Below are positions 1 to 64,000 of a DNA stretch of 64,000 bases, piece by piece. Source of the DNA: Eubacterium sp. (GTDB lineage: Bacteria; Bacillota; Clostridia; Lachnospirales; Lachnospiraceae); NCBI GenBank assembly GCA_017420535.1, contig JAFOIV010000082.1, positions 20,475 through 84,474 of the forward strand. The letters run 5' to 3'. Under the pieces are notes generated by a model. It was not told the DNA's origin. It searched no databases and saw only the letters and a list, made by a program, of their open reading frames with translations. The stretch's first letter is position 1. Each line of letters starts with the position of its first letter. The position numbers were made by a program, and so were the translations under genes.

Positions 1-1
1 A

Positions 2-406
2 TTTCCATTTAAACTGATGGTCATCGAAGAGCTGATGTATAGACAGGGCGTTTTAGAGCCAAAGTTTGACATCTATGACTTTGCCGAAAAGAATACTAAG
101 CGTGAAATCGATATTGATGATGAGGGTTATGAAATAATCCCTGAAGCAAAAAAATGGTTCAAAGACTATGAGATTCCTACAAGGTATGCTGAGATGGTTA
201 CCTCGCTGTTATGGGACGGCGGGCTTAAAGTGTTCAGTCAGATATGGCCTTTCTGGGATGGAGAGGACGATACATTTGATGTAAAAAGACTTACAGAGGA
301 GGAAGTTTCTCAGTTTCCTAATCTAAAGAAAGTTATTACAATGGGATGTATCTCGAAAAAGGCAGTTGAAGTCCTTAAAAATCAGGAAATTGAAGTAGAA
401 GAATGA
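2..406 (+). CDS. DUF6892-like protein, C-terminal part (cut by window edge)
   Basis: The reading frame is open from base 2, so the gene begins outside the window and only about 134 C-terminal residues are seen. They align by eye with the C-terminal half of the 332-residue protein at 13825-14823: FPFKLMVIEELMYRQ against FNFKLAVINELMYNQ, the shared LEP.FDIYD motif, the WDG(E/R)D motif, and FPNLKKV against FKNLKKM. From memory this is the DUF6892 family, often found beside polymorphic-toxin immunity genes; its function is unknown. The protein is acidic and has no membrane segment. An internal ATG at 17 is not the real start because the homology runs upstream of it. Confidence 0.75.
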   Translation, partial: FPFKLMVIEELMYRQGVLEPKFDIYDFAEKNTKREIDIDDEGYEIIPEAKKWFKDYEIPTRYAEMVTSLLWDGGLKVFSQIWPFWDGEDDTFDVKRLTEEEVSQFPNLKKVITMGCISKKAVEVLKNQEIEVEE

Positions 407-431
407 TAATGCTTTAAAGGAGTTGATCACT

Positions 432-677
432 TTGAATGAATTTAATGAATATGTTCATGAGGCTTTATCCGTAGCCGGGGACATTGTAATAAAGTCCATG
501 ATGGGAGGATATCTAGTATACTTCAATGGAAAACTGGTAGGTGACATTTGTGGGAGTGAACTGTTTTTAAAGAGGACTCCAACCTCGGACAAGCTTCTTA
601 AAGACTCGGAATTGCGGCAAGATCAAAATTTTGTAAACTTAAACTCTGGGGGACTAAGCCCCATTTTAATATTGTGA
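432..677 (+). pseudogene. TfoX N-terminal domain protein, truncated
   Basis: The first ~65 residues match the TfoX N-terminal domain, with the typical run of a catalytic-looking MMGGYLVYFNGKLVGDIC stretch followed by FLKRTP. A TTG at 432 is the likely start, because AAAGGAG (416-422) lies 9 bases upstream; the earlier in-frame TTG at 423 would touch the ribosome binding site. After KDSELRQ the sequence leaves the family: the other copy here (35803-36105) continues with PYEGAK..LFVEDID, while this one runs into a short unrelated tail over a GGGG/CCCC hairpin (649-662). I read it as a 3'-truncated gene. TfoX domains in Clostridia are small solitary proteins of unclear role. Confidence 0.55.
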
Positions 678-695
678 AATTTACGGAGGTGTATC

Positions 696-1439
696 ATGGG
701 AAGAGTTGTTGCCATCAGCGGCGGAGATCTTCTAACTACAGAAAAACTTAATTTATATGCTTTAAAGCTTTCCCAAAATGAATCTCCCCATGTTTTATTT
801 ATTGGGACTGCCAGCATGGATTCAGAAGGGTATTTCGAAGGGATAAGGGCTGCATTTGAAAAGTTAAATTGTAGCGTAAGGGAGTTGCCTTTAACGAGAG
901 AAGAGCTTGATCAGGCTGAAATCGATGTAAGACTTGAATGGGCAGATGTCATTTATGTTGGTGGTGGTGACACAAGAACGATGATTAAAATATGGAAGCA
1001 GTATTCATTAGATAAAAAATTGAAGGAAATATATGAAAATGATACTGCTGTTTTGACAGGGCTTAGTGCTGGCGCTATTTGCTGGTTTATGGCCGGACAC
1101 AGCGACAGCTTCTCGGATGTGGATGAGAGGGAGTGCAGTGTCGTGGATGTGGATGAGAGGGAGTGCAGTGTCGTGGATGTGAAAGGAATAAAATATGGTA
1201 TCGTGGATGGAATGCTGGGACTTTTTCCATATTGCTTTTGCCCTCATTATAATGAAGAAGGGCGAGAGACATTTGATAGCATGATAACAGATACCAGGTA
1301 TGATGGACTTGCACTGGAAAATGAAACTGCTTTTGTAGAAGCATCTGGGGAACATTTCATTATAGGAGCCCGTGATGGCGCCCAGGCGTGGTCATTTAGC
1401 AACAGCAAAAAGCGTAAATTAGAGGTACGATATTTATAG
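696..1439 (+). CDS. Peptidase E-like serine peptidase (family S51)
   Basis: A 247-residue protein with the S51 fold signature: VAISGGD at the N-terminus, YVGGGDTRTM, and the nucleophile motif GLSAGAICWF with its serine near residue 124, then a PHYNEEGR stretch near residue 185 that supplies the conserved histidine. The family cleaves Asp-X dipeptides in the cytoplasm. ATG 696 is preceded by CGGAGG at 684-689. Oddly, a 30-base unit is duplicated in frame at 1115-1174, adding a ten-residue VDERECSVVD-type repeat just after the active-site serine. This may disturb the active site, so activity is uncertain. The stop codon abuts a palindromic repeat. Confidence 0.8.
   Translation: MGRVVAISGGDLLTTEKLNLYALKLSQNESPHVLFIGTASMDSEGYFEGIRAAFEKLNCSVRELPLTREELDQAEIDVRLEWADVIYVGGGDTRTMIKIWKQYSLDKKLKEIYENDTAVLTGLSAGAICWFMAGHSDSFSDVDERECSVVDVDERECSVVDVKGIKYGIVDGMLGLFPYCFCPHYNEEGRETFDSMITDTRYDGLALENETAFVEASGEHFIIGARDGAQAWSFSNSKKRKLEVRYL
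1115..1180 (+). repeat. 30-bp in-frame tandem duplication inside the S51 peptidase gene
   Basis: Bases 1115-1144 are repeated exactly at 1145-1174, and the first six bases of the unit occur a third time at 1175-1180. The unit length is a multiple of three, so the frame is kept and ten residues are added. The two copies are identical, which points to a recent slippage or duplication event. Confidence 0.95.
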
Positions 1440-1487
1440 GTTAACATAAAAATGGACCATAGCCCCCGGGACTATGGCTCATTTTGA
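1439..1487. repeat. Palindromic repeat, copy 1 (GGACC family)
   Basis: Starts on the last base of the peptidase stop codon with GGTTAACATAAAAATGGACC. The left arm GGACCATAG and right arm CTATGGCTC flank a CCCCCGGGA centre. The right flank is shortened (CATTTTG in place of CATTTTTATGTTAAC), so this copy is decayed at its 3' side. It could act as a terminator for the gene upstream. Confidence 0.85.
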
Positions 1488-1514
1488 AATTTGAGTTTGG
1501 TTTAGGAGATAAAA

Positions 1515-1988
1515 ATGAATATAGTCAGAAGAGCAGAAAATAAAGATATACCAAAAATCATGGACCTTTTGGTTCAGGTGGATATGGTGCATCATAATGG
1601 AAGACCAGATTTATTTAAAGGTCCGGCAACAAAATATAATGAAGTGCAGTTAGAGGAGATTTTAAAGGATGGCAGTAGACCTGTCTTTGTATGCGTAAAT
1701 GAAGCTGATCAGGTTTTAGGACATGCATTTACTGTTTTTAAACAGCTTAAGGATGACGCTGTTTTCACCGATGTTAAAACCCTTTATATTGATGATATCT
1801 GTATTGATGAAAGCAGTAGAGGAATGTCAGTTGGTAAGACTTTATATGAGGCTGTGGTTCAATTTGCAAAAGAAAATGACTGCTACAATATCAATTTAAA
1901 TGTTTGGAGCTGCAATAAAGGCGCTATGAAGTTCTATGAGAAAATGGGTCTTAAGCCCCAAAAAATTGGTATGGAAATGATACTATAG
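1515..1988 (+). CDS. GNAT-family N-acetyltransferase
   Basis: A 157-residue single-domain GNAT protein. Visible landmarks are the N-terminal RRAENKDIPKIMDLL, the beta-4 strand LYIDDICIDESSRG leading into the acetyl-CoA pyrophosphate loop SRGMSVGKTLYEA, and the C-terminal NVWSCNKGAMKFYEKMGL, where the tyrosine of FYEKMG is the usual general acid. The acceptor substrate cannot be told from sequence. ATG 1515 follows TAGGAGAT. It sits alone between two copies of the GGACC palindrome, with stop codon and copy 2 abutting, so it looks like an independently expressed gene. Confidence 0.9.
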   Translation: MNIVRRAENKDIPKIMDLLVQVDMVHHNGRPDLFKGPATKYNEVQLEEILKDGSRPVFVCVNEADQVLGHAFTVFKQLKDDAVFTDVKTLYIDDICIDESSRGMSVGKTLYEAVVQFAKENDCYNINLNVWSCNKGAMKFYEKMGLKPQKIGMEMIL

Positions 1989-2052
1989 GTTAACATAAAA
2001 ATGGACCATAGCCTCCGGGACTATGGTCCATACTCCGGGACTATGGTCCATA
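1988..2052. repeat. Palindromic repeat, copy 2, with duplicated right arm
   Basis: GGTTAACATAAAAATGGACC begins on the last base of the GNAT stop codon. The left arm GGACCATAG and right arm CTATGGTCC flank CCTCCGGGA. The right arm (CCGGGACTATGGTCCAT) is then repeated once more after the short spacer ACT, a 20-base duplication, and the T-run and terminal GTTAAC are missing. Confidence 0.9.
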
Positions 2053-2065
2053 ATGAGGGGAGAAT

Positions 2066-2452
2066 ATGAAGATAGAACATATTGCAATGTATGTAAATAA
2101 GTTGGAGGCGGCCAGGGATTTCTTTGTGAGATTCTTAGGCGGTGTTTCAAATGATGGATATCATAATAAAAAAACTGGTTTTAGATCTTACTTTATTTCA
2201 TTTGATGATGGCGCGAGGCTTGAAATAATGAATAAGCCAGATCTTTTGGATGATGTGAAAAATCTGAATAGAACCGGATATGCCCATATCGCTTTTTCAG
2301 TTGGATCTAAAGAAGCAGTTGATAATCTGACCCAGAAGATAAGTGATGCTGGGTATAGTGTCATTTCCGGTCCGAGAACAACAGGCGATGGTTACTATGA
2401 ATCATGCATTGTGGCAATTGAAGGTAACCAGATAGAGATCACAGCATCATAA
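2066..2452 (+). CDS. VOC-family (glyoxalase / bleomycin-resistance fold) protein
   Basis: A 128-residue protein spanning two beta-alpha-beta-beta-beta modules. Candidate metal ligands lie at the expected places: His5 in KIEHIAMYV, Glu in RLEIMNKP, His in GYAHIAFSV, and Glu in NQIEIT. That is the HEHE pattern of metal-dependent VOC enzymes such as lactoylglutathione lyase-like proteins. The true substrate is unknown; small-molecule lyase, isomerase or resistance protein are all possible. The start ATG 2066 follows GAGGGGAG. It lies directly after palindrome copy 2 and is separated from the next gene by 91 bases. Confidence 0.88.
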   Translation: MKIEHIAMYVNKLEAARDFFVRFLGGVSNDGYHNKKTGFRSYFISFDDGARLEIMNKPDLLDDVKNLNRTGYAHIAFSVGSKEAVDNLTQKISDAGYSVISGPRTTGDGYYESCIVAIEGNQIEITAS

Positions 2453-2543
2453 TTATCCCATTTATTGTTGTGTTTCACGCTCGATTTATAATAAAATAAA
2501 TGCAGGGTGCACACACTCAATATGAAAATATTGGAGGATTAAA

Positions 2544-3149
2544 ATGTTATACGATAAGACAAACCTTCCTGAAGACTTGAAAATGTATCTTCGAGAGATT
2601 TACAGCAACGAGGAATTAAATGATGTTTTTTATGACTGTGATATCGAAATCTATGATGAAGACGCAGTTAAGGATTTTGAAGATGATGAGGTCTGGCTGG
2701 ATGATCTGATGGGACCTGGAGATTCAAGTTATACGAATTTAAAGCCATTTGCCCGTGATGGAAGCGGCGCTTTGTGGGTTCTTATAGATGACAAAATGAT
2801 TGCTTATATCGGAACTGAAGGCGAGTGTGGTTTCGTCGCAAGAAATACTCATGAATTTATGAATATAGTATCTGTGTGGGGCGGATACATTTGTGATTAC
2901 TGGGAAAAAGAGATTTTGAAAAATAAGGATAAATTCTATGAAGTCATGAATGACCCTGACAGACTTGCTGACTATGATTTTATTGAAAGTCATAAAAGGG
3001 TGTTTAAACCCTTCATTGAAAAACATGGATTTACAAAAGATATCTATGAAATGGCTTTGGCCGGCATGTCAGTTGAACCTGTTTTTGAAGTGAAGGCTAC
3101 ATCTGATGAATATGTCGATTCTGAACCATTGGTAAGAGAAGATTATTGA
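2544..3149 (+). CDS. Acidic protein resembling SUKH/SMI1-type immunity proteins
   Basis: A 201-residue, strongly acidic, soluble protein with no signal or membrane segment. The middle part reads GALWVLIDDKMIAYIGTEGE followed by ARNTHEFMNIVSVWGGY. This resembles the SUKH pattern of a strand showing whether a display/status value is present, a Gly-Glu turn, and a helix with the phenylalanine of a HEFM/EEFL motif. SUKH proteins commonly neutralise contact-dependent or type VII toxins. No toxin gene is adjacent, so it would be an orphan immunity protein. ATG 2544 follows TTGGAGGATTAAA. The family call is by eye and moderate. Confidence 0.5.
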   Translation: MLYDKTNLPEDLKMYLREIYSNEELNDVFYDCDIEIYDEDAVKDFEDDEVWLDDLMGPGDSSYTNLKPFARDGSGALWVLIDDKMIAYIGTEGECGFVARNTHEFMNIVSVWGGYICDYWEKEILKNKDKFYEVMNDPDRLADYDFIESHKRVFKPFIEKHGFTKDIYEMALAGMSVEPVFEVKATSDEYVDSEPLVREDY

Positions 3150-3158
3150 AAATTAAGA

Positions 3159-3187
3159 GGCAGGCGTATGATTTACGCCTGCCTTTA
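3159..3187 (+). terminator. Intrinsic terminator after the SUKH-like gene
   Basis: GGCAGGCGTA and TACGCCTGCC form a perfect 10-bp stem around a 5-base loop, followed by TTTA. It begins 9 bases after the stop codon. Confidence 0.8.
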
Positions 3188-3240
3188 TGTATGTAATGTC
3201 GGCCGATATATGTATGTAATGTTGGCCATATATGTATGTT
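3186..3240. repeat. Short tandem repeat TATGTATGTAATGTYGGCC
   Basis: Two near-identical 22-23 base units (3186-3208 and 3209-3230) and a partial third (3231-3240) follow the terminator. No coding function is seen; 3241-3418 holds nothing else I can name except the ribosome binding site of the next gene. Confidence 0.75.
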
Positions 3241-3418
3241 TAACCATGAATTCAGGCGGCAATTAAATCTTGGATAATCACAGGGGCAACGGCTGGTTGC
3301 GTGCAAAAAAACGCCGTCCATATTAAAATGTATTTAATGCATAAGATGCTGATAAAAAATATCAGTAAAGACAATCATCAAGATCAAAAAAGCATCAGGA
3401 ATGTACAGGAGGGACAAT

Positions 3419-4183
3419 ATGGAAACAAAAAGTATTTTATATAACCTTAGGACTAAAAATGGTCTGTCGCAGGATGAGTTGGCGGAGAAAGTCTTCGTTA
3501 CAAGGCAGGCAGTTTCACGTTGGGAAAATGGCGAAACAGTACCAAATACAGAAACATTGAAACAACTTTCAAAACTGTATAATGTTTCAATCAACACGCT
3601 GTTGGGGCTGCCTCATAAACTCATTTGCCAGTGCTGCGGAATGCCGCTGGAGGATGAAATCATGGGAAGAAATGAGGACGGATCAATAAATGAGGATTAT
3701 TGCAAATGGTGCTATGCGGATGGAACTTACACCTACAGTAATCTGGATGATCTGATAGAGGTTTGCATTCCTCATATGGTAAATGCTGATTTCACAGAGG
3801 AGCAGGCGAGAGAGTATCTTAAAATGACTCTGCCTAATTTGGATTACTGGAAAAGGTATGATGAACTCGGGGATGGCGGAAAGTTTGAGGAGTTTAAGCA
3901 GAAGCTGATAAATGAGATAAATGAACTTCATATCGACGGTATGCCAAAACTCACAAAGTTAAATGCTCTTGTGGGAAAATATGTCAATCTGGAATATAGA
4001 CTCCCAAGTGGACTTAATGTGAAATTTCTGGATGATCAGGTCACATATCTTGGAAATCAGCTGGAATCAGAGATCGTAGATGGGCTTTGTTTTGGAGTCA
4101 TTGCTAATATGGATTTCATTTTAATCTGCACCTATGAGGAAGAAGGAAAAAATCCAGAGTTGATAATGTATAAGAAGAGATGA
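3419..4183 (+). CDS. XRE-family regulator with zinc-ribbon domain
   Basis: A 254-residue protein. Residues ~1-60 form an XRE helix-turn-helix (LRTKNGLSQDELAEKVFVTR, then QAVSRWENGETVPNTETL). Residues ~68-100 carry a putative zinc ribbon with CQCCGMPL and DYCKWCYADG, four cysteines in two CxxC knuckles, followed by a helical segment with EEQAREYLKMTLPNLDYW. This HTH plus zinc-ribbon design is known from Firmicute regulators of unknown ligand. The last ~70 residues look like a small beta domain (lipocalin-like or MORN-like; unsure). ATG 3419 is chosen over 3401 because AGGAGGG (3408-3413) precedes it. Confidence 0.85.
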   Translation: METKSILYNLRTKNGLSQDELAEKVFVTRQAVSRWENGETVPNTETLKQLSKLYNVSINTLLGLPHKLICQCCGMPLEDEIMGRNEDGSINEDYCKWCYADGTYTYSNLDDLIEVCIPHMVNADFTEEQAREYLKMTLPNLDYWKRYDELGDGGKFEEFKQKLINEINELHIDGMPKLTKLNALVGKYVNLEYRLPSGLNVKFLDDQVTYLGNQLESEIVDGLCFGVIANMDFILICTYEEEGKNPELIMYKKR

Positions 4184-4523
4184 TATGTTATGAACACAGC
4201 GCGTAGGAAATGACAAATAATGTTATGACATTGAGAACTGGCGGAAATATAAAAAATTTATATTGACAATGAGTTGTCTGTTAATTATACTCAAAAAATA
4301 TTATTTTCAGAAAGCGAGACATTATGGGAAATCTTATTCTTGTCACAGTGCATATGGTAAAACCACAATCCGTGAACGTCCTTCAGGGGTTTGTTTTTGA
4401 TATGCATGATGAGGATAGGGGAAGCTGTAAGTAATATTTTAGCTTTATTAAATGATACCGTTAACATAGCCTCATCAAGCGAAATGTTTGATGAGGCTTA
4501 TTTTTTTACAAGGAGGCTCTGAC
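4184..4523 (+). other. 340-base gap: promoter, small ORF, terminator
   Basis: A strong promoter-like pair TTGACA (4263-4268) and TATACT (4286-4291) has a 17-base spacer. GACAATGAGTTGTC, an inverted repeat of GACAA, overlaps the -35 box and could be an operator. A 36-codon reading frame (4324-4434) follows, without a recognisable family; it may be a remnant. The arms GCCTCATCAA and TTTGATGAGGC (about 4469-4499) followed by seven T's make a clear terminator immediately upstream of the next gene's ribosome binding site. Confidence 0.6.
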
Positions 4524-5075
4524 ATGAAGATTAAAGAACAAAGATTTATATTACCTGATGGCTGCGAGGTTACCATTAAGAGTGCTGGCCCAGAGGATGC
4601 AATGAAGATAAAACTTCATAGAGAAGCAACTGCGGGGGAGACTCATTTTATGGCAAGGGAACCGGAAGATGGGCAGATTGATCTTCAGCTGATAAGAGCG
4701 GGGATTTGCAGTATTTCCGAAAGTGACAGGGATTTTTTAGTCAGTGCTTTTATCGGCGACGAGCTGATCGGTGATCTTGGGGTGACTCTAGTAAGGCCGC
4801 ATTTAAAATATCTTCATCGAGCCTACCTGGGAATGTCAATCCGCGAGGCTTATACTGGGATGGGGCTTGGAAGCTTTATGATGAAGGTTGCGCTGGAGCA
4901 GGCAAAGGAAAATGGATTTGAGCAGGTTGAACTTGGCGTGTACAGCGATAATGACAGAGCAAGGCACATGTATGAGAAAATGGGCTTTAAGGAATACGGA
5001 ATGAATCCGAGGGCATTCAAGCTGAAGGATGGGACATATAGGGATGAGATCATTATGGCCAATATCTTTAAGTAA
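4524..5075 (+). CDS. GNAT-family N-acetyltransferase
   Basis: A 183-residue GNAT protein. Key segments are LGMSIREAYTGMGLGSFMMK (strand beta-4 and the acetyl-CoA loop, Q/RxxGxG/A type as YTGMGLG) and VELGVYSDNDRARHMYEKMGFKEYG, with the MYEKMGF tyrosine as likely general acid. It resembles RimI/PhnO-like acetyltransferases from Clostridia; substrate unknown. Start ATG 4524 is preceded by AAGGAGG at 4510-4516; the longer frame from 4488 would place its start inside the upstream terminator, so it is rejected. Confidence 0.88.
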   Translation: MKIKEQRFILPDGCEVTIKSAGPEDAMKIKLHREATAGETHFMAREPEDGQIDLQLIRAGICSISESDRDFLVSAFIGDELIGDLGVTLVRPHLKYLHRAYLGMSIREAYTGMGLGSFMMKVALEQAKENGFEQVELGVYSDNDRARHMYEKMGFKEYGMNPRAFKLKDGTYRDEIIMANIFK

Positions 5076-5167
5076 AATGCCTGAAGCATTGAGAGAAAAC
5101 TGTAAGGCGTTTTCAAAGATGGATAAACCTGGTGGTAAATGAAAAATGTGTAAAGGAGATCAATAAT

Positions 5168-5686
5168 ATGAAGCGTGAACTTGAAACAGACAGATTAATT
5201 CTTAGAACAGTAACAACTGATGATGCGGAGGCAATATTTAAGTGGACATCAGATCCTGACGTAAATACATTTATGAATTATACAGTCCATGAAAGTGTAG
5301 ATTTCACAAGAGAATGGATTAAAACAAGAAATACTGATGGAGCGGAAGAATTTGATCTGGGATTTGTTTTAAAAGAAACAGGTGAGATGATCGGAATGGG
5401 CGGACTATTTTATAAAAAGGATATAGATGCCTGGGAGATCGGATATAATCTTAGAAAAGATTACTGGGGAAAAGGTCTGGTTCCAGAGGCGATACGTGCA
5501 CTTATTGATTATGTAGATAAAGAAAAAGGCGTGCGTGCAATTGTAGGTGAATTTGCTGTTGATAATAATAAGAGCAGGCGTGTAATGGAAAAGCTTGGTA
5601 TGACTTACTGGAAAGACAGCAAGTATTCTAAAATGGATGGAAGCAAAACATTTGAGGCGCGCGTGTACAGGAAGGAACTAAAATAA
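5168..5686 (+). CDS. GNAT-family N-acetyltransferase, RimJ/RimL type
   Basis: A 172-residue protein of the Acetyltransf_3 type: starts MKRELETDRLILRTVTTDDA, contains IGYNLRKDYWGKGLVPEAIR (acetyl-CoA loop WGKGLVPEA) and ends with a VDNNKSRRVMEKLGMTYW segment typical of RimJ/RimL. Such proteins acetylate ribosomal protein N-termini or small molecules; the acceptor is not predictable. ATG 5168 follows AAAGGAG (5152-5158). It is the second of two unrelated GNAT genes in a row and is followed by a methyltransferase 76 bases later. Confidence 0.9.
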   Translation: MKRELETDRLILRTVTTDDAEAIFKWTSDPDVNTFMNYTVHESVDFTREWIKTRNTDGAEEFDLGFVLKETGEMIGMGGLFYKKDIDAWEIGYNLRKDYWGKGLVPEAIRALIDYVDKEKGVRAIVGEFAVDNNKSRRVMEKLGMTYWKDSKYSKMDGSKTFEARVYRKELK

Positions 5687-5762
5687 GAGGAAGTCAGGAT
5701 TCTATAATCATTGGATGCAAGTATTTAGAAAAACAAAGAAAGATTTAGAAAGGGGAGCTGCT

Positions 5763-6551
5763 ATGATCATTGAAAATATTGATAAGGGAAAGGCATTTGA
5801 CTGGGGAAAAACTTCTGCAGATTATGCAAAATTTAGGGACATTTATCCACAGAAGTTTTATGACATGATTTTGGAGCTGGGGCTTTGCAAGGATGGACAG
5901 AAGGTCCTGGATCTGGGGAGTGGAACCGGCGTTCTGCCAAGAAATATGTATAAGTACGGCGCAAAATGGACTGCTACTGATGTTTCAGAAAATCAGATCA
6001 AACAGGCGAAGATACTTGCAAATGAATCTGGGATGGATATTGATTTCTTTGTGGCAGGAGCCGAGGAAGTGTCATTTCCGGATGATACATTTGATGTGAT
6101 AACTGCATGTCAGTGCATTTGGTATTTTAATCATGATATAACCGCGCCTCAGTTTGCAAAGATGCTGAAAAAGGGTGGGAAATTCTTGATCCTTTACATG
6201 GGATGGCTTCCGTTCGAGGATGAGATTGCAGGAAAAAGCGAGGAGATCATTTTAAAATATAATCCTGACTGGACAGGCTGCGGTGACAAGGTTCATCCGG
6301 TTCTTATTCCGGAGCAGTACCTGGAGTTTTTTACTTTAAAGATCAGGAAGGAAGTAAGAGTGGACATTCCATTTTCAAGAGAGGGATGGCATGGACGAAT
6401 GAGGGCATGCAGAGGAGTTGGCGCGTCTATGACAGGGAACACACTTGCAGCGTGGGACAAGGAACATATGGATATGCTGGAAAACAATGCTACAGAGAAC
6501 TTCCTAGTGAAACATTATATATCAATCGCAGAGCTGGAGGTTCTAAAATAA
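5763..6551 (+). CDS. Class I SAM-dependent methyltransferase
   Basis: A 262-residue Rossmann-fold methyltransferase. Motif I is VLDLGSGTGVLPRNM, motif II is the acidic TATDVSENQI, motif III is GAEEVSFPDDTFDVITACQC, and the next strand reads KMLKKGGKFLILYMGW. This is the Methyltransf_11/25 class, seen in UbiE-like and many unassigned methylases. The substrate is unknown. ATG 5763 has AGGGGAG just upstream; the earlier ATG at 5715 lacks a site. A GGACC palindrome (copy 3) starts 23 bases after the stop. Confidence 0.9.
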   Translation: MIIENIDKGKAFDWGKTSADYAKFRDIYPQKFYDMILELGLCKDGQKVLDLGSGTGVLPRNMYKYGAKWTATDVSENQIKQAKILANESGMDIDFFVAGAEEVSFPDDTFDVITACQCIWYFNHDITAPQFAKMLKKGGKFLILYMGWLPFEDEIAGKSEEIILKYNPDWTGCGDKVHPVLIPEQYLEFFTLKIRKEVRVDIPFSREGWHGRMRACRGVGASMTGNTLAAWDKEHMDMLENNATENFLVKHYISIAELEVLK

Positions 6552-6573
6552 AGAGCATAGTTAAATAATATAC

Positions 6574-6632
6574 AAGTTGACATAAAAATGGACCACTGCC
6601 CCCGGGACTATGGTCCATTTTTATGTCAACTT
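6574..6632. repeat. Palindromic repeat, copy 3 (hybrid arms)
   Basis: AAGTTGACATAAAAATGGACC at the left and GGTCCATTTTTATGTCAACTT at the right form nearly perfect outer arms. The inner arms do not match: CACTG on the left, CTATG on the right, around CCCCCGGGA. This looks like half of a CAC/GTG-type copy joined to half of a CAT/ATG-type copy. A-run and T-run on both sides make it a bidirectional terminator candidate. Confidence 0.92.
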
Positions 6633-6662
6633 AACAGACGGTTGTTAAAACTCTAAATTTAC

Positions 6663-6697
6663 GTTGTTGTGGGGGAGGGCTTGATGCTTTAAAATGA
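6663..6697 (+). repeat. Flanking repeat shared with 12481-12515
   Basis: GTTGTTGTGGGGGAGGGCTTGATG followed by a TTTAAAAT run here matches GTTGTTGTGGAGTAGAGATTGATG followed by TTTTAAAAT at 12481, in the same place downstream of palindrome copies 3 and 5. The similarity is about 85 percent by eye. It may be an extended part of the palindrome element or a shared promoter region. Confidence 0.6.
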
Positions 6698-6757
6698 ACC
6701 TTGTCAGTTGAAACTGAAGCTTCGTTTCTTCAAAATATAAAAAGGAGAATACGTAAA

Positions 6758-7310
6758 ATGAATATTGGTAATAAGATTAAAGCCCTTCGTTTAAAGGCAA
6801 GTGCAACACAGGAAATGTTAGCTGAGGCTCTTGGTGTAAGCAGTCAATCTGTTTCTAAATGGGAGAATAATGTATGTGCCCCTGATATATCACTACTTCC
6901 AGAGATTTCGGAGTTCTTTGGAGTAACTATAGATGAGCTTTTTGACTTAAGCTGAGTACCGAGCTAAAGATGCATGGGAAATTGTATCAAGACTTGAGAA
7001 TGACTATCCTGACAGTTATGATGCTATTTTTGAAGTGGCTGGAATATATGCAAAAAATGCAAGATACGAAGAAGCACTAAAGAGATATAAAAAAGCCGAG
7101 GAATTAGGCAAGGCTGATAAGGAACATGTATTTATGGATCATTTGCAGGCGCAGGCTTTGATATATGAAATTCTAGGAAGATATACTGAGGCTTATGAAT
7201 ATGTTCAGCGCCAGATTGACTTTCTTAATGATGAATGGAACATAACAGAAGGTGCAGACGTGGATGCACTCGAAGAAGAGAAAAACAGATTATTGAATCT
7301 CTTGTTATAA
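6758..7310 (+). pseudogene. XRE regulator with TPR-like C-terminus, frameshifted
   Basis: ATG 6758 (AAAGGAG at 6741-6747) opens a 65-residue XRE HTH: NKIKALRLKASATQEMLAEA, VSSQSVSKWENNVCAPDI, and FFGVTIDELFDLS before TGA at 6953-6955. Immediately after, in another frame (from 6951), the protein resumes as EYRAKDAWEIVSRLENDYPD, then GIYAKNARYEEALKRYKKAE and ALIYEILGRYTEAYEYV, two or three TPR-like helix pairs, ending at 7310. Intact relatives join the two parts through a longer linker. A small deletion with frameshift at about 6950 explains the split. The HTH part alone could still be made as a short DNA-binding protein. Confidence 0.75.
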
Positions 7311-7382
7311 TTCCAATATCGTTAGGAAAAATGTATAATCATTTTGACAAGAACGTTAAATTAAAGATTGGAAAAAAAGTTT

Positions 7383-8072
7383 ATGAACATACAGATTGTA
7401 GAAGATGATAGATCACTAAGTGATGGGATAGAGATTACGCTTTCAGACGGGGAGGCTGTTTTTTATAAAGAATACCTGATAAATGATGCCATGACAGGCT
7501 TTGAGAGATACGGGGCTGAGCTTTCGCTTATCATTTTGGATCTTAATCTTCCGGATGGAATAGGTTATGATTATCTGAAATTTGTGAGAGAAAGAAGTGA
7601 AGTTCCTGTGCTTATCCTTACAGCAAATGATCTTGAAATGGATGAAGTTAAGGGACTCACAATGGGGGCGGATGATTATATAACAAAACCATTTAGTCTG
7701 GCGGTTCTTCGTGCAAGAGTAAATGCACTTACGAGACGAAATTCTAATTCAAAAAATGTGGCTCTTTCAAAAGGGACTGTTTATGAAATGGATGAGATGA
7801 CATTTGACTTCGAGAAGCTTGAATTTAAAAAAGACGATGAAGAAATATTCTTAAGTTTAAATGAGCAGAAGCTGCTAAAGGTTTTTCTTGAAAATAAGGG
7901 AAGAATACTTACCAGGGAAATGCTTATGAATAGGATCTGGGGAAATGATGGTGACTTTGTGGATGAGAATGCCCTTTCAGTTACCATCAACCGCCTGAGA
8001 AGTAAAATAGATAAGGATAAGAATAAAAAGCATATCAATACAGTTTATGGACAAGGTTATAAGTTTGAGTAA
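7383..8072 (+). CDS. OmpR-family response regulator
   Basis: A 229-residue two-domain regulator. The receiver domain shows the acidic pair in QIVEDDRSL, phospho-acceptor Asp in LIILDLNLPDG (~residue 54), the Thr of LILTAND and the Lys of DYITKPFSL. The C-terminal winged helix (~130-229) contains LSLNEQKLLKVFLENKGRIL and NALSVTINRLRSKI, typical of OmpR/PhoB. It is encoded 33 bases before a cognate kinase and upstream of an ABC exporter, so it probably controls that exporter in response to a peptide or cell-envelope stress. ATG 7383 is preferred to the in-frame TTG at 7368; the ribosome binding site is weak (GGAAAAAAAG). Confidence 0.93.
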   Translation: MNIQIVEDDRSLSDGIEITLSDGEAVFYKEYLINDAMTGFERYGAELSLIILDLNLPDGIGYDYLKFVRERSEVPVLILTANDLEMDEVKGLTMGADDYITKPFSLAVLRARVNALTRRNSNSKNVALSKGTVYEMDEMTFDFEKLEFKKDDEEIFLSLNEQKLLKVFLENKGRILTREMLMNRIWGNDGDFVDENALSVTINRLRSKIDKDKNKKHINTVYGQGYKFE

Positions 8073-8105
8073 AGCTGAAGATAAGTAAGTCTAAAGGAAA
8101 CAAAG

Positions 8106-8966
8106 ATGTTTGAGAATAAAACAATAAAACGATTGGAAGAAATGCTGGATTCTGCCGTAAATGGTACATTTGTGGAAAACAGTTATGATGAGACCAGGCT
8201 GTCCAGGCTGGAGTCAAAATGGAAAGAGTTTTTGGGAAGCTCAGTCTTATCCAATATTAATTTAGAAGAGGAGCGTCACAGGTTAGAGGAGTTTATATCC
8301 GATATTTCTCACCAGACTAAGACGCCAATGACAAATATTAAGATGTATACCGAGCTGCTTTTAGAGGAGGCAGGATCAGGGGAAAATGTATCACTTGATA
8401 AGATAACGCGTTACGCTGAATTGATAAACAGGCAAAATTTAAGACTTCAGTTCCTTATTGATTCACTTACGAAACTGTCTAGGCTTGAGAGTGGAACTCT
8501 TGAAGTTGTTGGACAGGATAATGAAGTCGATACGCTGATAGAAGCGGCAATATCTTCAGTTGCTGCAAAAGTGGAGATGAAGAATATTGAGATAGAACAT
8601 ATCAGAGCAAAAGACGTTACAGCATCATTTGATATGAAATGGACCACTGAGGCACTTTCTAATGTCATTGATAACGCAGTTAAGTATTCGCCGGAAAAAG
8701 GCAGGATAAAAGTTTTTACAGAAACTTATGATATGTATCAGGCTATACATGTTATAGATAATGGTGCGGGTATTTCGGAAGAGGATATGGCCAAGATCTT
8801 TGGAAGATTTTACAGGGGAAGTGAAGTACAGCAGGAAGAAGGCGTTGGGATCGGGCTTTATCTTACAAGAGAGATACTTGCTAAAGAAGACGGTTATATA
8901 AAGGTAGTACCTAATAATAAAAGAGATGGCGGCGAACTCGTCATGTACCTAAAAAGGTTAACATAA
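8106..8966 (+). CDS. Sensor histidine kinase without membrane segments
   Basis: A 286-residue kinase made almost only of the catalytic core. The dimerisation/phospho-acceptor helix has SDISHQTKTPMTNI (His ~69), then N-box NVIDNAVKYSP, D/G1 box VIDNGAGISEED, F-box FGRFYRG and G2 box GVGIGLYLTREI. No transmembrane helix or sensor domain is present; the ~60 N-terminal residues look helical and charged. It may sense through the adjacent ABC exporter, as Bce-type kinases do, or be N-terminally truncated relative to family members. Its last codons (RLT, stop) lie inside palindrome copy 4, which supplies the stop codon. Confidence 0.9.
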   Translation: MFENKTIKRLEEMLDSAVNGTFVENSYDETRLSRLESKWKEFLGSSVLSNINLEEERHRLEEFISDISHQTKTPMTNIKMYTELLLEEAGSGENVSLDKITRYAELINRQNLRLQFLIDSLTKLSRLESGTLEVVGQDNEVDTLIEAAISSVAAKVEMKNIEIEHIRAKDVTASFDMKWTTEALSNVIDNAVKYSPEKGRIKVFTETYDMYQAIHVIDNGAGISEEDMAKIFGRFYRGSEVQQEEGVGIGLYLTREILAKEDGYIKVVPNNKRDGGELVMYLKRLT

Positions 8967-9017
8967 AAATGGACCATAGTCCCGGGGGCTATGGTCCATT
9001 TTTATGTCAACCTTTTA
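8951..9017. repeat. Palindromic repeat, copy 4, overlapping the kinase stop codon
   Basis: AAAAGGTTAACATAAAAATG on the left pairs with CATTTTTATGTCAACCTTTT on the right. The inner arms are GGACCATAG and CTATGGTCC around TCCCGGGGG. This is the best conserved CAT/ATG-type copy, about 65 bases end to end. It overlaps the last 15 bases of the kinase gene, so the kinase C-terminus is written by the repeat. It separates the two-component genes from the ABC genes. Confidence 0.93.
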
Positions 9018-9123
9018 AAAGATTTCAAAAGTGAAAGAATTGAGAAATAATCTGGTAAGAATCCTATGATATAGTATTTACAAACCAAAAGGAACAATCA
9101 GTATTTAACGGGAGGCTAATTAG

Positions 9124-9789
9124 ATGTGCATTTTAAAAGCAACTGAATTAAAGAAATATTATGGCGAGGGAGAGACTCAGGTGAAGGCGCTTGACGGCGT
9201 TTCCCTTGAGGTAAATAGAGGTGAATTTGTTTGTATCATAGGAACCAGTGGAAGTGGAAAATCAACGCTTCTTCATATGCTTGGGGGACTTGATAATCCT
9301 TCTTCTGGAAATGTGATCATTGATGATACTGATATATCGAAGTTAAAAGGCGATAACCTTTGTATATTTAGAAGAAGAAAAATAGGTTTTATATTTCAGA
9401 GTTTTAATCTGGTTCCATCCATTTCAGTTTATGACAATATCATTCTTCCGATTCAGCTGGATGGAAAGAAAATAGATAGGGAATTTGTGGGTAAAGTAAT
9501 TGATACTTTGGGATTAAAAGATAAGTTGGATAGAATCCCTTCTAAGCTTTCCGGAGGACAACAGCAGAGAGTTGCAATAGCAAGAGCTCTTGCTTCAAAG
9601 CCGGCGATAATACTTGCAGATGAGCCGACTGGAAATCTGGATAGTAAAACAAGTCAGGATGTTCTGGGACTTTTAAAGACAACAGGTAAGAAGTTCAACC
9701 AAACAATCGTTATGATCACACATAATGATGAGATAGCGCAAATGGCTGATAGAACGATAAGAATTGAAGATGGACACATTGTAAGATAA
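9124..9789 (+). CDS. ABC transporter ATP-binding protein, MacB/LolD/BceA type
   Basis: A 221-residue ATPase with every motif intact: Walker A GTSGSGKST, Q-loop FQSFNLVPS, signature LSGGQQQRVAIARAL, Walker B IILADEPTGNLDS, and switch His in MITHNDE. The PTGNLDS form and the FNLVP Q-loop are typical of the type VII (MacB/BceA/LolD) exporters. ATG 9124 follows GGGAGG at 9110-9115. The permease starts 11 bases after its stop, so the two are translated together and form one complex at the cytoplasmic membrane. Function is likely peptide or lipid-targeting antibiotic resistance; this is inference. Confidence 0.95.
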   Translation: MCILKATELKKYYGEGETQVKALDGVSLEVNRGEFVCIIGTSGSGKSTLLHMLGGLDNPSSGNVIIDDTDISKLKGDNLCIFRRRKIGFIFQSFNLVPSISVYDNIILPIQLDGKKIDREFVGKVIDTLGLKDKLDRIPSKLSGGQQQRVAIARALASKPAIILADEPTGNLDSKTSQDVLGLLKTTGKKFNQTIVMITHNDEIAQMADRTIRIEDGHIVR

Positions 9790-9800
9790 AGAAAAAGGAA

Positions 9801-12401
9801 ATGAAAAAAATGCAGAAAGTAAAAAATAAAAAAGCTGTATCGAAGCTTGCTCTTAGCGGAATCAAATCAAATAAAAAGAAATATATAGTATTAGTAGCAG
9901 CGGTAATTCTCACAACCCTTCTATTTTCATCACTTTTTACAGTTGGAGGAAGTTTAATAGCGGAAACTCAGATTTCTACCATGAGACAGATTGGAACAAC
10001 CTATCATGCGGGATTTAAAAACTTAAGTCAGAGTGAGTATGAAAAAGTAAAGGACGACCCATATGCTAAGAATATGTCATATTGTATTACGGTGGGATAT
10101 TTATCGGATGACAAGTTAAATAAGTTACCTACTGAGGTTTATTATGCAGAAGCCTTGAATGCAAAGAAATGTTTCTGTTATCCAGAAGTTGGAAGTCTTC
10201 CTGTTAAGGAAAATGAAATTGTGACCAGTGATCTTGTCCTTGAAAAACTGGGAGTTGAGGCTAAGGTCGGAAGTACATTTAAAATAAATCTTTTAATTGA
10301 CGATAAAGAAATCCAGCAGGAATTTACACTCAGTGGTTATTATCGTGGTGATAAGCTTGCAAAAGCTCAAACTGCACTTATCTCAAAGGACCTTCAGGAA
10401 AAGGTTGCACCTGTAAAGACCATCACTTTCCCTGAGAGAGAGGATAACAAAACGGCAGGTTTTATAAGTGTTTACTTTGATTTTAATAACAGTTTTAACA
10501 TTGAAGATAATGTTGTAGATCTGATCGAGAGAACAGGACTTAGAAATGATGTTGATTATGGTATAAATTATGCATACGCAGGATATGATATTGATCCATC
10601 AATGGTCATCATATGTGGAGTGATGCTGGTTACATTTTTTATTGCAGGATATCTTATCATTTATAATATCTTTGATATAAATATCGTTTCTGATATGCAG
10701 GAATATGGACTCCTTAAAACAATAGGAACAACAGGAAAACAGCTTAAGAAGATCGTTATGAAGAGAGCAAATGTCATCTCTATTATAGGAGTTCCTATCG
10801 GACTGCTTCTAGGAATCGGCGTAGGCACAGTAGTTCTTCCATTTATTTCAGATCAGATGAATACAATGACTGTTGGTAAGGGAGAGGTACATTTAAATAT
10901 CTGGATTATCATCGGAGCGGCATTATTTTCATATCTTACAGTAGTTATAAGCGCTTTAAGACCTTGCAGAAAGGCGGCGAAGGTATCACCGATAGAAACT
11001 CTTAAATACACAGAAGAGTCTGGAAATGATGCCAGGAGAGGAAAAAAGATTACTGTAGTTATCCTTTCATTATCGCTGGCGCTGGTTATTCTTAACAGTG
11101 TTATAGGATTAGTCAGCGGATTCGATGTAAACGAATTTGTTAAGAGTGATATAGTGGGTGATTTTAGCATTCAGGATGCATCTTTAGATAATATGGCGGC
11201 GTCATTTCATGAAACAGATTCTGTAGATTTAGATCTTATGGAAATGGTACAGAAACAACCTGGTGTAAAAGAAACAGGAAATATATATGTTTCTACATTT
11301 TGGCAGGAGTTTTCAGATGAGAGCTGGAATATTCTAGAGGATAACTTCTTTAAGGAAGAAGCAATAAAGGACTGTATCAATAGCTGTTATACAAGCGGAA
11401 GTTATGATTATGAAGCTTGTATGAATGATTATAGAAAGTCAAAAACCTTAGCAGGTAATACATATGGAATGGGAAAATTCGCTACTGGTAAGCTTAGTGT
11501 TGTGGAAACTATCGATGGCTCAGATAAGATTGATTGGGAGAAGTTTAATTCCGGAAACTATGTCCTTGCAACAAGATGGACTATGGACGGTCAGTTTTTT
11601 ATCAATATTGTTGAGCCGGGAGATAAGGTACAGATAAGAAGTCATGATCCAAAGTATGCCGAGATTACTGATGAGCCAGTCGAAACAGGAAGCAGAACTT
11701 CATATACAAGTTATGAAAATGCCCCGGTTAAAGAGTATGAAGTTTATGCAATAGTAGATATTCCTATTCCTATGAAATATCCAGTGTCAGAATTTATTGA
11801 ATTAAATTATATACTTCCTGAGAATGAATTTCTTTTGATGGAAGGAGATAAAGGGGCTATGAGAATGCTCGTTGATGTTGAAGATGATAAGGAAGAGTCA
11901 TTTGAAAAATGGATCGCAGAATATACATCTTCTGAAGATCCAAGCATGGACTATAGATCTAAGAAAAGTGTTACTGAGGAATATAAGTCTCTTAGCAATA
12001 CAATAGGGATAGTGGGGATAGTTCTTGCAGTTATACTTGGACTTATAGGTATCATGAATTTTGCTAATACAATGGTAACCTCTATAATCGTAAGAAGCAG
12101 AGAACTCGCGATGCTTGAAGCAGTTGGAATGACAGGACGTCAGCAGAGGCATAAGCTTATGAAGGAAGGCTTTACATATTTCCTGCTTACAATGATCGTA
12201 TCAGTAGTTATCTCATCTATCCTAAGTGTTACTGTTATAAGATTCTTGGCAAAGGAACTTGAAATGTTTGTATGGAGATTTACCCTCTTACCTTTAGTCT
12301 GCTGCCTTCCGATCATGTTAGGCCTTATAGTGATAATACCAGTTATCGCACATAATAGACTCAGCAAAAGAAGCGTCATCGACAGACTTCGTGTAGAATA
12401 A
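9801..12401 (+). CDS. FtsX-like ABC permease with large extracellular domains
   Basis: An 866-residue membrane protein. One TM helix near residues 30-52 is followed by an extracellular domain (~55-270), three TM helices with an FtsX-like core (~275-395, including YGLLKTIGTTGKQLKK), a second TM and an extracellular domain (~415-715), then three more TM helices (~720-850) with a matching RELAMLEAVGMTGRQ coupling motif. The duplicated FtsX layout with GTTGKQ and GMTGRQ coupling helices fits the 8-10 TM type VII permeases. It pairs with the ATPase directly upstream. Two-component neighbours suggest induction by its substrate. Confidence 0.93.
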   Translation: MKKMQKVKNKKAVSKLALSGIKSNKKKYIVLVAAVILTTLLFSSLFTVGGSLIAETQISTMRQIGTTYHAGFKNLSQSEYEKVKDDPYAKNMSYCITVGYLSDDKLNKLPTEVYYAEALNAKKCFCYPEVGSLPVKENEIVTSDLVLEKLGVEAKVGSTFKINLLIDDKEIQQEFTLSGYYRGDKLAKAQTALISKDLQEKVAPVKTITFPEREDNKTAGFISVYFDFNNSFNIEDNVVDLIERTGLRNDVDYGINYAYAGYDIDPSMVIICGVMLVTFFIAGYLIIYNIFDINIVSDMQEYGLLKTIGTTGKQLKKIVMKRANVISIIGVPIGLLLGIGVGTVVLPFISDQMNTMTVGKGEVHLNIWIIIGAALFSYLTVVISALRPCRKAAKVSPIETLKYTEESGNDARRGKKITVVILSLSLALVILNSVIGLVSGFDVNEFVKSDIVGDFSIQDASLDNMAASFHETDSVDLDLMEMVQKQPGVKETGNIYVSTFWQEFSDESWNILEDNFFKEEAIKDCINSCYTSGSYDYEACMNDYRKSKTLAGNTYGMGKFATGKLSVVETIDGSDKIDWEKFNSGNYVLATRWTMDGQFFINIVEPGDKVQIRSHDPKYAEITDEPVETGSRTSYTSYENAPVKEYEVYAIVDIPIPMKYPVSEFIELNYILPENEFLLMEGDKGAMRMLVDVEDDKEESFEKWIAEYTSSEDPSMDYRSKKSVTEEYKSLSNTIGIVGIVLAVILGLIGIMNFANTMVTSIIVRSRELAMLEAVGMTGRQQRHKLMKEGFTYFLLTMIVSVVISSILSVTVIRFLAKELEMFVWRFTLLPLVCCLPIMLGLIVIIPVIAHNRLSKRSVIDRLRVE

Positions 12402-12406
12402 TCCAC

Positions 12407-12463
12407 AAGTTAACATAAAAATGGACCACAGTCCCGGGGGCAGTGGTCCATTTTTATGTTAAC
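12407..12463. repeat. Palindromic repeat, copy 5
   Basis: GTTAACATAAAAATGGACCA on the left and the matching TGGTCCATTTTTATGTTAAC on the right are perfect outer arms of 20 bases. The inner part reads CACAGTCCC and GGGGGCAGTG, a CAC/GTG arm type with small mismatches. It lies 8 bases after the permease stop and is a strong bidirectional terminator candidate. Confidence 0.95.
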
Positions 12464-12480
12464 AACCACTTTTTATTAAA

Positions 12481-12515
12481 GTTGTTGTGGAGTAGAGATT
12501 GATGTTTTAAAATAG
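12481..12515 (+). repeat. Flanking repeat shared with 6663-6697
   Basis: Second copy of the GTTGTTGTGG...TTGATG..TTTAAAAT block, 17 bases after palindrome copy 5 (30 bases after copy 3 in the other case). It lies in the leader of the following hydrolase gene. Confidence 0.6.
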
Positions 12516-12571
12516 ATGTGTTAATGAAAAATGTACTAATCAATCATCTTTAAGGATTATGGGGGTAAAAA

Positions 12572-13708
12572 ATGAAAGAAAATGAATCTATGCTTGAAGA
12601 AAATAAAAAATCCAGGAAACCAAAAAAATCCAAGAAATCCAAAAAGAAGATAATTCTCATTATTCTACTTAGCATCATAGTTTTAATGGTAGCAGGCTGG
12701 TGGGCTTTTTGTGTTAAGCTCTATGAGGAAAATTTAAATACCAGTGCAGACAGCTATGAACCATTGATGCTTCGGGTGGAAGATTTTGAGGGATTAGAGT
12801 GTAAAGAGTATTCTTTCCCATCTAATAAGGGACAGCTTCTGGCTGGTTATTTATACAGCAATGGAGAAGATCAGCATGCAGTTATGGTCATAGCTCACGG
12901 ATTTGGTGGCGGCGGTCATAATTCCTACATGGATGTAGCGGATTACTTTGCTAAGAAAGGCTATTATGTCTTTGCATATGATGCCACAGCGATGGATAAG
13001 AGCGAGGGAAAAAGTTTAGGTGGTGTTCCTCAGGGCGTGATAGATCTTAGTTATGCCATTTCATTTGTAGAATCCTGTGACGATCTTTCTGATCTTCCAA
13101 TCGTTCTTTTCGGACATAGCTGGGGCGGATACTGTGTAAGCGCTGTTCTTACATATCATCCGGAAGTTAAGGCTGTTGTTGAATGTTCTGGTTTTAACAG
13201 CTCGCCAGATATGTTTGAATCAGGTGGAAAAGATCAGGCGGGAAGTATCATTTACGCGATGAGGCCTTTTATTGCAATCCATGAGCGCTGCAAATTTGGC
13301 AAATACGCTTCAAATACAGCCATGGACGGCTTTGACGCTACTGATGCTAGGGTGATGATAGTGCACAGCGCTGACGATAAGGTGATAGGAATTGAGTACG
13401 GATTAGATAAATATTATAAGAAATATAAGGATGATCCTCGTTTTACTTTCATCAGATTTGAAGATAAAGGGCATAACAGTATTTTAAATGATCCTGACAA
13501 TACTTACGAAGATGAATTAAATGCTGATTTTGACAAATGGCTCAAAACCCTTGATTATGATTATAATGCAAAAGAAAATAAAGAGCGTTTCAAAGAGGAT
13601 AAAGCTAACTATCTCATTAAAAATCTTGATCATTATAAATGGAGCCATAGGTTGGATGAAGGTTTGTGTGAGAAATTCCTGGATTTTTATGAGCAGGCCT
13701 TGCAGTAG
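12572..13708 (+). CDS. Membrane-anchored alpha/beta hydrolase
   Basis: A 378-residue protein. A very basic N-terminus (KKSRKPKKSKKSKKK) precedes one TM helix (~residues 26-46: IILIILLSIIVLMVAGWWAF), so the catalytic domain is probably outside the cell. The alpha/beta hydrolase core has the oxyanion loop HGFGGGGHNSYM, nucleophile elbow FGHSWGGYC (Ser ~190), acid in MIVHSADDKVIG and catalytic His in FEDKGHNSI. The substrate is unknown; relatives are annotated as lysophospholipase-like or cinnamoyl-ester hydrolase-like. ATG 12572 follows a run of G's (ATGGGGG). Confidence 0.88.
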   Translation: MKENESMLEENKKSRKPKKSKKSKKKIILIILLSIIVLMVAGWWAFCVKLYEENLNTSADSYEPLMLRVEDFEGLECKEYSFPSNKGQLLAGYLYSNGEDQHAVMVIAHGFGGGGHNSYMDVADYFAKKGYYVFAYDATAMDKSEGKSLGGVPQGVIDLSYAISFVESCDDLSDLPIVLFGHSWGGYCVSAVLTYHPEVKAVVECSGFNSSPDMFESGGKDQAGSIIYAMRPFIAIHERCKFGKYASNTAMDGFDATDARVMIVHSADDKVIGIEYGLDKYYKKYKDDPRFTFIRFEDKGHNSILNDPDNTYEDELNADFDKWLKTLDYDYNAKENKERFKEDKANYLIKNLDHYKWSHRLDEGLCEKFLDFYEQALQ

Positions 13709-13824
13709 CCTGGGTCAGAATTGGAATTTCGGTAAAACAATTAAGATTATATCAGGAGTAATGGAAATGGTGTATATTTTCATGATTCATGAGTTCGTTC
13801 TTCTTTATATGTAAGGAGGTTGCA

Positions 13825-14823
13825 ATGAATACTATAAATGTTTTTGATAATGGATTTAATATTAATGGAAATGATCTGATATTTCCGCTTTCTTATGACG
13901 AGATAAAGGATGTACTTGGTGAAGCCAGAGTTGTTAATGATGATGAAACTCATACTTCATATTGCTATGATGAGCTTGGAATAGAATTTGATGGCTCGAT
14001 TGAATATCTGCCTAATCTTAAGAGAAAAAAGGCATACAAGGATAAAGAGCATAATATCATTGCACTTACTTTATATGTGACAGGTGAAAAAATATATGGT
14101 TTTAAGGATTCAAAATGTGAAAAAATTTATGAGGGAAGTCTAACTGTATTAGGAGAAAAAATCAGTAAAGATAACACCTGGAAAGACATACTTGGTTATG
14201 GCTGCATGCCAATAATTAAGATTAATAGCAAAGAAAAAAGGAACATTTTTGTAAGCAGTACTATTTTAACGGAAGACGAAGAGCCATTTTATGACGGGGA
14301 CAGGCTTAAAAAAAATGTTATCATTTCGTTCCACCCTGAAAGACCAAAGAGCAAGGTGGACTATACTATAGTGACTCCGGATGAAGAATGCCTGGTGTTT
14401 GATACATTTAATTTTAAGCTCGCTGTAATAAATGAACTTATGTACAACCAGGATGTGCTCGAACCTTACTTTGACATTTATGATTACATGGCCTTTAAGA
14501 AAGGCAAATGGAACCTTGAAACGGATAAGAATATCAGGGCGGCAGTTAACTATTTTAAAGAATTACCAATTCCTGCGCGCCTGGCAGATTTTGTGACTGA
14601 GATAAATATGGATGGGGCTGATGAAATCTATATGAACATAGCTCCTGAGTGGGATGGAAGAGACGAGAGATTTGATTTTAACAGCCTTACAGAGTCTGAA
14701 ATAAAACAATTCAAAAATCTTAAAAAGATGGTCATCTTTGGAAATGATAAAGATGCTGAAAAGTTACAGAAGATCTGCGGACCATTTGGAATAACAGTTG
14801 AGCCACTGGCTACGATTGGATAA
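13825..14823 (+). CDS. DUF6892 protein (with N-terminal DUF7738-like domain)
   Basis: A 332-residue acidic soluble protein. The N-terminal ~100 residues (NGFNINGNDLIFPLSYDEIK, then VLGEARVV..YCYDELGIEF) resemble the small domain I recall as DUF7738, which describes a conditional beta-rich fold. The C-terminal ~200 residues, from FDTFNFKLAVINELMYNQ, match the partial protein at the left edge. The family occurs in Clostridia next to immunity-like genes; no function is proven. ATG 13825 is chosen over 13789 because AAGGAGG (13813-13819) precedes it. A decayed GGACC palindrome follows 24 bases after the stop. Confidence 0.75.
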   Translation: MNTINVFDNGFNINGNDLIFPLSYDEIKDVLGEARVVNDDETHTSYCYDELGIEFDGSIEYLPNLKRKKAYKDKEHNIIALTLYVTGEKIYGFKDSKCEKIYEGSLTVLGEKISKDNTWKDILGYGCMPIIKINSKEKRNIFVSSTILTEDEEPFYDGDRLKKNVIISFHPERPKSKVDYTIVTPDEECLVFDTFNFKLAVINELMYNQDVLEPYFDIYDYMAFKKGKWNLETDKNIRAAVNYFKELPIPARLADFVTEINMDGADEIYMNIAPEWDGRDERFDFNSLTESEIKQFKNLKKMVIFGNDKDAEKLQKICGPFGITVEPLATIG

Positions 14824-14846
14824 AAAATTGTTGGATAAGGCGTAGA

Positions 14847-14890
14847 AAATGGTCCACCCCATGGTCCACATTTTGAGACTGTGGCCCGGT
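14847..14890. repeat. Decayed palindromic repeat, copy 6 (degenerate)
   Basis: AAAATGGTCCACCCCATGGTCCACATTTT followed by GAGACTGTGGCCCGG contains the GGTCCA arm twice and a partial opposite arm. It lies where intact copies lie, just after a stop codon. It looks like a scrambled member of the family. Confidence 0.55.
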
Positions 14891-14926
14891 CTAAAGTGAT
14901 GATAGATTATGTGATAAGGAGAATAT

Positions 14927-15595
14927 ATGAAATCTGGTGAAAGAGTTGTAAATGATCATGGCATAAGAGAAATAGTTGAGATTATTCTAAATGTCATTAT
15001 CCTTGTTTTGGTGGGAGTGGGTTCTGTAAAGACGTTTTTTAATAATGATAATAATTCAGCCCTTTTGTCGATAGGATTATCAAATCTTAAATACTTTACG
15101 GTTTTATCAAATATTTATTGTGGAATAATAGCTGCGGTAAGAATTTGCTTTTATTTCTTAAACAAAAAAATGCCTATGGTTTTAAAATTATCAGCGGCTG
15201 CCTCAGTAGGACTTACCTTCCTTACTGTTGCGGCTTTTTTGGCACCATTGTATCCAAATCATAATTTCTATCAAGGAGCAAATCTCTATTTTCACCTGAT
15301 TGTTCCGCTTATTGCTATGCTGGAATTTGTCATTTTAAGGAATGAAGAAAAAATACCTTTCAGATATACACTTGTTTCAGCTGCATTTTCGATTATATAT
15401 GGAATGGTATATCTATTAAATAATCTGATAAACGGTGTAGGACAGTGGCCTGATAGCAACGATTGGTATGGGTTCCTAAACTGGGGATATCCGGTGGGTA
15501 TAGCAATATTTGCCGTTATAGTGTTACTTAATTGGCTAATAGCGGTGATTCTTAGATTTTTAAATCATATACTAAACAAGCCTAATAAAAAATGA
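14927..15595 (+). CDS. Six-TM membrane protein, Pr6Pr-like
   Basis: A 222-residue integral membrane protein with six hydrophobic helices (about residues 14-35, 52-73, 86-104, 116-135, 143-163 and 187-209). LKYFTVLSNIYCGI, the NLYFHLIVPLIAMLEF helix and a WYGFLNWG loop before the last helix resemble the Pr6Pr (FAR-17a/AIG1-like) family. The role is unknown. ATG 14927 is preceded by AAGGAG. Palindrome copy 7 follows 13 bases after the stop. Confidence 0.7.
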   Translation: MKSGERVVNDHGIREIVEIILNVIILVLVGVGSVKTFFNNDNNSALLSIGLSNLKYFTVLSNIYCGIIAAVRICFYFLNKKMPMVLKLSAAASVGLTFLTVAAFLAPLYPNHNFYQGANLYFHLIVPLIAMLEFVILRNEEKIPFRYTLVSAAFSIIYGMVYLLNNLINGVGQWPDSNDWYGFLNWGYPVGIAIFAVIVLLNWLIAVILRFLNHILNKPNKK

Positions 15596-15608
15596 AACGG
15601 ACCATTTT

Positions 15609-15671
15609 GGTTAACATAAAAATGGACCATAGTCCCGGGGGCAGTGGTCCATTTCGGGGGCAGTGGTCCAT
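15609..15671. repeat. Palindromic repeat, copy 7, hybrid with duplicated right arm
   Basis: GGTTAACATAAAAATGGACC, left inner arm CATAGTCCC, right inner arm GGGGGCAGTGG: a left half of the CAT type joined to a right half of the GTG type. The right arm (CGGGGGCAGTGGTCCAT) is then repeated with a 19-base period, and the terminal TTTTTATGTTAAC is missing, as in copy 2. Confidence 0.92.
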
Positions 15672-15703
15672 CTTAAATATAAAATTTTTGGGAGGATGAG
15701 AAA

Positions 15704-16204
15704 ATGTTAGATGCTACATTTGGAGAAGTTGAATATGAAGAAGGCTATGCATATATAGGACACAAGGATTTGTTGTTTGGTGGAAAAGAACAATCTGTGG
15801 AAATATTAATTATGTGCGATGATGACGAGGAGGAGATCAGCCAGTTTCATCGTGATGCATTTGAAGCATTATTGCATGGGTGGGACGAGATAAAACATAA
15901 GATTGCTGATGCAATACTTGACTATTACAACAGTGAAGAAAAGGGCTCATATGGTCCGGATGATGAGGAAGAATTCAAATCATGGTGACCAGATATTGAT
16001 AGTGAGGACGAATTAGTAAAAATGATTCATTTAGAGTCTATTGTTATTGAGTCAGAATATGTCATGGAATCTAAAGGTGACAATCCACTCTATATTTTGT
16101 TCAGCCGTGACTGGGGTGGCGAGGATACGGAAGAAAATGGCGTCGCTGTACTAATAGAAGACGGAGAAGTAACCGAGGTAGGTTATAAAGATATAGCGTT
16201 TTAA
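15704..16204 (+). pseudogene. DUF6985-like protein interrupted by an in-frame TGA
   Basis: ATG 15704 (GGGAGGA just upstream) opens a 94-residue acidic frame ending SYGPDDEEEFKSW and TGA at 15986-15988. The same frame continues without another stop for 71 codons as PDIDSEDELVKMIHLESIVI, then LFSRDWGGEDTEENGVAVLI and VGYKDIAF, to TAA at 16202-16204. That matches the C-terminal part of the family I recall as DUF6985 (conserved WP.I.S.E.L, then a W.(E)..G.(A)V pattern and a G..D.AF end). A TGG to TGA change in a WW or WP pair would explain it. A short restart at ATG 16022 is possible but has a poor ribosome site. Confidence 0.75.
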
Positions 16205-16286
16205 ATATGGATGTTACATTTGCAGTGTTAGATGATGCGATTCTAAAAATTGGAGAGGATACTCTTAAAGAGATAAGGAAGAAAAA

Positions 16287-16817
16287 ATGAGTATACGTGA
16301 ATTAAAAAATGACGCCAATGATATGGATTGGCTCGAAGGAAAATTTGATTCTATTTCACTGTTTAAGGGTGAGATGAATATTACAATATTTGATAATTCA
16401 GAAGAAGTGGTTTCTTATGCCGAAGAATGCGTAAAAGCTTACAATTCTTTAAATAATGATAAGGCATTATTGGATGATATTCAGGAGCATCTTGCAAAAT
16501 TTTTGCTGTATATGAATGACGAATGGAAAGCGATGGATATATATGAGGATATAGCTGCTAATACTCAGAAAGTTGTTGACGGGTATAATGAGGGCAGGCG
16601 ACTGATTGAGTATCTATCCCGTCCTCGTCTTTATGTGGAGCTTCCTGATGAAGAGAATTTCAGCAAAAATGATATCGGATATGTAATAGAGGCGGATTGC
16701 CCTTGGGAGCCAGAACATCAGTGCTCAATAATAATTAGAAATGGAAAGCTGAAGTACGTCGGCCCATCAGAGGGAAATACTCCGTGGGATGACGATGAAG
16801 ATTATTATTATTTATAA
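16287..16817 (+). CDS. Hypothetical acidic protein, DUF6985-like C-terminus
   Basis: A 176-residue acidic soluble protein. The C-terminal third (NDIGYVIEADCPWEPEHQCS, then IIRNGKLKYVGPSEGNTPW) resembles the C-terminal end of DUF6985/DUF2004-type proteins: a strand, a W.PEH turn, and a short strand ending with a Gly. The N-terminal half is helical and not recognised. A 27-codon frame (16207-16290) overlaps its ATG by four bases and starts MDVTF, like the start MLDATF of the broken gene upstream; it may be a remnant of another copy. Probably an orphan immunity protein; this is inference from family context. Confidence 0.55.
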   Translation: MSIRELKNDANDMDWLEGKFDSISLFKGEMNITIFDNSEEVVSYAEECVKAYNSLNNDKALLDDIQEHLAKFLLYMNDEWKAMDIYEDIAANTQKVVDGYNEGRRLIEYLSRPRLYVELPDEENFSKNDIGYVIEADCPWEPEHQCSIIIRNGKLKYVGPSEGNTPWDDDEDYYYL

Positions 16818-17153
16818 AGTAGTATTGTGATAAGAATAGTTTTAAAAAGATATATCACAATTATCTTTTTATTTAACCAAAGATGAAATAGAGAATTTTC
16901 ACCTTTCAACTTTGAAATTAAAGTATGAAGAAGCTTTAGGTGAATATGAAAAGTGTAGATGCACCGGATTAGGAAGACTTGTAGCAAATAGGGAGATTCC
17001 TGTTTTGAAGAGGGCAAAAGAACTGTTGTACAGATAGATATATTTCGGTTTGTCGGGATGAGGGCATAGCCTTTTATCTCGCAGTATAATTGATTAAGAA
17101 ACAAAGGAAGATTTGGGATACATTCACTTAAACAGCAAGGAAGGTACGCAAAA
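16818..17153 (+). pseudogene. Gap with a start-less gene remnant (16846-17037)
   Basis: An open frame without ATG from 16846 to TAG 17035-17037 encodes about 63 residues, with TKDEIENFHLSTLKLKYEEA and LVANREIPVLKRAKELLYR, which read like real protein but belong to no family I know. It is most likely the 3' end of a lost gene. The rest of the gap holds nothing I can name. Confidence 0.45.
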
Positions 17154-17648
17154 ATGGAAAATCCTAAAACAAAAGATTTTTATATCGACAACAAGAAAAA
17201 ATTTAAAAAGTTTAGCATCGTCTCCGCCATTCTGCTCGCAGTATTTTTTCTGATGACAGTTGTGTTTTACGTTTTGAGTCATAATCAGCTTCTCTCATAC
17301 AAAGTAGTTCAAGTGAATGTTATCAGTGTTGATATCGAGAATCCTCTGAATAAGATTGACAAAGACAAAGTAGTTGTAGAATACAATGGAAAGAATTATG
17401 AGGTAGAAAATCTCATGACTAATGAAACACTCAAATATCATACATACTTAAGCAGTCAAAAACCTGCTGATGCATATTTTGCAAATGGGAGAATCTTTGC
17501 AAACATTGACGGTATCAGAAGTACTTCTATGATTGGAATGATCTATTTTGTCTTTCTTTTCGGAACATTAATCCTGATATTAACCACAGCCGTTCTAATC
17601 GGTTGCGTTGTAGAAGCAAAGAAAAGAGAGAAAGGGATCTACCCTTAA
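17154..17648 (+). CDS. Membrane protein with two TM helices, unknown function
   Basis: A 164-residue protein with a cytoplasmic basic start (KDFYIDNKKKFKKFS), TM helix at ~21-45, an extracellular beta-rich domain (~50-120) containing VDKDKVVVEYNGKNYEVENL-type strands, and a second TM helix at ~124-150, then a basic tail. The layout resembles DUF3592-like proteins, whose external domain tests as a small beta sandwich, but I cannot confirm the family. ATG 17154 follows AAGGAAGG. It stands alone with no operon partner. Confidence 0.6.
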   Translation: MENPKTKDFYIDNKKKFKKFSIVSAILLAVFFLMTVVFYVLSHNQLLSYKVVQVNVISVDIENPLNKIDKDKVVVEYNGKNYEVENLMTNETLKYHTYLSSQKPADAYFANGRIFANIDGIRSTSMIGMIYFVFLFGTLILILTTAVLIGCVVEAKKREKGIYP

Positions 17649-17759
17649 ATAGGATCATAAAGAAAACATAAAGAATTCGCTTTTTCTCATTATTATGAGG
17701 AAAAGATTATCTTTGAAAATATCGTGCTATTGCACAAATCGTGAGTTGTAGAGGTCTTG

Positions 17760-18332
17760 ATGATGGGAAAAGAACTGTCGGAAATGACGTTGGAAGAATT
17801 GTGGGATTTATTCCCAATAGTCCTTGTTCAGCACGATGATCAATGGAACGGGTATTACGAGGAGATAGAAGCCGCAATCACTGACCTTTTGAAAGATTAT
17901 CAGATTAAAAGAATCAGTCATATTGGAAGTACGGCGATACAGGGCATATGGGCCAAGAACATTGTTGACGTGATGGTTGAGATATCTGAAAAAGCCGACA
18001 TGGAAGAAGTCGCTCACATTTTAGAGCAGAATGGATTTATCAGAATGTCCGATGAAAAAAGACGGATTTCATTAAATAAGGGATATACAAAAGAGGGCTT
18101 TGCGGATAAGGTTTATCACATTCATCTTAGATACACAGGAGATAATGACGAGCTTTATTTCCGAGACTATCTGAATGAGCATCCTCATATTGCAGAGGAA
18201 TATGAAGCATTGAAGCTTGAATTATGGAAGAGATATGAGCATAACAGAGATGCCTATACCAATGCTAAAACTGAGTTCATCCGCAAGTGGACAGCAGAAG
18301 CCCGCATGAAATATGTCGACAGATACTTATAA
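17760..18332 (+). CDS. GrpB/UPF0157-family nucleotidyltransferase-fold protein
   Basis: A ~190-residue GrpB (UPF0157) protein. Family hallmarks are WNGYYEEIEAAI (usual W...(Y/F)..E...), the strand KRISHIGSTAIQGIWAKNIVDVM (here with GSTAI.G..AK..VD in place of the common GSTAVPGL.AKPIID), the HIHLRYTGDNDELYFRDYL segment and a YEALKLEL helix near the end. The fold belongs to the nucleotidyltransferase superfamily; GrpB proteins are mostly uncharacterised. ATG 17760 or 17763 is the start (GAGG at 17751-17754); the earlier TTG 17757 is too close. Confidence 0.88.
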   Translation: MMGKELSEMTLEELWDLFPIVLVQHDDQWNGYYEEIEAAITDLLKDYQIKRISHIGSTAIQGIWAKNIVDVMVEISEKADMEEVAHILEQNGFIRMSDEKRRISLNKGYTKEGFADKVYHIHLRYTGDNDELYFRDYLNEHPHIAEEYEALKLELWKRYEHNRDAYTNAKTEFIRKWTAEARMKYVDRYL

Positions 18333-18447
18333 AATCCGTTTTGTCGGATGGTAATTATACATATTGAAGATGATTTTGATCTGCAAAAGATTGCTATTCC
18401 CTTATCTTCAGTTTTTCCTGAACAAAGAATAGAGAGGTAACAGTGAA

Positions 18448-20139
18448 ATGTTAAAATATTTATTGTATTCGCAGGATAATATTATAATGACTTTTTGTCT
18501 TGTGTTTATTATCTGGTTTATCATTCTTCTGATTGTGTGTAAAAAAGTCGGAAACATCCCCGCAAAAGCAAAAGCCTGGAAATGTCTGTGCCTTGTTCCG
18601 CTTGCGGTAGCAATAATTCATTTCTTTGTTTTTTCATTCGGTGATGCGGTTCTGCCCTTACTGGAGGAATATGGGTTCATTTATGCATCGGCTGTTCTAA
18701 CGACTCTGCTCCCGTTGTTTTTTATAAAAAAGAGCAAAAAACCCGTAAAAATAATCGGCGCTGTGGTTACCGGCGCAGTATGTCTTCTTTCGCTTTTCTT
18801 CAATATCAATAAGTCGGTGTCGGTCAATTACTCGAACAGGGATTTGAAGAGCGCATACATTTCACTGTGCGATTATTTTGAAGAAAACTATATAATGAAT
18901 GAGTGGAAAAAGCCCGATTACGAAAGAATCAAAGCGGACGGCTTAAAGCTGATTGACGAAGCCGAAAAGACAGGCGATATTACGAAATACTACGAAGCGG
19001 TTGATGAATTCACAAACAGCTTTTATGACGGACATATGGGCATATCCTTCTATGACGGAAACGATTACCTGATAACAAGGATAAAGCAATTCAACGACTA
19101 CGGACTGTCTCTGATTACACTTGACGACGGAACAACGATAGCCGTTGACGTTGACGACGGACTTGAAATAAAAAACGGAGACACTGTTACAAAATGGAAC
19201 GGCGTTCCGATTGACCAAGCCATTGAAAGCGTGCACGTCCCGATGCCCGAGCCCGTATCCGAAAACGACAGGATTGATAAAGCGTTCTGGCTGGCGTGTA
19301 CGGGAGGCGAGAGTGTTGAGGTTAGCTATATTAATTCGGATAACGAGGAAAAAACGCTTACTCTCGATAAGCTTGATTCTGAAATGCCCAGAGCATTGAA
19401 GGCAAGACGTCTGTTCTGGCATAACACGGACGAGACATATTCTTATAAAATGCTTAACGGCAATACGGGATATATGAAAATCACTTCTGAGGAAACCGAC
19501 AGGTTTCACGATTATCTTGCCTATTGCACCGGCAACCATAATTACGCAAGGGAAATGTTCAGAAACGACCTGCGGGAACTTAAAAATCAGGGAATGACAA
19601 AGCTGGTCGTTGACATAAGAAACAACGGCGGCGGTTATGACGAGGTTGCAACCGCTCTTGCAAGTCTGTTTACAAAAGAAAAAATGTACGCCTATTCGCT
19701 CGGAATCAGAAAGAACGGCGAGTACATTAAAACTGCCGACAGATATGTTTCGGCAGACGGCGAATTCAGTGATATTGAAGTACTCGTGCTTACCAATATG
19801 CGCTGCGCATCTGCGGGAGACGGAATGGTTCTTTATCTGTCAAGGCTTGACAACGTTACGGTTGCTGGCTTGTCCTGCCCCGCGGGCTGCAATCAGGAAT
19901 CGGGCGGTTCGATATTTATGCCGAAAGGTATAGTTGTTAATTTCCCCGTGGGACTTGTGATGGACGAGGAAGCAAACCCGAATATCGACGTTGATGATTC
20001 AAGACAAAGCCGAACTCCGCTCGATGTAAAAATCCCATTGACAAAGGAAGCGGCTCTTAAAATCTTTAATGAAGAAAACTTTGATAACGGTAAAGATTAC
20101 GAGCTCGAATGGGCGATTGATTTTCTTGATTTAGAATAA
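18448..20139 (+). CDS. Membrane-bound S41-family (tail-specific protease-like) peptidase
   Basis: A 563-residue protein. Four hydrophobic helices fill residues ~12-120. A PDZ-like segment follows (~240-290, with GLEIKNGDTVTKWNGVPID), then the S41 catalytic domain with KLVVDIRNNGGGYDEVA and NMRCASAGDGMVLYLSRL, where the serine of CASAGD is the likely nucleophile. The active site should face outward. Codon use is richer in G and C (GAC, GGC, AAC, GCC) than in neighbours, from about 18540 to 20130, which suggests acquisition from another Clostridial lineage. ATG 18448 follows AGAGAGG. No partner gene is adjacent. Confidence 0.85.
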   Translation: MLKYLLYSQDNIIMTFCLVFIIWFIILLIVCKKVGNIPAKAKAWKCLCLVPLAVAIIHFFVFSFGDAVLPLLEEYGFIYASAVLTTLLPLFFIKKSKKPVKIIGAVVTGAVCLLSLFFNINKSVSVNYSNRDLKSAYISLCDYFEENYIMNEWKKPDYERIKADGLKLIDEAEKTGDITKYYEAVDEFTNSFYDGHMGISFYDGNDYLITRIKQFNDYGLSLITLDDGTTIAVDVDDGLEIKNGDTVTKWNGVPIDQAIESVHVPMPEPVSENDRIDKAFWLACTGGESVEVSYINSDNEEKTLTLDKLDSEMPRALKARRLFWHNTDETYSYKMLNGNTGYMKITSEETDRFHDYLAYCTGNHNYAREMFRNDLRELKNQGMTKLVVDIRNNGGGYDEVATALASLFTKEKMYAYSLGIRKNGEYIKTADRYVSADGEFSDIEVLVLTNMRCASAGDGMVLYLSRLDNVTVAGLSCPAGCNQESGGSIFMPKGIVVNFPVGLVMDEEANPNIDVDDSRQSRTPLDVKIPLTKEAALKIFNEENFDNGKDYELEWAIDFLDLE

Positions 20140-20202
20140 ACATTGACAAATTCCAATTTATAGAGGCAAATAATATTACAGAATAATTTACTGGAGGAGA
20201 CA

Positions 20203-20907
20203 ATGAAGGTCCTTTTTATCGGAAACAGTCACACATATATGAATGACATGCCGGAGCTCACAAGACGGATGATTGAGAGTGCCACTGGTCTGCCTTGCCT
20301 GGTCACTATGTTGGCGTATTCTGGGAGATCACTAAAATGGCATATGGAAGAAGAGTACTTCTCTGAGCGATTTAATATACTGCATGGCGGTTACGACTAT
20401 TGCGTAATTCAGGAACAGGCTCATCCAATGGGAGATGAGCAGGATACTATAACAAACGCCAGTAAGATCATAGAATTGTGTAAAATTGCCGGCACTAAAC
20501 CAGTCATCTTCGAAACTTGGGCAGAGAAGAAAAAACCAGAGAATCAAGTTGAAATGAACCGCAGATATCAGAATCTTGCAAAAAGTCAGGACGTGTTGCT
20601 TGCTCCAATCGGAGAAGTGTGGAGTGCAACTATGAAGGACCTTGCATGCCTTGAATCAGATCTGTACTTTAGAGACGGAGAACATGCTTCAGCTGTTGGC
20701 GACTACCTTGTTTCAATTGTCCTTACAAAGACAATTACTGGCAAGCTTCCACCTGAAGATTTCTTGGAGGCATTTGATTTTGTTATTCCAGAAAGTAATT
20801 ACTTTATTCCGGTAAAAGAGGACGTTGAGGAAGAGACAATTATGCTATCCAAGGAGATTACAGAAATAATAAGAAAACATGTTGATAATTCAAGTTTGTT
20901 GGGATGA
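20203..20907 (+). CDS. SGNH/GDSL-type hydrolase
   Basis: A 234-residue soluble esterase-fold protein. Block I is VLFIGNSHTYMNDMPEL (Ser ~10 as nucleophile in GNSHT), the glycine block is AYSGRSLKWH, the block III equivalent is YDYCVIQEQAH, and block V is FRDGEHASAVGDYL with the Asp-x-x-His pair (DGEH). No signal peptide. Similar to the DUF4886-type SGNH family; it probably removes acyl or acetyl groups, substrate unknown. ATG 20203 follows TGGAGGAG. Confidence 0.88.
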   Translation: MKVLFIGNSHTYMNDMPELTRRMIESATGLPCLVTMLAYSGRSLKWHMEEEYFSERFNILHGGYDYCVIQEQAHPMGDEQDTITNASKIIELCKIAGTKPVIFETWAEKKKPENQVEMNRRYQNLAKSQDVLLAPIGEVWSATMKDLACLESDLYFRDGEHASAVGDYLVSIVLTKTITGKLPPEDFLEAFDFVIPESNYFIPVKEDVEEETIMLSKEITEIIRKHVDNSSLLG

Positions 20908-20950
20908 TGCGATAGTCAATTCTATCTTAGGATAATCAGAGGAAAGAAAA

Positions 20951-21022
20951 ATGAAAGTATATGTACTTTGGCATGTTTATGAATTAAGTGACGATTTTGG
21001 AGAACATGATGAAGAAAAGTAG
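20951..21022 (+). pseudogene. Truncated DUF7336-like start (23 residues)
   Basis: ATG 20951, with GAGGAAAG upstream, opens MKVYVLWHVYELSDDFGEHD and stops after DEEK. The start is typical of a small family (I recall DUF7336) whose members run to about 70-100 residues and begin MKVYLLWHVHE. Only the first quarter is left, followed by the duplicated membrane-protein block. Confidence 0.5.
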
Positions 21023-21049
21023 GATTTATAGCTCTATAGGAGAAATGTT

Positions 21050-21364
21050 TTGGGAGGAAATGACAAGGTGATTACGATAATAGATATTTTGGCGTATTTG
21101 ATAAATGATCTGCTTGGATGGTTTATTATTATATGTTTTGACTTGACTGGATATGATAGCAAATTCCAGAATTTGAAGTTTCACTGGGCATTTCTGGTAA
21201 TAGGTGTTATTCATATTTTTTTAAGTATGATCTGTAATGTGTTATTCTTCAAAAAGGAGAGAACAAAATATCACATTCAAATTGGAAAAAAGTTGTTTAT
21301 CTATAATATGATAATGACGCTATTACCTTATTTGTATTTAGCTTTTATATGGCTATTTACATAA
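21050..21364 (+). CDS. Small three-TM membrane protein, copy A
   Basis: About 104 residues with three hydrophobic helices (~8-30, 47-66 and 81-102). From VTIIDILAYLINDL-type residues onward it is almost identical to the protein at 24834-25166 (differences at about ten positions only), so the two are a recent duplication. Start choice is open: TTG 21050 (AGGAG at 21039-21043) or GTG 21068 (GGAGG at 21053-21057). No family is recognised. Confidence 0.65.
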   Translation: MGGNDKVITIIDILAYLINDLLGWFIIICFDLTGYDSKFQNLKFHWAFLVIGVIHIFLSMICNVLFFKKERTKYHIQIGKKLFIYNMIMTLLPYLYLAFIWLFT

Positions 21365-21422
21365 GACCAGTTATCTCAAGTTTGTATGGGAAAATATATG
21401 ATTCATATAGAGAAAGTAAACG

Positions 21423-21512
21423 GTGACTCCGGGAATCACTATTGGAAAGAAAGTTATCATTGGTGCGGGAAGTGTTAGAAACAACTGCCAGAGTGGAAGA
21501 CTTCAGGAGTAG
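21423..21512 (+). pseudogene. Remnant of a hexapeptide-repeat acetyltransferase
   Basis: A 29-codon frame reads VTPGITIGKKVIIGAGSVRN before leaving the family and ending at TAG. The turn PGITIGKKVIIGAGSV is the left-handed beta-helix coil seen in LacA/maltose O-acetyltransferase-type enzymes. There is no catalytic part left. It overlaps the leader of the HAD gene. Confidence 0.6.
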
Positions 21513-21523
21513 TGAGGTTATTG

Positions 21524-22195
21524 ATGATAAAGAATGTTATATTTGATTGTTTTGGAACATTGATAGACACGGGAACGGGATCTATGGATGCCGTAAGGAG
21601 TATTCTTACAAATGTAAACCTTAATGTTGATGCAGATGAATTTTATTCGGAATGGAAGATTAAAAAGAAGGAAATGACTTACTTTGATGAATTCTATTCA
21701 GAAAAAGAATTATTTAAGATGAGTCTGGCTGAGATGTTTAAAAAGTATAATCTCACTGCAGATATAGATGAAGCAGTGCAGCCGATGATAAGGGTTTTGT
21801 TCGGGGAAAGAAAGGCATTTCCTGATACGGCAGAGATACTTGAATATCTTGATAAAGCCGGTATTAATTATGCAATTGGTTCTACAACAGACAATGATTC
21901 ATTGATACATTTCCTTGACATGAATAATTTATCGATTCCGTTAGTATTCACCTCAGAGGATATGAGAGTGTATAAGCCGGTTCCGGATTTTTATACGAAG
22001 ATTTTGGAAAAAACAGGGTGGAAATATGAGGAAACCTTGTTTGTTGGAGATAATCTGGTAGATGATGTTAAGGGACCTAAGTCAGTAGGAATGAGATCAG
22101 CTTTGATCGATAGAAAAGGAAGATATAGCAACAATTCCGGGATAAAACCAGATTTCGTTTTTAATTCACTAAAGGAATTGAAGAGTATCATATAA
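21524..22195 (+). CDS. HAD-superfamily hydrolase
   Basis: A ~223-residue phosphatase-like protein. Motif I FDCFGTLIDTG (Asp nucleophile), a helical cap, motif II IGSTTDND, motif III Lys in RVYKPVPDFY and motif IV FVGDNLVDDVKG are all present, so it should be active. It resembles HAD-IA enzymes (haloacid dehalogenase/phosphoglycolate phosphatase-like) of unknown substrate. ATG 21524, with GAGG at 21514-21517, is preferred over GTG 21512. Confidence 0.9.
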   Translation: MIKNVIFDCFGTLIDTGTGSMDAVRSILTNVNLNVDADEFYSEWKIKKKEMTYFDEFYSEKELFKMSLAEMFKKYNLTADIDEAVQPMIRVLFGERKAFPDTAEILEYLDKAGINYAIGSTTDNDSLIHFLDMNNLSIPLVFTSEDMRVYKPVPDFYTKILEKTGWKYEETLFVGDNLVDDVKGPKSVGMRSALIDRKGRYSNNSGIKPDFVFNSLKELKSII

Positions 22196-22252
22196 AAATG
22201 AACTTATTAAGGTTGAAGGAATATATACAGGGGTAAAGTAAGGAGTATATTT

Positions 22253-22513
22253 ATGAAATTGAAATCAGATTGGGTATTTAATTATAAAAAAGGTATCAGA
22301 GAGGCGATGGTTTCATGGAATTATCATGTACAGGGAGAAAATCTTTATTTTGCCGGGGAAAACAATTATTTATACTGTATTGATAAAACAACGGGAAAAG
22401 AGCTTATGACAAAGAAAAAGACTAAAGGAGTCTGCAGGGATATCTATGTTGAGGATAAGGGGCTGATCGTAATAAGTGACAAGGGCCAGGTAGAACATTT
22501 TCAGTTAAGTTAA
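22253..22513 (+). CDS. Short PQQ-like beta-propeller fragment, hypothetical
   Basis: An 86-residue protein. ENLYFAGENNYLYCIDKTTG followed by KELM, then DIYVEDKGLIVISDKGQVEHF, are two blades of a PQQ/YVTN-type propeller (AxDxxTG motif as CIDKTTGKEL). Complete propellers have six to eight blades, so this is either a fragment or a partner subunit. ATG 22253 follows AAGGAG. Confidence 0.55.
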   Translation: MKLKSDWVFNYKKGIREAMVSWNYHVQGENLYFAGENNYLYCIDKTTGKELMTKKKTKGVCRDIYVEDKGLIVISDKGQVEHFQLS

Positions 22514-22601
22514 TATAAAGATAAGTTCTGATATAAGCGAAACTGGTATTATCAAAAATATTAAAACTGGATATTTCTATATTACCAGATGTTTTCTATA
22601 A

Positions 22602-22635
22602 TCCTTTCCATAAAATCATTAGTGATATGGAAGGA
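22602..22635 (+). promoter_or_regulatory. Hairpin covering the pdxS ribosome binding site
   Basis: TCCTTTCCATA (22602-22612) can pair with TATGGAAGGA (22626-22635), with one bulged base. The right arm contains the GGAAGGAG ribosome binding site of pdxS (ATG 22644). A stem that hides the site suggests translational control or a long-range RNA switch. There is no known PLP riboswitch in this position, so this is a structural observation only. Confidence 0.5.
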
Positions 22636-22643
22636 GAAAAAAT

Positions 22644-23528
22644 ATGAGCGATATCAGTAAGACACAATATGAACTTAATAAGGGGCTTGCCCAGATGCTT
22701 AAGGGTGGGGTGATAATGGATGTTACAACTCCTGAGCAGGCTAAAATTGCAGAAGCAGCGGGGGCCTGTGCGGTAATGGCTCTGGAAAGAATACCTGCTG
22801 ACATACGTGCGGCAGGCGGGGTATCAAGAATGAGTGATCCAGCGATGATAAAGGGAATCCAGGATGCCGTATCAATTCCGGTAATGGCAAAATGTCGCAT
22901 TGGTCATTTTGTTGAAGCTCAGATCCTTGAAGCGATTGAGATTGACTATATAGATGAATCAGAGGTACTTTCGCCGGCTGATGACATTTATCATATAGAC
23001 AAGAAAAAATTCAAAGTTCCATTTGTATGTGGTGCCAGAGATTTAGGAGAAGCTTTAAGAAGGATAAATGAAGGGGCTTCAATGATAAGAACTAAGGGGG
23101 AACCTGGAACAGGTGACGTAGTTCAGGCGGTCAGACATATGAGAAAGATGAATTCTGAAATAAGAAAAATTGTTTCTCTTAGGGAAGATGAACTTTATGA
23201 AGAGGCTAAGCAGTTACAGGTTCCTTATGAATTAGTGCTTTATGTCCATGATAATGGCCGACTTCCTGTAGTAAATTTTGCGGCAGGCGGGGTTGCAACT
23301 CCGGCAGATGCTGCACTTATGATGCAGCTTGGAGCAGAAGGAGTCTTTGTAGGTTCGGGAATATTTAAGTCTGGAGATCCCGAAAAAAGAGCGACAGCGA
23401 TAGTTCAGGCAGTCACGAATTACCAGGATGCTTCACTAATAGCTGAATTATCAAAAGATTTGGGAGAAGCGATGGTAGGGATTAATCCGTCTGAGATAAA
23501 GATCATCATGGAAGAAAGAGGGCGTTAG
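22644..23528 (+). CDS. pdxS: Pyridoxal 5'-phosphate synthase subunit PdxS
   Basis: 294 residues, the normal length. PdxS condenses ribose 5-phosphate, glyceraldehyde 3-phosphate and ammonia to PLP, inside a dodecamer capped by PdxT. Landmarks: [17 protein letters not shown] (first active-site Asp), [18 protein letters not shown] (Asp and Arg), [13 protein letters not shown] with the catalytic lysine, [14 protein letters not shown], the [12 protein letters not shown] loop with the second lysine, and [17 protein letters not shown] for phosphate binding. The stop codon is one base from the pdxT ATG, so both are co-translated. Confidence 0.98.
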
Positions 23529-23529
23529 T

Positions 23530-24096
23530 ATGAATATCGGAATACTGGCCCTTCAGGGTGCATTTGAAGAACATAAAAAAGTATTTGAAAGTCTGGGAGT
23601 CTCTTCGAAGGAAATACGCCAAAAAAAGGACTTGTCAGGGATTGATGCCATAGTTCTTCCAGGAGGAGAAAGTACAGTTCAGGGGCAACTTTTGCGTAAA
23701 TTAGATATCTTCATTGAATTAAAAAATCTGATAGAAGCCGGACTTCCAACTTTAGCTACCTGTGCCGGAGCCATTTTACTTGCAAAAAAAATAGAAAATG
23801 ATCCTGATAGCCATCTTGCTACTCTCCCGGTAACAATTAGAAGAAATGCATATGGCAGACAGCTTGGCAGCTTTAAAAGTTTATTAGATTTTGATGATAT
23901 TAAAGATTATCCTGCGGTTTTTATAAGGGCACCATATTTTACCGAGTTAGGCCAGGGGGTTCAGATACTTTCTCAAAATGGTTCGGAAATTGTGGCTGTA
24001 AAATATAAAAACCAGTTGGCTATGTCATTTCATCCGGAAATGACTAGTGATACAAGAATCCATAAAAAATTTCTGGAAATATATGGTAACGGATAG
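23530..24096 (+). CDS. pdxT: Glutaminase subunit PdxT of PLP synthase
   Basis: 188 residues. Class I glutamine amidotransferase that supplies ammonia to PdxS. LPGGEST, the catalytic cysteine in ATCAGAILLAKK (family GTCAG), the oxyanion QLGSF and the His-Glu pair of SFHPEMTSD are present. Directly after pdxS (one intervening base), which is the standard operon order in Firmicutes using the deoxyxylulose-independent B6 route. Confidence 0.97.
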   Translation: MNIGILALQGAFEEHKKVFESLGVSSKEIRQKKDLSGIDAIVLPGGESTVQGQLLRKLDIFIELKNLIEAGLPTLATCAGAILLAKKIENDPDSHLATLPVTIRRNAYGRQLGSFKSLLDFDDIKDYPAVFIRAPYFTELGQGVQILSQNGSEIVAVKYKNQLAMSFHPEMTSDTRIHKKFLEIYGNG

Positions 24097-24157
24097 AGAC
24101 TAATAAAGCCATTGGCTACATCAGATTCTTTTATTGAATCTCTTTCAAGTCGTGGCT

Positions 24158-24253
24158 GCAAAGCTATCATTTCCGGGAGATGAAAAGAGTTCCGGGGGCT
24201 GTGTCTTATATGAAAAACGTGATAAGGTTCAGGAACTCTTGGAAAAATATTGA
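24158..24253 (+). pseudogene. Short C-terminal gene remnant
   Basis: A start-less frame encodes AKLSFPGDEKSSGGCVLYEK and RDKVQELLEKY before TGA. The text is protein-like (charged helix end) but cannot be assigned. The rest of 24097-24286 holds no other feature. Confidence 0.35.
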
Positions 24254-24286
24254 CAATATTATCGCATAATTAAGAGGAGATTATAA

Positions 24287-24646
24287 ATGGCTGTCGATGA
24301 ATCATTGAATATAGAAAATACAGATACAATAGATGCACTTGCATATGAAGATGATACTAATAAGTTAATATTATGTATATTTGACGGAATGGACTGGATA
24401 GATGAAGCAAAGCATATGTTATTATTGCAATCCAAATTAAACAGTTATATTGGGTTTATAGACACAAAGCAATATGCTGAAAAATATCCTGATACAATTA
24501 GTATAGAGATCAGAATTTCATTTCTTTTTAAAGAACCTCAGATTTGTAGTAGGTTTATTGAAAATGTTGTGCAACCCAAATTATCTGAAATATTCAATAA
24601 TGTTGATGTGGTAGTGGAGCATGGAACAAAAGACAGTCAAGCTTAA
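24287..24646 (+). CDS. DUF6572-like protein
   Basis: A 119-residue acidic protein with IDALAYEDDTNKLILCIFDG, MDWIDEAKHMLLLQSKLNSY, then IGFIDTKQYAEKYP. The pattern of a strand ending in D(H/G)(M/L)DW, a helix with HxLLLQ.K(I/L)N.Y, and FI.(S/T)(G/K).(Y/A)..YP is what I recall for DUF6572, a family found in immunity-gene arrays. Function unproven. ATG 24287 follows AAGAGGAG. Confidence 0.65.
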   Translation: MAVDESLNIENTDTIDALAYEDDTNKLILCIFDGMDWIDEAKHMLLLQSKLNSYIGFIDTKQYAEKYPDTISIEIRISFLFKEPQICSRFIENVVQPKLSEIFNNVDVVVEHGTKDSQA

Positions 24647-24770
24647 CCGGGAAGAAAAGAATTGAGTTAGTGGGGATCATAAGGGGGAATTATATGAAAA
24701 TATAATTACAAGTTGTATGGTATGATGTTGCGCGCAATGTTAAATTATTTTTATATGGAGGAGGATTACC

Positions 24771-24803
24771 ATGAGTGGAAAAGAACAATCTGTGAAATAC
24801 TAA
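24771..24803 (+). pseudogene. Eleven-codon remnant of a DUF6985-like gene
   Basis: ATG 24771, with a perfect GGAGGAGG site, starts MSGKEQSVKY and stops. The DNA from AGTGGAAAAGAACAATCTGT on matches bases 15779-15830 of the broken DUF6985-like gene closely, but in shifted frame. So a fragment of that gene, or of a sister copy, sits here, directly before the second membrane-protein copy. Confidence 0.6.
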
Positions 24804-24833
24804 TTATGCGTGATGATGGACAAAAGGAATATT

Positions 24834-25166
24834 ATGAAAATGGATCTTGTGAGAAAGATGAAAAATGATAAGATTGTTACGATAATAGATATTCTGGTAT
24901 ATTTGATAAATGATCTGCTTGGGTGGTTTATTATTATATGTTTTGACTCAACTGGATATGACAGCAAATCCCAGAATTTGAAGGTACACTGGGCGTGTCT
25001 GGTAATAGGTGTTATTCATATTATTTTAAGTATGATCTGTAATGTGTTCTTTTTCAAAAAGGAGAGAACAAAACATCACATTCAAATTGGAAAAAAGTTG
25101 TTTATCTATAATATGATAATGACGCTATTACCTTATTTGTATTTATCATTTATATGGCTAATTTAA
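24834..25166 (+). CDS. Small three-TM membrane protein, copy B
   Basis: About 110 residues, near-identical to the protein at 21050-21364 from IDIL.YLINDLLGWFIIICFD to the C-terminal MTLLPYLYL.FIWL. The N-terminus (MKMDLVRKMKNDK) differs. ATG 24834 follows AAAAGGA. The duplicated block is ~300 bases; its two flanks differ (HAD gene versus TPM-like gene). Confidence 0.7.
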   Translation: MKMDLVRKMKNDKIVTIIDILVYLINDLLGWFIIICFDSTGYDSKSQNLKVHWACLVIGVIHIILSMICNVFFFKKERTKHHIQIGKKLFIYNMIMTLLPYLYLSFIWLI

Positions 25167-25504
25167 CAGATTTTTTTAGATGGTTCACATTTCCCGACAC
25201 TATGAATTGATTGGATCACAAAAATGAAAGATAAAGATTACAATAAATTAATCAGGGAATATGAAAAACTAATTCCTAAAGAAAAAGTCGCTTTATCTTT
25301 ACTATAGATAAAGATAAAATGATAAACAGAACTGCCGTACGAAGGGCAAATGGAACATATCGCAGTATGCCGTACGAAGAACAAATAGAACATATCGCAG
25401 TATGCCGTACGAAGGGCAAATGGAACATATCGCAGTATGCCGTACGAAGGGCAAATAGAGCGTAATGCTCTTTCGTATTTTATTTATGGGAGGAACATAT
25501 TAAA
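25167..25504 (+). other. 338-base gap with small ORF and tandem repeats
   Basis: Holds a 27-residue frame (25224-25307, MKDKDYNKLIREYEKLIPKE) that looks like a remnant, an AT-rich inverted repeat (TTTATCT..AGATAAA near 25290-25315), then the 35-bp tandem array below, and the GGGAGGAAC ribosome site of the next gene. Confidence 0.5.
25333..25459. repeat. 35-bp tandem repeat, 3.6 copies
   Basis: Units start at 25333, 25368, 25403 and 25438, each beginning TGCCGTACGAAG and ending ATATCGCAGTA. Unit 2 differs at a few bases; unit 4 is cut after ~22 bases. The length is not a multiple of three, so it is non-coding. It lies in the leader of the TPM-like gene. No spacers separate the units, so it is not CRISPR. 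Confidence 0.95.
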
Positions 25505-26674
25505 ATGCCACATTCATCAGGTGGAGGATCCAGTCACGGATCCCATGGAGGGTCAAGTCATCACAGTTCATCTTCTGGAAGAGGAGGTTCATCATTTAGA
25601 GAATCGTCCTCATATTTTCCAGGTTCAAGAAGATATAGTTACTGGTACCGTGGAAGGACTCACTATTATTATTCAAATAAATCGCCAAATACTTCAAAGT
25701 TCAGATTTCTTTTAATAATATTTTATATCCCGTTCTTCTTTGGAGTTGGGGTTATGAGTAAGCAGATCTTCGGAAAGTATGCGAAGCTTAAGGATGATTA
25801 TAATAATAGCATTGTAGTTGAAGACAATATTGAAGTATTAACAGACAAGGAAAGCCTTAACAGGAGTTTTGAGCAGTTCCAGGCAAAGACTGGCATCACT
25901 CCGGCGCTTATTACAATAAAGTATGAGGATTATGCGCTAAACTATAATTCCCTTGAGGATTATGCCTATTCGGAGTACCTTACCAGATTTAATGATGAAA
26001 AGCATTGGCTTTTTGTTTATGAGGAAGTGGGAGATTTGGATAAGCTGACGATCCCGGTTGATAGCGTTTATTACCCGGATCCTTCTGAGCCGGCCTGGGC
26101 ATTTGAAGGTATGCAGGGAAATGATACCGACCCTATCCTTACTAGAGAGGTTACAGATAAATTCAATGCTATCCTCCGCAAAAAGCTTCTAGAGGGCGAA
26201 AGTCCTGATAAGGCATTTAGTTATGCCTTTGACCAGATTACACCAACGCTTATGAAATTTAAGTGGTCACCGGAAATGGTAGCTCCTTTATTTATGTTGG
26301 CATTTGTTACAATACATATGATTTTAATGTGTGGACTCACACCTAAGCAGCTGGCGAAGAGAAAGGCTGTACTTGCTCCCGGTGGAGAGGGCGAAAACCC
26401 TGAAAATGGCTACGGAAACCCTGAAGCAGCAAATAATCCATATTCAAGCAGCTGGTCAGATAATTCAGGTTCAAATGGCTACGGCAGCAGCTGGTCAGAT
26501 GATTCAGGTTCAAATGGCTACGGCAGCAGCTGGTCAGACAATTCAGGGTCCAGCGGCTACGGCCAGTTTAGCAATCCGTATTATACAGATGAGTATAATT
26601 ATTCTAGCGAAAAGGCGGAAGCTGAGCCGGAGAAGATTGAATTTCCGCAGAATAAAAGCAAGGGAGAGCTGTAA
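25505..26674 (+). CDS. TPM-like membrane protein with Ser/Gly/His-rich N-terminus
   Basis: A 389-residue protein. Residues 1-60 are Ser/Gly/His-rich low complexity (HSSGGGSSHGSHGG), then a TM helix (~66-86), an extracellular domain (~100-240, TLTDKESLNRSFEQFQ-like, AKTGITPALITI, HWLFVYEEVGD) that resembles the TPM domain of membrane phosphatase/PSII-repair-like proteins, and a second TM helix (~268-288). The C-terminal tail has three exact-length copies of SSWSDNSGSNGYG. TPM domains are often tethered beside low-complexity Gly/Ser tails. ATG 25505 follows GGGAGGAAC. Confidence 0.7.
   Translation: MPHSSGGGSSHGSHGGSSHHSSSSGRGGSSFRESSSYFPGSRRYSYWYRGRTHYYYSNKSPNTSKFRFLLIIFYIPFFFGVGVMSKQIFGKYAKLKDDYNNSIVVEDNIEVLTDKESLNRSFEQFQAKTGITPALITIKYEDYALNYNSLEDYAYSEYLTRFNDEKHWLFVYEEVGDLDKLTIPVDSVYYPDPSEPAWAFEGMQGNDTDPILTREVTDKFNAILRKKLLEGESPDKAFSYAFDQITPTLMKFKWSPEMVAPLFMLAFVTIHMILMCGLTPKQLAKRKAVLAPGGEGENPENGYGNPEAANNPYSSSWSDNSGSNGYGSSWSDDSGSNGYGSSWSDNSGSSGYGQFSNPYYTDEYNYSSEKAEAEPEKIEFPQNKSKGEL
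26447..26563 (+). repeat. 39-bp coding tandem repeat (three units)
   Basis: Three units (26447, 26486, 26525) encode SSWSDNSGSNGYG-type 13-mers in the tail of the TPM-like protein. The first two are nearly identical and the third has diverged, so copy number may vary between strains. Confidence 0.9.
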
Positions 26675-26713
26675 CAAGCCCCGGAAAATAAAAGCAAGGG
26701 AGAGTTATAACAA
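26651..26713. repeat. 36-bp duplication across the gene end
   Basis: AATAAAAGCAAGGGAGAGCT followed by GTAACAA (26651-26677) recurs at 26687-26713. The first copy holds the stop codon of the TPM-like gene; the second is untranslated. It records another local tandem duplication. Confidence 0.85.
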
Positions 26714-26805
26714 CCCTCAGCTAAGAAAAGCTTGAAGAGAAGATTTAATATGATTTCTTCTACCAAGTCAGATATGACAATTAAAAGGAGTTAAAAATAA
26801 GCAAA

Positions 26806-27171
26806 ATGAAAATAGCTGTAATATTTGTAGCGGTAGTTTTAGCATGTATTCCGTTAGTAGCGCGTAGCTTTTTTAAAAACGAAGAATTAAAAGAAAAATA
26901 CTTTTCAGTTCAGGACATTTTTTCCATCATACGTGATGGTGTAAAGTATTGCGTTTTAGTAGGACGTTTTGTGGGAGGTACTCTTAGCGTTGGGGATGAG
27001 CTTAATTTTTATAAAACTGGCGAAAAAACCATAACGAAAGTACTTGGACTTGAAAGACCAGGAACAGAACATCTGACATCAGTAGCAGAAAATGTAGATA
27101 TCGCTGTCTGGCTAGATAAAGATTTAAGTAAACAGATTAAGCCTGGAGACAAATTGTATTACAAACAATAA
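26806..27171 (+). CDS. Membrane-anchored EF-Tu domain 2-like beta-barrel protein
   Basis: A 121-residue protein: an N-terminal TM helix or signal anchor (IAVIFVAVVLACIPLVARSF), a short helix, then ~80 residues (VLVGRFVGGTLSVGDELNFY, KTITKVLGLERPGT, VAENVDIAVWLDKDLSK and IKPGDKLYY) that follow the EF-Tu/EF-G domain 2 pattern (GRV..G.L.VGD.V, a (A/E).AG..V...L..., then I..GD.L). No GTPase domain is attached. The function is unknown. AAAGGAG lies 15 bases upstream, a little far. Confidence 0.6.
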   Translation: MKIAVIFVAVVLACIPLVARSFFKNEELKEKYFSVQDIFSIIRDGVKYCVLVGRFVGGTLSVGDELNFYKTGEKTITKVLGLERPGTEHLTSVAENVDIAVWLDKDLSKQIKPGDKLYYKQ

Positions 27172-27192
27172 AAGGTATTGTAAATAAGCTTA

Positions 27193-27236
27193 AAAAGCAA
27201 GATTTATGAATTTTCTATGAAAATCTTGCTTTTTTA
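27193..27236 (+). terminator. Intrinsic terminator
   Basis: AAGCAAGATTT and AAATCTTGCTT arms around an AT-rich loop, followed by TTTTTTAT; 22 bases after the stop. Confidence 0.85.
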
Positions 27237-27261
27237 TTTGCTTTTATAAATTGCGTGCGTT

Positions 27262-27333
27262 AAAATAGCACAAAAGATAAGGGCACTGCTCATGATGAAA
27301 ATAGCATAAAAGATAAAAGCGCTGCTCATGATG
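27262..27333. repeat. 36-bp tandem repeat, two units
   Basis: AAAATAGCACAAAAGATAAG followed by GGCACTGCTCATGATG (27262-27297) recurs with a few changes at 27298-27333, directly upstream of the glutathione peroxidase ribosome site. Confidence 0.9.
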
Positions 27334-27359
27334 AAATTGCAAAAAAAGGAGATTTAGAT

Positions 27360-27899
27360 ATGATTTATGATTATGAAGTTACTACTGGAACAGGAGAAAA
27401 GCTGAGTCTTTCTCAGTATAAGGGAAAAGTCATCCTGATCGTTAATACAGCTACTGGCTGTGGTTTCACACCACATTATAAAGATATAGAGGCTATGTAT
27501 GAAAAATATCATGATCAGGGATTTGAAGTATTGGATATACCTTGCAATCAGTTTGCGGGGCAGACACCTGGGACAGATGAAGAGATCCATGAATTCTGCT
27601 CCCTTCATTACAATACAAAGTTCCCACAGATGAAGAAATCTGATGTTAACGGTGAAAATGCACTTCCCCTCTTTACATATCTTAAAGAACAGAAGGGTTT
27701 CGAAGGATTTGGAAAAGGACCAAAGGCTTTAGCAATGTCCATTTTATTAGCAAAGGTTGATAAGAATTATAAAAACAATCCTGACATAAAGTGGAACTTT
27801 ACGAAATTTGTAGTAGACCGTGAAGGAAATGTTGTAGCGCGTTTTGAACCTACCGCTGATATGGGTAAGGTTGAAGAGTGCGTTAAAGCATTAATATAG
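27360..27899 (+). CDS. Glutathione peroxidase-family (Cys-type) thiol peroxidase
   Basis: A 179-residue enzyme that reduces peroxides, probably with thioredoxin as donor in this anaerobe. The catalytic Cys lies in VNTATGCGFTPHYKD (TGCGFTP), a second block is PCNQFAGQTPG (with the conserved Gln), and WNFTKFVVDREG closes the tetrad (Trp, Asn). Selenocysteine is not used: the codon is TGT/TGC, not TGA. ATG 27360 follows AAAAAGGAG. The flavin reductase gene begins 18 bases later, so they likely form an oxidative stress operon. Confidence 0.95.
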   Translation: MIYDYEVTTGTGEKLSLSQYKGKVILIVNTATGCGFTPHYKDIEAMYEKYHDQGFEVLDIPCNQFAGQTPGTDEEIHEFCSLHYNTKFPQMKKSDVNGENALPLFTYLKEQKGFEGFGKGPKALAMSILLAKVDKNYKNNPDIKWNFTKFVVDREGNVVARFEPTADMGKVEECVKALI

Positions 27900-27917
27900 T
27901 TAAATGGAGGAAGAAAA

Positions 27918-28469
27918 ATGAGCAGAATTAATTTTGGTGCAAAACCACTTATGTATCCACAGCCTGTACTTATTATTGGAACCTATGATGAAAATGGAGT
28001 TCCAAATGCCATGAATGCAGCGTGGGGAATCACAACAGACTTTAAGGAAATCACAATCAGTCTGTCCGAGCATAAGACAACTGATAATCTTAAGTTAAAA
28101 AAGGCATTTACTGTAAGCATGGCTACAGAAGACCAGGTTGTTCCTTGTGATTATGTTGGCATTGAATCTGGAAGAAAAGTTCCTGATAAGTTTGCTAAAG
28201 CAGGTTTCCATGCTACAAAGAGCGAGTTTGTGGATGCTCCGCTGATTGACGAACTTCCTTTGGCAATGGAGTGCAAAGTTAAAAGCTTTGAGGATGGAAT
28301 TCTTATCGGTGAGATTGTAAATGTCTCTGCGGATGAAAGAGTAGTTACTGATGGAGTTGTGGATATAAAAAAACTTAAGCCTATAAGCTTCAATCCATTT
28401 GGAAATGCTTACTTTGGTGTAGGAGCAAAGGTGGGTAACGCTTTTAAGGATGGCATGGACTTAAAGTAA
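27918..28469 (+). CDS. Flavin reductase-like FMN-binding protein
   Basis: A 183-residue split-barrel protein of the flavin reductase/DUF447-like class. PVLIIGTYDENGVPNAMNAA, then WGITTDFKEITISLSEHKTT, match FMN-binding strands; KTTDNLKLKKAFTVSM is the phosphate-side helix. It may reduce flavin, heme-free oxygen species, or other electron acceptors. Start ATG 27918 follows GGAGGAAG. It converges with the minus-strand Crp/Fnr gene. Confidence 0.9.
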   Translation: MSRINFGAKPLMYPQPVLIIGTYDENGVPNAMNAAWGITTDFKEITISLSEHKTTDNLKLKKAFTVSMATEDQVVPCDYVGIESGRKVPDKFAKAGFHATKSEFVDAPLIDELPLAMECKVKSFEDGILIGEIVNVSADERVVTDGVVDIKKLKPISFNPFGNAYFGVGAKVGNAFKDGMDLK

Positions 28470-28542
28470 AGATAATTGAAAGCACACGGGTAAACCGTTA
28501 TTAGCAAAGAGGTTGAATAGTAAATACCAGATTCCATATCTG

Positions 28543-29163
28543 TCAATAAAGTTGATATGTTCCTTTCCCGATTTTTTTAATCTTTCCGGATTCTTCCAGG
28601 TTGTTAAGAATTCGCTGTAACTGTCTGGGACTGCAATGAAGCTGATAAGCTGTCTTTTCAACACCCTTTAAGGTCTTATCGTTACTGATGTAAGTCATAT
28701 ATGAAATAACACGCTCTGAAAGAGAACTGGGAGCTGCATCTTGTAGTGCCATGCTTTTAATTCTTTCTGAAAGAGCTTTTGAAAGAACTCTTAGAAAAGT
28801 AACATTTTCTAAGAGTTTATTTTTACTGTCTTTAACTGAGAACGCAAGACATCTAAGTGTTCCTGATGCCTCGCCAAAAACTCCCTGATTAGCGGAGTCG
28901 AACAATTCGTTATCCCCGAAAAATGAATCTATTTCTGAATATGCCAGATGGTAGCTGTTTCCGTCACTTCGAATAAAGTAAATTGAAAGGCTGCCGGAAA
29001 TGCTGATCTGGAAATAATTATTCTTCTTATAAGGTGCAACAACAATTTCCTTGTCTTCATATTCGCAAATGAATATAGGAATGTTTAGATTTTCTAAGAC
29101 TTCTTTATATTGGCTCTTTTTGATAGCTTCAGATATAGCTTTTTTATCATATATTTTCTTCAT
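28543..29163 (-). CDS. Crp/Fnr-family transcriptional regulator
   Basis: A 206-residue regulator on the minus strand. The N-terminal beta-roll (~20-115: IFICEYEDKEIVVAPYKKNN, IYFIRSDG, FFGDNELF) lacks the Cys cluster of Fnr, so it is probably ligand- or redox-independent of Fe-S. The C-terminal HTH is SSLSERVISYMTYISN and TAYQLHCSPRQLQRILNNLE. Divergent from the MATE pump, with an operator-like GGACA/TGTCC pair in between, so it probably regulates the pump and itself. ATG at 29163 has only a weak, purine-rich ribosome site. Confidence 0.9.
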   Translation of the reverse strand: MKKIYDKKAISEAIKKSQYKEVLENLNIPIFICEYEDKEIVVAPYKKNNYFQISISGSLSIYFIRSDGNSYHLAYSEIDSFFGDNELFDSANQGVFGEASGTLRCLAFSVKDSKNKLLENVTFLRVLSKALSERIKSMALQDAAPSSLSERVISYMTYISNDKTLKGVEKTAYQLHCSPRQLQRILNNLEESGKIKKIGKGTYQLY

Positions 29164-29325
29164 TTTTACTTATTTTTCTTTCTTTATTTTTTCTTACTTA
29201 TTGTTCTTTTCTTCTTTCTCTTCTTTTTACTTCTACATTTTCTCTTCAACAGGACACATGTCCGGTTTTCTAATCTAATTATATATTATAATTTCAAAAC
29301 GTTTCAATAAAAAAAGGAGATCTAT
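29164..29325. promoter_or_regulatory. Divergent promoter region with pyrimidine tract and inverted repeat
   Basis: Bases ~29164-29248 are almost pure pyrimidine on the plus strand, so the Crp/Fnr mRNA leader is purine-rich. GGACACATGTCC (29252-29263) is an inverted repeat of GGACA separated by two bases and could bind the Crp/Fnr protein. TATATTATAAT near 29281-29292 suits a -10 box for the MATE gene, whose AAAAAAGGAG follows. Confidence 0.55.
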
Positions 29326-30675
29326 ATGTCTGAAGTATTTGAAGAGAAAAATATACAAAAAGCAATTATAACCCTTGGTATTCCTGCTATGCTGGGAACC
29401 TTAGCCACACTTATATACAATATGGCGGACACTTATTTTGTTTCCATGACAAAAAATCCTGCGCAGATTGCGGCAGTTACATTATGTACGCCAATCTTAT
29501 TGATAATTATGTCGGTTGCAAGTATTTTTGGAATGGGCGGAAGCAGCGTGATAGCGAGAATGCTTGGGGAGAAGAAACCAGACCAGGCAAGAAAATGTAT
29601 TACATTCTGTGTTTATGCAATGGCTGTTTCAGGTATAGTTATACTTATGACAGGATGCTTTTTTATGAATCAGATTGCCGGCATCGCAGGGGCTGATGAA
29701 GAGAATCTTATCTATACCAATGATTATCTTAGATGGATATTTATCGGAGCTCCATTTATCATCCTTTCAAATGGAATGGTTCATCTGTTTAGATCCGCGG
29801 GGCTGATAAAGGAAGCGACCATTGGGATTTTTATTGGAAATGGAATAAACATTTTACTGGACTGGATATATATTGTCCTTATGGGCAAAGGGACTGCCGG
29901 AGCTGCTCTTGCAACATCCGTGGGATTCTTATGTTCCACAGTGTATTATTTTGTCTGCATGATAAAAGAAATATTTAAGAAAAATGAGCTTTATAGTCTA
30001 TCACTAAAGAAGCTTTCTATTAAACCTAAAATGATAGCAGAGGTGGTAAAGATTGGAATTCCTGGAGCACTTATCACTGTTATGATCGGTGCTTCTAACA
30101 TTGTACTGAATAATTACATAGGTATTTACGGATCTGATGCTGTAGCAGCTTACGGAATTGCTTATAAGATTGATATGTTTCCTATAATGCTCAGCGTCGG
30201 CTTGAGCCAGGGCGTAGCGCCGCTTATGGGTTACTGTTACGGAGCTGGTCAGAAGAAGAGATTAAGAAAGACTATGAGATATTCAACAATTGATGGTGTT
30301 ATTATGGGAGGATTATTTACAGCTTTTTTCCTTCTGGCAAGTAAGATTCTTACAGGCATTTTCCTTACAGATAAAGAGCTTATTAAATTATCGGCATCAT
30401 TTCTAAGGGTCCTTTCATTTTCAGCAGCAGGCCTTGGAATCATCAATACTGTAACTTCCTATTTCCAGGCTTTGGGAAAAGCTGTAAATTCGCTGGCAAT
30501 AACACTGATGAGAAATCTCATCCTTTTTATTCCAGGTGTCATCATACTGAACAAGTTATTTGGACTGGATGGCGCTATAGCAGCCCAGCCGGTAGTGGAA
30601 GGGATACTTGCTGTAGTATGTGTTGCAATGTATATGATAGGCGTTAAGAAAGAGCAGTATAGGGTGTCTTTATAG
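29326..30675 (+). CDS. MATE-family multidrug/toxin exporter
   Basis: A 449-residue, 12-TM transporter of the MATE (DinF/NorM-like) superfamily. The N-terminal half has AIITLGIPAMLGTLATLIYN and MADTYFV, GMGGSSVIARMLGEKK, and the C-terminal half repeats the design with IGIPGALITVMIGASNIVLN and QGVAPLMGYCYGAGQKKRLR, where each half carries the usual Gly-rich turn. It exports cationic drugs or metabolites using a Na+ or H+ gradient. Divergent from the regulator at 28543-29163. ATG 29326 follows AAAAAAAGGAG. Confidence 0.95.
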   Translation: MSEVFEEKNIQKAIITLGIPAMLGTLATLIYNMADTYFVSMTKNPAQIAAVTLCTPILLIIMSVASIFGMGGSSVIARMLGEKKPDQARKCITFCVYAMAVSGIVILMTGCFFMNQIAGIAGADEENLIYTNDYLRWIFIGAPFIILSNGMVHLFRSAGLIKEATIGIFIGNGINILLDWIYIVLMGKGTAGAALATSVGFLCSTVYYFVCMIKEIFKKNELYSLSLKKLSIKPKMIAEVVKIGIPGALITVMIGASNIVLNNYIGIYGSDAVAAYGIAYKIDMFPIMLSVGLSQGVAPLMGYCYGAGQKKRLRKTMRYSTIDGVIMGGLFTAFFLLASKILTGIFLTDKELIKLSASFLRVLSFSAAGLGIINTVTSYFQALGKAVNSLAITLMRNLILFIPGVIILNKLFGLDGAIAAQPVVEGILAVVCVAMYMIGVKKEQYRVSL

Positions 30676-30713
30676 GCACACTATATTTTTTGTGAAAAAT
30701 CGAATTTGAACTA

Positions 30714-30744
30714 TTGACTTGGAGTTAACTCCAAGGTGTATAGT
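30714..30744 (+). promoter_or_regulatory. MerR-type promoter and operator
   Basis: TTGACT (30714-30719) and TATAGT (30739-30744) are separated by 19 bases, the stretched spacer of MerR-regulated promoters. The spacer holds the perfect 18-base palindrome CTTGGAGTTAACTCCAAG (30718-30735), the classical layout for aldehyde-sensing MerR members (AdhR/NmlR type). The matching regulator gene follows but is broken. Confidence 0.9.
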
Positions 30745-30791
30745 GAAGATATAAGGTACCAAAAACAAATAGGTTTGAGGGAGAAACGCTT

Positions 30792-30863
30792 ATGACTATC
30801 AAGGAAGTATGTACTATGGATAGACTCAACTATAAGATTTCCAGATACGAAGAAGCAGTGTAG
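30792..30863 (+). pseudogene. MerR-family regulator with internal deletion
   Basis: ATG 30792 starts MTIKEVC, the usual start of the MerR helix-turn-helix, and then jumps directly to MDRLNYKISRYEEAV and a stop. The second part is the typical C-terminal end (TMERLNYKISRYEEAVKTG..) of an intact ~120-residue MerR protein. So about 80-100 codons including the HTH and dimer helix are missing. The encoded 23-residue peptide cannot bind DNA. Confidence 0.8.
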
Positions 30864-30896
30864 CACTTAGATAGAGAGTTGGCTTAAGTCGAATGA

Positions 30897-30965
30897 ATTG
30901 ATGTAGGGGTACCTTATTATGAAGTTGTCGGTGGAGTGCCGGTCAAGGTGATAAGGTATCAGTAG
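30897..30965 (+). pseudogene. C-terminal remnant of a hexapeptide acetyltransferase
   Basis: A start-less frame reads IDVGVPYYEVVGGVPVKVIR followed by YQ and TAG. This is the typical end of a LacA/WbbJ-type acetyltransferase (PPYEIVGGVPAKVIRYR). The coding part upstream is lost. It is the second hexapeptide-transferase relic in the window, unrelated in position to the first. Confidence 0.6.
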
Positions 30966-30998
30966 CTTAAAGAATAGATGAAATAAGGAGGAGCGAAC

Positions 30999-32162
30999 AT
31001 GCAAAATTTTGATTATCAAACACCAACAAGATTGATTTTCGGACAGGGAGTAGTAGAAAAAATTCCAGAAGTTATGAAACAGTATGGAAATAAGATTCTT
31101 CTAACCTATGGTGGTGGAAGTATCAAGAAGATCGGCCTTTATGACAAGGTTAAGGAGCTTCTTAGTGAGTTTGAAATAGTGGAGTTATCAGGCATTCAGC
31201 CAAATCCAAAGTATGATCCAAGCGTACTTGAAGGTGTGAAGCTTTGTAAGGAAAATGAAGTTGATGTTATTCTATCAGTAGGTGGAGGAAGTGTACTGGA
31301 TTGCTCCAAGGCTATTGCAGCCGGGGCAAAGTATGATGGAGATCCATGGGATCTGATTTCTTACAAGGTTAAGGCTGAGGACGCACTTCCTATTGTTGAT
31401 ATTATTACACTTGCAGCCACAGGAAGTGAGTACGATGCTGGCGGAGTTATTTCCAGAACAGAGACAAATGACAAGATTGGTTATATAGATTCACTTCTTT
31501 ATCCGGCGGTTTCATTTCTTGATCCAACTTACACATTTTCTGTATCCAAAAAGCAGACAGCTGCCGGATGCGCAGATGCTATGAATCATATCATGGAGCA
31601 GTATTTCTGTGAGGATTCCACACTCCTTAATGATGGATTCATGGAAGCAGGATTAAAGAGTCTTATGGTGAATACGAAGAAGTGTTTGGAGAATCCGGAA
31701 GACTATACAGCAAGAGCGGAAATGATGCTTACCTGCACCTATGGTTGTAATGGAATCTATTCCCTTGGCAGCAGTTCTACTGGTTGGCCTTGCCATGGAA
31801 TGGAGCATGCTTTATCTGCTTATTATGACATTACTCATGGTGAAGGTCTTGCAATCATCACACCAAGATGGATGAAGCACATTTTAAGTGAAAAAACAGT
31901 AGATCGCTTTGTAAAATATGGCGTTAACGTATTTGGTATTGATGCAGATCAGGATAAATTTGAGATTGCAAATCAGGCAATAGATGCTACATATAAGTTT
32001 TTCGAATCCATCAACATTCCTATGCATTTGCAGGAGGTTGGAATCGATGAGAGCCGCATAGATGAGATGGCAAAACATGTAGCTGATAACGAAGGCCTCG
32101 AAAACGCGTGGGCTCCACTATTACAGAAGGATATTGCAGACATTTTCAGAGCCTCACTATAA
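30999..32162 (+). CDS. Iron-containing alcohol dehydrogenase (BDH/YqhD-like)
   Basis: A 387-residue group III dehydrogenase. NAD(P)-binding GGGSIKKIGLYDKVKELL, then SVGGGSVLDCSKAIAAG, and metal ligands in CADAMNHIMEQYF and GWPCHGMEHALSAYYDITHG (two His plus one Asp from AAGC/ADAMN). It most likely reduces aldehydes or interconverts butanol and butyraldehyde with NADPH. It stands behind a MerR-type promoter, consistent with induction by aldehyde, but the regulator gene is disrupted. ATG 30999 follows AAGGAGGAG. Confidence 0.95.
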   Translation: MQNFDYQTPTRLIFGQGVVEKIPEVMKQYGNKILLTYGGGSIKKIGLYDKVKELLSEFEIVELSGIQPNPKYDPSVLEGVKLCKENEVDVILSVGGGSVLDCSKAIAAGAKYDGDPWDLISYKVKAEDALPIVDIITLAATGSEYDAGGVISRTETNDKIGYIDSLLYPAVSFLDPTYTFSVSKKQTAAGCADAMNHIMEQYFCEDSTLLNDGFMEAGLKSLMVNTKKCLENPEDYTARAEMMLTCTYGCNGIYSLGSSSTGWPCHGMEHALSAYYDITHGEGLAIITPRWMKHILSEKTVDRFVKYGVNVFGIDADQDKFEIANQAIDATYKFFESINIPMHLQEVGIDESRIDEMAKHVADNEGLENAWAPLLQKDIADIFRASL

Positions 32163-32201
32163 TGATACGATATCAAAATGAGCCCTAATACTAATTTATT
32201 C

Positions 32202-32268
32202 CTCTCGGGAATGTTGAAAGATGGGAAAGTTATTCTAAATCTTTCAACATCGCCGAGAGTTTTTTTAT
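32202..32268 (+). terminator. Strong intrinsic terminator
   Basis: CTCTCGG (32202-32208) and CCGAGAG (32253-32259), with an inner pair ATGTTGAAAGAT and ATCTTTCAACAT, then eight T's. It ends the alcohol dehydrogenase transcript. Confidence 0.93.
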
Positions 32269-32289
32269 TTTATCATTTATTTCTATGCA

Positions 32290-32535
32290 AATGATAAGAT
32301 AAATGATAGGATAAACGATAAAATAAATGTTACTGATACAGTTAAATTGACTGATGTAGATAATCAAATAATAAAAGTACTTAAGAAGAATGCGTATTCT
32401 ACAATTGCTGAAATAGCGGAAACAATTGGAAAATCCACTCCTACGGTTCATAGACATATTGAAAAGCTTGTTTCAATGGGGATTATCAAACGAGTTGGAT
32501 CTAGAAAGAGTGGATATTGGGAAATAAAGGACTGA
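32290..32535 (+). pseudogene. C-terminal wHTH remnant of an AAA_4-type (AlbA_2) or related protein
   Basis: A frame without start encodes NDKINDRINDKINVTD followed by a winged helix, AYSTIAEIAETIGKSTPTVH then RHIEKLVSMGIIKRVGSRKS and GYWEIKD. The NDKIND repeat followed by this wHTH is the characteristic C-terminal end of ~450-residue ATP-binding (AlbA_2/AAA_4) proteins of Clostridia. The ATPase part is missing. It is possibly expressed from the TTG at 32347 as a 62-residue HTH protein, though there is no good ribosome site. Confidence 0.6.
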
Positions 32536-33018
32536 TTGTGGGAATACAAAGAATATGTAAATTTAAGGAAGATATACCAGGCAAAATAAAAAAAACGTTA
32601 CTATTAATATTAGAAACTAACAATGAAACACGCAGAACAGAATCGTCCCTATTTGGATAATCTCTGTTCTGTATTTTTCTATGTGGAAGGGTTTATATAC
32701 TATGATTAATGAGAAGGTAAAGCACTTTTTTATTGAAAAAAATCTTGGCGACAGGCTAACAATGGTGCCCGTTTTTGAAATGAGAATATCGGGCACCATC
32801 GTGGTGCCCGGTCGAAAAAACTGAAGTGACAAATTGATTATAGTTATAGTTTAGAAGCTATAGAATCCCCTAGGTCGACAAATCTTTTGAGTGTACAGAA
32901 AATATTTGCGTCTATCCGCAAAAAAATCATGCAAACAGATTGTAATCACGATTTGTCATGATATAATATTTACATGAAAAAAATGCGGATGGCCGCAAGA
33001 ATATCGTGAGGTAAGAAT
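32536..33018 (+). other. 483-base gap: terminator, hairpin and operator-like repeats
   Basis: A terminator lies at 32633-32678 (CAGAACAGA and TCTGTTCTG, then TATTTTT). A 40-residue frame at 32702-32824 (MINEKVKHFFIEKNLGDRLT) may be a remnant and is not assigned. Inside it, ATGGTGCCCG (32762-32771) and CGGGCACCAT (32790-32799) form a perfect inverted repeat, with a third GGTGCCCG at 32803. The promoter of the DUF4143 gene is the next entry. Confidence 0.55.
32905..32997 (+). promoter_or_regulatory. Promoter with two palindromic boxes before the DUF4143 ATPase
   Basis: TTGTAA (32940-32945) and TATAAT (32962-32967) with a 16-base spacer are preceded by TTTGCGTCTATCCGCAAA (32905-32922) and followed by TGCGGATGGCCGCA (32984-32997). 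Both boxes are TGCGG/CCGCA inverted repeats, one on each side of the promoter, as expected for an operator pair that could loop or block initiation. Confidence 0.6.
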
Positions 33019-34314
33019 ATGTTTGCAAGAAAACAATATATAGACCAGCTGGTTGGAAAAAAAGATAACGGTCGAGTAAAAATAATTACAGGAATGAGAC
33101 GAAGCGGCAAGTCGGTATTACTATTTCAACTTTATAAAGACTATTTATTATCTGAAGGTGTAAAAGAAAGCAGTATTATCACGCTGGCGCTGGATACGTT
33201 GGAATACGCAAAATATCGAAATCCTATTGAGCTTGATAAATACATTAGAGATAAGATTATTGATAGAAAATCAAGATATTATGTTTTTGTCGATGAAATT
33301 CAGTTTGTTTCTGAGATTCAGAATCCATATGTAGATGATCCCGAAGCAAAGATTACATTCGTAGATGTGATTATGGGATTGATGAAGATTGATAATGTAG
33401 ATGTTTACGTGACCGGAAGTAATTCTAAGATGCTTTCTTCAGATGTTCTTACTCAATTTCGAGATAGAGGAGATGAGATTAGAGTTTATCCTTTGTCATT
33501 TGCTGAATTTTACGAAGTATATGAAGGGGATAAAAGAGGTGCGTGGCAGGATTATTATACATATGGCGGTATGCCTTATTTAGCAACTTTGAGTTCGCAT
33601 GAGGAAAAGGGAAAGTATCTTAAAGATTTATTTGAAAGAACCTATATTAGAGATGTTATAGATCGAAACAAAATAAAGAATGATACAGAAGTTCTTGACG
33701 TTTTATTAGATGTGTTAGCATCGTCGATAGGCTCATTGACAAATCCAAGTAAACTGGCCAAGACATTTAAAAGTGAAAGACAGATTTCAATCGGATCAGA
33801 AACTATAGATAAATATATAGGATATTTTGAAGATTCGTTCCTTATAAGAAAAGCTATTAGATATGATGTGAAGGGACGTAAGTATATTGGAACTCCTGCA
33901 AAGTATTATTACAGTGATATGGGACTCCGTAATGCAAGATTAGAGTTCAGACAGATGGAAGAAACTCACATCATGGAAAACATTATATATAATGACTTGA
34001 TTCGGAGAGGACTTAATGTTGATGTGGGAGTAGTTGAGTATAATACAAAAGACTCAGAAGGTAAGAAAATTCGAAAGCAGCTAGAAGTTGATTTTGTTGT
34101 TAACAGGGGAAGCAAAAGATTTTATATACAATCAGCATTGAGTATAGCCGATCCAGACAAGAAGGAACAAGAAATTGCATCACTAAAACGAATACCGGAT
34201 TCTTTTAGTAAAATCGTAGTTGTTAGAGATTATTTACAACCATGGCAGGATGATAACGGAATAACATATATTGGAATTGAACAGTTCTTATTGGATGAAG
34301 GTATTTTGAACTAA
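33019..34314 (+). CDS. AAA-family ATPase with DUF4143 domain
   Basis: A 431-residue protein. Walker A GMRRSGKSVLL, Walker B YYVFVDEIQFVS, sensor 1 VYVTGSNSKML, then RVYPLSFAEFYE and the glycine-rich GGMPYLATLSSHEEKGKYLK, a wHTH-like part, and the C-terminal DUF4143 nuclease-like domain (VVEYNTKD..RKQLEVDFVV, with the E..VDF pattern). The family is widespread in anaerobes and often works alone or with toxin-antitoxin-like genes. GTGAGGTAAG precedes ATG 33019. The C-terminal DxxExDF-type motif may be a nuclease, unproven. Confidence 0.92.
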   Translation: MFARKQYIDQLVGKKDNGRVKIITGMRRSGKSVLLFQLYKDYLLSEGVKESSIITLALDTLEYAKYRNPIELDKYIRDKIIDRKSRYYVFVDEIQFVSEIQNPYVDDPEAKITFVDVIMGLMKIDNVDVYVTGSNSKMLSSDVLTQFRDRGDEIRVYPLSFAEFYEVYEGDKRGAWQDYYTYGGMPYLATLSSHEEKGKYLKDLFERTYIRDVIDRNKIKNDTEVLDVLLDVLASSIGSLTNPSKLAKTFKSERQISIGSETIDKYIGYFEDSFLIRKAIRYDVKGRKYIGTPAKYYYSDMGLRNARLEFRQMEETHIMENIIYNDLIRRGLNVDVGVVEYNTKDSEGKKIRKQLEVDFVVNRGSKRFYIQSALSIADPDKKEQEIASLKRIPDSFSKIVVVRDYLQPWQDDNGITYIGIEQFLLDEGILN

Positions 34315-34341
34315 AAGGATAGCGGTTCCATACAATGTATA

Positions 34342-34450
34342 GTCACTTATCCTTAAGTGACCTTGATTAAACTAAAACAAGCCCTTCCGGGTCTGTCAAA
34401 AGCAGAAGAAACATTTCTGTACTTTGACAGGCTTGGGAGGGCTTGTTATT
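34342..34450 (+). terminator. Two hairpins ending the ATPase transcript
   Basis: GTCACTTATCCTTAAGTGAC (34342-34361) is a small hairpin. A larger one joins AAGCCCTTCC (34379-34388) to GGGAGGGCTT, with an inner CTGTCAAA/TTTGACAG pair, then GTTATTTG. The larger stem could be a terminator or a structured RNA. Confidence 0.65.
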
Positions 34451-34544
34451 TGAAGCAATGCAAAAAGTGAAGCATGATAAACGAAAAACTTGAAAATTGC
34501 TTTTATAGCGTTTTAATACAAGCACGGGATTATTTCGTTGAAAC

Positions 34545-34556
34545 TATTCGCCTAAA
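34545..34556. promoter_or_regulatory. Isolated TCGCCTAAA box
   Basis: ATTCGCCTAAAG upstream of the HTH gene matches the box repeated before the Fic gene (36105-36203). It may bind the same protein. Confidence 0.4.
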
Positions 34557-34608
34557 GAAATATACTTAAAATGTAGCGAATTGCCGCCTGTTTTTATGGA
34601 GGTGCTAT

Positions 34609-34788
34609 ATGAATTTTGTACCGTCAGCAGTTAAGGCAGAGGAATGGGGAATAAGTCAAAGACGAGTAGCTATTTTATGTAAAGAAGGACGGATTCCTGG
34701 AGCAGAGTTAGTTGGCAATAGGTGGTTTTTGCCGATTGATGCTGTTAAGCCTGAGAATCCAAGAAAGGCAAAGAAGAATAACCGGTAA
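34609..34788 (+). CDS. Short MerR/excisionase-like helix-turn-helix protein
   Basis: A 59-residue protein: SAVKAEEWGISQRRVAILCK followed by EGRIPGAELVGNRWFLP is the minimal excisionase/HTH_17 fold (an HTH with a turn-R-R recognition helix and a W.(I/L)P wing). Short DNA-binding proteins of this type sit at the ends of mobile islands in Lachnospiraceae. ATG 34609 follows ATGGAGGTG. Too short for standard length cut-offs, but the fold is clear. Confidence 0.75.
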   Translation: MNFVPSAVKAEEWGISQRRVAILCKEGRIPGAELVGNRWFLPIDAVKPENPRKAKKNNR

Positions 34789-34824
34789 GAGTTAGGTGCT
34801 TTATAAAAGGGTAAGAGGTTATAT

Positions 34825-35127
34825 ATGGGAAAGCTTGTTAGAGATCGAATCCCTGAGATAATAAAAGCTGATGGCAAGAATCCGATAACTAGGATTTTGC
34901 CGGAGAATGAATACCTTCAGGAATTAGATACAAAACTTAATGAAGAAGTTGCGGAATATCAAGCTGATAAATCGATTGAAGAGATGGCAGATGTTTTAGA
35001 AGTGTTATTTGCTATCTGTGAGGCTAGAGGATATTCCATTGAGCAACTTATGAAAGTTAAACGAGATAAGCAGGATAAAAGAGGCGGTTTTAAAGACAGA
35101 ATATTCTGGGAGGGCAATGAATGGTGA
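34825..35127 (+). CDS. MazG-like / phosphoribosyl-ATP pyrophosphohydrolase-like protein
   Basis: A 100-residue all-alpha NTP-PPase. MGKLVRDRIPEIIKADGK is the family start; the metal-binding helix EEVAEYQADKSIEEMADVLE has E..E(x11)E..D, and RGGFKDRIFW ends it. It may hydrolyse non-canonical nucleotides. ATG 34825 follows AAGAGG. The next gene starts 7 bases before its stop, so they are co-translated. Confidence 0.88.
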   Translation: MGKLVRDRIPEIIKADGKNPITRILPENEYLQELDTKLNEEVAEYQADKSIEEMADVLEVLFAICEARGYSIEQLMKVKRDKQDKRGGFKDRIFWEGNEW

Positions 35128-35555
35128 ATAGTGAGCTCGACCTTAATATTGATGGGAAATACTATAACAATTTGGATGTAGTCGGCTTCTCACAAATGTT
35201 AAAAGATCCGTCTTATTGTTATAAGTTTTATTGGCTCGAAGCAATCGTCAAAATGATTTCTAGAGATGTTGTAAAGACATCTTTTAATGACATTATTGAT
35301 GAGATGATTTGCAATGCATGGTATACAGTGTTGGAGTTCCATGTTCATTTGAGTGGATTCCTACTTGGCGAGCCTCGCGATGCGCTTGAACTTGCGGTTA
35401 TCACACTTCAAGAGTTGAGCAGTTTAAGAGCAGATGCTGACGTGGAAAGCATAAGAAATGAAATCATCAAATATGATAATGAGCTTCGCGAATATAAGAA
35501 TAGATTGACGAGAAATGTTCCGTACAGAGCGCTTTCTGGTTTCTTTGATAATTGA
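35121..35555 (+). pseudogene. HNH endonuclease-type protein, C-terminally truncated
   Basis: 144 residues with MLKDPSYCYKFYWLEAIVKM, then FNDIIDEMICNAWYTVLEFH (L.GF), and VPYRALSGFFDN before TGA. The HYKFYW...MICNAWY pattern is the N-terminal helical domain of a known ~350-residue Firmicute HNH nuclease family. The catalytic HNH part would follow YRALSGFF, but a stop codon intervenes and no HNH residues are seen downstream. So the nuclease is inactive or the region was replaced by the next frame. Confidence 0.65.
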
Positions 35556-35565
35556 GAGATTAAAG

Positions 35566-35754
35566 ATGCCAAAGATGTGTCCAGCAGCTGAAGCTGGAAT
35601 AGATATAAATGAATCCCTTCAGGAGATAGTCGATAAGAGAATATATGAAAAAGACTATGAGGAGATAACATCGTACTTCCAAAAAGAGAGAGTTGAATAC
35701 GACGAGGCGATAGGAGTAATTGATAAAATAATTCATTCTAAGATGTTTGTATAA
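35566..35754 (+). CDS. Small hypothetical protein (62 residues)
   Basis: ATG 35566 (GAGAG at 35553-35557) opens MPKMCPAAEAGIDINESLQE, then helical acidic sequence to DKIIHSKMFV. No family is recognised. It may be the C-terminal end of another protein that replaced the HNH region by deletion. Confidence 0.4.
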   Translation: MPKMCPAAEAGIDINESLQEIVDKRIYEKDYEEITSYFQKERVEYDEAIGVIDKIIHSKMFV

Positions 35755-35761
35755 ATATGTG

Positions 35762-35786
35762 ACTTTTGGTCCAGTGGACCAAAAGT
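35762..35786. terminator. Palindrome, probable terminator or operator
   Basis: ACTTTTGGTCC and GGACCAAAAGT are perfect 11-base arms around AGT. It lies between the small protein and the TfoX pseudogene. A similar hairpin, ACTTGTGG..CCACAAGT, follows the Fic gene (37303-37326). Confidence 0.65.
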
Positions 35787-35802
35787 GAATGGAGGACTAA
35801 GG

Positions 35803-36105
35803 ATGGCTTCTAGTAAGGATTATTTAGAATATGTTTTAGATTAATTGTCATCCCTGGATGATATTTCTTATAGGGCGATGATGGGCGAGTATATCATTTA
35901 TTATCAGGGAAAGATTGTTGGTAGAATCTGTGATGATAGATTTCTGGTAAAGCCAACGAAATCTGCGCTTGATTTGATGCCTGATGCATCTCGTGAATTG
36001 CCTTATGAAGGTGCTAAGGAAATGCTGTTTGTTGAGGATATTGATGAATTGCCGCCGCACACTCGTGACAGTCGTGTGAGGCTTCACAAATGTACCGAGG
36101 CTTAA
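35803..36105 (+). pseudogene. TfoX N-terminal domain protein with premature TAA
   Basis: ATG 35803, with GGAGG at 35791-35795, opens MASSKDYLEYVLD, then TAA at 35842-35844, and the same frame continues from TTG 35845 as LSSLDDISYRAMMGEYIIYY, GKIVGRICDDRFLVKPTKSA and LPYEGAKEMLFVEDIDELPP to a stop at 36103-36105. The full chain is a normal TfoX_N protein. A single base change created the stop. It is a paralogue of the truncated copy at 432-677. Confidence 0.8.
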
Positions 36106-36203
36106 CGCCTAAACATGCTTTTATCGCCTAAAATAAGAAAAGAATAGGCGAATAATCACCTAAACCATTGATTATCGCCTAATATGTGATATAATTTAGG
36201 TGA
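36105..36203. promoter_or_regulatory. Cluster of (T)CGCCTAAA boxes at the Fic promoter
   Basis: ACGCCTAAA (36105), TTATCGCCTAAA (36121), ATAGGCGAA (36144, inverted), ATCACCTAAA (36155), TTATCGCCTAA (36172) and TTTAGGTGA (36195, inverted) surround the -10 box TATAAT (36190-36195). The last inverted pair brackets the -10 box. Likely an autoregulatory operator array bound by the Fic protein's own C-terminal HTH. Confidence 0.7.
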
Positions 36204-36217
36204 AAAGGAGAAGCACT

Positions 36218-37273
36218 ATGCGAGAATTTAATTATAGTAAGTATAAAGATTACAAATGGGATAGTGAAATAGTAGGTTTAGTCTCAGGTATACATGAATA
36301 CAGAGGAAAGCAAGAGTTGTATTTAGCTCAGAAACCAGCTGTTTTAGATAAGCTTGTTGAGGTTGCAAAAGTTCAAAGTACTGAGAGTTCAAATGCTATA
36401 GAGGGAATTTTTACTTCAAATACAAGATTGAATCAATTGATGCAGTCAAAAACTACACCAAGGAATCGTGATGAAGAGGAGATTGCTGGCTATCGATTTG
36501 TATTGGATATGATTCATGAAAGTTATGAGTATATTCCAATTTCTTCAAATTATATTCTTCAGTTACACCAGAATCTTTATCGTTTTACCAATAGAAGTAT
36601 AGGCGGTCATTTTAAAAACAGTGATAACCACATTGTTGCCAGGGATGAAAATGGCATTGAACATGTTATATTTGAACCACTTAGTCCCTTAGAGACACCT
36701 ATTGCTATTGATAGAATATGTGAAGAGTTTAATAGAGTGTCTGCTACCGAAGAAGTAGATACATTACTTTTGATACCAATATTCATTCATGATTTTCTAT
36801 GTGTGCATCCTTTTAATGATGGCAATGGTCGAATGAGTAGATTGTTGACAACATTGCTACTCTATAGAGCTGGTTATGTTGTGGGTAGATATGTATCTTT
36901 GGAAAAAAAGATAGCTGACTTAAAAGATTTGTATTATGACTCGCTTAACATAAGCCAAAATGGTTGGCATGAAGGAGAAGATGATCCGACTCCTTTTATC
37001 AAGTATATACTAAAGACCATAATTGCAGCTTATAAAGATTTTGAGGAGCGAATTGAAATTATTGATATAAAGGAACCTGCAATTGAACAGGTAAGAGCTG
37101 CCGTTTATAAAAAAATAGGCAAGTTTACAAAAAGTGAAATAATGGAAATGTGCCCAAAGCTAGGGCGTGCATCCGTGGAAAACTCGTTAACAGCACTTGT
37201 AAATGAGAATGTGCTTGAACGTCGAGGACGTGGCAGGGGCACTTATTATGTAAGAAAAGATGCACTTGTTTGA
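36218..37273 (+). CDS. Fic-family protein with C-terminal HTH
   Basis: A 351-residue Fic protein that transfers AMP (or another nucleotide) to a hydroxyl group. The Fic motif HPFNDGNGRMSR is complete (His ~200). The inhibitory motif (S/T)xxxE(G/N) is seen in VQSTESSNAIEGIF (SSNAIEG), so it is a class II, self-inhibited enzyme. The C-terminal ~60 residues (IGKFTKSEIMEMCPKLGRAS, VENSLTALVNENVLERRGRG) form a winged helix. ATG 36218 has AAAGGAG (36204-36210). CGCCTAAA boxes in the promoter fit autoregulation. Confidence 0.95.
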   Translation: MREFNYSKYKDYKWDSEIVGLVSGIHEYRGKQELYLAQKPAVLDKLVEVAKVQSTESSNAIEGIFTSNTRLNQLMQSKTTPRNRDEEEIAGYRFVLDMIHESYEYIPISSNYILQLHQNLYRFTNRSIGGHFKNSDNHIVARDENGIEHVIFEPLSPLETPIAIDRICEEFNRVSATEEVDTLLLIPIFIHDFLCVHPFNDGNGRMSRLLTTLLLYRAGYVVGRYVSLEKKIADLKDLYYDSLNISQNGWHEGEDDPTPFIKYILKTIIAAYKDFEERIEIIDIKEPAIEQVRAAVYKKIGKFTKSEIMEMCPKLGRASVENSLTALVNENVLERRGRGRGTYYVRKDALV

Positions 37274-37300
37274 TTATTGAACTTATTTTATTGGAAGTAA

Positions 37301-37383
37301 GTCACTTGTGGCCATCGGACCACAAGTTGAAAAAAGAGCCTTTTTGTGGTAATCTAACTAACGCACTGAGGCTCTTTTTTGGA
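37301..37383 (+). terminator. Hairpin and intrinsic terminator after fic
   Basis: ACTTGTGG..CCACAAGT (37303-37326), then AAAGAGCC (37336-37343) pairs with GGCTCTTT (37369-37376) followed by TTTTT. The second is the terminator. Confidence 0.85.
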
Positions 37384-37441
37384 AACAGAAAGTGCGAAGA
37401 CGTGAGGTTTGGGAAGTAAAAAAATAGTCAATACCGAAAAC

Positions 37442-37463
37442 AAATTGGCGTAAAATTGGCGTA
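37442..37463. repeat. 11-bp tandem direct repeat AAATTGGCGTA
   Basis: AAATTGGCGTA occurs twice head to tail at 37442-37452 and 37453-37463. It lies just upstream of the core genes, at the edge of the 32-37 kb accessory island. Confidence 0.7.
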
Positions 37464-37519
37464 AACTTCCGAATGAAAACATGAGAAACCCTTTAAAATA
37501 AAGGAAAGAAGGAGATAAA

Positions 37520-38617
37520 ATGAAACTAGGAATCGTAGGTTTACCAAATGTAGGTAAGTCAACTCTATTTAATTCTATTACTAAGGCAGGAGCTGAGTCA
37601 GCTAACTATCCATTCTGTACTATTGATCCAAACGTTGGTGTGGTTGCAGTGCCGGATAAGAGACTTGATGTACTTACAGAAATGTATAATTCAGTGAAGA
37701 CAACTCCAGCGGTTATTGAATTCGTTGATATTGCCGGTCTTGTTAAAGGAGCTTCAAAGGGTGAAGGACTTGGAAATCAGTTCCTTGCAAATATCCGTGA
37801 GACAGACGCTATCGTACATGTTGTAAGATGCTTTGAAGATACAGATGTTATTCATGTTGAAGGATCAGTTGATCCTATCAGAGATATTGAGACTATCAAT
37901 ATCGAGCTTATTTTTGCTGATATTGAAGTCCTTGATAGAAGATATGCAAAGCAGGTTAAGCTTGCAAGAAATGATAAGGCTGCTGCTAAGGAAGTAGAGA
38001 TGATCGAAAGACTTAAGAAGCACCTTGAAGAAGGAAAACTTGCTAAGAGCTTTGAAACAGAGGATGAAGACGAAGAGGCATTTATGAAGGAGTACAACCT
38101 TCTTACAGCTAAGCCTGTTATCTACGCCGCAAATGTTGGCGAAGATGATATGGCTGATGATGGTGCAAATAATCCTCATGTGGCAGCGGTTAGAGAATAT
38201 GCTGCTAAAAATGGCTCTGAGGTTTTTGTTGTTTCAGCAAGAATGGAAGAGGAAATCTCTGAGCTTGATGATGATGAGAAGGCTGAGTTCCTGGCAGATA
38301 TGGGACTTGCAGAGTCTGGTCTTGATAAGCTTATCAAGGCAAGTTATAAGCTCCTTGGCCTCATTTCTTATCTTACAGCTGGTGAGTCTGAGACAAGAGC
38401 CTGGACTATTACAGAAGGAACAAAGGCTCCACAGGCAGCGGGTAAGATCCACTCGGATTTCGAGAGAGGTTTCATCAAGGCTGAAATTGTAAGCTACGAT
38501 GACCTTATCAACTGCGGAAGCATGACAGCAGCTAAGGAAAAGGGACTTGTAAGACAGGAAGGAAAAGAATATGTCATGAAGGATGGCGACGTTGTTCTTT
38601 TCAAGTTCAATGTTTAA
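37520..38617 (+). CDS. ychF: Obg-family GTPase YchF
   Basis: A 365-residue universally conserved GTPase/ATPase. P-loop LGIVGLPNVGKSTLFNSI, switch region with YPFCTIDPNVGVV, G3 VDIAGLVKGASKGEGLG, the middle helical insert and the C-terminal TGS domain from LISYLTAGESETRAWTITEG. It associates with ribosomes. A cap of AAAGAAGGAG precedes ATG 37520. It starts the core half of the window. Confidence 0.98.
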   Translation: MKLGIVGLPNVGKSTLFNSITKAGAESANYPFCTIDPNVGVVAVPDKRLDVLTEMYNSVKTTPAVIEFVDIAGLVKGASKGEGLGNQFLANIRETDAIVHVVRCFEDTDVIHVEGSVDPIRDIETINIELIFADIEVLDRRYAKQVKLARNDKAAAKEVEMIERLKKHLEEGKLAKSFETEDEDEEAFMKEYNLLTAKPVIYAANVGEDDMADDGANNPHVAAVREYAAKNGSEVFVVSARMEEEISELDDDEKAEFLADMGLAESGLDKLIKASYKLLGLISYLTAGESETRAWTITEGTKAPQAAGKIHSDFERGFIKAEIVSYDDLINCGSMTAAKEKGLVRQEGKEYVMKDGDVVLFKFNV

Positions 38618-38680
38618 TTGAGGCCTGAAAGGCTTTAAATAAGCTTCTGGTTTTCGATGATGTATGAGGTTAGGTTTTAA

Positions 38681-39607
38681 ATGGATGGAATTTATTTCCC
38701 AGGTATGGGAATAGGCTTTTCAAATGTTCCTTCGGGATTTACTATTTTTGGCTTTGAGGTTAAGTTTTACGGTCTGATAATAACTTTAGGATTTTTGCTG
38801 GCTTTGATGATAGCCTGCAAAGAAGCTAAGAGAAGTGGACAGAATGCAGATGATTACGTGGATTACCTTCTGGTGATGATCATTCCTGTAATTCTTGGAG
38901 CAAGACTTTATTATGTATTATTTAATCTTAAGGAATATGTGGCTCCGGGAAAGAGTATCGGCAAGACACTTCTTGATATGATAAATACAAGAAATGGCGG
39001 ACTTGCCATTTATGGCGGCCTTATAGCCGGTGTGCTTGTGGCTGTGATCTATACAAAAAAGAAGAAGATTTATCTTCCACTGTTTGCAGACACCATTGCA
39101 ATGGGAGTTTTTGTGGGACAGATCCTTGGAAGATGGGGAAATTTCTTTAATAGAGAGGCGTTTGGCGCATATACCAATGCATTTTATAGGATGGCGATTC
39201 CTGTGAGCTATTATGAACAGCAGGGTATTTACCAGTATATGGTGAATACAGGAATCATTTCCGAGCAAATGATACAGAACCCGGAAGTTGTTAATGGCAT
39301 GGCGTGTATCACGGTTACACCAACTTTCCTTTTTGAAGGTTTGTGGAATCTGATGCTTCTTATATTTGTATTCTGTTATAGAAAAAAGAAGAAGTTCGAT
39401 GGTGAACTGGCACTTTTCTATGTGGCAGGATATGGTATCGGAAGATTTTTAGTTGAGGCTCTTAGAACGGATTCACTGATGATAGGACCTTTTAAGATAA
39501 GCCAGCTGGTGGGACTCGCTTGCTTTGTTGTGGCTTTTGCGGCACTGCTTTATAATTATATTTCAATTAAAAAAGGTAAAGAACCTAAATGCCACAGAGT
39601 GGTTTAA
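38681..39607 (+). CDS. lgt: Prolipoprotein diacylglyceryl transferase Lgt
   Basis: A 308-residue membrane enzyme with seven TM helices that adds diacylglycerol to the lipobox cysteine of prolipoproteins. The family signature GRWGNFFNREAFG is present near residue 150, along with NTRNGGLAIYGGLIAG and the last helix with GIGRFLVEALRTDSL. Some sequence between (with YYEQQGIYQYM) is the usual periplasmic arm. No strong ribosome site is seen (GAGGTTAGG at 38667). Confidence 0.97.
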   Translation: MDGIYFPGMGIGFSNVPSGFTIFGFEVKFYGLIITLGFLLALMIACKEAKRSGQNADDYVDYLLVMIIPVILGARLYYVLFNLKEYVAPGKSIGKTLLDMINTRNGGLAIYGGLIAGVLVAVIYTKKKKIYLPLFADTIAMGVFVGQILGRWGNFFNREAFGAYTNAFYRMAIPVSYYEQQGIYQYMVNTGIISEQMIQNPEVVNGMACITVTPTFLFEGLWNLMLLIFVFCYRKKKKFDGELALFYVAGYGIGRFLVEALRTDSLMIGPFKISQLVGLACFVVAFAALLYNYISIKKGKEPKCHRVV

Positions 39608-39620
39608 AAATATGAACGAC

Positions 39621-39660
39621 AAAGATCTCCTCGCTTTATAGTGGGGAGATCTTTTGTTTT
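39621..39660 (+). terminator. Intrinsic terminator after lgt
   Basis: AAAGATCTCC and GGAGATCTTT arms around TCGCTTTATAGTGG, then TGTTTTG. Confidence 0.85.
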
Positions 39661-39754
39661 GTATAAACAACGAGCCGAGAGGAAACGTTCGTGCTTGTAC
39701 GAAAAAGTTGACATTTGGCGACTGTCCATGATCCGGCAATGGAGTTGCGGGAGG

Positions 39755-39900
39755 AATCCTCCACTGTCCTCCCTGCAGGGAAAATCAGGTGGAAAATCCT
39801 CCACCGTCCTCCCCGCAGGGAAAATCAGGTGGAAAATCCTCCACCGTCCTCCCCGCAAGGTAAATCAGGTGGAAAAATCCTCCCCCACCTTCCTCCCTGG
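39755..39900. repeat. 40-bp tandem repeat, about 3.6 units, CCTCC-rich
   Basis: Units start at 39755, 39795, 39835 and a decayed one at 39876. Each has AATCCTCCACYGTCCTCC, then GCAGGGAAAATCAGGTGGAA. Between lgt and mraZ, and uniformly GC-rich for this genome. CCTCC on the plus strand reads GGAGG on the minus strand. No convincing gene overlaps it; 39661-39754 and 39901-39995 hold nothing else. Confidence 0.92.
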
Positions 39901-39995
39901 CACGTAAAATGGGACCCAAAAACCTAGTAAAAAGGTGATTTTTATATAAAAAACTAGATATAGTGTGCTGGGAAACATCCACCACAAGATTTAGA

Positions 39996-40024
39996 AGAAT
40001 CGCGCAACTGCGATTCTTTTTTTA
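39996..40024 (+). terminator. Intrinsic terminator before mraZ
   Basis: AGAATCGC and GCGATTCT arms around GCAACT, then seven T's. It insulates the cell-division operon from the repeat region. Confidence 0.9.
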
Positions 40025-40090
40025 TGCAATTTTAATAAAAATACAGAAATAATATTGGCTAACTTTAACTAAAAACAGCCGCTTTCGTCC

Positions 40091-40173
40091 TTGAAAAATA
40101 TTTTTTAATAATATAATATAGAGTATGTGGAGCGAAATGGGGGAAAAAGTATACCCTATGGAGGAAAGTGGAG
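40091..40173 (+). promoter_or_regulatory. Promoter and MraZ-binding repeats of the dcw operon
   Basis: TATAAT near 40112 is a probable -10 (the -35 match TTGAAA at 40091 is at a short spacing). Downstream, TGGAG (40128), TGGGG (40138), TGGAG (40159) and TGGAG (40169) occur at 10-base periods (10, 21, 10). This is the TGGRG direct-repeat array bound by MraZ, which represses its own operon. The third box, expected near 40148, is degenerate. Confidence 0.85.
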
Positions 40174-40216
40174 AAAATTCCACAGAAGAGATTATTACGA
40201 AAGGAGGAGATAAGTT

Positions 40217-40660
40217 ATGACATGTATGAATGGAAAATTTCCAAGAACTTTAGATGCAAAAAACAGACTTATCATCCCTTCTAAGTTACGTGATGATCTT
40301 GGATCAAAGATAGTGCTTGCAGCCAGCTTTGATAATTGTATTGATGTTTATTCAGCAGAAGAGTGGGCAATATTTACTGAGAAGCTGGACAGACTTCCTG
40401 ATTCAAAGAAGGAATATAGAGCACTTAAGATGTATTTCCACAGTAATGCTACTGATTTCGAACTGGATTCTCAGGGACGTATCACAATCCCTCAGGAACA
40501 GATGGAAATGGGAAATCTTGGGAAGGAAGTTATTGTTATCGGTCTTGGTAAGAAAGCTCAGATCTGGAATGCAGAGACTTACCGTGAGACACATCCTTCA
40601 CTTGAACAGCAGAGAGACGATGTAGTTAAGATCGCAGAAGATTTAGATATAGATATTTAA
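40217..40660 (+). CDS. mraZ: Transcriptional regulator MraZ
   Basis: A 147-residue protein with two SpoVT/AbrB-like half-domains, each carrying the (D/A)xxxR signature: NGKFPRTLDAKNRLIIPSKL and then TDFELDSQGRITIPQEQM. The ring-shaped oligomer binds the TGGRG repeats upstream and represses the dcw operon. ATG 40217 follows AAAGGAGGAG. First gene of the operon, 16 bases before rsmH. Confidence 0.97.
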   Translation: MTCMNGKFPRTLDAKNRLIIPSKLRDDLGSKIVLAASFDNCIDVYSAEEWAIFTEKLDRLPDSKKEYRALKMYFHSNATDFELDSQGRITIPQEQMEMGNLGKEVIVIGLGKKAQIWNAETYRETHPSLEQQRDDVVKIAEDLDIDI

Positions 40661-40675
40661 GAAAGGAACCTATAA

Positions 40676-41605
40676 ATGGAATTCAAACATGTATCCATAA
40701 TGCTTGATCAGGTTATAGAGAACCTTTCTATAAAGGAAGATGGCATTTATGTTGATGGAACCGTTGGTGGGGCCGGACATTCAAGTGTCATCCTTTCTCA
40801 TCTGGGACCAGAGGGAAGGCTTATATGTCTAGATCAGGACAATGATGCCATAAAGACAGCAAAAGAAAGATTAAATGACAGCAGAGTAAATGTAGTTAAG
40901 AGCAATTACGTTAATATGGATGCTGTTTTAAATGATCTTGATATAGATAAAGTTGATGGAATCTTACTTGACCTTGGTGTTTCATCTTATCAGTTTGATA
41001 ACGGTGACAGAGGATTTTCATACAGGATGGATGCACCGCTTGATATGAGAATGGATCAGGATAGTCCTTATACAGCAGAAGATATCATCAATGATTATTC
41101 TGAGCAGGAATTATATAGGGTGATAAAAGAGTATGGAGAAGATCCATTTGCTAAAAATATTGCCAAACATATAGTTAAGGCCAGAGAGATAAAGAGAATA
41201 AAGACGACATTTGAACTGAATGAGATCATAAAAAATGCTATTCCGGCTAAGGCGAGACGTGAAGGAGGACATCCTTCAAAACGTACTTATCAGGCCATAA
41301 GGATAGAACTTAATCATGAGCTTTCAGTTCTTGAGAATTCTATAGATGGAATGATCGATATGTTAAAGCCGAAGGGAAGACTTTGCATCATCACTTTCCA
41401 TTCATTAGAGGACAGAATAGTTAAGCAGAGAATGAAAACTGCTGAAAATCCTTGTATTTGTCCACCTGAATTTCCTGTTTGCGTATGCGGCAGAAAATCA
41501 AAGGGCAAAGTTGTAACCCGTAAACCGATAATTCCGGACGCTGAAGAACTTGAAGAGAATCCTAGATCTAAGAGTGCAAAGTTAAGGGTATTTGAGAGAA
41601 GATAA
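40676..41605 (+). CDS. rsmH: 16S rRNA (cytosine1402-N4)-methyltransferase RsmH
   Basis: 309 residues. SAM-binding [38 protein letters not shown] and [20 protein letters not shown], the rsmH-specific [20 protein letters not shown] insert and the C-terminal [18 protein letters not shown]. Methylates C1402 in 16S rRNA. Ribosome site AAGAAAGG. The downstream ftsL-like gene begins 16 bases past the stop. Confidence 0.98.
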
Positions 41606-41621
41606 GAAGGGGAAGATGATT

Positions 41622-42122
41622 ATGAGTACAAACAATCCTAAAAGAAGATATTATGTAGATGGCAGCATTGTAAGAAGTGTTGATTATTACAGCACAAACC
41701 CAAAAAGAAGACCTGGTTCTCCGGAACCAAGAAGACGTGTTAAGCAGGCGCCTGTAACACATCCTTCAGCAGCTAGAAAGGCTGAAGCATCTCTTGCATT
41801 TACCCCAGCATTTACATTACTTGCTATCTCACTTGTTTTTGCAGTTGTTTTATGTTGCTCGATGGTTATTTATACAGAGTCAAAGATCAAAGAGCAGAAG
41901 AGCCATATAGCTGAACTTCAGAGTCAGATTCAGCAGGCTAAAACAGATAATGCTATTTTAGAAGAGAGCATCAATAAGATGTATACTCTTGCTGATATTG
42001 AAAAAATTGCCACAACTGAATTTGGAATGGTTTATTCTGAAAAAGGACAGATAAATTATTACGAACCAGCAGCTGAGGACTATGTAAATCAGTTTAATGA
42101 TGTTCCTAAAGCAGATGACTAA
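41622..42122 (+). CDS. ftsL: FtsL-like cell division protein
   Basis: A 166-residue bitopic protein: basic cytoplasmic N-terminus (NPKRRYYVDGSIVR), TM helix (~62-82: TLLAISLVFAVVLCCSMVIY), then a coiled coil (ESKIKEQKSHIAELQSQIQQ) and a C-terminal DIEKIATTEFGMVYSEKGQI. The position between rsmH and a PBP and the coiled-coil layout identify it as FtsL/FtsL-like; sequence identity is low as in all clades. Start ATG 41622 (AGGGG at 41608-41612) is preferred over 41592, which overlaps rsmH. Confidence 0.85.
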   Translation: MSTNNPKRRYYVDGSIVRSVDYYSTNPKRRPGSPEPRRRVKQAPVTHPSAARKAEASLAFTPAFTLLAISLVFAVVLCCSMVIYTESKIKEQKSHIAELQSQIQQAKTDNAILEESINKMYTLADIEKIATTEFGMVYSEKGQINYYEPAAEDYVNQFNDVPKADD

Positions 42123-42162
42123 AATCTGCTTTCAGGAACTAATTTTTTTAAGGTGACATTTA

Positions 42163-44241
42163 ATGGAAGATAAAAGAAATGGATTTCCGAGAAAGAAAAA
42201 AACAAGGAAAGTGCTCGTTAAGCGAATGAGAAAATATCTCAATCGTTATGTGATAGCGGTAACCCTTGTAATGGCCCTGCTCCTGGGGAATATTGTAAGG
42301 ATAAATATAAAGAATGGTAAGGAGTACTCGGAAGCTATACAGCAGATGAGGATGTCGGATGGTAAGACTATTCCCTACAAGAGAGGGGATATATTAGATT
42401 GTAATGGTACAGTTCTTGCAACTGACAAGATGCTTTATAAAGTAATACTTGAACCTAAGAATATCCTTGAGAAAGAAAAGTATAAAGAGCCTACAAGAAA
42501 GGCTCTTAAAGATTTTTTTGGCGTAACAGATCAGCAGTTTGATGAAGCTTTAAAATATACAGAATCATATTATTATCCTGTAATTAGAGATGTAGATGCT
42601 CAGAAAGTTAAAGATTTTAAAGAGTTCTGCAAAACACCGGAAGGAAATAATGTTGTAGGTGTTAACTTTGAATTAAGATATGACAGATTCTATCCTAATA
42701 ATGAGCTGGCGTGCCACGTTTTAGGATATACTGTTGAAGATAACGGACTTGTTGGTTACGGCGGACTTGAAGGTGAATATAACTCAGTTCTTTCAGGTGA
42801 AAATGGAAGATCTTATTCATATACAAAGAGCGATGGAAGTGTTGCTTATGAGACAGAAGCTCCAAAAGATGGAAATACATTAGTTACTTCAATTGATGTG
42901 GAAGTTCAACGTATTGTGCAGGAAAACGTTGAGGAGTATAATAAGGAACTTAAGGCAAAGAATATCTCAGTTCTTGTTATGAATCCAAATACTGGAGAAA
43001 TCCTTGCACTTTATAATTCACATCAGTATGATTGCAACAATCCTTATGATTACGGTGCTACAAGATATCAGTATGCTACTATGACAGATGCTGAATTCGA
43101 GCAGCATAGGAAAAATGTTTCTGATGAAGAAATGATAGCGGCTTTAAATAAGCTTTGGCGTAACTTTACAGTCAGTGATGCTTTTGAGCCGGGTTCTACC
43201 TATAAGACCTTTACTATTTCAGGAGCGTTAGATGATGCAGTTATCACACCAAATACCACCTTTGAATGCGGCGGTAGCCTTATGGTAGATGGCTGGCCTT
43301 ATCCAATTTACTGTCATAACCATGAAGGTCATGGAACAGTGGACGTTGGAAGTGCTTTAGCAAGTTCATGTAACGTAAGTCTTATGCATATTGCTGCTAT
43401 GGAGGGCAGCACAACATTTGACAAGTACCAGAAGATGTTTGGTTTCGGACAGTATACTGGAATCGATCTTCAGGGTGAAGAAAGTGCTATCATTTATGAT
43501 AAAGAAAATTTAGGACCTGTAGAACTGGCTACATCATCATTTGGTCAAGGTGTTACAGTTACTATGATGCAGATAGGGGCAGCATTTTGTTCAGTTATAA
43601 ATGGCGGTTATTATTATCAGCCACACATTGTTAAGCAGGTGCTGGATTCCAATGGAAATGTAGTTAAGAATTACGATAAGATCCTGGTGAGAAGAACCAT
43701 TTCCGAGTCAACATCAAAGGAAATGAGAAAAATGCTCCAGGGCGTTGTCGAAAATGGTACTGGTTGGAGAGTTAAACAGGAAGGCTACGAGATTGGTGGT
43801 AAGACCGGTACAGCCGAAAAGTTTAAGGAAGGATCCAGCGAAAGAGATGATGGAAAGTATATTCTTTCATTCATCGGATTCTCACCGGTTGATAATCCAC
43901 AGGTTGTTATCTATGTAACTGTAAATGAGCCGGGAGATGGTCTTGCAGATTACAGCCCTGCTTCAACAGAGACCTTTAGAAGAATTTCAGAGGATCTCCT
44001 GCCATATCTTAATATCTATAAAACAACAGATACTGATGAGATAGATAGAAAGACTAGTGATACAGAAGCAGCAACTGAAAGCACAGAGTCTTCTGATACA
44101 TCAGCTGAGACAGAGTCTGAGACAGAATCTGATACAGCAGCTGAAGAATCTTCTGATTCAGGGGAAAATACTGAAGAAACAGATGATTCTGAAACTGATG
44201 GAGAATCAGCTGAAGATACGGATTATGAGACAGATGAGTAA
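42163..44241 (+). CDS. ftsI: Class B penicillin-binding protein (FtsI/PBP2B)
   Basis: A 692-residue transpeptidase. One TM helix (~29-48), a dimerisation domain (~65-240), and the transpeptidase domain with the three motifs: SxxK in AFEPGSTYKTFTI (Ser ~345), SxN in LASSCNVSL and KTG in IGGKTGTAEKF. There is no PASTA domain. After ~residue 635 it has a ~55-residue tail made almost only of Asp, Glu, Ser and Thr (e.g. TESSDTSAETESETESD), which is unusual and faces outside. It cross-links septal peptidoglycan and works with FtsW. Confidence 0.95.
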   Translation: MEDKRNGFPRKKKTRKVLVKRMRKYLNRYVIAVTLVMALLLGNIVRINIKNGKEYSEAIQQMRMSDGKTIPYKRGDILDCNGTVLATDKMLYKVILEPKNILEKEKYKEPTRKALKDFFGVTDQQFDEALKYTESYYYPVIRDVDAQKVKDFKEFCKTPEGNNVVGVNFELRYDRFYPNNELACHVLGYTVEDNGLVGYGGLEGEYNSVLSGENGRSYSYTKSDGSVAYETEAPKDGNTLVTSIDVEVQRIVQENVEEYNKELKAKNISVLVMNPNTGEILALYNSHQYDCNNPYDYGATRYQYATMTDAEFEQHRKNVSDEEMIAALNKLWRNFTVSDAFEPGSTYKTFTISGALDDAVITPNTTFECGGSLMVDGWPYPIYCHNHEGHGTVDVGSALASSCNVSLMHIAAMEGSTTFDKYQKMFGFGQYTGIDLQGEESAIIYDKENLGPVELATSSFGQGVTVTMMQIGAAFCSVINGGYYYQPHIVKQVLDSNGNVVKNYDKILVRRTISESTSKEMRKMLQGVVENGTGWRVKQEGYEIGGKTGTAEKFKEGSSERDDGKYILSFIGFSPVDNPQVVIYVTVNEPGDGLADYSPASTETFRRISEDLLPYLNIYKTTDTDEIDRKTSDTEAATESTESSDTSAETESETESDTAAEESSDSGENTEETDDSETDGESAEDTDYETDE

Positions 44242-44289
44242 ATAATTTATTGCCGATATTAATCAAGAAAAATAGAAAGAAGAAAAATC

Positions 44290-45255
44290 ATGACACGATA
44301 TTTAATGATTGAAGCTTTAATTCCCATGCTTGTTGCATTTGTAATAAGTACAGTTATCACAAAAAAGCTTATACCATTTTTGATCAAAAAGAAGATAGGC
44401 CAGTATGAGAGGGAAGAAGAATATGAAGCACATTTAAAGAAAGCCGGAACACCTACAATGGGTGGAGTTGGTTTTATATCAGCTGTCATTTTGGTTTCAG
44501 TTTTTTACATTCCTAAATTCCCTAATATAGTTCCAATCCTTATTGCTACAGCAGGATTTGCTATTATAGGATGCATCGATGATTCAAAGAAATTATTCAA
44601 GAAACAGAGCGAGGGTATGAAACCTCTTGAGAAGACTGTGGGACAGATTGTTATCGCAGTGGGAGTTATAGCTTATTTAAAATTAGTAATGGGTTATGAC
44701 ACAAAGATAAAAGTACCTTTCATTGATGGGGAATATAATCTTGGAATTTTTTATTACATCCTTGTATTTATCATGATACTTGGTACTGTAAATGGTTCAA
44801 ATTTAAATGATGGTATTGATGGACTGGCAGGTTCGGTAACATCAGTAATAGCAGTGTTCCTTACTGTGGCATCATTTATTTATAAGGCTGGTATCTCACC
44901 TGTTACAGCTGCATGGCTCGGAGGCCTTCTTGGATTCCTTCTTTTCAATGCTCATCCGGCAAAGATATTTATGGGAGATACAGGAGCTCTTGCTTTAGGC
45001 GGATTTGTTGCTTCTTCAGCCCTTGTGTTAAAGCAGCCACTTATAGTTATCCTTATTGCATTTGCATATCTTGTAGAAACAGTATCAGTTATGATGCAGG
45101 TAACTTACTTTAAGCTTACCCATGGAAAGAGAATATTTAAAATGACTCCTATCCACCTTTCATTTGAGATTGATGGATGGTCAGAAACAAGGATAGTAAT
45201 GCTTTTTACAGTGGTTACAGTGATCACATGTTTTATAGCTCTTGCAGCGCTTTAG
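44290..45255 (+). CDS. mraY: Phospho-N-acetylmuramoyl-pentapeptide transferase MraY
   Basis: A 321-residue, 10-TM enzyme making lipid I. Cytoplasmic catalytic loops: GCIDDSKKLFKKQSEGMKP with the DDD/DDS-type acidic pair, GSNLNDGIDGLAGS with the catalytic Asp, and GDTGALALGGFVA. The histidine-rich loop near the C-terminus reads FKMTPIHLSFEIDGWSE, where most MraY have PIHHHFE; see findings. A 48-base gap separates it from ftsI. Confidence 0.96.
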   Translation: MTRYLMIEALIPMLVAFVISTVITKKLIPFLIKKKIGQYEREEEYEAHLKKAGTPTMGGVGFISAVILVSVFYIPKFPNIVPILIATAGFAIIGCIDDSKKLFKKQSEGMKPLEKTVGQIVIAVGVIAYLKLVMGYDTKIKVPFIDGEYNLGIFYYILVFIMILGTVNGSNLNDGIDGLAGSVTSVIAVFLTVASFIYKAGISPVTAAWLGGLLGFLLFNAHPAKIFMGDTGALALGGFVASSALVLKQPLIVILIAFAYLVETVSVMMQVTYFKLTHGKRIFKMTPIHLSFEIDGWSETRIVMLFTVVTVITCFIALAAL

Positions 45256-45264
45256 GAGGAAAAA

Positions 45265-46617
45265 ATGTTTGAGAAGAATATAATCTGCGCAGGTGCAGGT
45301 AAAAGTGGAATTCAGTCAGCAAAACTTTTGCTTAGAAATAATGCAAAGGTTACTATATATGATCAGAATAAGGATTTAAATGTTGAAGAACTCCTTAATA
45401 AATTTGAAGGTGAGAAGCCACAGGTTGTAGTTGGAGATCTTACAGATGAACTTCTTAATAGTTCAGAACTTATGATCCTTTCGCCTGGTATCCCATGTGA
45501 TGCAGAATTTGTAAATAAAGCAAGACAGGTAATGCCTATCTGGGGCGAGATAGAACTTGCCAATTATTTCAATAAGGGATGTATCGCTGGTATTACAGGA
45601 ACAAATGGAAAGACAACAACAACTACATTAGTTGGAGAAATATTTAAGAATTACAATGAAGATACAATAGTGGTTGGAAATATAGGAACACCATTTACAA
45701 CTTACGCAGACAAGACAACAGAAAATACTCTTGTTGCGGCAGAGATAAGTTCCTTCCAGTTAGAGACTGTTCATACATTTAAGCCACATGTATCTGCAAT
45801 CCTTAATCTTACTCCTGATCATCTTAATCGTCATTATACATTTGACAATTATGCAGGATGTAAGTTCCGCATTCAGGAAAATGCTACAGAGGATGATTTT
45901 ATCGTTCTGAATTTCGATGATCCTGAGACAAAGAAGAGAGGAAATCTTGTAAAGAAAGCACGTATCGTATGGTTCAGCAGAGTTGAGGAGCTTCCTTCAG
46001 GCGTCTTTGTTAAGGATGGTCACATTGTTTGTAAATGGGATGGAAAAGAAGAGATTCTTCTGGATATAAGTGATATTAAGATTCCGGGAGATCACAATGT
46101 TGAAAATGTACTTGCTGCTGCTGCAGTGACACATTTTATGGGTATTCCATCAGATGTTATTAAGAAAACAGTTCAAAACTTCATGGGAGTTGAACATAGA
46201 ATTGAATATGTAAAGGATGTTAAGGGAGTCAGATATTATAATGATTCCAAGGGAACAAATCCTGATGCAGCAATCAAAGCTATCAAGGCAATGACAACTC
46301 CGACACTTCTTATTGGTGGTGGATATGATAAGAAATCAACCTATGACGAGTGGATTGAAGCTTTTGATGGAAAGGTTAGATACCTGGTACTGATCGGTGT
46401 TACAGCTCCTGCAATAGCAGAGTGTGCTAAGAAACACGGTTTTAATGATATTGTTTTTAAAGACAATCTTAAGGAAGCCGTGAAGTTCTGCTATGAAAAT
46501 GCAAATGAAGGAGACACGGTTCTTCTTTCACCTGCATGTGCCAGCTGGGACCAGTTCAAGAGTTATGAAGAAAGAGGTGAGCTCTTTAAAGAGTATGTTA
46601 GAGAACTTGAGGAGTGA
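45265..46617 (+). CDS. murD: UDP-N-acetylmuramoylalanine-D-glutamate ligase MurD
   Basis: A 450-residue Mur ligase. ATP loop GITGTNGKTTTTTLVGEIF, the NLTPDHLNRHYTFDNYAGCK segment, the carbamylated-Lys region (NFDDPETKKRG), and YNDSKGTNPDAAIKAIKAM in the C-terminal domain. ATG 45265 follows TAGGAGG, nine bases after mraY. ftsW overlaps or abuts the stop. Confidence 0.98.
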   Translation: MFEKNIICAGAGKSGIQSAKLLLRNNAKVTIYDQNKDLNVEELLNKFEGEKPQVVVGDLTDELLNSSELMILSPGIPCDAEFVNKARQVMPIWGEIELANYFNKGCIAGITGTNGKTTTTTLVGEIFKNYNEDTIVVGNIGTPFTTYADKTTENTLVAAEISSFQLETVHTFKPHVSAILNLTPDHLNRHYTFDNYAGCKFRIQENATEDDFIVLNFDDPETKKRGNLVKKARIVWFSRVEELPSGVFVKDGHIVCKWDGKEEILLDISDIKIPGDHNVENVLAAAAVTHFMGIPSDVIKKTVQNFMGVEHRIEYVKDVKGVRYYNDSKGTNPDAAIKAIKAMTTPTLLIGGGYDKKSTYDEWIEAFDGKVRYLVLIGVTAPAIAECAKKHGFNDIVFKDNLKEAVKFCYENANEGDTVLLSPACASWDQFKSYEERGELFKEYVRELEE

Positions 46618-46622
46618 TAGGT

Positions 46623-47762
46623 TTGGAAAAAACGAATAGAAAGAAGATGAAAACACCCTTCTTTATCAGAAAGAGCATCTATTTTGACTATCCGTGCCTA
46701 TTCATTGTTATTTTCCTCTGTGCCGTTGGAATACTTATGGTTTATAGTATAAGTTCGGCAAATGCCCTCTATGATTATGGAAATGCCAGCTATTTTGCAA
46801 AAAGACAGCTGATATTTGCGGCGTTTGGATCCTGCGTGATGATATTTGTTTCTAAAATAAACTATAAGTATTATTACAAACTGGCTCGTGTAGTTATGGC
46901 CATATCCATTTTCCTTGTATTTTTGGTTCCTTTTATAGGATCAGAAGTTAATGGATCAAAAAGATGGATTGATTTAGGCTTTATATCTTTCCAGCCTTCA
47001 GAGATATGTAAGGTTGGACTGGTGATTTATACATCATATATCTGCAGCAGATATTCGGTGGACCTTAAAAATCTTGTGACTACAATACTGCTTTTTGTGA
47101 TACCGGCGGTGGCAGTGCTGCTTATAGCAATATCCAATCTTAGTACTGCCATTATTTGTGCAGGGATAGTTGTTGTCATTTGGGCGGTAGCTACACCTAA
47201 GATTGTGTATCTTCTTATAGTCGGTGGAGTAGGAACTGTTGGCGGAGCGATTTTTATATTTGTCCAGCAATATAGAATGAGCAGAATAAAAGCATGGCTC
47301 CATCCGGATTTAAAGGGCGATGGATATCAGACAATGCAGTCTTTATATGCCATTGGTTCCGGAGGCTTATTCGGAAAAGGACTTGGACAGGGCTATCAGA
47401 AGCTGGGAAATATACCTGAGGCACATAATGATATGATCTTTGCAGCTATCTGTGAAGAGTTGGGAATTATAGGAGCAGCTATCATTATTTTTGCTTTCCT
47501 TGTACTTATTTGGAGACTTAAATTGATTGCTGAAGGTGCGCCTGACAGATTCAGTGCACTTCTTGTAATCGGTATCATAGCACATATTTCTTTACAGGCG
47601 ATGGTAAACATCAGCGTAGTAACAAATGTTATTCCTAATACTGGTGTTCCTCTACCATTTATAAGTTACGGCGGTACCTCCATGGTATTCTTGCTGGCGG
47701 AAATGGGAATCGCTCTGGGAGTGTCTAGGTACATTGTTCCGATTTCAAAAAGGGAAAAATAA
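46623..47762 (+). CDS. ftsW: Lipid II polymerase / cell-division protein FtsW
   Basis: A SEDS-family protein (~379 residues) with ten TM helices. SANALYDYGNASYFAKRQLI, GSEVNGSKRWIDLGFISFQP (the Asp of ..WIDLG..FQPSE), KGLGQGYQKLGNIPEAHNDM and the C-terminal ISYGGTSMVFLLAEMGIALG. Polymerises glycan strands with the PBP. TTG 46623 is the likely start (GGAG 46611-46614), 5 bases after murD; a GTG at 46614 would overlap murD by 4 bases. Confidence 0.95.
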   Translation: MEKTNRKKMKTPFFIRKSIYFDYPCLFIVIFLCAVGILMVYSISSANALYDYGNASYFAKRQLIFAAFGSCVMIFVSKINYKYYYKLARVVMAISIFLVFLVPFIGSEVNGSKRWIDLGFISFQPSEICKVGLVIYTSYICSRYSVDLKNLVTTILLFVIPAVAVLLIAISNLSTAIICAGIVVVIWAVATPKIVYLLIVGGVGTVGGAIFIFVQQYRMSRIKAWLHPDLKGDGYQTMQSLYAIGSGGLFGKGLGQGYQKLGNIPEAHNDMIFAAICEELGIIGAAIIIFAFLVLIWRLKLIAEGAPDRFSALLVIGIIAHISLQAMVNISVVTNVIPNTGVPLPFISYGGTSMVFLLAEMGIALGVSRYIVPISKREK

Positions 47763-47780
47763 AGGAGTGGCTGGAACAGT

Positions 47781-48482
47781 ATGAAGAAAAAAGTTTTATT
47801 AACTATTTTGATCATATTAGTGGTCATGTGTGGTGCAGTGTTTCTTTTATTCCCCCTAAAAGAGGTTAAAGTAACAGGGTGTGATATGGCATCAGAAGAA
47901 GCGGTAGTTGAAACTGTAAAAAATATGGCACCAATGAACAATACTCTTTTGCTTTATCTAAAGATTAAGTTTAAAGGTATTGATGATATACCATTTGTAT
48001 CGAAGGTAAATATTTCCTTCGACGGTAGAAATAAAGTGGTGGTTGATGTATATGAAAAATCCACTGCTGGATGTTTTGAATATATGGAACATTATATTTA
48101 TTTTGATAAGAACGGTATTGTTCTTGATACATCAGATAAGAAGAAAGATACGGTTCCATGTATCAGAGGACTTGAATTTGAAAACTGGGAAAGAGGAGAG
48201 AAGCTTCCTCTTGAAGATAAGAAAAAATTTGACATTATCCTTAAGATAACTCAGTTGATTGAAAAATATGAACTGGGAATTGATGAGATCTTATTTACAA
48301 AGGATTCGGAAATTGTCGTAATGTGTAATGGGATTGAGGTTCAGCTGGGAGATGGCAGCAACATTTCAGTACAGTTAATGAATCTTAAGAGTATATTAGA
48401 GAGCCTTGGTAATAAGAAGGGAGTTCTTTATATGAAGGACTTCAATAGCTCAGAATCAACGGCTACTTTTAAAGAAAAGTAA
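47781..48482 (+). CDS. ftsQ: FtsQ/DivIB-type division protein
   Basis: A 233-residue bitopic protein: TM helix (~5-24), a POTRA domain start LKEVKVTGCDMASEEAVVET, and an extracellular beta domain with FDGRNKVVVDVYEKSTAGCF and then YIYFDKNGIVLDTSDKK, which match DivIB. It scaffolds FtsL and the PBP. The usual murG, murC and murB between ftsW and ftsQ are absent here. ftsZ follows after 101 bases. Confidence 0.9.
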   Translation: MKKKVLLTILIILVVMCGAVFLLFPLKEVKVTGCDMASEEAVVETVKNMAPMNNTLLLYLKIKFKGIDDIPFVSKVNISFDGRNKVVVDVYEKSTAGCFEYMEHYIYFDKNGIVLDTSDKKKDTVPCIRGLEFENWERGEKLPLEDKKKFDIILKITQLIEKYELGIDEILFTKDSEIVVMCNGIEVQLGDGSNISVQLMNLKSILESLGNKKGVLYMKDFNSSESTATFKEK

Positions 48483-48583
48483 AGTTTTTATTGATAAATT
48501 GTCAAAAAAATTATATTATTGTCATAGTATGACTATAAGAATATAACTTGAAGAAAGTAATTATATTTAAGGAGGATAAGACC

Positions 48584-49801
48584 TTGCTAGAAATTAAGTC
48601 AAACGACGAAAAGGCACCTGCAAGAATTCTTGTTATCGGTGTGGGCGGAGCAGGAAACAATGCTGTAAACAGAATGATTGATGAAAATGTTGAAGGTGTT
48701 GAACTCATAGCTATTAATACAGATAAGCAGGCACTCGCTCTTAGCCGTGCTACAACAAAGATACAGATCGGTGAGAAGCTCACAAAGGGACTTGGCGCTG
48801 GAGCTAAGCCTGAGATCGGTGCAAGTGCTGTTGAAGAAAATAGAGAAGAAATCAATGATATTATAAAAGATGCTGACATGGTATTCGTAACATGCGGTAT
48901 GGGTGGCGGAACAGGTACAGGTGCTGCCCCGGTTGTTGCAGAGATAGCAAGAAATTTAGGTATCCTTACTGTAGCAGTTGTAACAAAGCCATTCTCATTC
49001 GAGGGAAGACCTCGTATGAACAATGCTAATAATGGTATTGCAAAATTAAGAGAAAATGTAGATACACTTATTGTTATTCCAAATGATAAGCTCCTTCAGA
49101 TCTGCGATAAGAGAACAAGTATTCCTGATGCATTAAAGAAGGCTGATGAAGTTCTTCAGCAGGGTGTTCAGGGTATCACAGACCTTATCAATAAGCCAGG
49201 ACTTATCAACCTGGACTTTGCTGATATCCAGACAGTTATGAGGGATAAGGGTATCGCTCATATCGGTATCGGTAAGGCAAGTGGAGATAATAAAGCAGTT
49301 GACGCTATCAAGGAAGCTATGGATTCACCACTTCTTGAGACAACAGTCAGCGGTGCTACAGATATCATCGTTAACTTCTCAGGTAATGTTGGTATCGTTG
49401 AAGCATACGATGCTATCACATATCTTACAGAAGTTGCTGGTGAAGAAGCTAATATCATCTTCGGTACTGTTGATAATGATGCAACAGGTGATGATGTAAG
49501 CATTACAATCATTGCTACAGGTATTGAATCAAAGGATGCATCTCCAAAGATTACATCAAAGATCTCAATCCCTACAAAGAACAATGATTCTCTCCAGGTT
49601 AAGAATCCTACATTCTCAAATGAGAAAAAGTCAGGTGCACGTGCAGTTCCAGTAAGCATTAATCTTAACAGCCAGACACAGGCTGATACTAATGCAAATC
49701 CTGGTCAGGATGTAGACAGTGCTTTTGAGAGAAAGGCTACACCACTTAAGTCAAATGGAAATCAGAGCATTAAGATTCCTGATTTCTTAAAGAGAGGCTA
49801 A
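48584..49801 (+). CDS. ftsZ: Cell-division GTPase FtsZ
   Basis: A 405-residue tubulin homologue. Tubulin signature [20 protein letters not shown], nucleotide loop [21 protein letters not shown]7 loop [11 protein letters not shown], and a linker followed by the C-terminal FtsA/SepF/ZapA-binding peptide [10 protein letters not shown]. The start is TTG 48584 with AAGGAGG (48569-48575) spaced 8 bases; a TTG at 48548 has no site. No ftsA is seen, and SepF is the probable membrane tether. Confidence 0.98.
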
Positions 49802-50022
49802 TTTAATTAATATTTTTACGGCAGACTGTTTTAGTCTGCCGTTTTTTATTCAGTACAAATCTTCAGGACAAATCTTCAGTACAAAATCTGCTTAGTGAAA
49901 GTATTTAACATTGTTAACTTTATTTTATTAAGTAAATTTGTTTATATATCTACTTGATTTATTTCGTGACTTACGATATTTTAGTAAATGTCTGATTAAA
50001 AGAGGAAAAGGAAGGATTGAAT
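49802..50022 (+). terminator. ftsZ terminator and glnA leader
   Basis: CGGCAGACT (49819-49827) and AGTCTGCCG (49833-49841), then six T's, end the dcw operon. The rest is AT-rich leader with a short CAAATCTTCAG duplication near 49857-49883. No known riboswitch is recognised. GGAAGG (50010-50015) precedes glnA. Confidence 0.9.
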
Positions 50023-52143
50023 ATGTCAAACATCAATGTTCCAGAATTATTTGGCTCATATTTATTTAATGATGCCGTAATGAAGGATAGACTCCCTATG
50101 GATGTCTATATGTCACTCAAGAACACTATCGACTATGGAGAACCTCTTGATACTTCAATAGCTGATACAGTTGCAAAAGCTATGAAGGAGTGGGCTATAA
50201 GCCTCGGTGCAACCCACTATACTCACTGGTTCCAGCCTCTTAATAATGGTACAGCAGAGAAGCACGACTCTTTCGTAAATGGTACTAAGGATGGAGAAGT
50301 CCTTATGGAGTTCTCTGGGAAGGAATTACTCCGTGCAGAAAGCGATGCTTCATCATTCCCTTCTGGTGGACTTAGAAACACATCTTGTGCCCGCGGTTAT
50401 ACAGCGTGGGATTGTACATCTCCAGCATTCGTTAAAGATACACCTGATGGAACCAAGGTTTTATGTATTCCGGCAGTATTTACATCTTACACAGGTGAAT
50501 CTCTTGATAATAAAACACCACTTCTTCGTTCAATGATCGCCATTGATAAACAGACTAAGAGAGTACTTAAATTCTTCGGCAAGGAGCCTCGCAAAGTCAT
50601 TTCAAATAATGGTGCTGAGCAGGAATATTTCCTTGTAGACAAGAAAAAGTACGAAAAACGTGAAGATCTTGAATTAGCAGGACGTACACTCTTCGGAGCA
50701 GCAGCTCCTAAGGGACAGGAACTTGATGATAACTATTATGCAGGTATCAAGGATAAGGTACTTATATTCATGAGCGATCTTAATGATGAGCTTTGGAAGT
50801 ATGGTATTCTTGCAAAGACACAGCATAATGAAGTTGCTCCTGGACAGTGCGAACTTGCAGTCATTTATAACGATACAAATATAACAAATGATAATAACCA
50901 GCTTGTAATGGAAACAATCATGAAAGTTGCAGCAAGACATGGACTTGCATGTCTCCTTCATGAGAAGCCATTTAAGGGTATAAATGGATCAGGAAAGCAT
51001 AACAACTGGTCACTTTCTACATCTGATGGAGAGAACCTCTTAAATCCTACAAAGGATCCTGAGAATAATCTTCAGTTCCAGGTATTTATTGCAGCTATCC
51101 TTGCAGCAGTTGATAACAATGCTGAATTGCTTCGTGCATCAGCAGCAAGTGTAGGTAATGAGCATAGACTTGGAGCACAGGAAGCACCACCAGCTATCAT
51201 TTCAGTTTATCTTGGTGAGAGACTTGAGAGCATGGTAGACCAGATCATAAAGAAGGGCAAGGCAAAGAGCTTTACCAAGACAAGAGTTTATGATTCAGGT
51301 GTTGCAACACTTCCTACTTTCACTGTAGATGCAACAGACCGTAACAGAACATCTCCATTTGCCTTTACTGGTAACAAGTTTGAATTCCGTATGGTTGGTT
51401 CATCACAGCCTTGTGCTAAGCCTGCAACAGTACTTAATACTATAGTAGCTGATGAGCTTTGCAGAGTTGCTGATAAATTTGAAAAGGCAAAGGATTTCGA
51501 GAAAGCTGCTAAGCAGTATGTAAGAAAGACATTTAAGGAACACAGACGTATCCTCTTCGATGGAGACGGATATTCAGATGAGTGGGTTGAGGAAGCTGCA
51601 AGACGTGGACTTCCAAACATCAAGCACATGGTAGACTGTGTTCAGTATATAAATAACGAAAAGTCAGTAGAACTTTTTAAGAGAATGAACGTTCTCTCAA
51701 AGGTAGAGCTTGATGCAAGAGCTATAATCGATTATGAGGGATATGCCAAGGCTATCAACATTGAAGCTCTTGTTATGGTGGATATGGTAAATAAGGAATT
51801 ACTTCCAGCCATCCTTAAATACGAAGGTACACTTGCCAAGGAAGCTGCAGATATCTCAGCAAATGGCATCGATCCTAAGGTTCAGAAAGGTATCATTCAG
51901 GATATCGAACTTAAGGTTGATGAGCTTAAGAAGGCAACTGATGCACTTTCAAAGAAGCTTGAAAAGGCTCCTCAGTACATGGAGGATGTTAAGAAGTGGG
52001 CTTACTATTATAAGGAAGTGGTATTTGATGCATTTGATTCAGTAAGACTTCCGGCAGATCAGCTTGAAGATATGGTTGCAAAAAATGCATGGCCTATTCC
52101 AACATATGAAGAATTACTCTTTGAAATTGGGGACGAGAGATAA
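50023..52143 (+). CDS. glnA: Type III glutamine synthetase (GlnN)
   Basis: A 706-residue enzyme of the GSIII class typical of anaerobes (Bacteroides, Butyrivibrio), much longer than GSI (~450) or GSII. Catalytic landmarks: MEFSGKELLRAESDASSFPS, AKTQHNEVAPGQCELAV (Glu/His of the metal site), GINGSGKHNNWSLST and the TDRNRTSPFAFTGNKFEFRM region for ATP and glutamate binding. Assimilates ammonia. ATG 50023 is preferred over the in-frame TTG 50017. The mRNA is ended by a long palindrome. Confidence 0.97.
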   Translation: MSNINVPELFGSYLFNDAVMKDRLPMDVYMSLKNTIDYGEPLDTSIADTVAKAMKEWAISLGATHYTHWFQPLNNGTAEKHDSFVNGTKDGEVLMEFSGKELLRAESDASSFPSGGLRNTSCARGYTAWDCTSPAFVKDTPDGTKVLCIPAVFTSYTGESLDNKTPLLRSMIAIDKQTKRVLKFFGKEPRKVISNNGAEQEYFLVDKKKYEKREDLELAGRTLFGAAAPKGQELDDNYYAGIKDKVLIFMSDLNDELWKYGILAKTQHNEVAPGQCELAVIYNDTNITNDNNQLVMETIMKVAARHGLACLLHEKPFKGINGSGKHNNWSLSTSDGENLLNPTKDPENNLQFQVFIAAILAAVDNNAELLRASAASVGNEHRLGAQEAPPAIISVYLGERLESMVDQIIKKGKAKSFTKTRVYDSGVATLPTFTVDATDRNRTSPFAFTGNKFEFRMVGSSQPCAKPATVLNTIVADELCRVADKFEKAKDFEKAAKQYVRKTFKEHRRILFDGDGYSDEWVEEAARRGLPNIKHMVDCVQYINNEKSVELFKRMNVLSKVELDARAIIDYEGYAKAINIEALVMVDMVNKELLPAILKYEGTLAKEAADISANGIDPKVQKGIIQDIELKVDELKKATDALSKKLEKAPQYMEDVKKWAYYYKEVVFDAFDSVRLPADQLEDMVAKNAWPIPTYEELLFEIGDER

Positions 52144-52154
52144 GGTTTATTAAT

Positions 52155-52220
52155 GCCTGGGGTGGAACTTAAAGTTATATTAATATAACTTTAAGTTCTC
52201 GCCGCAGGCTTTTTTATTGG
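52155..52220 (+). terminator. Terminator with a 34-base perfect palindrome
   Basis: GAACTTAAAGTTATATT (52165-52181) and its exact complement (52182-52198) form a loop-less 34-base palindrome, enclosed by GCCTG..CAGGC, then TTTTTTAT. The 17-bp arms are much longer than other terminators here. Confidence 0.88.
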
Positions 52221-52292
52221 AGATTATAAAAACTTGTGATATAATAAACGGGCTTAAATATTTGAACAAATATTTATCAGGTGAGGTTTGAT

Positions 52293-53051
52293 ATGGTAAG
52301 CATTATAATACCATGCTTTAAAAGTAATAATACGATAGAAGATACAATAAGATCAGTTTTTGAACAGACATATACGGATTGGGAGATAGTGATAGTTGAT
52401 AATGGCCTTACTTTAGACAGGACACTTCCGGTCCTTAATAACAAAGTATATAAGAAGAGGATTAGTATCGTTCCATCAGAGTCAAATTTAGGAGCAGCTC
52501 TTGCTAGAAATTTAGGAGCAGAGAATGCAAATGGAGAATACCTGGCATTTCTTGACAGTGATGATATCTGGAACAGAGATAAACTTCATAAAGAGATGAA
52601 GGTTATGGAAAATTTCAAAGTTGCAGATATGAGCCCGGCCATTGTATTTACAGGCAGAAGCCTTATAGGTGCAGATGGAAAAGATGTAGGAGTCTACATT
52701 GGATGTAACAAGGTGGTTACATATAAGAAACTTCTTCTTACTAACCAGATCAATTGCTCATCGGTACTTATAGAGAAAGATTTATTTCTTAAATATCCTA
52801 TGAAGGATGGAAAGCTTCATGAGGATTATGCATGCTGGCTTGAAATCCTTAGAGATAACAGATATGCAGCAGGTATCAATATGCCACTGCTTTACTACAG
52901 AGTCCGTCCAGGCTCAAAATCAGGGAATAAGCTTAATTCAGCGATTCTTAATTATAATACTTATAAGAGAATAGGACTTAAATTCGGCGAGAGGATATTC
53001 TATATGATGACTTATAGCATGAATGGATTATTAAAGTATAGAAAGAGATAA
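52293..53051 (+). CDS. Family 2 glycosyltransferase
   Basis: A 252-residue GT-A enzyme. SIIIPCFKSNNTIEDTIRSV (N-terminal strand), DWEIVIVDNG, ALARNLGAENANGEYLAFLD and the metal-binding DSDDIWNR, then an acceptor-site HEDYACWLEILRDN (E/D-D-Y..W). It has no TM segment. It probably adds a sugar to a cell surface glycan or lipid; the acceptor is unknown. ATG 52293, with GGTGAGG upstream, is chosen over GTG 52281. The next gene follows after 3 bases. Confidence 0.92.
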   Translation: MVSIIIPCFKSNNTIEDTIRSVFEQTYTDWEIVIVDNGLTLDRTLPVLNNKVYKKRISIVPSESNLGAALARNLGAENANGEYLAFLDSDDIWNRDKLHKEMKVMENFKVADMSPAIVFTGRSLIGADGKDVGVYIGCNKVVTYKKLLLTNQINCSSVLIEKDLFLKYPMKDGKLHEDYACWLEILRDNRYAAGINMPLLYYRVRPGSKSGNKLNSAILNYNTYKRIGLKFGERIFYMMTYSMNGLLKYRKR

Positions 53052-53054
53052 TAT

Positions 53055-54023
53055 ATGGCAAAGAATAGTGACAAGAATATAAAAAAAGAAGAGATTGAAG
53101 AAGAAAGAAAAGCAGGCCCTGTGGAGAAGAAAAGAGAGATCAAAGATAGAAGTTCTCTTATTATCTCACGACTTGAGAATATAGTTAAAAATGCAAAGAG
53201 CGTTCCTCTCAGCCAGGGAATGGTACAGGTAGACAGCGAAGAGATGCTGGTGCTTCTTGAGAATCTGTCAGATGCAGTTACCCGTGAAATGAGAGTTTAT
53301 AGAGAGGTAACAGATAAGCAGGCCCGTATAATAAATGAGGCTAAGGAACAGGCTGAAGAGATCCTTTATGAGGCAGAGAAATCAGCCAGCCGTATCCGTG
53401 TTTCCAAGAGAAGAGCTAATGAGCCGCCTTCATTTAAACAGTCAGATCTTGCAAGAGATGAAAAGCTTGCGCTTCGTACTGCAAATGACATTTATGCGGC
53501 TTCCCTTATTTACACAGATGAAATGCTTACAGAGGTAGATCACCTGGTGAATGATGCCTATGAAAAAATCGAGCAGGAATATGAAAGAGTAAGAACTACT
53601 CTTAAGCAGAAGATTGAAAGCGTATCTGAGAATAAGACTGAACTTATGAAGAATCTTGATGAGCTTTCAGCTACAGACAGATACAGCCAGATCTTAGAGA
53701 TAAGCCAGCTGCTTTCAAATGAATTATACCGTGAAAGAGAAAAGCAGAGAATCCTTGATAAGGATAAGACAGTACAGTTAGAGATCAGCTTTGATGAAGA
53801 TGGAAAGCCTGATTTATCAAAGGATAGATTAAAGGATAGAGAAGAGATCAATCCTGACAGAACTGTTAAGAAGACTATTGAAAAGCATGCGGAAAGCCTT
53901 GATATCAAGGTTAGAAAACGTGAGCCTATCAAAGAGGCTGTAAGAGAAGCTAAGTCAAAGATTGAAAAAGAGAAGAAAGAAATTTTAAAAGATGAAGTTT
54001 CTGATTATGGAGATTTTGAATAA
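53055..54023 (+). CDS. Charged coiled-coil protein, DivIVA-like or V-ATPase-H-like
   Basis: A 322-residue protein with no TM segment. It is rich in Lys and Glu with coiled coils at ~65-120 (LLENLSDAVTREMRVYREVT, IINEAKEQAEEILYEAEKSA) and ~160-240. The AKEQAEEIL..AE pattern is shared by DivIVA tails and rotary-ATPase stator subunits, where it is a marker of an extended helix only. Proteins like this are conserved in Lachnospiraceae next to core genes. Its last base overlaps the next gene, so translation is coupled. Confidence 0.5.
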   Translation: MAKNSDKNIKKEEIEEERKAGPVEKKREIKDRSSLIISRLENIVKNAKSVPLSQGMVQVDSEEMLVLLENLSDAVTREMRVYREVTDKQARIINEAKEQAEEILYEAEKSASRIRVSKRRANEPPSFKQSDLARDEKLALRTANDIYAASLIYTDEMLTEVDHLVNDAYEKIEQEYERVRTTLKQKIESVSENKTELMKNLDELSATDRYSQILEISQLLSNELYREREKQRILDKDKTVQLEISFDEDGKPDLSKDRLKDREEINPDRTVKKTIEKHAESLDIKVRKREPIKEAVREAKSKIEKEKKEILKDEVSDYGDFE

Positions 54024-54439
54024 TGGAAATTAAACCATATAGAAGAATGATAAATTATTATGAGACTGACCAGATGCACGTGGTACATCATTCAAATTAT
54101 GCCAGATTCTTAGAAGAGGCAAGACTTGATCTGATGAAACAGGCAGGACTTTCTTATGAAAAGATGGAGGAAATGGGAATCATAATCCCGGTTCTTGAAC
54201 TCCATGATTTTTATAAGGATGCCATCCACTACGGGGATGAGATAATCATTATTCCGGAGTTTAAGAGCCTTAGTGCAGTTAAGTTTTCTCTTGATTATGA
54301 GATAAGGGATGCATATACAGATGTTCTTAAGCATACAGCTATGACCAGCCATGCATTTCTTGACAGAGATTTTAAACCTATGAACATGAAGAAGAAATTT
54401 CCTGATGTATATAGCATTATGGAAAGCCTAGTTAAATAA
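54023..54439 (+). CDS. Acyl-CoA thioesterase, hot-dog fold (4HBT type)
   Basis: A 138-residue protein. Starts KPYRRMINYYETDQMHVVHH with the catalytic Asp in (Y)ETDQMHVVHHSNYARFLEEA, a perfect YbgC/4HBT motif (Y.(E)TDxxGxVHHxxY), then a central helix and VLKHTAMTSHAFLDRDFKPM. It hydrolyses acyl-CoA esters in the cytoplasm. Its start codon shares its first base with the last base of the preceding stop (TAATGG). Confidence 0.94.
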   Translation: MEIKPYRRMINYYETDQMHVVHHSNYARFLEEARLDLMKQAGLSYEKMEEMGIIIPVLELHDFYKDAIHYGDEIIIIPEFKSLSAVKFSLDYEIRDAYTDVLKHTAMTSHAFLDRDFKPMNMKKKFPDVYSIMESLVK

Positions 54440-54450
54440 GGGGAATTAAG

Positions 54451-55311
54451 ATGTTTAAGAATAAATACACAGGGGAAGATGTAATATTTTCATGTGAAGT
54501 ATTTCCTCCAAAGAGAAATGATGATATGTATGATATTTTCAGAACTTTGGATGAGATAACAGATTTAAAACCGGATTTTATAAGCGTGACTTATGGTGCA
54601 GGAGGAAGTAATTCCAAGAAAACAGCTACCATAGCGTCTTACATAAAGAATATTTGTGAGGTTCAGCCACTGGCTCATATGACAGCTGCTGGTATGACAG
54701 AAGAAAAGTTAGATGATCTTCTTAATGAATTAAAGAGAAAGCAGGTTGATCAGATACTTGCTCTTCGTGGCGACAAGCCAAGAGATATGTCAGAAGAGGA
54801 ATTTGAAGCAAGACATTATAAATATGCTTCTGACCTTATTGATGATATTAAGAAAAAAGGTGATTTTAAGATAGCAGCTGCCTGCTATCCGGAGATCCAT
54901 CCAGAATCAGTGGATTTAGAAAATGACCTTAAGAACTTAAAATATAAGGTGGATAGAGGAGTTGAAAGCTTAATATCCCAGATGTTTTTTGATAATGAGA
55001 AGTTCTATCAGTTTTTAGATAATTTAAGAAAATATGGTATCACATGTCCTGTGCATGCAGGAATAATGCCGATAACAAGAGCAAATCAGCTTGGAACCAG
55101 TGTCAGTCTTTCAGGTTCTTCAGTTCCACAGAAGCTTTCTAATCTCATTGCAAAATATGCAGATGATCCAGAAGGTATGAGACAGGCTGGAATTGAATAT
55201 GCTATCTGGCAGTGCGAAGACCTTCTTCGCCATAATGTAAATGGCATTCATTTATATTGCATGAATAAGTCGGATATCACTAAAGAGATTTACGAAGCAA
55301 TATCAAAGTAA
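54451..55311 (+). CDS. metF: Methylenetetrahydrofolate reductase MetF
   Basis: A 286-residue TIM-barrel flavoprotein. FSCEVFPPKRNDDMYDIFRT (substrate Glu), PDFISVTYGAGGSNSKKTAT, the LALRGDKPRDMSEEEF loop (Asp-Lys) and VDRGVESLISQMFFDNEKFY are the family motifs. It makes 5-methyl-THF for methionine synthesis. ATG 54451 follows AGGGGA, 11 bases after the thioesterase. A corrinoid partner is not seen here. Confidence 0.97.
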   Translation: MFKNKYTGEDVIFSCEVFPPKRNDDMYDIFRTLDEITDLKPDFISVTYGAGGSNSKKTATIASYIKNICEVQPLAHMTAAGMTEEKLDDLLNELKRKQVDQILALRGDKPRDMSEEEFEARHYKYASDLIDDIKKKGDFKIAAACYPEIHPESVDLENDLKNLKYKVDRGVESLISQMFFDNEKFYQFLDNLRKYGITCPVHAGIMPITRANQLGTSVSLSGSSVPQKLSNLIAKYADDPEGMRQAGIEYAIWQCEDLLRHNVNGIHLYCMNKSDITKEIYEAISK

Positions 55312-55342
55312 CACTCAAGTTTTTCATGGTTTATAGTATTTG

Positions 55343-55395
55343 TTGACTGACCGGTCAATTGACTGGTTTACAAAAGGGTATATTTCTTCTATAAT
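55343..55395 (+). promoter_or_regulatory. Promoter before purM with a TGACCGGTCA palindrome
   Basis: TTTACA (55367-55372) and TATAAT (55390-55395), 17 bases apart. Immediately upstream, TTGACTGACCGGTCAA and then TTGACTGG form overlapping inverted and direct repeats. The core TGACCGGTCA is a perfect palindrome that ends ~9 bases before the -35 box, typical of a TetR-family operator. No TetR gene is in the window. 55396-55475 is the leader. Confidence 0.7.
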
Positions 55396-55475
55396 TATGA
55401 AGGATATTTTCCGATGTAGTAGTTGTGGAAGAATAATCCAGATAAATTACATGGTACATCTAAGGAGGAAAACAG

Positions 55476-56501
55476 ATGGATTACAAGAATTCCGGTGTTG
55501 ATATCGAAGCTGGATACAAGTCAGTGGAACTTATCAAAGAGCACATTAAGAAGACAATGCGTGAGGAAGTCCTTACAAATATTGGTGGATTTTCAGGCGC
55601 TTTCTCAATGACAAAGTTCAAAGATATGGAAAACCCAACACTTGTTTCAGGAACAGATGGTGTAGGAACAAAGCTTAAGCTTGCATTTATACTTGATAAG
55701 CATGATACAGTAGGTATCGACTGCGTAGCTATGTGTGTAAATGATATTGCTTGTGCCGGTGGAGAACCTCTTTTCTTCCTTGACTATATAGCTTGCGGTA
55801 AGAACTATCCTGAGAAGATTGCTCAGATCGTTAGCGGTGTTGCAGCTGGCTGCGTACAGTCAGATGCTGCTCTTATCGGTGGTGAAACAGCAGAAATGCC
55901 AGGTTTCTACCCTGTTGACGAGTATGACCTTGCAGGTTTCGCAGTTGGTGTTGTAGATCAGAAGGATCTTATCACAGGTGCTAATATTAAGAATGGTGAT
56001 ACACTTGTTGGTATCGCATCAAGCGGTGTTCATTCAAATGGTTTCTCACTTGTTAGAAAGATCTTTGATATGTCTGATAAGTCACTTAACAGATATTTCC
56101 CTGATCTTGGCAGAACACTTGGTGAGACTCTTATCGAGCCTACAAAGATCTATGTTAAGGCTTTAAGAAGTGTTAAGGAAAGTGGAGTTGTTATCAAGGG
56201 TGCCAGCCACATTACAGGTGGTGGATTCTATGAAAACATTCCTAGAATGCTTCCAGATGGTATTGCTGCAAAGATCAATAAGAATTCATATGATGTTCCT
56301 CCAATCTTTAAGCTTATGGCTTCAGAAGGTAAGGTAGAGGAGCACGTAATGTACAATACATATAACATGGGTATCGGTATGGTACTTGCAGTTGATTCAG
56401 CTGATGCTGATAAGACAGTTGCTGCTCTTAAGGCTGCTGGTGAAAATGCTTACATCCTTGGTGAAGCTGTTACAGGAGAAAAGGGAGTAATCTTATGCTA
56501 A
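55476..56501 (+). CDS. purM: AIR synthetase PurM
   Basis: A 341-residue ATP-dependent cyclase forming AIR from FGAM in purine synthesis. [80 protein letters not shown] and [15 protein letters not shown] are the family motifs. ATG 55476 follows AAGGAGG. purN starts 7 bases before its stop, so translation is coupled. Confidence 0.98.
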
Positions 56502-57091
56502 GAGTTCTTGTACTTGTTTCTGGTGGTGGAACTAATCTTCAGGCAATCATTGATGCTACTAAGAGTGGCCAGATCACTAATACAGAGATAGTTGGTGTTA
56601 TCAGTAATAATAAGAATGCATTTGCCCTTGAGAGAGCTGCAAAAGCTGGAATTAAGGGGGAAGTTGTATCTCCTAAGGATTACGAGTCAAGAGACATTTT
56701 CAATAAGGAATTTCTTAATAAAGTAGATTCATATAAACCTGATCTCATTGTACTTGCGGGATTTTTAGTTGTTATCCCACCAGAAATGATAGACAGATAC
56801 GAAGGAAAGATCATCAATATCCATCCTTCTCTTATTCCATCTTTCTGCGGTACAGGCTTTTATGGACTTAAGGTTCATGAGGCAGCTCTTGAAAGAGGTG
56901 TTAAGATTTCAGGTGCTACAGTTCATTTTGTAGATAAGGGAACAGATACTGGCCCTATTATCTTACAGAAGGCTGTTGAGGTGCTTCCTGGGGATACACC
57001 AGAAGTGCTTCAGAAGAGGATCATGGAGAATTGCGAGTGGAAGATACTTCCACAGGCTATCGATATGATCGCTAACGGAAAACTTAAATAA
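56495..57091 (+). CDS. purN: GAR transformylase PurN
   Basis: A 198-residue formyltransferase. [20 protein letters not shown], then [10 protein letters not shown] (with Asn, His), [20 protein letters not shown] (with usual GxxG replaced by CGTG), and [20 protein letters not shown] (catalytic Asp). Uses 10-formyl-THF to formylate GAR. In a purM-purN-purD order. Confidence 0.97.
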
Positions 57092-57104
57092 CTTAAATAT
57101 ATTT

Positions 57105-57131
57105 GGGTGCCCAGGTTTTTCTGGACACCCA
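57105..57131 (+). terminator. Hairpin between purN and purD
   Basis: GGGTGCCCAG and CTGGACACCC, with one mismatch, close a GTTTTT loop. No long T-run follows, so it is more likely an mRNA processing or stabilising stem than a full terminator; purD keeps its own AAAAGGAG site. Confidence 0.6.
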
Positions 57132-57159
57132 TAGTTTGTAAAAAGGAGAGATTAGTTCA

Positions 57160-58434
57160 ATGAAGGTTTTGATAGTCGGCGGCGGCGGAAGAGAACATGC
57201 CATCACTTGGGCTGTAGCTAAGAGCAAGAGAGTTGATAAGATCTATGCTGCACCAGGAAATGCAGGTATTGCAGAATTAGCTGAGTGTGTAGATATTTCT
57301 GTAATGGATAAAGAAAACTTAGTTAAGTTCGCTAAGGAAAAAGAAATTGACTTCGTTATCGTAGGACCGGATGATCCACTGGCAGCAGGTGTTGCGGATG
57401 CTTTCCTTGATGAAGGAATTAAGACATTTGGACCAAGAAAAAATGCAGCTATAATTGAAGCTTCAAAGGCTTTCTCTAAAGACCTTATGAAGAAGTATGA
57501 TATCCCATCTGCAGCATATGAAGTATTTGATAATGCTGATGCAGCTATGGAATATGTTAAAACATGTAAGATCCCGGTAGTTCTTAAGGCTGACGGACTT
57601 GCTCTTGGTAAGGGTGTTCTTATCTGTATGACAAGAGAAGAGGCTATCAGTGGTGTTGAAGAACTTATGGTAGATAAGAAGTTTGGAACAGCTGGTAATA
57701 AGATCGTTATTGAAGAGTTCATGACAGGTAGAGAAGTTTCAGTTCTTTGCTTCTCAGACGGAAAGACAATTCTTCCTATGACTTCAGCTCAGGATCATAA
57801 GAGAGCTGGGGACAACGATACAGGACTTAATACAGGGGGAATGGGAACATTTTCACCTAGTCCATTCTATACAAAGGAAGTTGATGAATTCTGCAAGGCT
57901 CACGTATATCAGAAGACTATTGATGCTATGCGTGAAGAAGGAAGAGAATTCAAGGGTGTACTTTTCTGCGGACTTATGCTTACACCTGATGGACCTAAGG
58001 TTCTTGAATATAATGCAAGATTTGGTGATCCAGAGACTCAGGTTGTACTTCCTAGAATGAAAAATGACATCATTGATGTTATGGAAGCTTGTGCAGATGG
58101 TACTCTTGATAAGATCGATCTTGAATTTGAAGATAATGCTGCAGTTTGCGTAATGCTTGCTTCAGACGGTTATCCATTAGAGTATAAGAAGGGATTCCCA
58201 ATCAAGGGGCTTGAAAACTTTAAGGGTAAAGATGATTATTTTGCTTTCCATTCAGGAAGTAAATTTAATGAAGAAGGTCAGGTAGTAACAAATGGCGGAC
58301 GTGTACTTGGCGTAACAGCTATTGGTAAAGACCTTTTTGAAGCTAGAGCTAATGCTTACAAGGCAACAGAATTAATTGATTTTGAAAACAAATATATGCG
58401 TCATGATATTGGTAAAGCAATAGATGAGCAGTAA
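57160..58434 (+). CDS. purD: GAR synthetase PurD
   Basis: A 424-residue ATP-grasp ligase joining phosphoribosylamine and glycine. VLIVGGGGREHAITWAVAKS, VIVGPDDPLAAGVADAFLDE, FGPRKNAAIIEASKAFSKDL, VVLKADGLALGKGVLICMTR, then VIEEFMTGREVSVLCFSDG and LEYNARFGDPETQVVLPRMK. ATG 57160 follows AAAAGGAGAG. ClpC starts 18 bases after its stop. Confidence 0.98.
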   Translation: MKVLIVGGGGREHAITWAVAKSKRVDKIYAAPGNAGIAELAECVDISVMDKENLVKFAKEKEIDFVIVGPDDPLAAGVADAFLDEGIKTFGPRKNAAIIEASKAFSKDLMKKYDIPSAAYEVFDNADAAMEYVKTCKIPVVLKADGLALGKGVLICMTREEAISGVEELMVDKKFGTAGNKIVIEEFMTGREVSVLCFSDGKTILPMTSAQDHKRAGDNDTGLNTGGMGTFSPSPFYTKEVDEFCKAHVYQKTIDAMREEGREFKGVLFCGLMLTPDGPKVLEYNARFGDPETQVVLPRMKNDIIDVMEACADGTLDKIDLEFEDNAAVCVMLASDGYPLEYKKGFPIKGLENFKGKDDYFAFHSGSKFNEEGQVVTNGGRVLGVTAIGKDLFEARANAYKATELIDFENKYMRHDIGKAIDEQ

Positions 58435-58452
58435 AAAAGTGAGGAATCATTT

Positions 58453-60891
58453 TTGAGTAATAAATATTCAGATGCAGCGGATGAGGCACTTAGGTTTGCA
58501 GAAAAATATGCGCGTAATAACAACAAGAGATATGTTGGCAGTCAGCATCTTCTTGTGGCGCTTTGCATGACAAGAGGCACTTCCAAAGTAATTTTAAGAA
58601 AACATAATATTGAGGCAGATAGATTAGAAGATGTCGTTAAGAGCATTGATTCAGAGGTCTTTAGAGATACTGAAGGCTTTGGCGGCTTTTCAGAAAAGAC
58701 TCTGGACATTCTTGATCTTGCATTTGTTGAGGCTAAGTCTCTTAATTGTAATGAGGTGGGAACAGAACATATTCTTCTTGCTATCATTAATCATAAGAAT
58801 AATCTGGCCTGCCGTATATTCCAGAGATTACATGCTAATGTAAGAGCTATAGCTATCGATATTTATAAGGCTTGTGGCATGTCTGAACCAAATGCAGAGA
58901 AGGCTTTTGCTCAGGTTCAGTCTGGGGAGAGAAAAAAGCCGGTTCCTGATAAGGGAATTCTTAGCCAGTACACCAGAGATCTTACAGAACTTGCTGCAAC
59001 AGGCGGTGTGGATCCGGTTATTGGAAGAAGAACCGAGATTAAGAGGGTGCTTCAGATTCTTAGCAGACGAATGAAGAATAATGCCTGCCTTGTGGGTGAA
59101 CCGGGTGTTGGTAAGACAGCTGTAGTTGAAGGCATAGCAGAACTTCTTTCTTCGGGAGATGTACCAAGCATCATGGATGGAAAGAGAATCCTTTCTCTTG
59201 ATCTTTCAGCGATGATAGCAGGTTCAAAATATAGAGGCGAATTTGAAGACAGACTTAAAGGTGCTATAAGAGAAGTGAAGGCTGCAGGAAATATCATCTT
59301 GTTTATTGACGAGCTTCATACTCTTATTGGAGCAGGGGGAGCAGAAGGTGCTATGGATGCATCAAACATCTTAAAGCCGGCTCTTTCCCGTGGAGAGATT
59401 CAGGTTATCGGTGCTACAACTCTTGATGAGTATAGAAAGAGGATCGAGAAGGATCCGGCATTGGAAAGAAGATTCCAGCCGGTATTTGTTGATGAGCCTT
59501 CAAGAGAAGAAGCTATCAGCATTTTAGAGGGAATTGCTTCAAAATATGAGGAACATCACAATGTTGAGATTGAAAGGGAGGCTCTTGTTGCAGCTGTTGA
59601 TCTTTCAGCCAGATACATAAATGACAGATTCCTTCCGGATAAAGCTATCGATCTTATTGACGAAGCATCTGCTAAGAAAAAGATGGAAGATTTCAAGGTA
59701 GATATAGATGTCTTTAAAGATGAAAGCGATTATTGTGATGCTTTAGAAGATGCCATAATGAATGGAGATGTGGAAGAGGCCAGAAGACTTCGCTCTATCC
59801 TTGAGGATGAGGATAAGAAGAGAATGGCTCGTTCTTCAAGAACTTCTAGAGTCCCTAAGGGATCATTTGTAGTAAGCGCAGAAGATGTGGCAGAGGTAGT
59901 GTCTCTCTGGACTAAGATCCCTGTGGCAAAACTTACTCAGAGTGAAGCTTCTAAACTTCTTAAGTTAGAGGAAAACCTTCACAAGAGAGTAATTGGCCAG
60001 GATGAGGCGGTTACAGCTGTTTCAAAGGCTATAAGAAGAGGAAGAGTGGGATTAAAGGATCCTAACAGACCGATAGGTTCATTCCTATTCCTTGGACCAT
60101 CTGGTGTTGGTAAGACAGAACTTTCAAAGGCTCTTGCAGCGGCACTTTTTGGAAATGAAAATAGCATGATAAGAGTTGATATGTCTGAATATATGGAAAA
60201 ACAGAGTGTATCAAAACTTATCGGTTCCCCTCCGGGATATGTGGGATTTGAAGAAGGCGGACAGCTTTCTGAGAAAGTAAGAAAGAATCCTTATTCAGTA
60301 ATTCTTTTTGATGAGATAGAAAAGGCACATCCGGATGTATTTAATGTACTTCTTCAGGTGCTTGACGATGGAAGAATTACAGATTCTCAGGGACGTAAGG
60401 CTGACTTTAAGAATACTATCATAATAATGACATCTAACGCAGGTGCCGACAGGATAGTTGAGCCTAAACATCTTGGATTCATAACAGAAGAAGACGATAC
60501 TGCTCTTCGCCATAAGGAAATGAAGGAGAATGTAATGGATGAAGTTAAACGGATCTTCAGACCGGAATTCCTTAACCGTATCGATGAAACTGTAGTATTT
60601 TCAGCTCTTACAAAAGAAAATGTTATGGATATTGCATCTCTTATGCTTAAAGAATTAAAGGATAGAGCTGCAAAGAATCTTAATATAAAACTTTCTTATG
60701 GAAAGACTTTAAGAGATTTCATTTACAAGAAGGGATTTGATCCTAAGTATGGTGCCCGTCCTCTTAAGAGGGCAATCCAGAATTATGTGGAGGATGAGCT
60801 TTCTGAGGAAATTCTTTCAGGTCGCATAAATTCAGGAGATTCAGTAAGTATTTCTGTTAAGAGTGACAAAGTAATTTTTAATAGAAAATAA
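58453..60891 (+). CDS. clpC: ClpC-type AAA+ unfoldase
   Basis: A 812-residue Hsp100. Two Clp_N repeats (~1-145), first AAA+ domain (Walker A GEPGVGKTAVVEGIAELLSS, Walker B ILFIDELHTLIGAGGAEGAM), a short middle domain (~410-470, with DVEEARRLRSILEDEDKK, like the ClpC UVR/M region), and second AAA+ domain (Walker A LGPSGVGKTELSKALAAALF, Walker B ILFDEIEKAHPDVFN, ClpP-type loop region). It feeds ClpP. TTG 58453 is the start (GTGAGG at 58439-58444). The usual ctsR-mcsA-mcsB genes are absent from this neighbourhood. Confidence 0.96.
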   Translation: MSNKYSDAADEALRFAEKYARNNNKRYVGSQHLLVALCMTRGTSKVILRKHNIEADRLEDVVKSIDSEVFRDTEGFGGFSEKTLDILDLAFVEAKSLNCNEVGTEHILLAIINHKNNLACRIFQRLHANVRAIAIDIYKACGMSEPNAEKAFAQVQSGERKKPVPDKGILSQYTRDLTELAATGGVDPVIGRRTEIKRVLQILSRRMKNNACLVGEPGVGKTAVVEGIAELLSSGDVPSIMDGKRILSLDLSAMIAGSKYRGEFEDRLKGAIREVKAAGNIILFIDELHTLIGAGGAEGAMDASNILKPALSRGEIQVIGATTLDEYRKRIEKDPALERRFQPVFVDEPSREEAISILEGIASKYEEHHNVEIEREALVAAVDLSARYINDRFLPDKAIDLIDEASAKKKMEDFKVDIDVFKDESDYCDALEDAIMNGDVEEARRLRSILEDEDKKRMARSSRTSRVPKGSFVVSAEDVAEVVSLWTKIPVAKLTQSEASKLLKLEENLHKRVIGQDEAVTAVSKAIRRGRVGLKDPNRPIGSFLFLGPSGVGKTELSKALAAALFGNENSMIRVDMSEYMEKQSVSKLIGSPPGYVGFEEGGQLSEKVRKNPYSVILFDEIEKAHPDVFNVLLQVLDDGRITDSQGRKADFKNTIIIMTSNAGADRIVEPKHLGFITEEDDTALRHKEMKENVMDEVKRIFRPEFLNRIDETVVFSALTKENVMDIASLMLKELKDRAAKNLNIKLSYGKTLRDFIYKKGFDPKYGARPLKRAIQNYVEDELSEEILSGRINSGDSVSISVKSDKVIFNRK

Positions 60892-61035
60892 ATAATTAAT
60901 TAATGGCATTTAGTACAGTTTTATAATATAATAGTCTTAACACTGAAAACGGTTTAAATCATTCGCGAGGGTTTCTTCGCAATACGAGATTTATGGACAT
61001 TTTTATTACAAGATTGTATTAGGAGGCAAGGCAAA

Positions 61036-61452
61036 ATGGCAGTAATTAGCGAACTCATTCGAGAAGAAGAAAATGGTTCACTCAGCTTCGGTGACTACAG
61101 TTTACCAGTTAAGACAAAGCAGGACGGATTTAAATATAACGGAGATGCATATAAGATCAAGACTTTTTGTGAGATCACAAGACTTGAAAAAAATGGCAGT
61201 TTTTTATATGAATCAGTTCCAGGAACTGCAGTCCATAATTATATGTCTAATGCTTCAAAAGTAATGTTTGAAGTTGAAGGGGATAAGGATGCACAGATCA
61301 CCCTTGAACTTGAATCAGAGACAGAGTATAAGGTACATGTAGATCAGGTTTATGTCGGAAAGATGAAGACTGATCTCGGTGGAAAGCTTACTATTTCAGC
61401 TGAACTTGAAGAAAACGATAAGATTGCTGTAGTAGTAGAAAAGGTTGATTAA
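61036..61452 (+). CDS. Conserved Clostridial protein, often labelled endosialidase
   Basis: A 138-residue protein with no TM or signal segment. ISELIREEENGSLSFGDYSL, ITRLEKNGSFLYESVPGTAV and LESETEYKVHVDQVYVGKMK match a family I recall from Lachnospiraceae that databases label endosialidase, but nothing in it suggests a sialidase active site. Two beta-sandwich halves are likely. ATG 61036 follows TTAGGAGG. A terminator follows 17 bases downstream. Confidence 0.6.
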   Translation: MAVISELIREEENGSLSFGDYSLPVKTKQDGFKYNGDAYKIKTFCEITRLEKNGSFLYESVPGTAVHNYMSNASKVMFEVEGDKDAQITLELESETEYKVHVDQVYVGKMKTDLGGKLTISAELEENDKIAVVVEKVD

Positions 61453-61469
61453 TTAAAATAATTATAGAG

Positions 61470-61506
61470 GCCTCTGTATCGAGAATAGATGCAGAGGCTT
61501 TTTTAT
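61470..61506 (+). terminator. Intrinsic terminator
   Basis: GCCTCTG (61470-61476) and CAGAGGC (61492-61498) arms, then TTTTTTA. Confidence 0.9.
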
Positions 61507-61574
61507 TAGATCCCTCTACAGGTATATCAAGAGAATGATAAACAAAGGGATTTTATTCATTTGGAGGAAAAAAA

Positions 61575-62933
61575 TTGGGAAAGGAAAAACAGATATATTT
61601 CTGCAAGGAATGTGGATATGAATCTGCAAAATGGATGGGACAGTGTCCAGGCTGCAGGCAGTGGAATACATTTGTTGAAGAAAAGGTAGTTATAGGCCGT
61701 GGCAAGAATAATGCAGTATCTGCTAAAGATAAACCTGTGCCAACCAGCATAACCTCTGTGGCAGTGGAAAGAGAACAGAGGATATTTACTGGCATCGAAG
61801 AACTGGATAGAGTTCTCGGTGGCGGAATAGTAAGAGGTTCTCTGGTGTTAGTAGGCGGTGATCCGGGAATCGGAAAGTCAACGCTTTTACTTCTTATGTG
61901 CCGTAACCTTGTTAAGGAAGATACAAAGGTTCTTTATGTTTCAGGAGAAGAATCTCTGTCGCAGATAAAGATGCGTGGAGTGAGACTTCATGCCCAGGAT
62001 GAAAGACTGATACTGCTTTCGGATAATGACATCGACAATGTGGAACAGTCAATTGAAAAGTGTGAAGCAGAGGTAGTGGTAATAGACTCCATCCAGACCA
62101 TGTGTGATACCAGTCTCGATAATGTACCTGGAAGCGTGACTCAGGTAAGAGAGATCACAACCCGCCTTATGCAGATTGCTAAAAGGCTGGATGTGGCAAT
62201 ATTTATAGTAGGTCATGTTACAAAGGAAGGAACCGTGGCAGGTCCAAAAACTTTAGAACATATGGTGGATTCTGTGCTCTATTTTGAAGGAGATGAAAGT
62301 GCAGGCTTCAGACTGCTTCGTGCAGTAAAGAACAGATTTGGATCAACAAATGAGATCGGATGCTTCTCCATGACTGAAGAGGGCTTAGAAGAAGTTACAA
62401 ACCCTTCTGAAATGTTTCTAAGCGGCAGACCTTCCATGGCACCAGGTTCCGTCGTTATAAGCTCCATAGAGGGCAGCAGAGCCATTATGGTGGAGCTTCA
62501 GGCTCTGGTGGCAGATACTAATTTCAACCAGCCAAGACGTACCACAGTAGGACTGGATTATAACAGAGTCAATCTTCTCATTGCTGTTCTTGAAAGAAGA
62601 GGCGGCATAAATCTGGCCGGCTATGATTGCTACGTAAATATAGCAGGTGGTATAAAGATAAATGATCCATCATCGGATCTGGGTATCATTTGCGCCCTTA
62701 CTTCCAGCTTTAAAAACCGACCTGTAGGGGATGATACCATAATCATAGGAGAAGTAGGCCTTGCAGGGGAGATAAGAGGAGTAAGAAGCCTTTCCCAGAG
62801 AGTTAAAGAGGCACACAAACTCGGCTACAAGAAAGCCATAGTTCCATACTCTAATAAGAATGCGGATTTTAAAGGGGTAGACATGGAAATACATTTTGTA
62901 AAGACAATACAGGAGGCACTTGAATTAATATGA
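61575..62933 (+). CDS. radA: DNA repair protein RadA (Sms)
   Basis: A 452-residue RecA-like branch-migration helicase. Zinc finger CKECGYESAKWMGQCPGCRQ (four Cys), Walker A GGDPGIGKSTLLLLM, the RadA-specific VKNRFGSTNEIG motif and a C-terminal Lon-like domain with LAGYDCYVNIAGGIKINDPS. TTG 61575 is the start (GGAGG at 61563-61567). The HAD gene overlaps its end by 4 bases (ATGA). Confidence 0.98.
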   Translation: MGKEKQIYFCKECGYESAKWMGQCPGCRQWNTFVEEKVVIGRGKNNAVSAKDKPVPTSITSVAVEREQRIFTGIEELDRVLGGGIVRGSLVLVGGDPGIGKSTLLLLMCRNLVKEDTKVLYVSGEESLSQIKMRGVRLHAQDERLILLSDNDIDNVEQSIEKCEAEVVVIDSIQTMCDTSLDNVPGSVTQVREITTRLMQIAKRLDVAIFIVGHVTKEGTVAGPKTLEHMVDSVLYFEGDESAGFRLLRAVKNRFGSTNEIGCFSMTEEGLEEVTNPSEMFLSGRPSMAPGSVVISSIEGSRAIMVELQALVADTNFNQPRRTTVGLDYNRVNLLIAVLERRGGINLAGYDCYVNIAGGIKINDPSSDLGIICALTSSFKNRPVGDDTIIIGEVGLAGEIRGVRSLSQRVKEAHKLGYKKAIVPYSNKNADFKGVDMEIHFVKTIQEALELI

Positions 62934-63667
62934 AATATAAAAATGTAATGTTTGATTTATACGGAACCCTTATAGATATAAGAACTAACGAAGATATCCC
63001 TATGCTTTGGTATAATTTCGCGGCTTTATATAAAAGAAATGGCGCTGACTATCTTCCTATGGAACTTAGGAAAATGTATCTTAAATATGAAAGAGATGAA
63101 AGACAGAAAGTTTCAGAGGAACATCCAGAGCTTACTCATATTGATATAGATATAGCATGGGTTTTTGCCCAGCTTTATAAGGATAAAGGTGTTGCTCCTT
63201 CAAGAGAAGTATTGGAATACACAGCCAAGCAGTTTAGAAAGATCTCCACATATTTCCTTAGACTCTATCCGGGGGTTAAGGAACTTCTTATATATTTAAA
63301 GGCAACAGGACGAAGAGTTATACTTATGTCTAACGCTCAGAGCCTCTTTACCATGCAGGAACTTGATGGCCTTGGATTAACTGAGCATTTAGATAAAATC
63401 TACATCAGCTCAGATGTAGGAATCAGCAAACCAGATCCTGAATTCTTTAATCATGCCGTAAATGAATTAGGACTTGATAAGTCAGAAACCATCATGGTAG
63501 GAAATGATTATATTTCCGACATGGGTGGCGCAGCAGCGGCAGGAATAGATGGACTTTACATTGACCAGGAAATCTCCTCAAAAATTGAAAGTGACTTTAC
63601 AGCAGTGGAAAAGATCATGGATGGGGATGTGTATAAAATAATAGAGTTCTTTGAGAAAGATGAGTAG
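62930..63667 (+). CDS. HAD-superfamily phosphatase, YjjG-like
   Basis: A 245-residue HAD-IA protein. Motif I MFDLYGTLIDIRTNED, motif II VILMSNAQSLF, motif III SSDVGISKPDPEFFN, and motif IV MVGNDYISDMGGAAAAGI are present. It resembles YjjG-type nucleotidases or phosphoglycolate phosphatase. It is translationally coupled to radA. AACGGACGTCCGTT (63668-63681), a perfect palindrome just after the stop, may end the transcript. Confidence 0.93.
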   Translation: MKYKNVMFDLYGTLIDIRTNEDIPMLWYNFAALYKRNGADYLPMELRKMYLKYERDERQKVSEEHPELTHIDIDIAWVFAQLYKDKGVAPSREVLEYTAKQFRKISTYFLRLYPGVKELLIYLKATGRRVILMSNAQSLFTMQELDGLGLTEHLDKIYISSDVGISKPDPEFFNHAVNELGLDKSETIMVGNDYISDMGGAAAAGIDGLYIDQEISSKIESDFTAVEKIMDGDVYKIIEFFEKDE

Positions 63668-63739
63668 AACGGACGTCCGTTTATCTATTATATTATGGGA
63701 TCTGTGATACTATTTTTAAAAAAATTTGTGGGCAAAAAT

Positions 63740-64000
63740 CAAGCAAATAAAGGCTTTCTTAATGAAAAATGAAAATTCTTAAAAAAAGATTAAAAAAAGT
63801 GGTTGACGGATCCTTTTCATGGTGGTATTATAAACAAGCTGTCAGCGATGAGGGCAAACAACAAAAGTCTTCAAAGCCCAGTAAAATCAACGATCTTTAA
63901 CAATTTAATAACATGACAACCCCGAAAATTCTTTAAACAAAGTTTTTTCGGATTTAGAACAAATCCAAACACAGTAAGTTTGAATGGCAAGAATTAAAGC
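63740..64000 (+). promoter_or_regulatory. rRNA-operon promoter and leader
   Basis: An A-rich UP-like run (63762-63799) precedes TTGACG (63803-63808) and TATTAT (63826-63831), 17 bases apart. The transcript leader has CGATCTTTAACAATTT (63891-63906), a close match to the boxA antitermination signal, and a CCGAAAA...TTTTCGG stem (63922-63951). The spacing and the boxA fit an rRNA operon whose 16S gene would start a short distance beyond 64000. Confidence 0.85.

Follow-up and report, generated by a model that had tools for sequence, protein, structure and literature searches.

The stretch of DNA analysed here (the window, 64 kb in length) carries palindromes directly behind the stop codons of several genes, and the question is what these palindromes are and how they came to stand there. 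The window was scanned with the arm query GTTAACATAAAAATGG, allowing up to three mismatches, and compared with 100 shuffles. We found nine matches in the window, whereas the shuffles gave a mean of 1.71 and a largest value of 5, and none of the 100 reached nine. Thus, the dispersed family of conserved palindromes after stop codons, proposed in the initial annotation, was confirmed. The six copies proposed there were all recovered (Table 1), although their exact starts lie 1-6 bases to the right of those first given. For copies 1-6, the distances from stop codon to element were 0, 0, 24, inside the element, 7, and 14 nt. The scrambled copy has its first GGTCCA (14851) 27 nt past 14823. It also held true that copy 4 provides the stop of the kinase gene. 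Both outer arms (up to three mismatches) were present only in the copies at 6576, 8957, and 12409, and the remaining three copies have a single head facing the upstream stop codon. Because three copies carry one head, the statement that all copies share the outer arms and their complement was too strong. To the right of 15625 there was no arm match in the window at up to three mismatches, and the core half (37-64 kb) is free of copies, as had been stated. In addition, the predicted folding energies of the six copies ranged from -14.2 to -35.3 kcal/mol (z from -2.9 to -9.8), and no Rfam family reached its gathering threshold in the window.

Table 1. Palindromic elements and the segment between copies 3 and 4, in window coordinates
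Feature	Coordinates	Strand	Description
Copy 1	1440..1485	+	One-headed; 0 nt past stop of S51 peptidase-like ORF 696-1439
Copy 2	1989..2050	+	One-headed; one more half of the inner hairpin, with a second GGTCCA at 2045
Copy 3	6576..6630	+	Two-headed; palindrome of 55 nt whose outer arms read GTTGAC...GTCAAC
Segment between copies 3 and 4	6631..8956	+	Response regulator and most of histidine kinase (Pfam)
Copy 4	8957..9011	+	Two-headed; its TAA ends kinase ORF 8106-8966
Copy 5	12409..12463	+	Two-headed; outer arms both without mismatch; 7 nt past FtsX-like ORF 9801-12401
Scrambled remnants	14851..14868	+	Inner-hairpin pieces, two GGTCCA, headless
Copy 6	15610..15670	+	One-headed; inner half repeated (second GGTCCA at 15665)

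The family extends far beyond the window. In the own genome (G000), the exact pattern matched 44 + 46 = 90 arms, and the reversed control gave 0 + 0. The fetched G000 contigs contained 76 elements, of which 2 fall within ORFs and 4 stand at edges. Two-headed and one-headed copies numbered 38 versus 31 in these contigs and 45 versus 35 in G018. The 37 aligned two-headed copies have the consensus start GTTAACATAAAA, and GTAGAC opens only 2 of 78 arm matches. The family shows the dispersed, extragenic, palindromic, and many-copy character of REPs. Furthermore, the elements form islands; for instance, of the 60 elements in G078, 54 lie within 5 kb of another one, against a random mean of 12.0 and a random maximum of 30. 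Viral contigs gave 0 matches to GTTRACATAAAARTGGACC, and copy 5 had no match in plasmids.

The pattern was found in only 4 of 61 genus genomes, namely G000, G018, G078, and G082, and it was absent from 57 of the 60 others. When one mismatch was allowed, 10 other genomes of the 61 had a single arm match, that of G036 being exact. Among the 76 G000 elements, 45 could be placed colinearly, and 43 of these 45 sites were occupied by an element in close relatives, on contigs chosen for carrying elements. Shared sites therefore dominate, and no insertion event was seen among the close relatives; the sole site that is nearly empty, G018 C41:1196-1250, lacks base precision. The initial annotation had held that occupancy of the same positions in all relatives would reduce the elements to terminators; such occupancy is the case for most of the placed sites among close relatives but not in the 57 genomes without the element.

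The RAYT-like transposase that the initial annotation suggested looking for does exist, as one lineage in exactly the element-bearing genomes. The single Y1_Tnp match of G000 lies between the elements C96:26003-26057 and C96:27481-27535. In G000, G018, and G078 the gene stands between two elements, and in G082 it has one on the single readable side; it thus has the own-repeat-flanked arrangement (REPtron) of RAYT / TnpA-REP genes. The four proteins are 100, 97, 92, and 88% identical, the last value being measured over 125 residues at a contig end, while the RAYTs of 17 other genus genomes share 28-39% identity with this lineage. Since the four genomes with the pattern are closely related, the co-occurrence of element and RAYT lineage may reflect one event. 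In 11 of 11 aligned RAYTs, H60, H62, Y119, N123, and P124 are invariant, which comprise the HuH motif, the catalytic tyrosine, and the Y...NP signature. The sole PDB sequence match of the RAYT profile was 4er8 (TnpA-REP; E 1e-6), and 4er8 was also the best match in a fold search with the model of L122, a 57%-identical relative rather than the own RAYT. For NCBIfam REP_Tyr_transpos, the own RAYT scored 63.5 bits, below the cut-off of 80, and the congener RAYTs L104, L117, and L122 scored 88.1, 79.3, and 77.1 bits. In addition, weak HTH_23 matches occurred in 8 of the 11 members (E up to 1, best 0.0005), with the own RAYT under the cut-off, and the predicted model of L122 has helices at 196-255.

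Recurring palindromes were also sought within 700 bp of 98 RAYT loci in the genus and beyond. They were found near 31 loci, and 67 loci had none within this distance. For centred RAYT loci, recurring palindromes occurred at 11 of 35 versus 11 of the 140 windows that served as controls (P 0.0007). Furthermore, GGGAC/GTCCC was present in 25 of the 31 RAYT-near recurring palindromes, three of them belonging to the family under study, versus 8 of 107 non-recurring ones. RAYT identity and palindrome similarity had no overall correlation among the 31 RAYTs (Spearman 0.059, P 0.22). Meanwhile, two related palindrome families exist at low copy in genomes without a RAYT match (G020, G035, and G036; G083).

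From the lineage co-occurrence, the flanking elements, and the GGGAC/GTCCC core near RAYTs, we therefore consider it likely that the palindromes are a REP/REPIN-like repeat family with its cognate RAYT, a Y1 HuH single-strand transposase. Judged from sequence, the copies were probably spread by this adjoining small enzyme. The RAYT would recognise the single-stranded hairpin, perhaps via the GGGAC/GTCCC core, cut it, and then copy the element into other single-stranded DNA. Copies would persist behind genes because of the stop codons that they carry and their terminator-like hairpin. The 55-bp copies may then serve as portable homology, and recombination between two of them would delete or replace the intervening genes and leave one hybrid element.

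Gene segments bounded by elements fit this last step. For example, G078 lacks the two-component segment between copies 3 and 4 and retains a single hybrid element, and hybrid single elements of G078 stand where G000 has an element, genes, and another element. A small ORF in the segment resembles, by eye, an HTH regulator. At 12 of 45 indel sites, elements bound the longer allele on both sides, and at 11 of these 12 the shorter allele carries one too. In addition, all eight junction overlaps of 44-64 nt sit at elements. These results would also be expected if the RAYT itself excised and inserted gene modules bounded by two elements, as a cassette system that resembles an integron but has no integrase. 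However, merely intergenic ends would already give 7.05 of the 45 sites (P 0.03), so the enrichment is modest, and homologous recombination between 55-bp repeats yields identical junctions. Homologous recombination between REPs does occur, and ordinary recombination between repeats suffices to account for the indels. One gene turned up at an element site in each of two genomes (G000 C49:18849-20785 and G018 C169:4926-6860); by eye it is AAA-ATPase/PD-DEXK-like, of a kind which we take to be multi-copy. This only case was not counted as relocation, because the two genes are possibly paralogous. We thus regard enzyme-made cassettes as unlikely. We are likewise doubtful of a fuller version, in which the HTH-bearing RAYT would be a single-strand cassette recombinase that excises and inserts element-gene units at GGGAC-cored palindromes behind genes, giving integrase-free, integron-like shuffling with a palindrome code for each RAYT lineage. 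The role in gene exchange suggested in the initial annotation accordingly stands in part, as gene presence and absence from element to element, and stops short of an enzyme-driven swap. In the literature searched, we found no report of the element in Butyrivibrio or of REPINs moving gene cassettes.

The elements might instead be ordinary, immobile intrinsic terminators whose sequences are alike through shared ancestry or gene conversion. In shape they do look like the putative bidirectional terminators of the initial annotation: the predicted hairpins are strong, A- and T-tracts flank the two-headed copies on both sides, and in codirectional gaps the element is closer to the stop than to the next start in 43/48, 43/51, and 40/48 cases. 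In G018, an ordinary intrinsic-terminator-like hairpin replaces the element at the site orthologous to copy 4, and most element sites are common to close relatives. However, the sequence is conserved outside the stem as well (of 55 columns, 30 are invariant across 37 two-headed copies, which were picked by their arms), and in one-headed copies it is mostly the head near the stop that is kept (19 to 5 and 20 to 6) rather than the T-tract side that the upstream gene would need. The absence from most of the genus, the island clustering, and the co-occurrence with one RAYT lineage also speak against this explanation, and we judge it improbable. Other terminators were detected at 1 of 48 G000 gene ends with an element and 5 of 107 without, similarly in G018 and G078, numbers too small for power; when the window was scanned for a terminator consensus, copies 1 and 2 alone were flagged, both on the minus strand.

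A MITE of another transposase family would also be a short dispersed inverted repeat, but in searches that covered Y1 transposases and tyrosine recombinases the RAYT lineage is present in exactly the element-bearing genomes, and we hold this origin to be very improbable. An integron attC array, which the position behind genes, the accessory gene content, and the element-to-element indels might recall, is hardly credible and was rejected, since element-adjacent genes lie on both strands, none of the six tyrosine-recombinase matches scored out of nine (C134, C40, and C19 being outside the test) exceeded the integron-integrase cut-off (best 117 bits against 265, from a protein that exceeds the cut-off as XerD), and the sole such match from a contig that also carries elements, C19, falls short of the Pfam threshold.

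The REP/REPIN-like reading links REP-like repeats to accessory-gene turnover in Lachnospiraceae. It also offers a matched pair, a single RAYT together with about 75 copies of the element, for which three closely related genomes can serve as comparison, and the GGGAC core common to many RAYT-near palindromes is a directly testable substrate.

Among known systems, the REP/REPINs with RAYT (TnpA-REP) of Pseudomonas fluorescens and E. coli share with the present family the dispersed extragenic palindromes, as well as a Y1 transposase gene that encodes the HuH and Y...NP motifs and lies between copies of its own repeat. It is also known that flanking ORFs can take their stop codons from REPs (PMC3733652). 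Unlike them, the family here is a 55-nt near-perfect two-headed palindrome with a GGGAC/GTCCC core, arranged in islands; its consensus foot is GTTAAC and not the GT[AG]G tetranucleotide that is the REP hallmark, its RAYT has a putative HTH-like C-terminus, and its host is a member of Lachnospiraceae. The TIRtron/TIRYT (Di Nocera 2013, PMC3733652) has a RAYT-like gene between long inverted repeats, some in moderately abundant families. The GGGGWSAS motif occurs in 9 of our 31 RAYT-near recurring palindromes (shuffled mean 0.3), but by inspection not in the three of the study family, whose element stands behind genes as one compact palindrome instead of as paired terminal repeats. Meanwhile, the RAYT resembles the C-terminal-HTH subclass 2.1 of TnpA-Y1 (Quentin 2018, PMC6006769), placed by features and not by the survey's profiles: both have about 250 aa, Y...NP, and SS after the Y helix (S139-S140 here, by inspection), and the C-terminus of the RAYT here is putatively HTH-like too. 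According to that survey, neither automatic nor manual search found REP-like sequences near the genes of the subclass, whereas here a recurring palindrome lies within 700 bp at 31 of 98 RAYT loci. A RAYT that resembles the HTH-bearing kind, left without a REP-like partner in that survey, is here offered a candidate one.

The initial annotation had described six window copies of a palindrome sharing both outer arms. The palindromes are genuine, with nine arm matches in the window against a mean of 1.71 and a maximum of 5 in shuffled sequence. Half of the copies keep both outer arms (heads), as two-headed palindromes of 55 nt; the other three are one-headed. In the whole genome (G000; 2.67 Mb, 134 contigs), the arm at one mismatch gave 42+46 matches, against 0+1 for the reversed control. 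A profile search of the fetched element-bearing contigs found 76 elements in G000; at a looser threshold there were 77 in G000, 85 in G018, and 71 in G078, the last two being close relatives. In addition, the elements are clustered in islands: of 60 in G078, 54 were no more than 5 kb from another element (mean 12.0 and maximum 30 under random placement). GC content in the window was nearly equal across zones (0.375 in 1-16 kb, 0.370 in 16-37 kb, and 0.383 in 37-64 kb).

The consensus of the two-headed copies is GTTAACATAAAAATGGACCAnAGTCCCGGGGGCTATGGTCCATTTTTATGTTAAC, with 30 of 55 columns invariant among 37 aligned copies; these were 37 of the 40 two-headed copies from fetched contigs, and the arms served to pick them, which by itself accounts for part of the arm conservation. 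In a set of 35 two-headed G000 elements, all 35 carry GTCCC or GGGAC on one side of the centre. Furthermore, the outer positions of both halves agreed more than by chance at three tested places in G000 and G078, and at one of three in G018. Pairing of the inner four bases was little above random: it was seen in 12 of 35 elements (8.8 expected, P 0.085), and further sets gave 9 of 38 (8.2 expected, P 0.44) and 13 of 38 (8.4 expected, P 0.04). With this outer agreement and weak inner pairing, it is as though the element halves had been swapped. A separate palindrome around TTTTGGTCCAGTGGACCAAAA (window ~35761-35785) has only GGTCC/GGACC in common with the family.

A RAYT-like transposase (Y1/HuH single-strand transposase), for which a search had been suggested, was indeed found: the single Y1_Tnp (PF01797) match in G000 is a 261-aa ORF between two elements. 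Y1_Tnp matches of some kind, many of them IS200-like, occurred in 36 of the 61 genus genomes, and this RAYT as query matched in 21. Identity was 100% in G000, 97% in G078, 92% in G018, and 88% in G082 (over 125 residues, the gene being cut by a contig end), and 28-39% in the other 17. The pattern GTTRACATAAAARTGRNCC was restricted to G000 (44+46), G018 (57+51), G078 (55+39), and G082 (27+21), exactly the four genomes with an 88-100% identical RAYT, and was absent from the remaining 57. Because these four are close relatives, the co-occurrence may represent one evolutionary event. Ten further genomes of the 61 had a single match to the bare arm at one mismatch, the one in G036 being exact.

Two other palindrome families of the genus behave in part like this one. 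The CGATTGGGGACGGTTCTGGG palindrome had 42+45 matches in G011, where it flanks the RAYT, and was sparse elsewhere (G035 2+5, G020 1+4, G002 1, G036 1). The TTCACAAAAGTTGTCACNGG palindrome occurred in G012 (3+6), G065 (4+5), and G083 (5+2); the RAYTs of G012 and G065 are 99% identical. The same 61-genome search gave no RAYT match in G020, G035, G036, and G083, and their low-copy REP-like palindromes are possibly relics after RAYT loss, or the RAYT may be missing through assembly gaps.

Among 98 RAYT loci, 31 had a recurring palindrome (arms recurring at least twice in the same locus) within 700 bp of the RAYT, and 67 had none. In a control with centred RAYTs (35 loci), 11 near windows qualified, against 11 of the 140 taken from other places (odds ratio 5.4, P 0.0007). 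A GGGAC or GTCCC core was present in 25 of the 31 (shuffled mean 2.9, maximum 8), a set whose effective number is below 31 because it holds three members of the own family and other related members. The core was present in 8 of 107 non-recurring palindromes (8 of 56 when GC was 40% or higher), taken from anywhere in 100 loci that largely overlap the RAYT-locus set. RAYT identity did not predict palindrome similarity overall (Spearman 0.059, P 0.22), but some of the closest RAYT pairs do have agreeing palindromes. A headless variant palindrome in G018 (C169, ~6930-6965), ATGAGCCCTAGGGGACTGTCCCCTAGGGTTCAT, resembles those beside the RAYT of L122, a 57%-identical relative.

For 45 of the 76 G000 elements, a colinear position was identifiable in the fetched contigs of G018, G078, or G082; in 43 cases an element occupies that position. 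Thus, the spread of the elements is largely older than these species. No base-precise fresh insertion was seen in this comparison.

Pairwise comparison of the fetched G000, G018, and G078 contigs gave 107 junctions, of which 61, or 45 unique sites, passed the simple-indel filter. At 12 sites the longer allele had an element at each end, and at 11 of the 12 the shorter allele carried one too; if both ends fell at random in intergenic gaps of these contigs, 7.05 sites would be expected (P 0.03). At the other 33 sites the element was missing at one end or both. Since the contigs were picked for elements, from fragmented assemblies, these figures describe islands and not the genome. Overlaps of 44-64 nt, roughly the length of one element, were seen at eight junctions, each of which lies at an element; the remaining overlaps were 23 nt at most. 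The segment at window 6631-8956 (response regulator and kinase, between copies 3 and 4) is missing from G078, where a single hybrid element combines copy 3's left flank and GTTGAC arm with copy 4's centre and right flank. A second hybrid is the G078 counterpart of G000 C96:22793-23648. In addition, G078 C41:4125-5100 holds the ABC-transporter orthologues of window 9356-12416 without 246, 1145, and 683 bases (G000 coordinates), and therefore the whole locus of two-component system and neighbouring transporter genes seems to decay there. At G000 C108:934-3390, three different tyrosine recombinases (L062, L063, L065) lie side by side, a trio that resembles triple-recombinase transposon modules.

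By ORF-based gene calls, 70 of the 76 G000 elements were classed as codirectional (29 and 27), convergent (9), or divergent (5); two lay inside ORFs and four at edges. In codirectional gaps the element was closer to the stop than to the following start in 43 of 48, 43 of 51, and 40 of 48 cases. Among one-headed elements with an assignable side, the stop-proximal head was mostly the one retained (19 vs 5 in G000, 20 vs 6 in G018). At the copy-4 site, the G018 orthologue (78% identity) has a AACTCCCTCC...GGAGGGAGTTATTTTTTT hairpin in place of the element. Window 13789-16817 holds a run of accessory genes without assigned function.

ORFs with domain matches among the accessory genes
Feature	Window position
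DUF6892/DUF7738 ORF	13789-14823
DUF6985 ORF	15704-15988
DUF6985 ORF	16287-16817

H60, H62, Y119, N123, and P124 were invariant in an alignment of 11 of the 22 RAYT ORFs, and Pfam gave Y1_Tnp plus weak C-terminal HTH matches. The G000 RAYT scored 63.5 with NCBIfam REP_Tyr_transpos, below the cut-off of 80. The sole PDB sequence match of the RAYT profile was 4er8, the TnpA-REP structure, which was also the best fold match (E 9.6e-7) of the predicted model (pLDDT 88.3) of the 57%-identical relative from Butyrivibrio sp. INlla18. Furthermore, the features of the G000 RAYT agree with those of TnpA-Y1 subclass 2.1 of Quentin et al. (PMC6006769), an assignment made by features.
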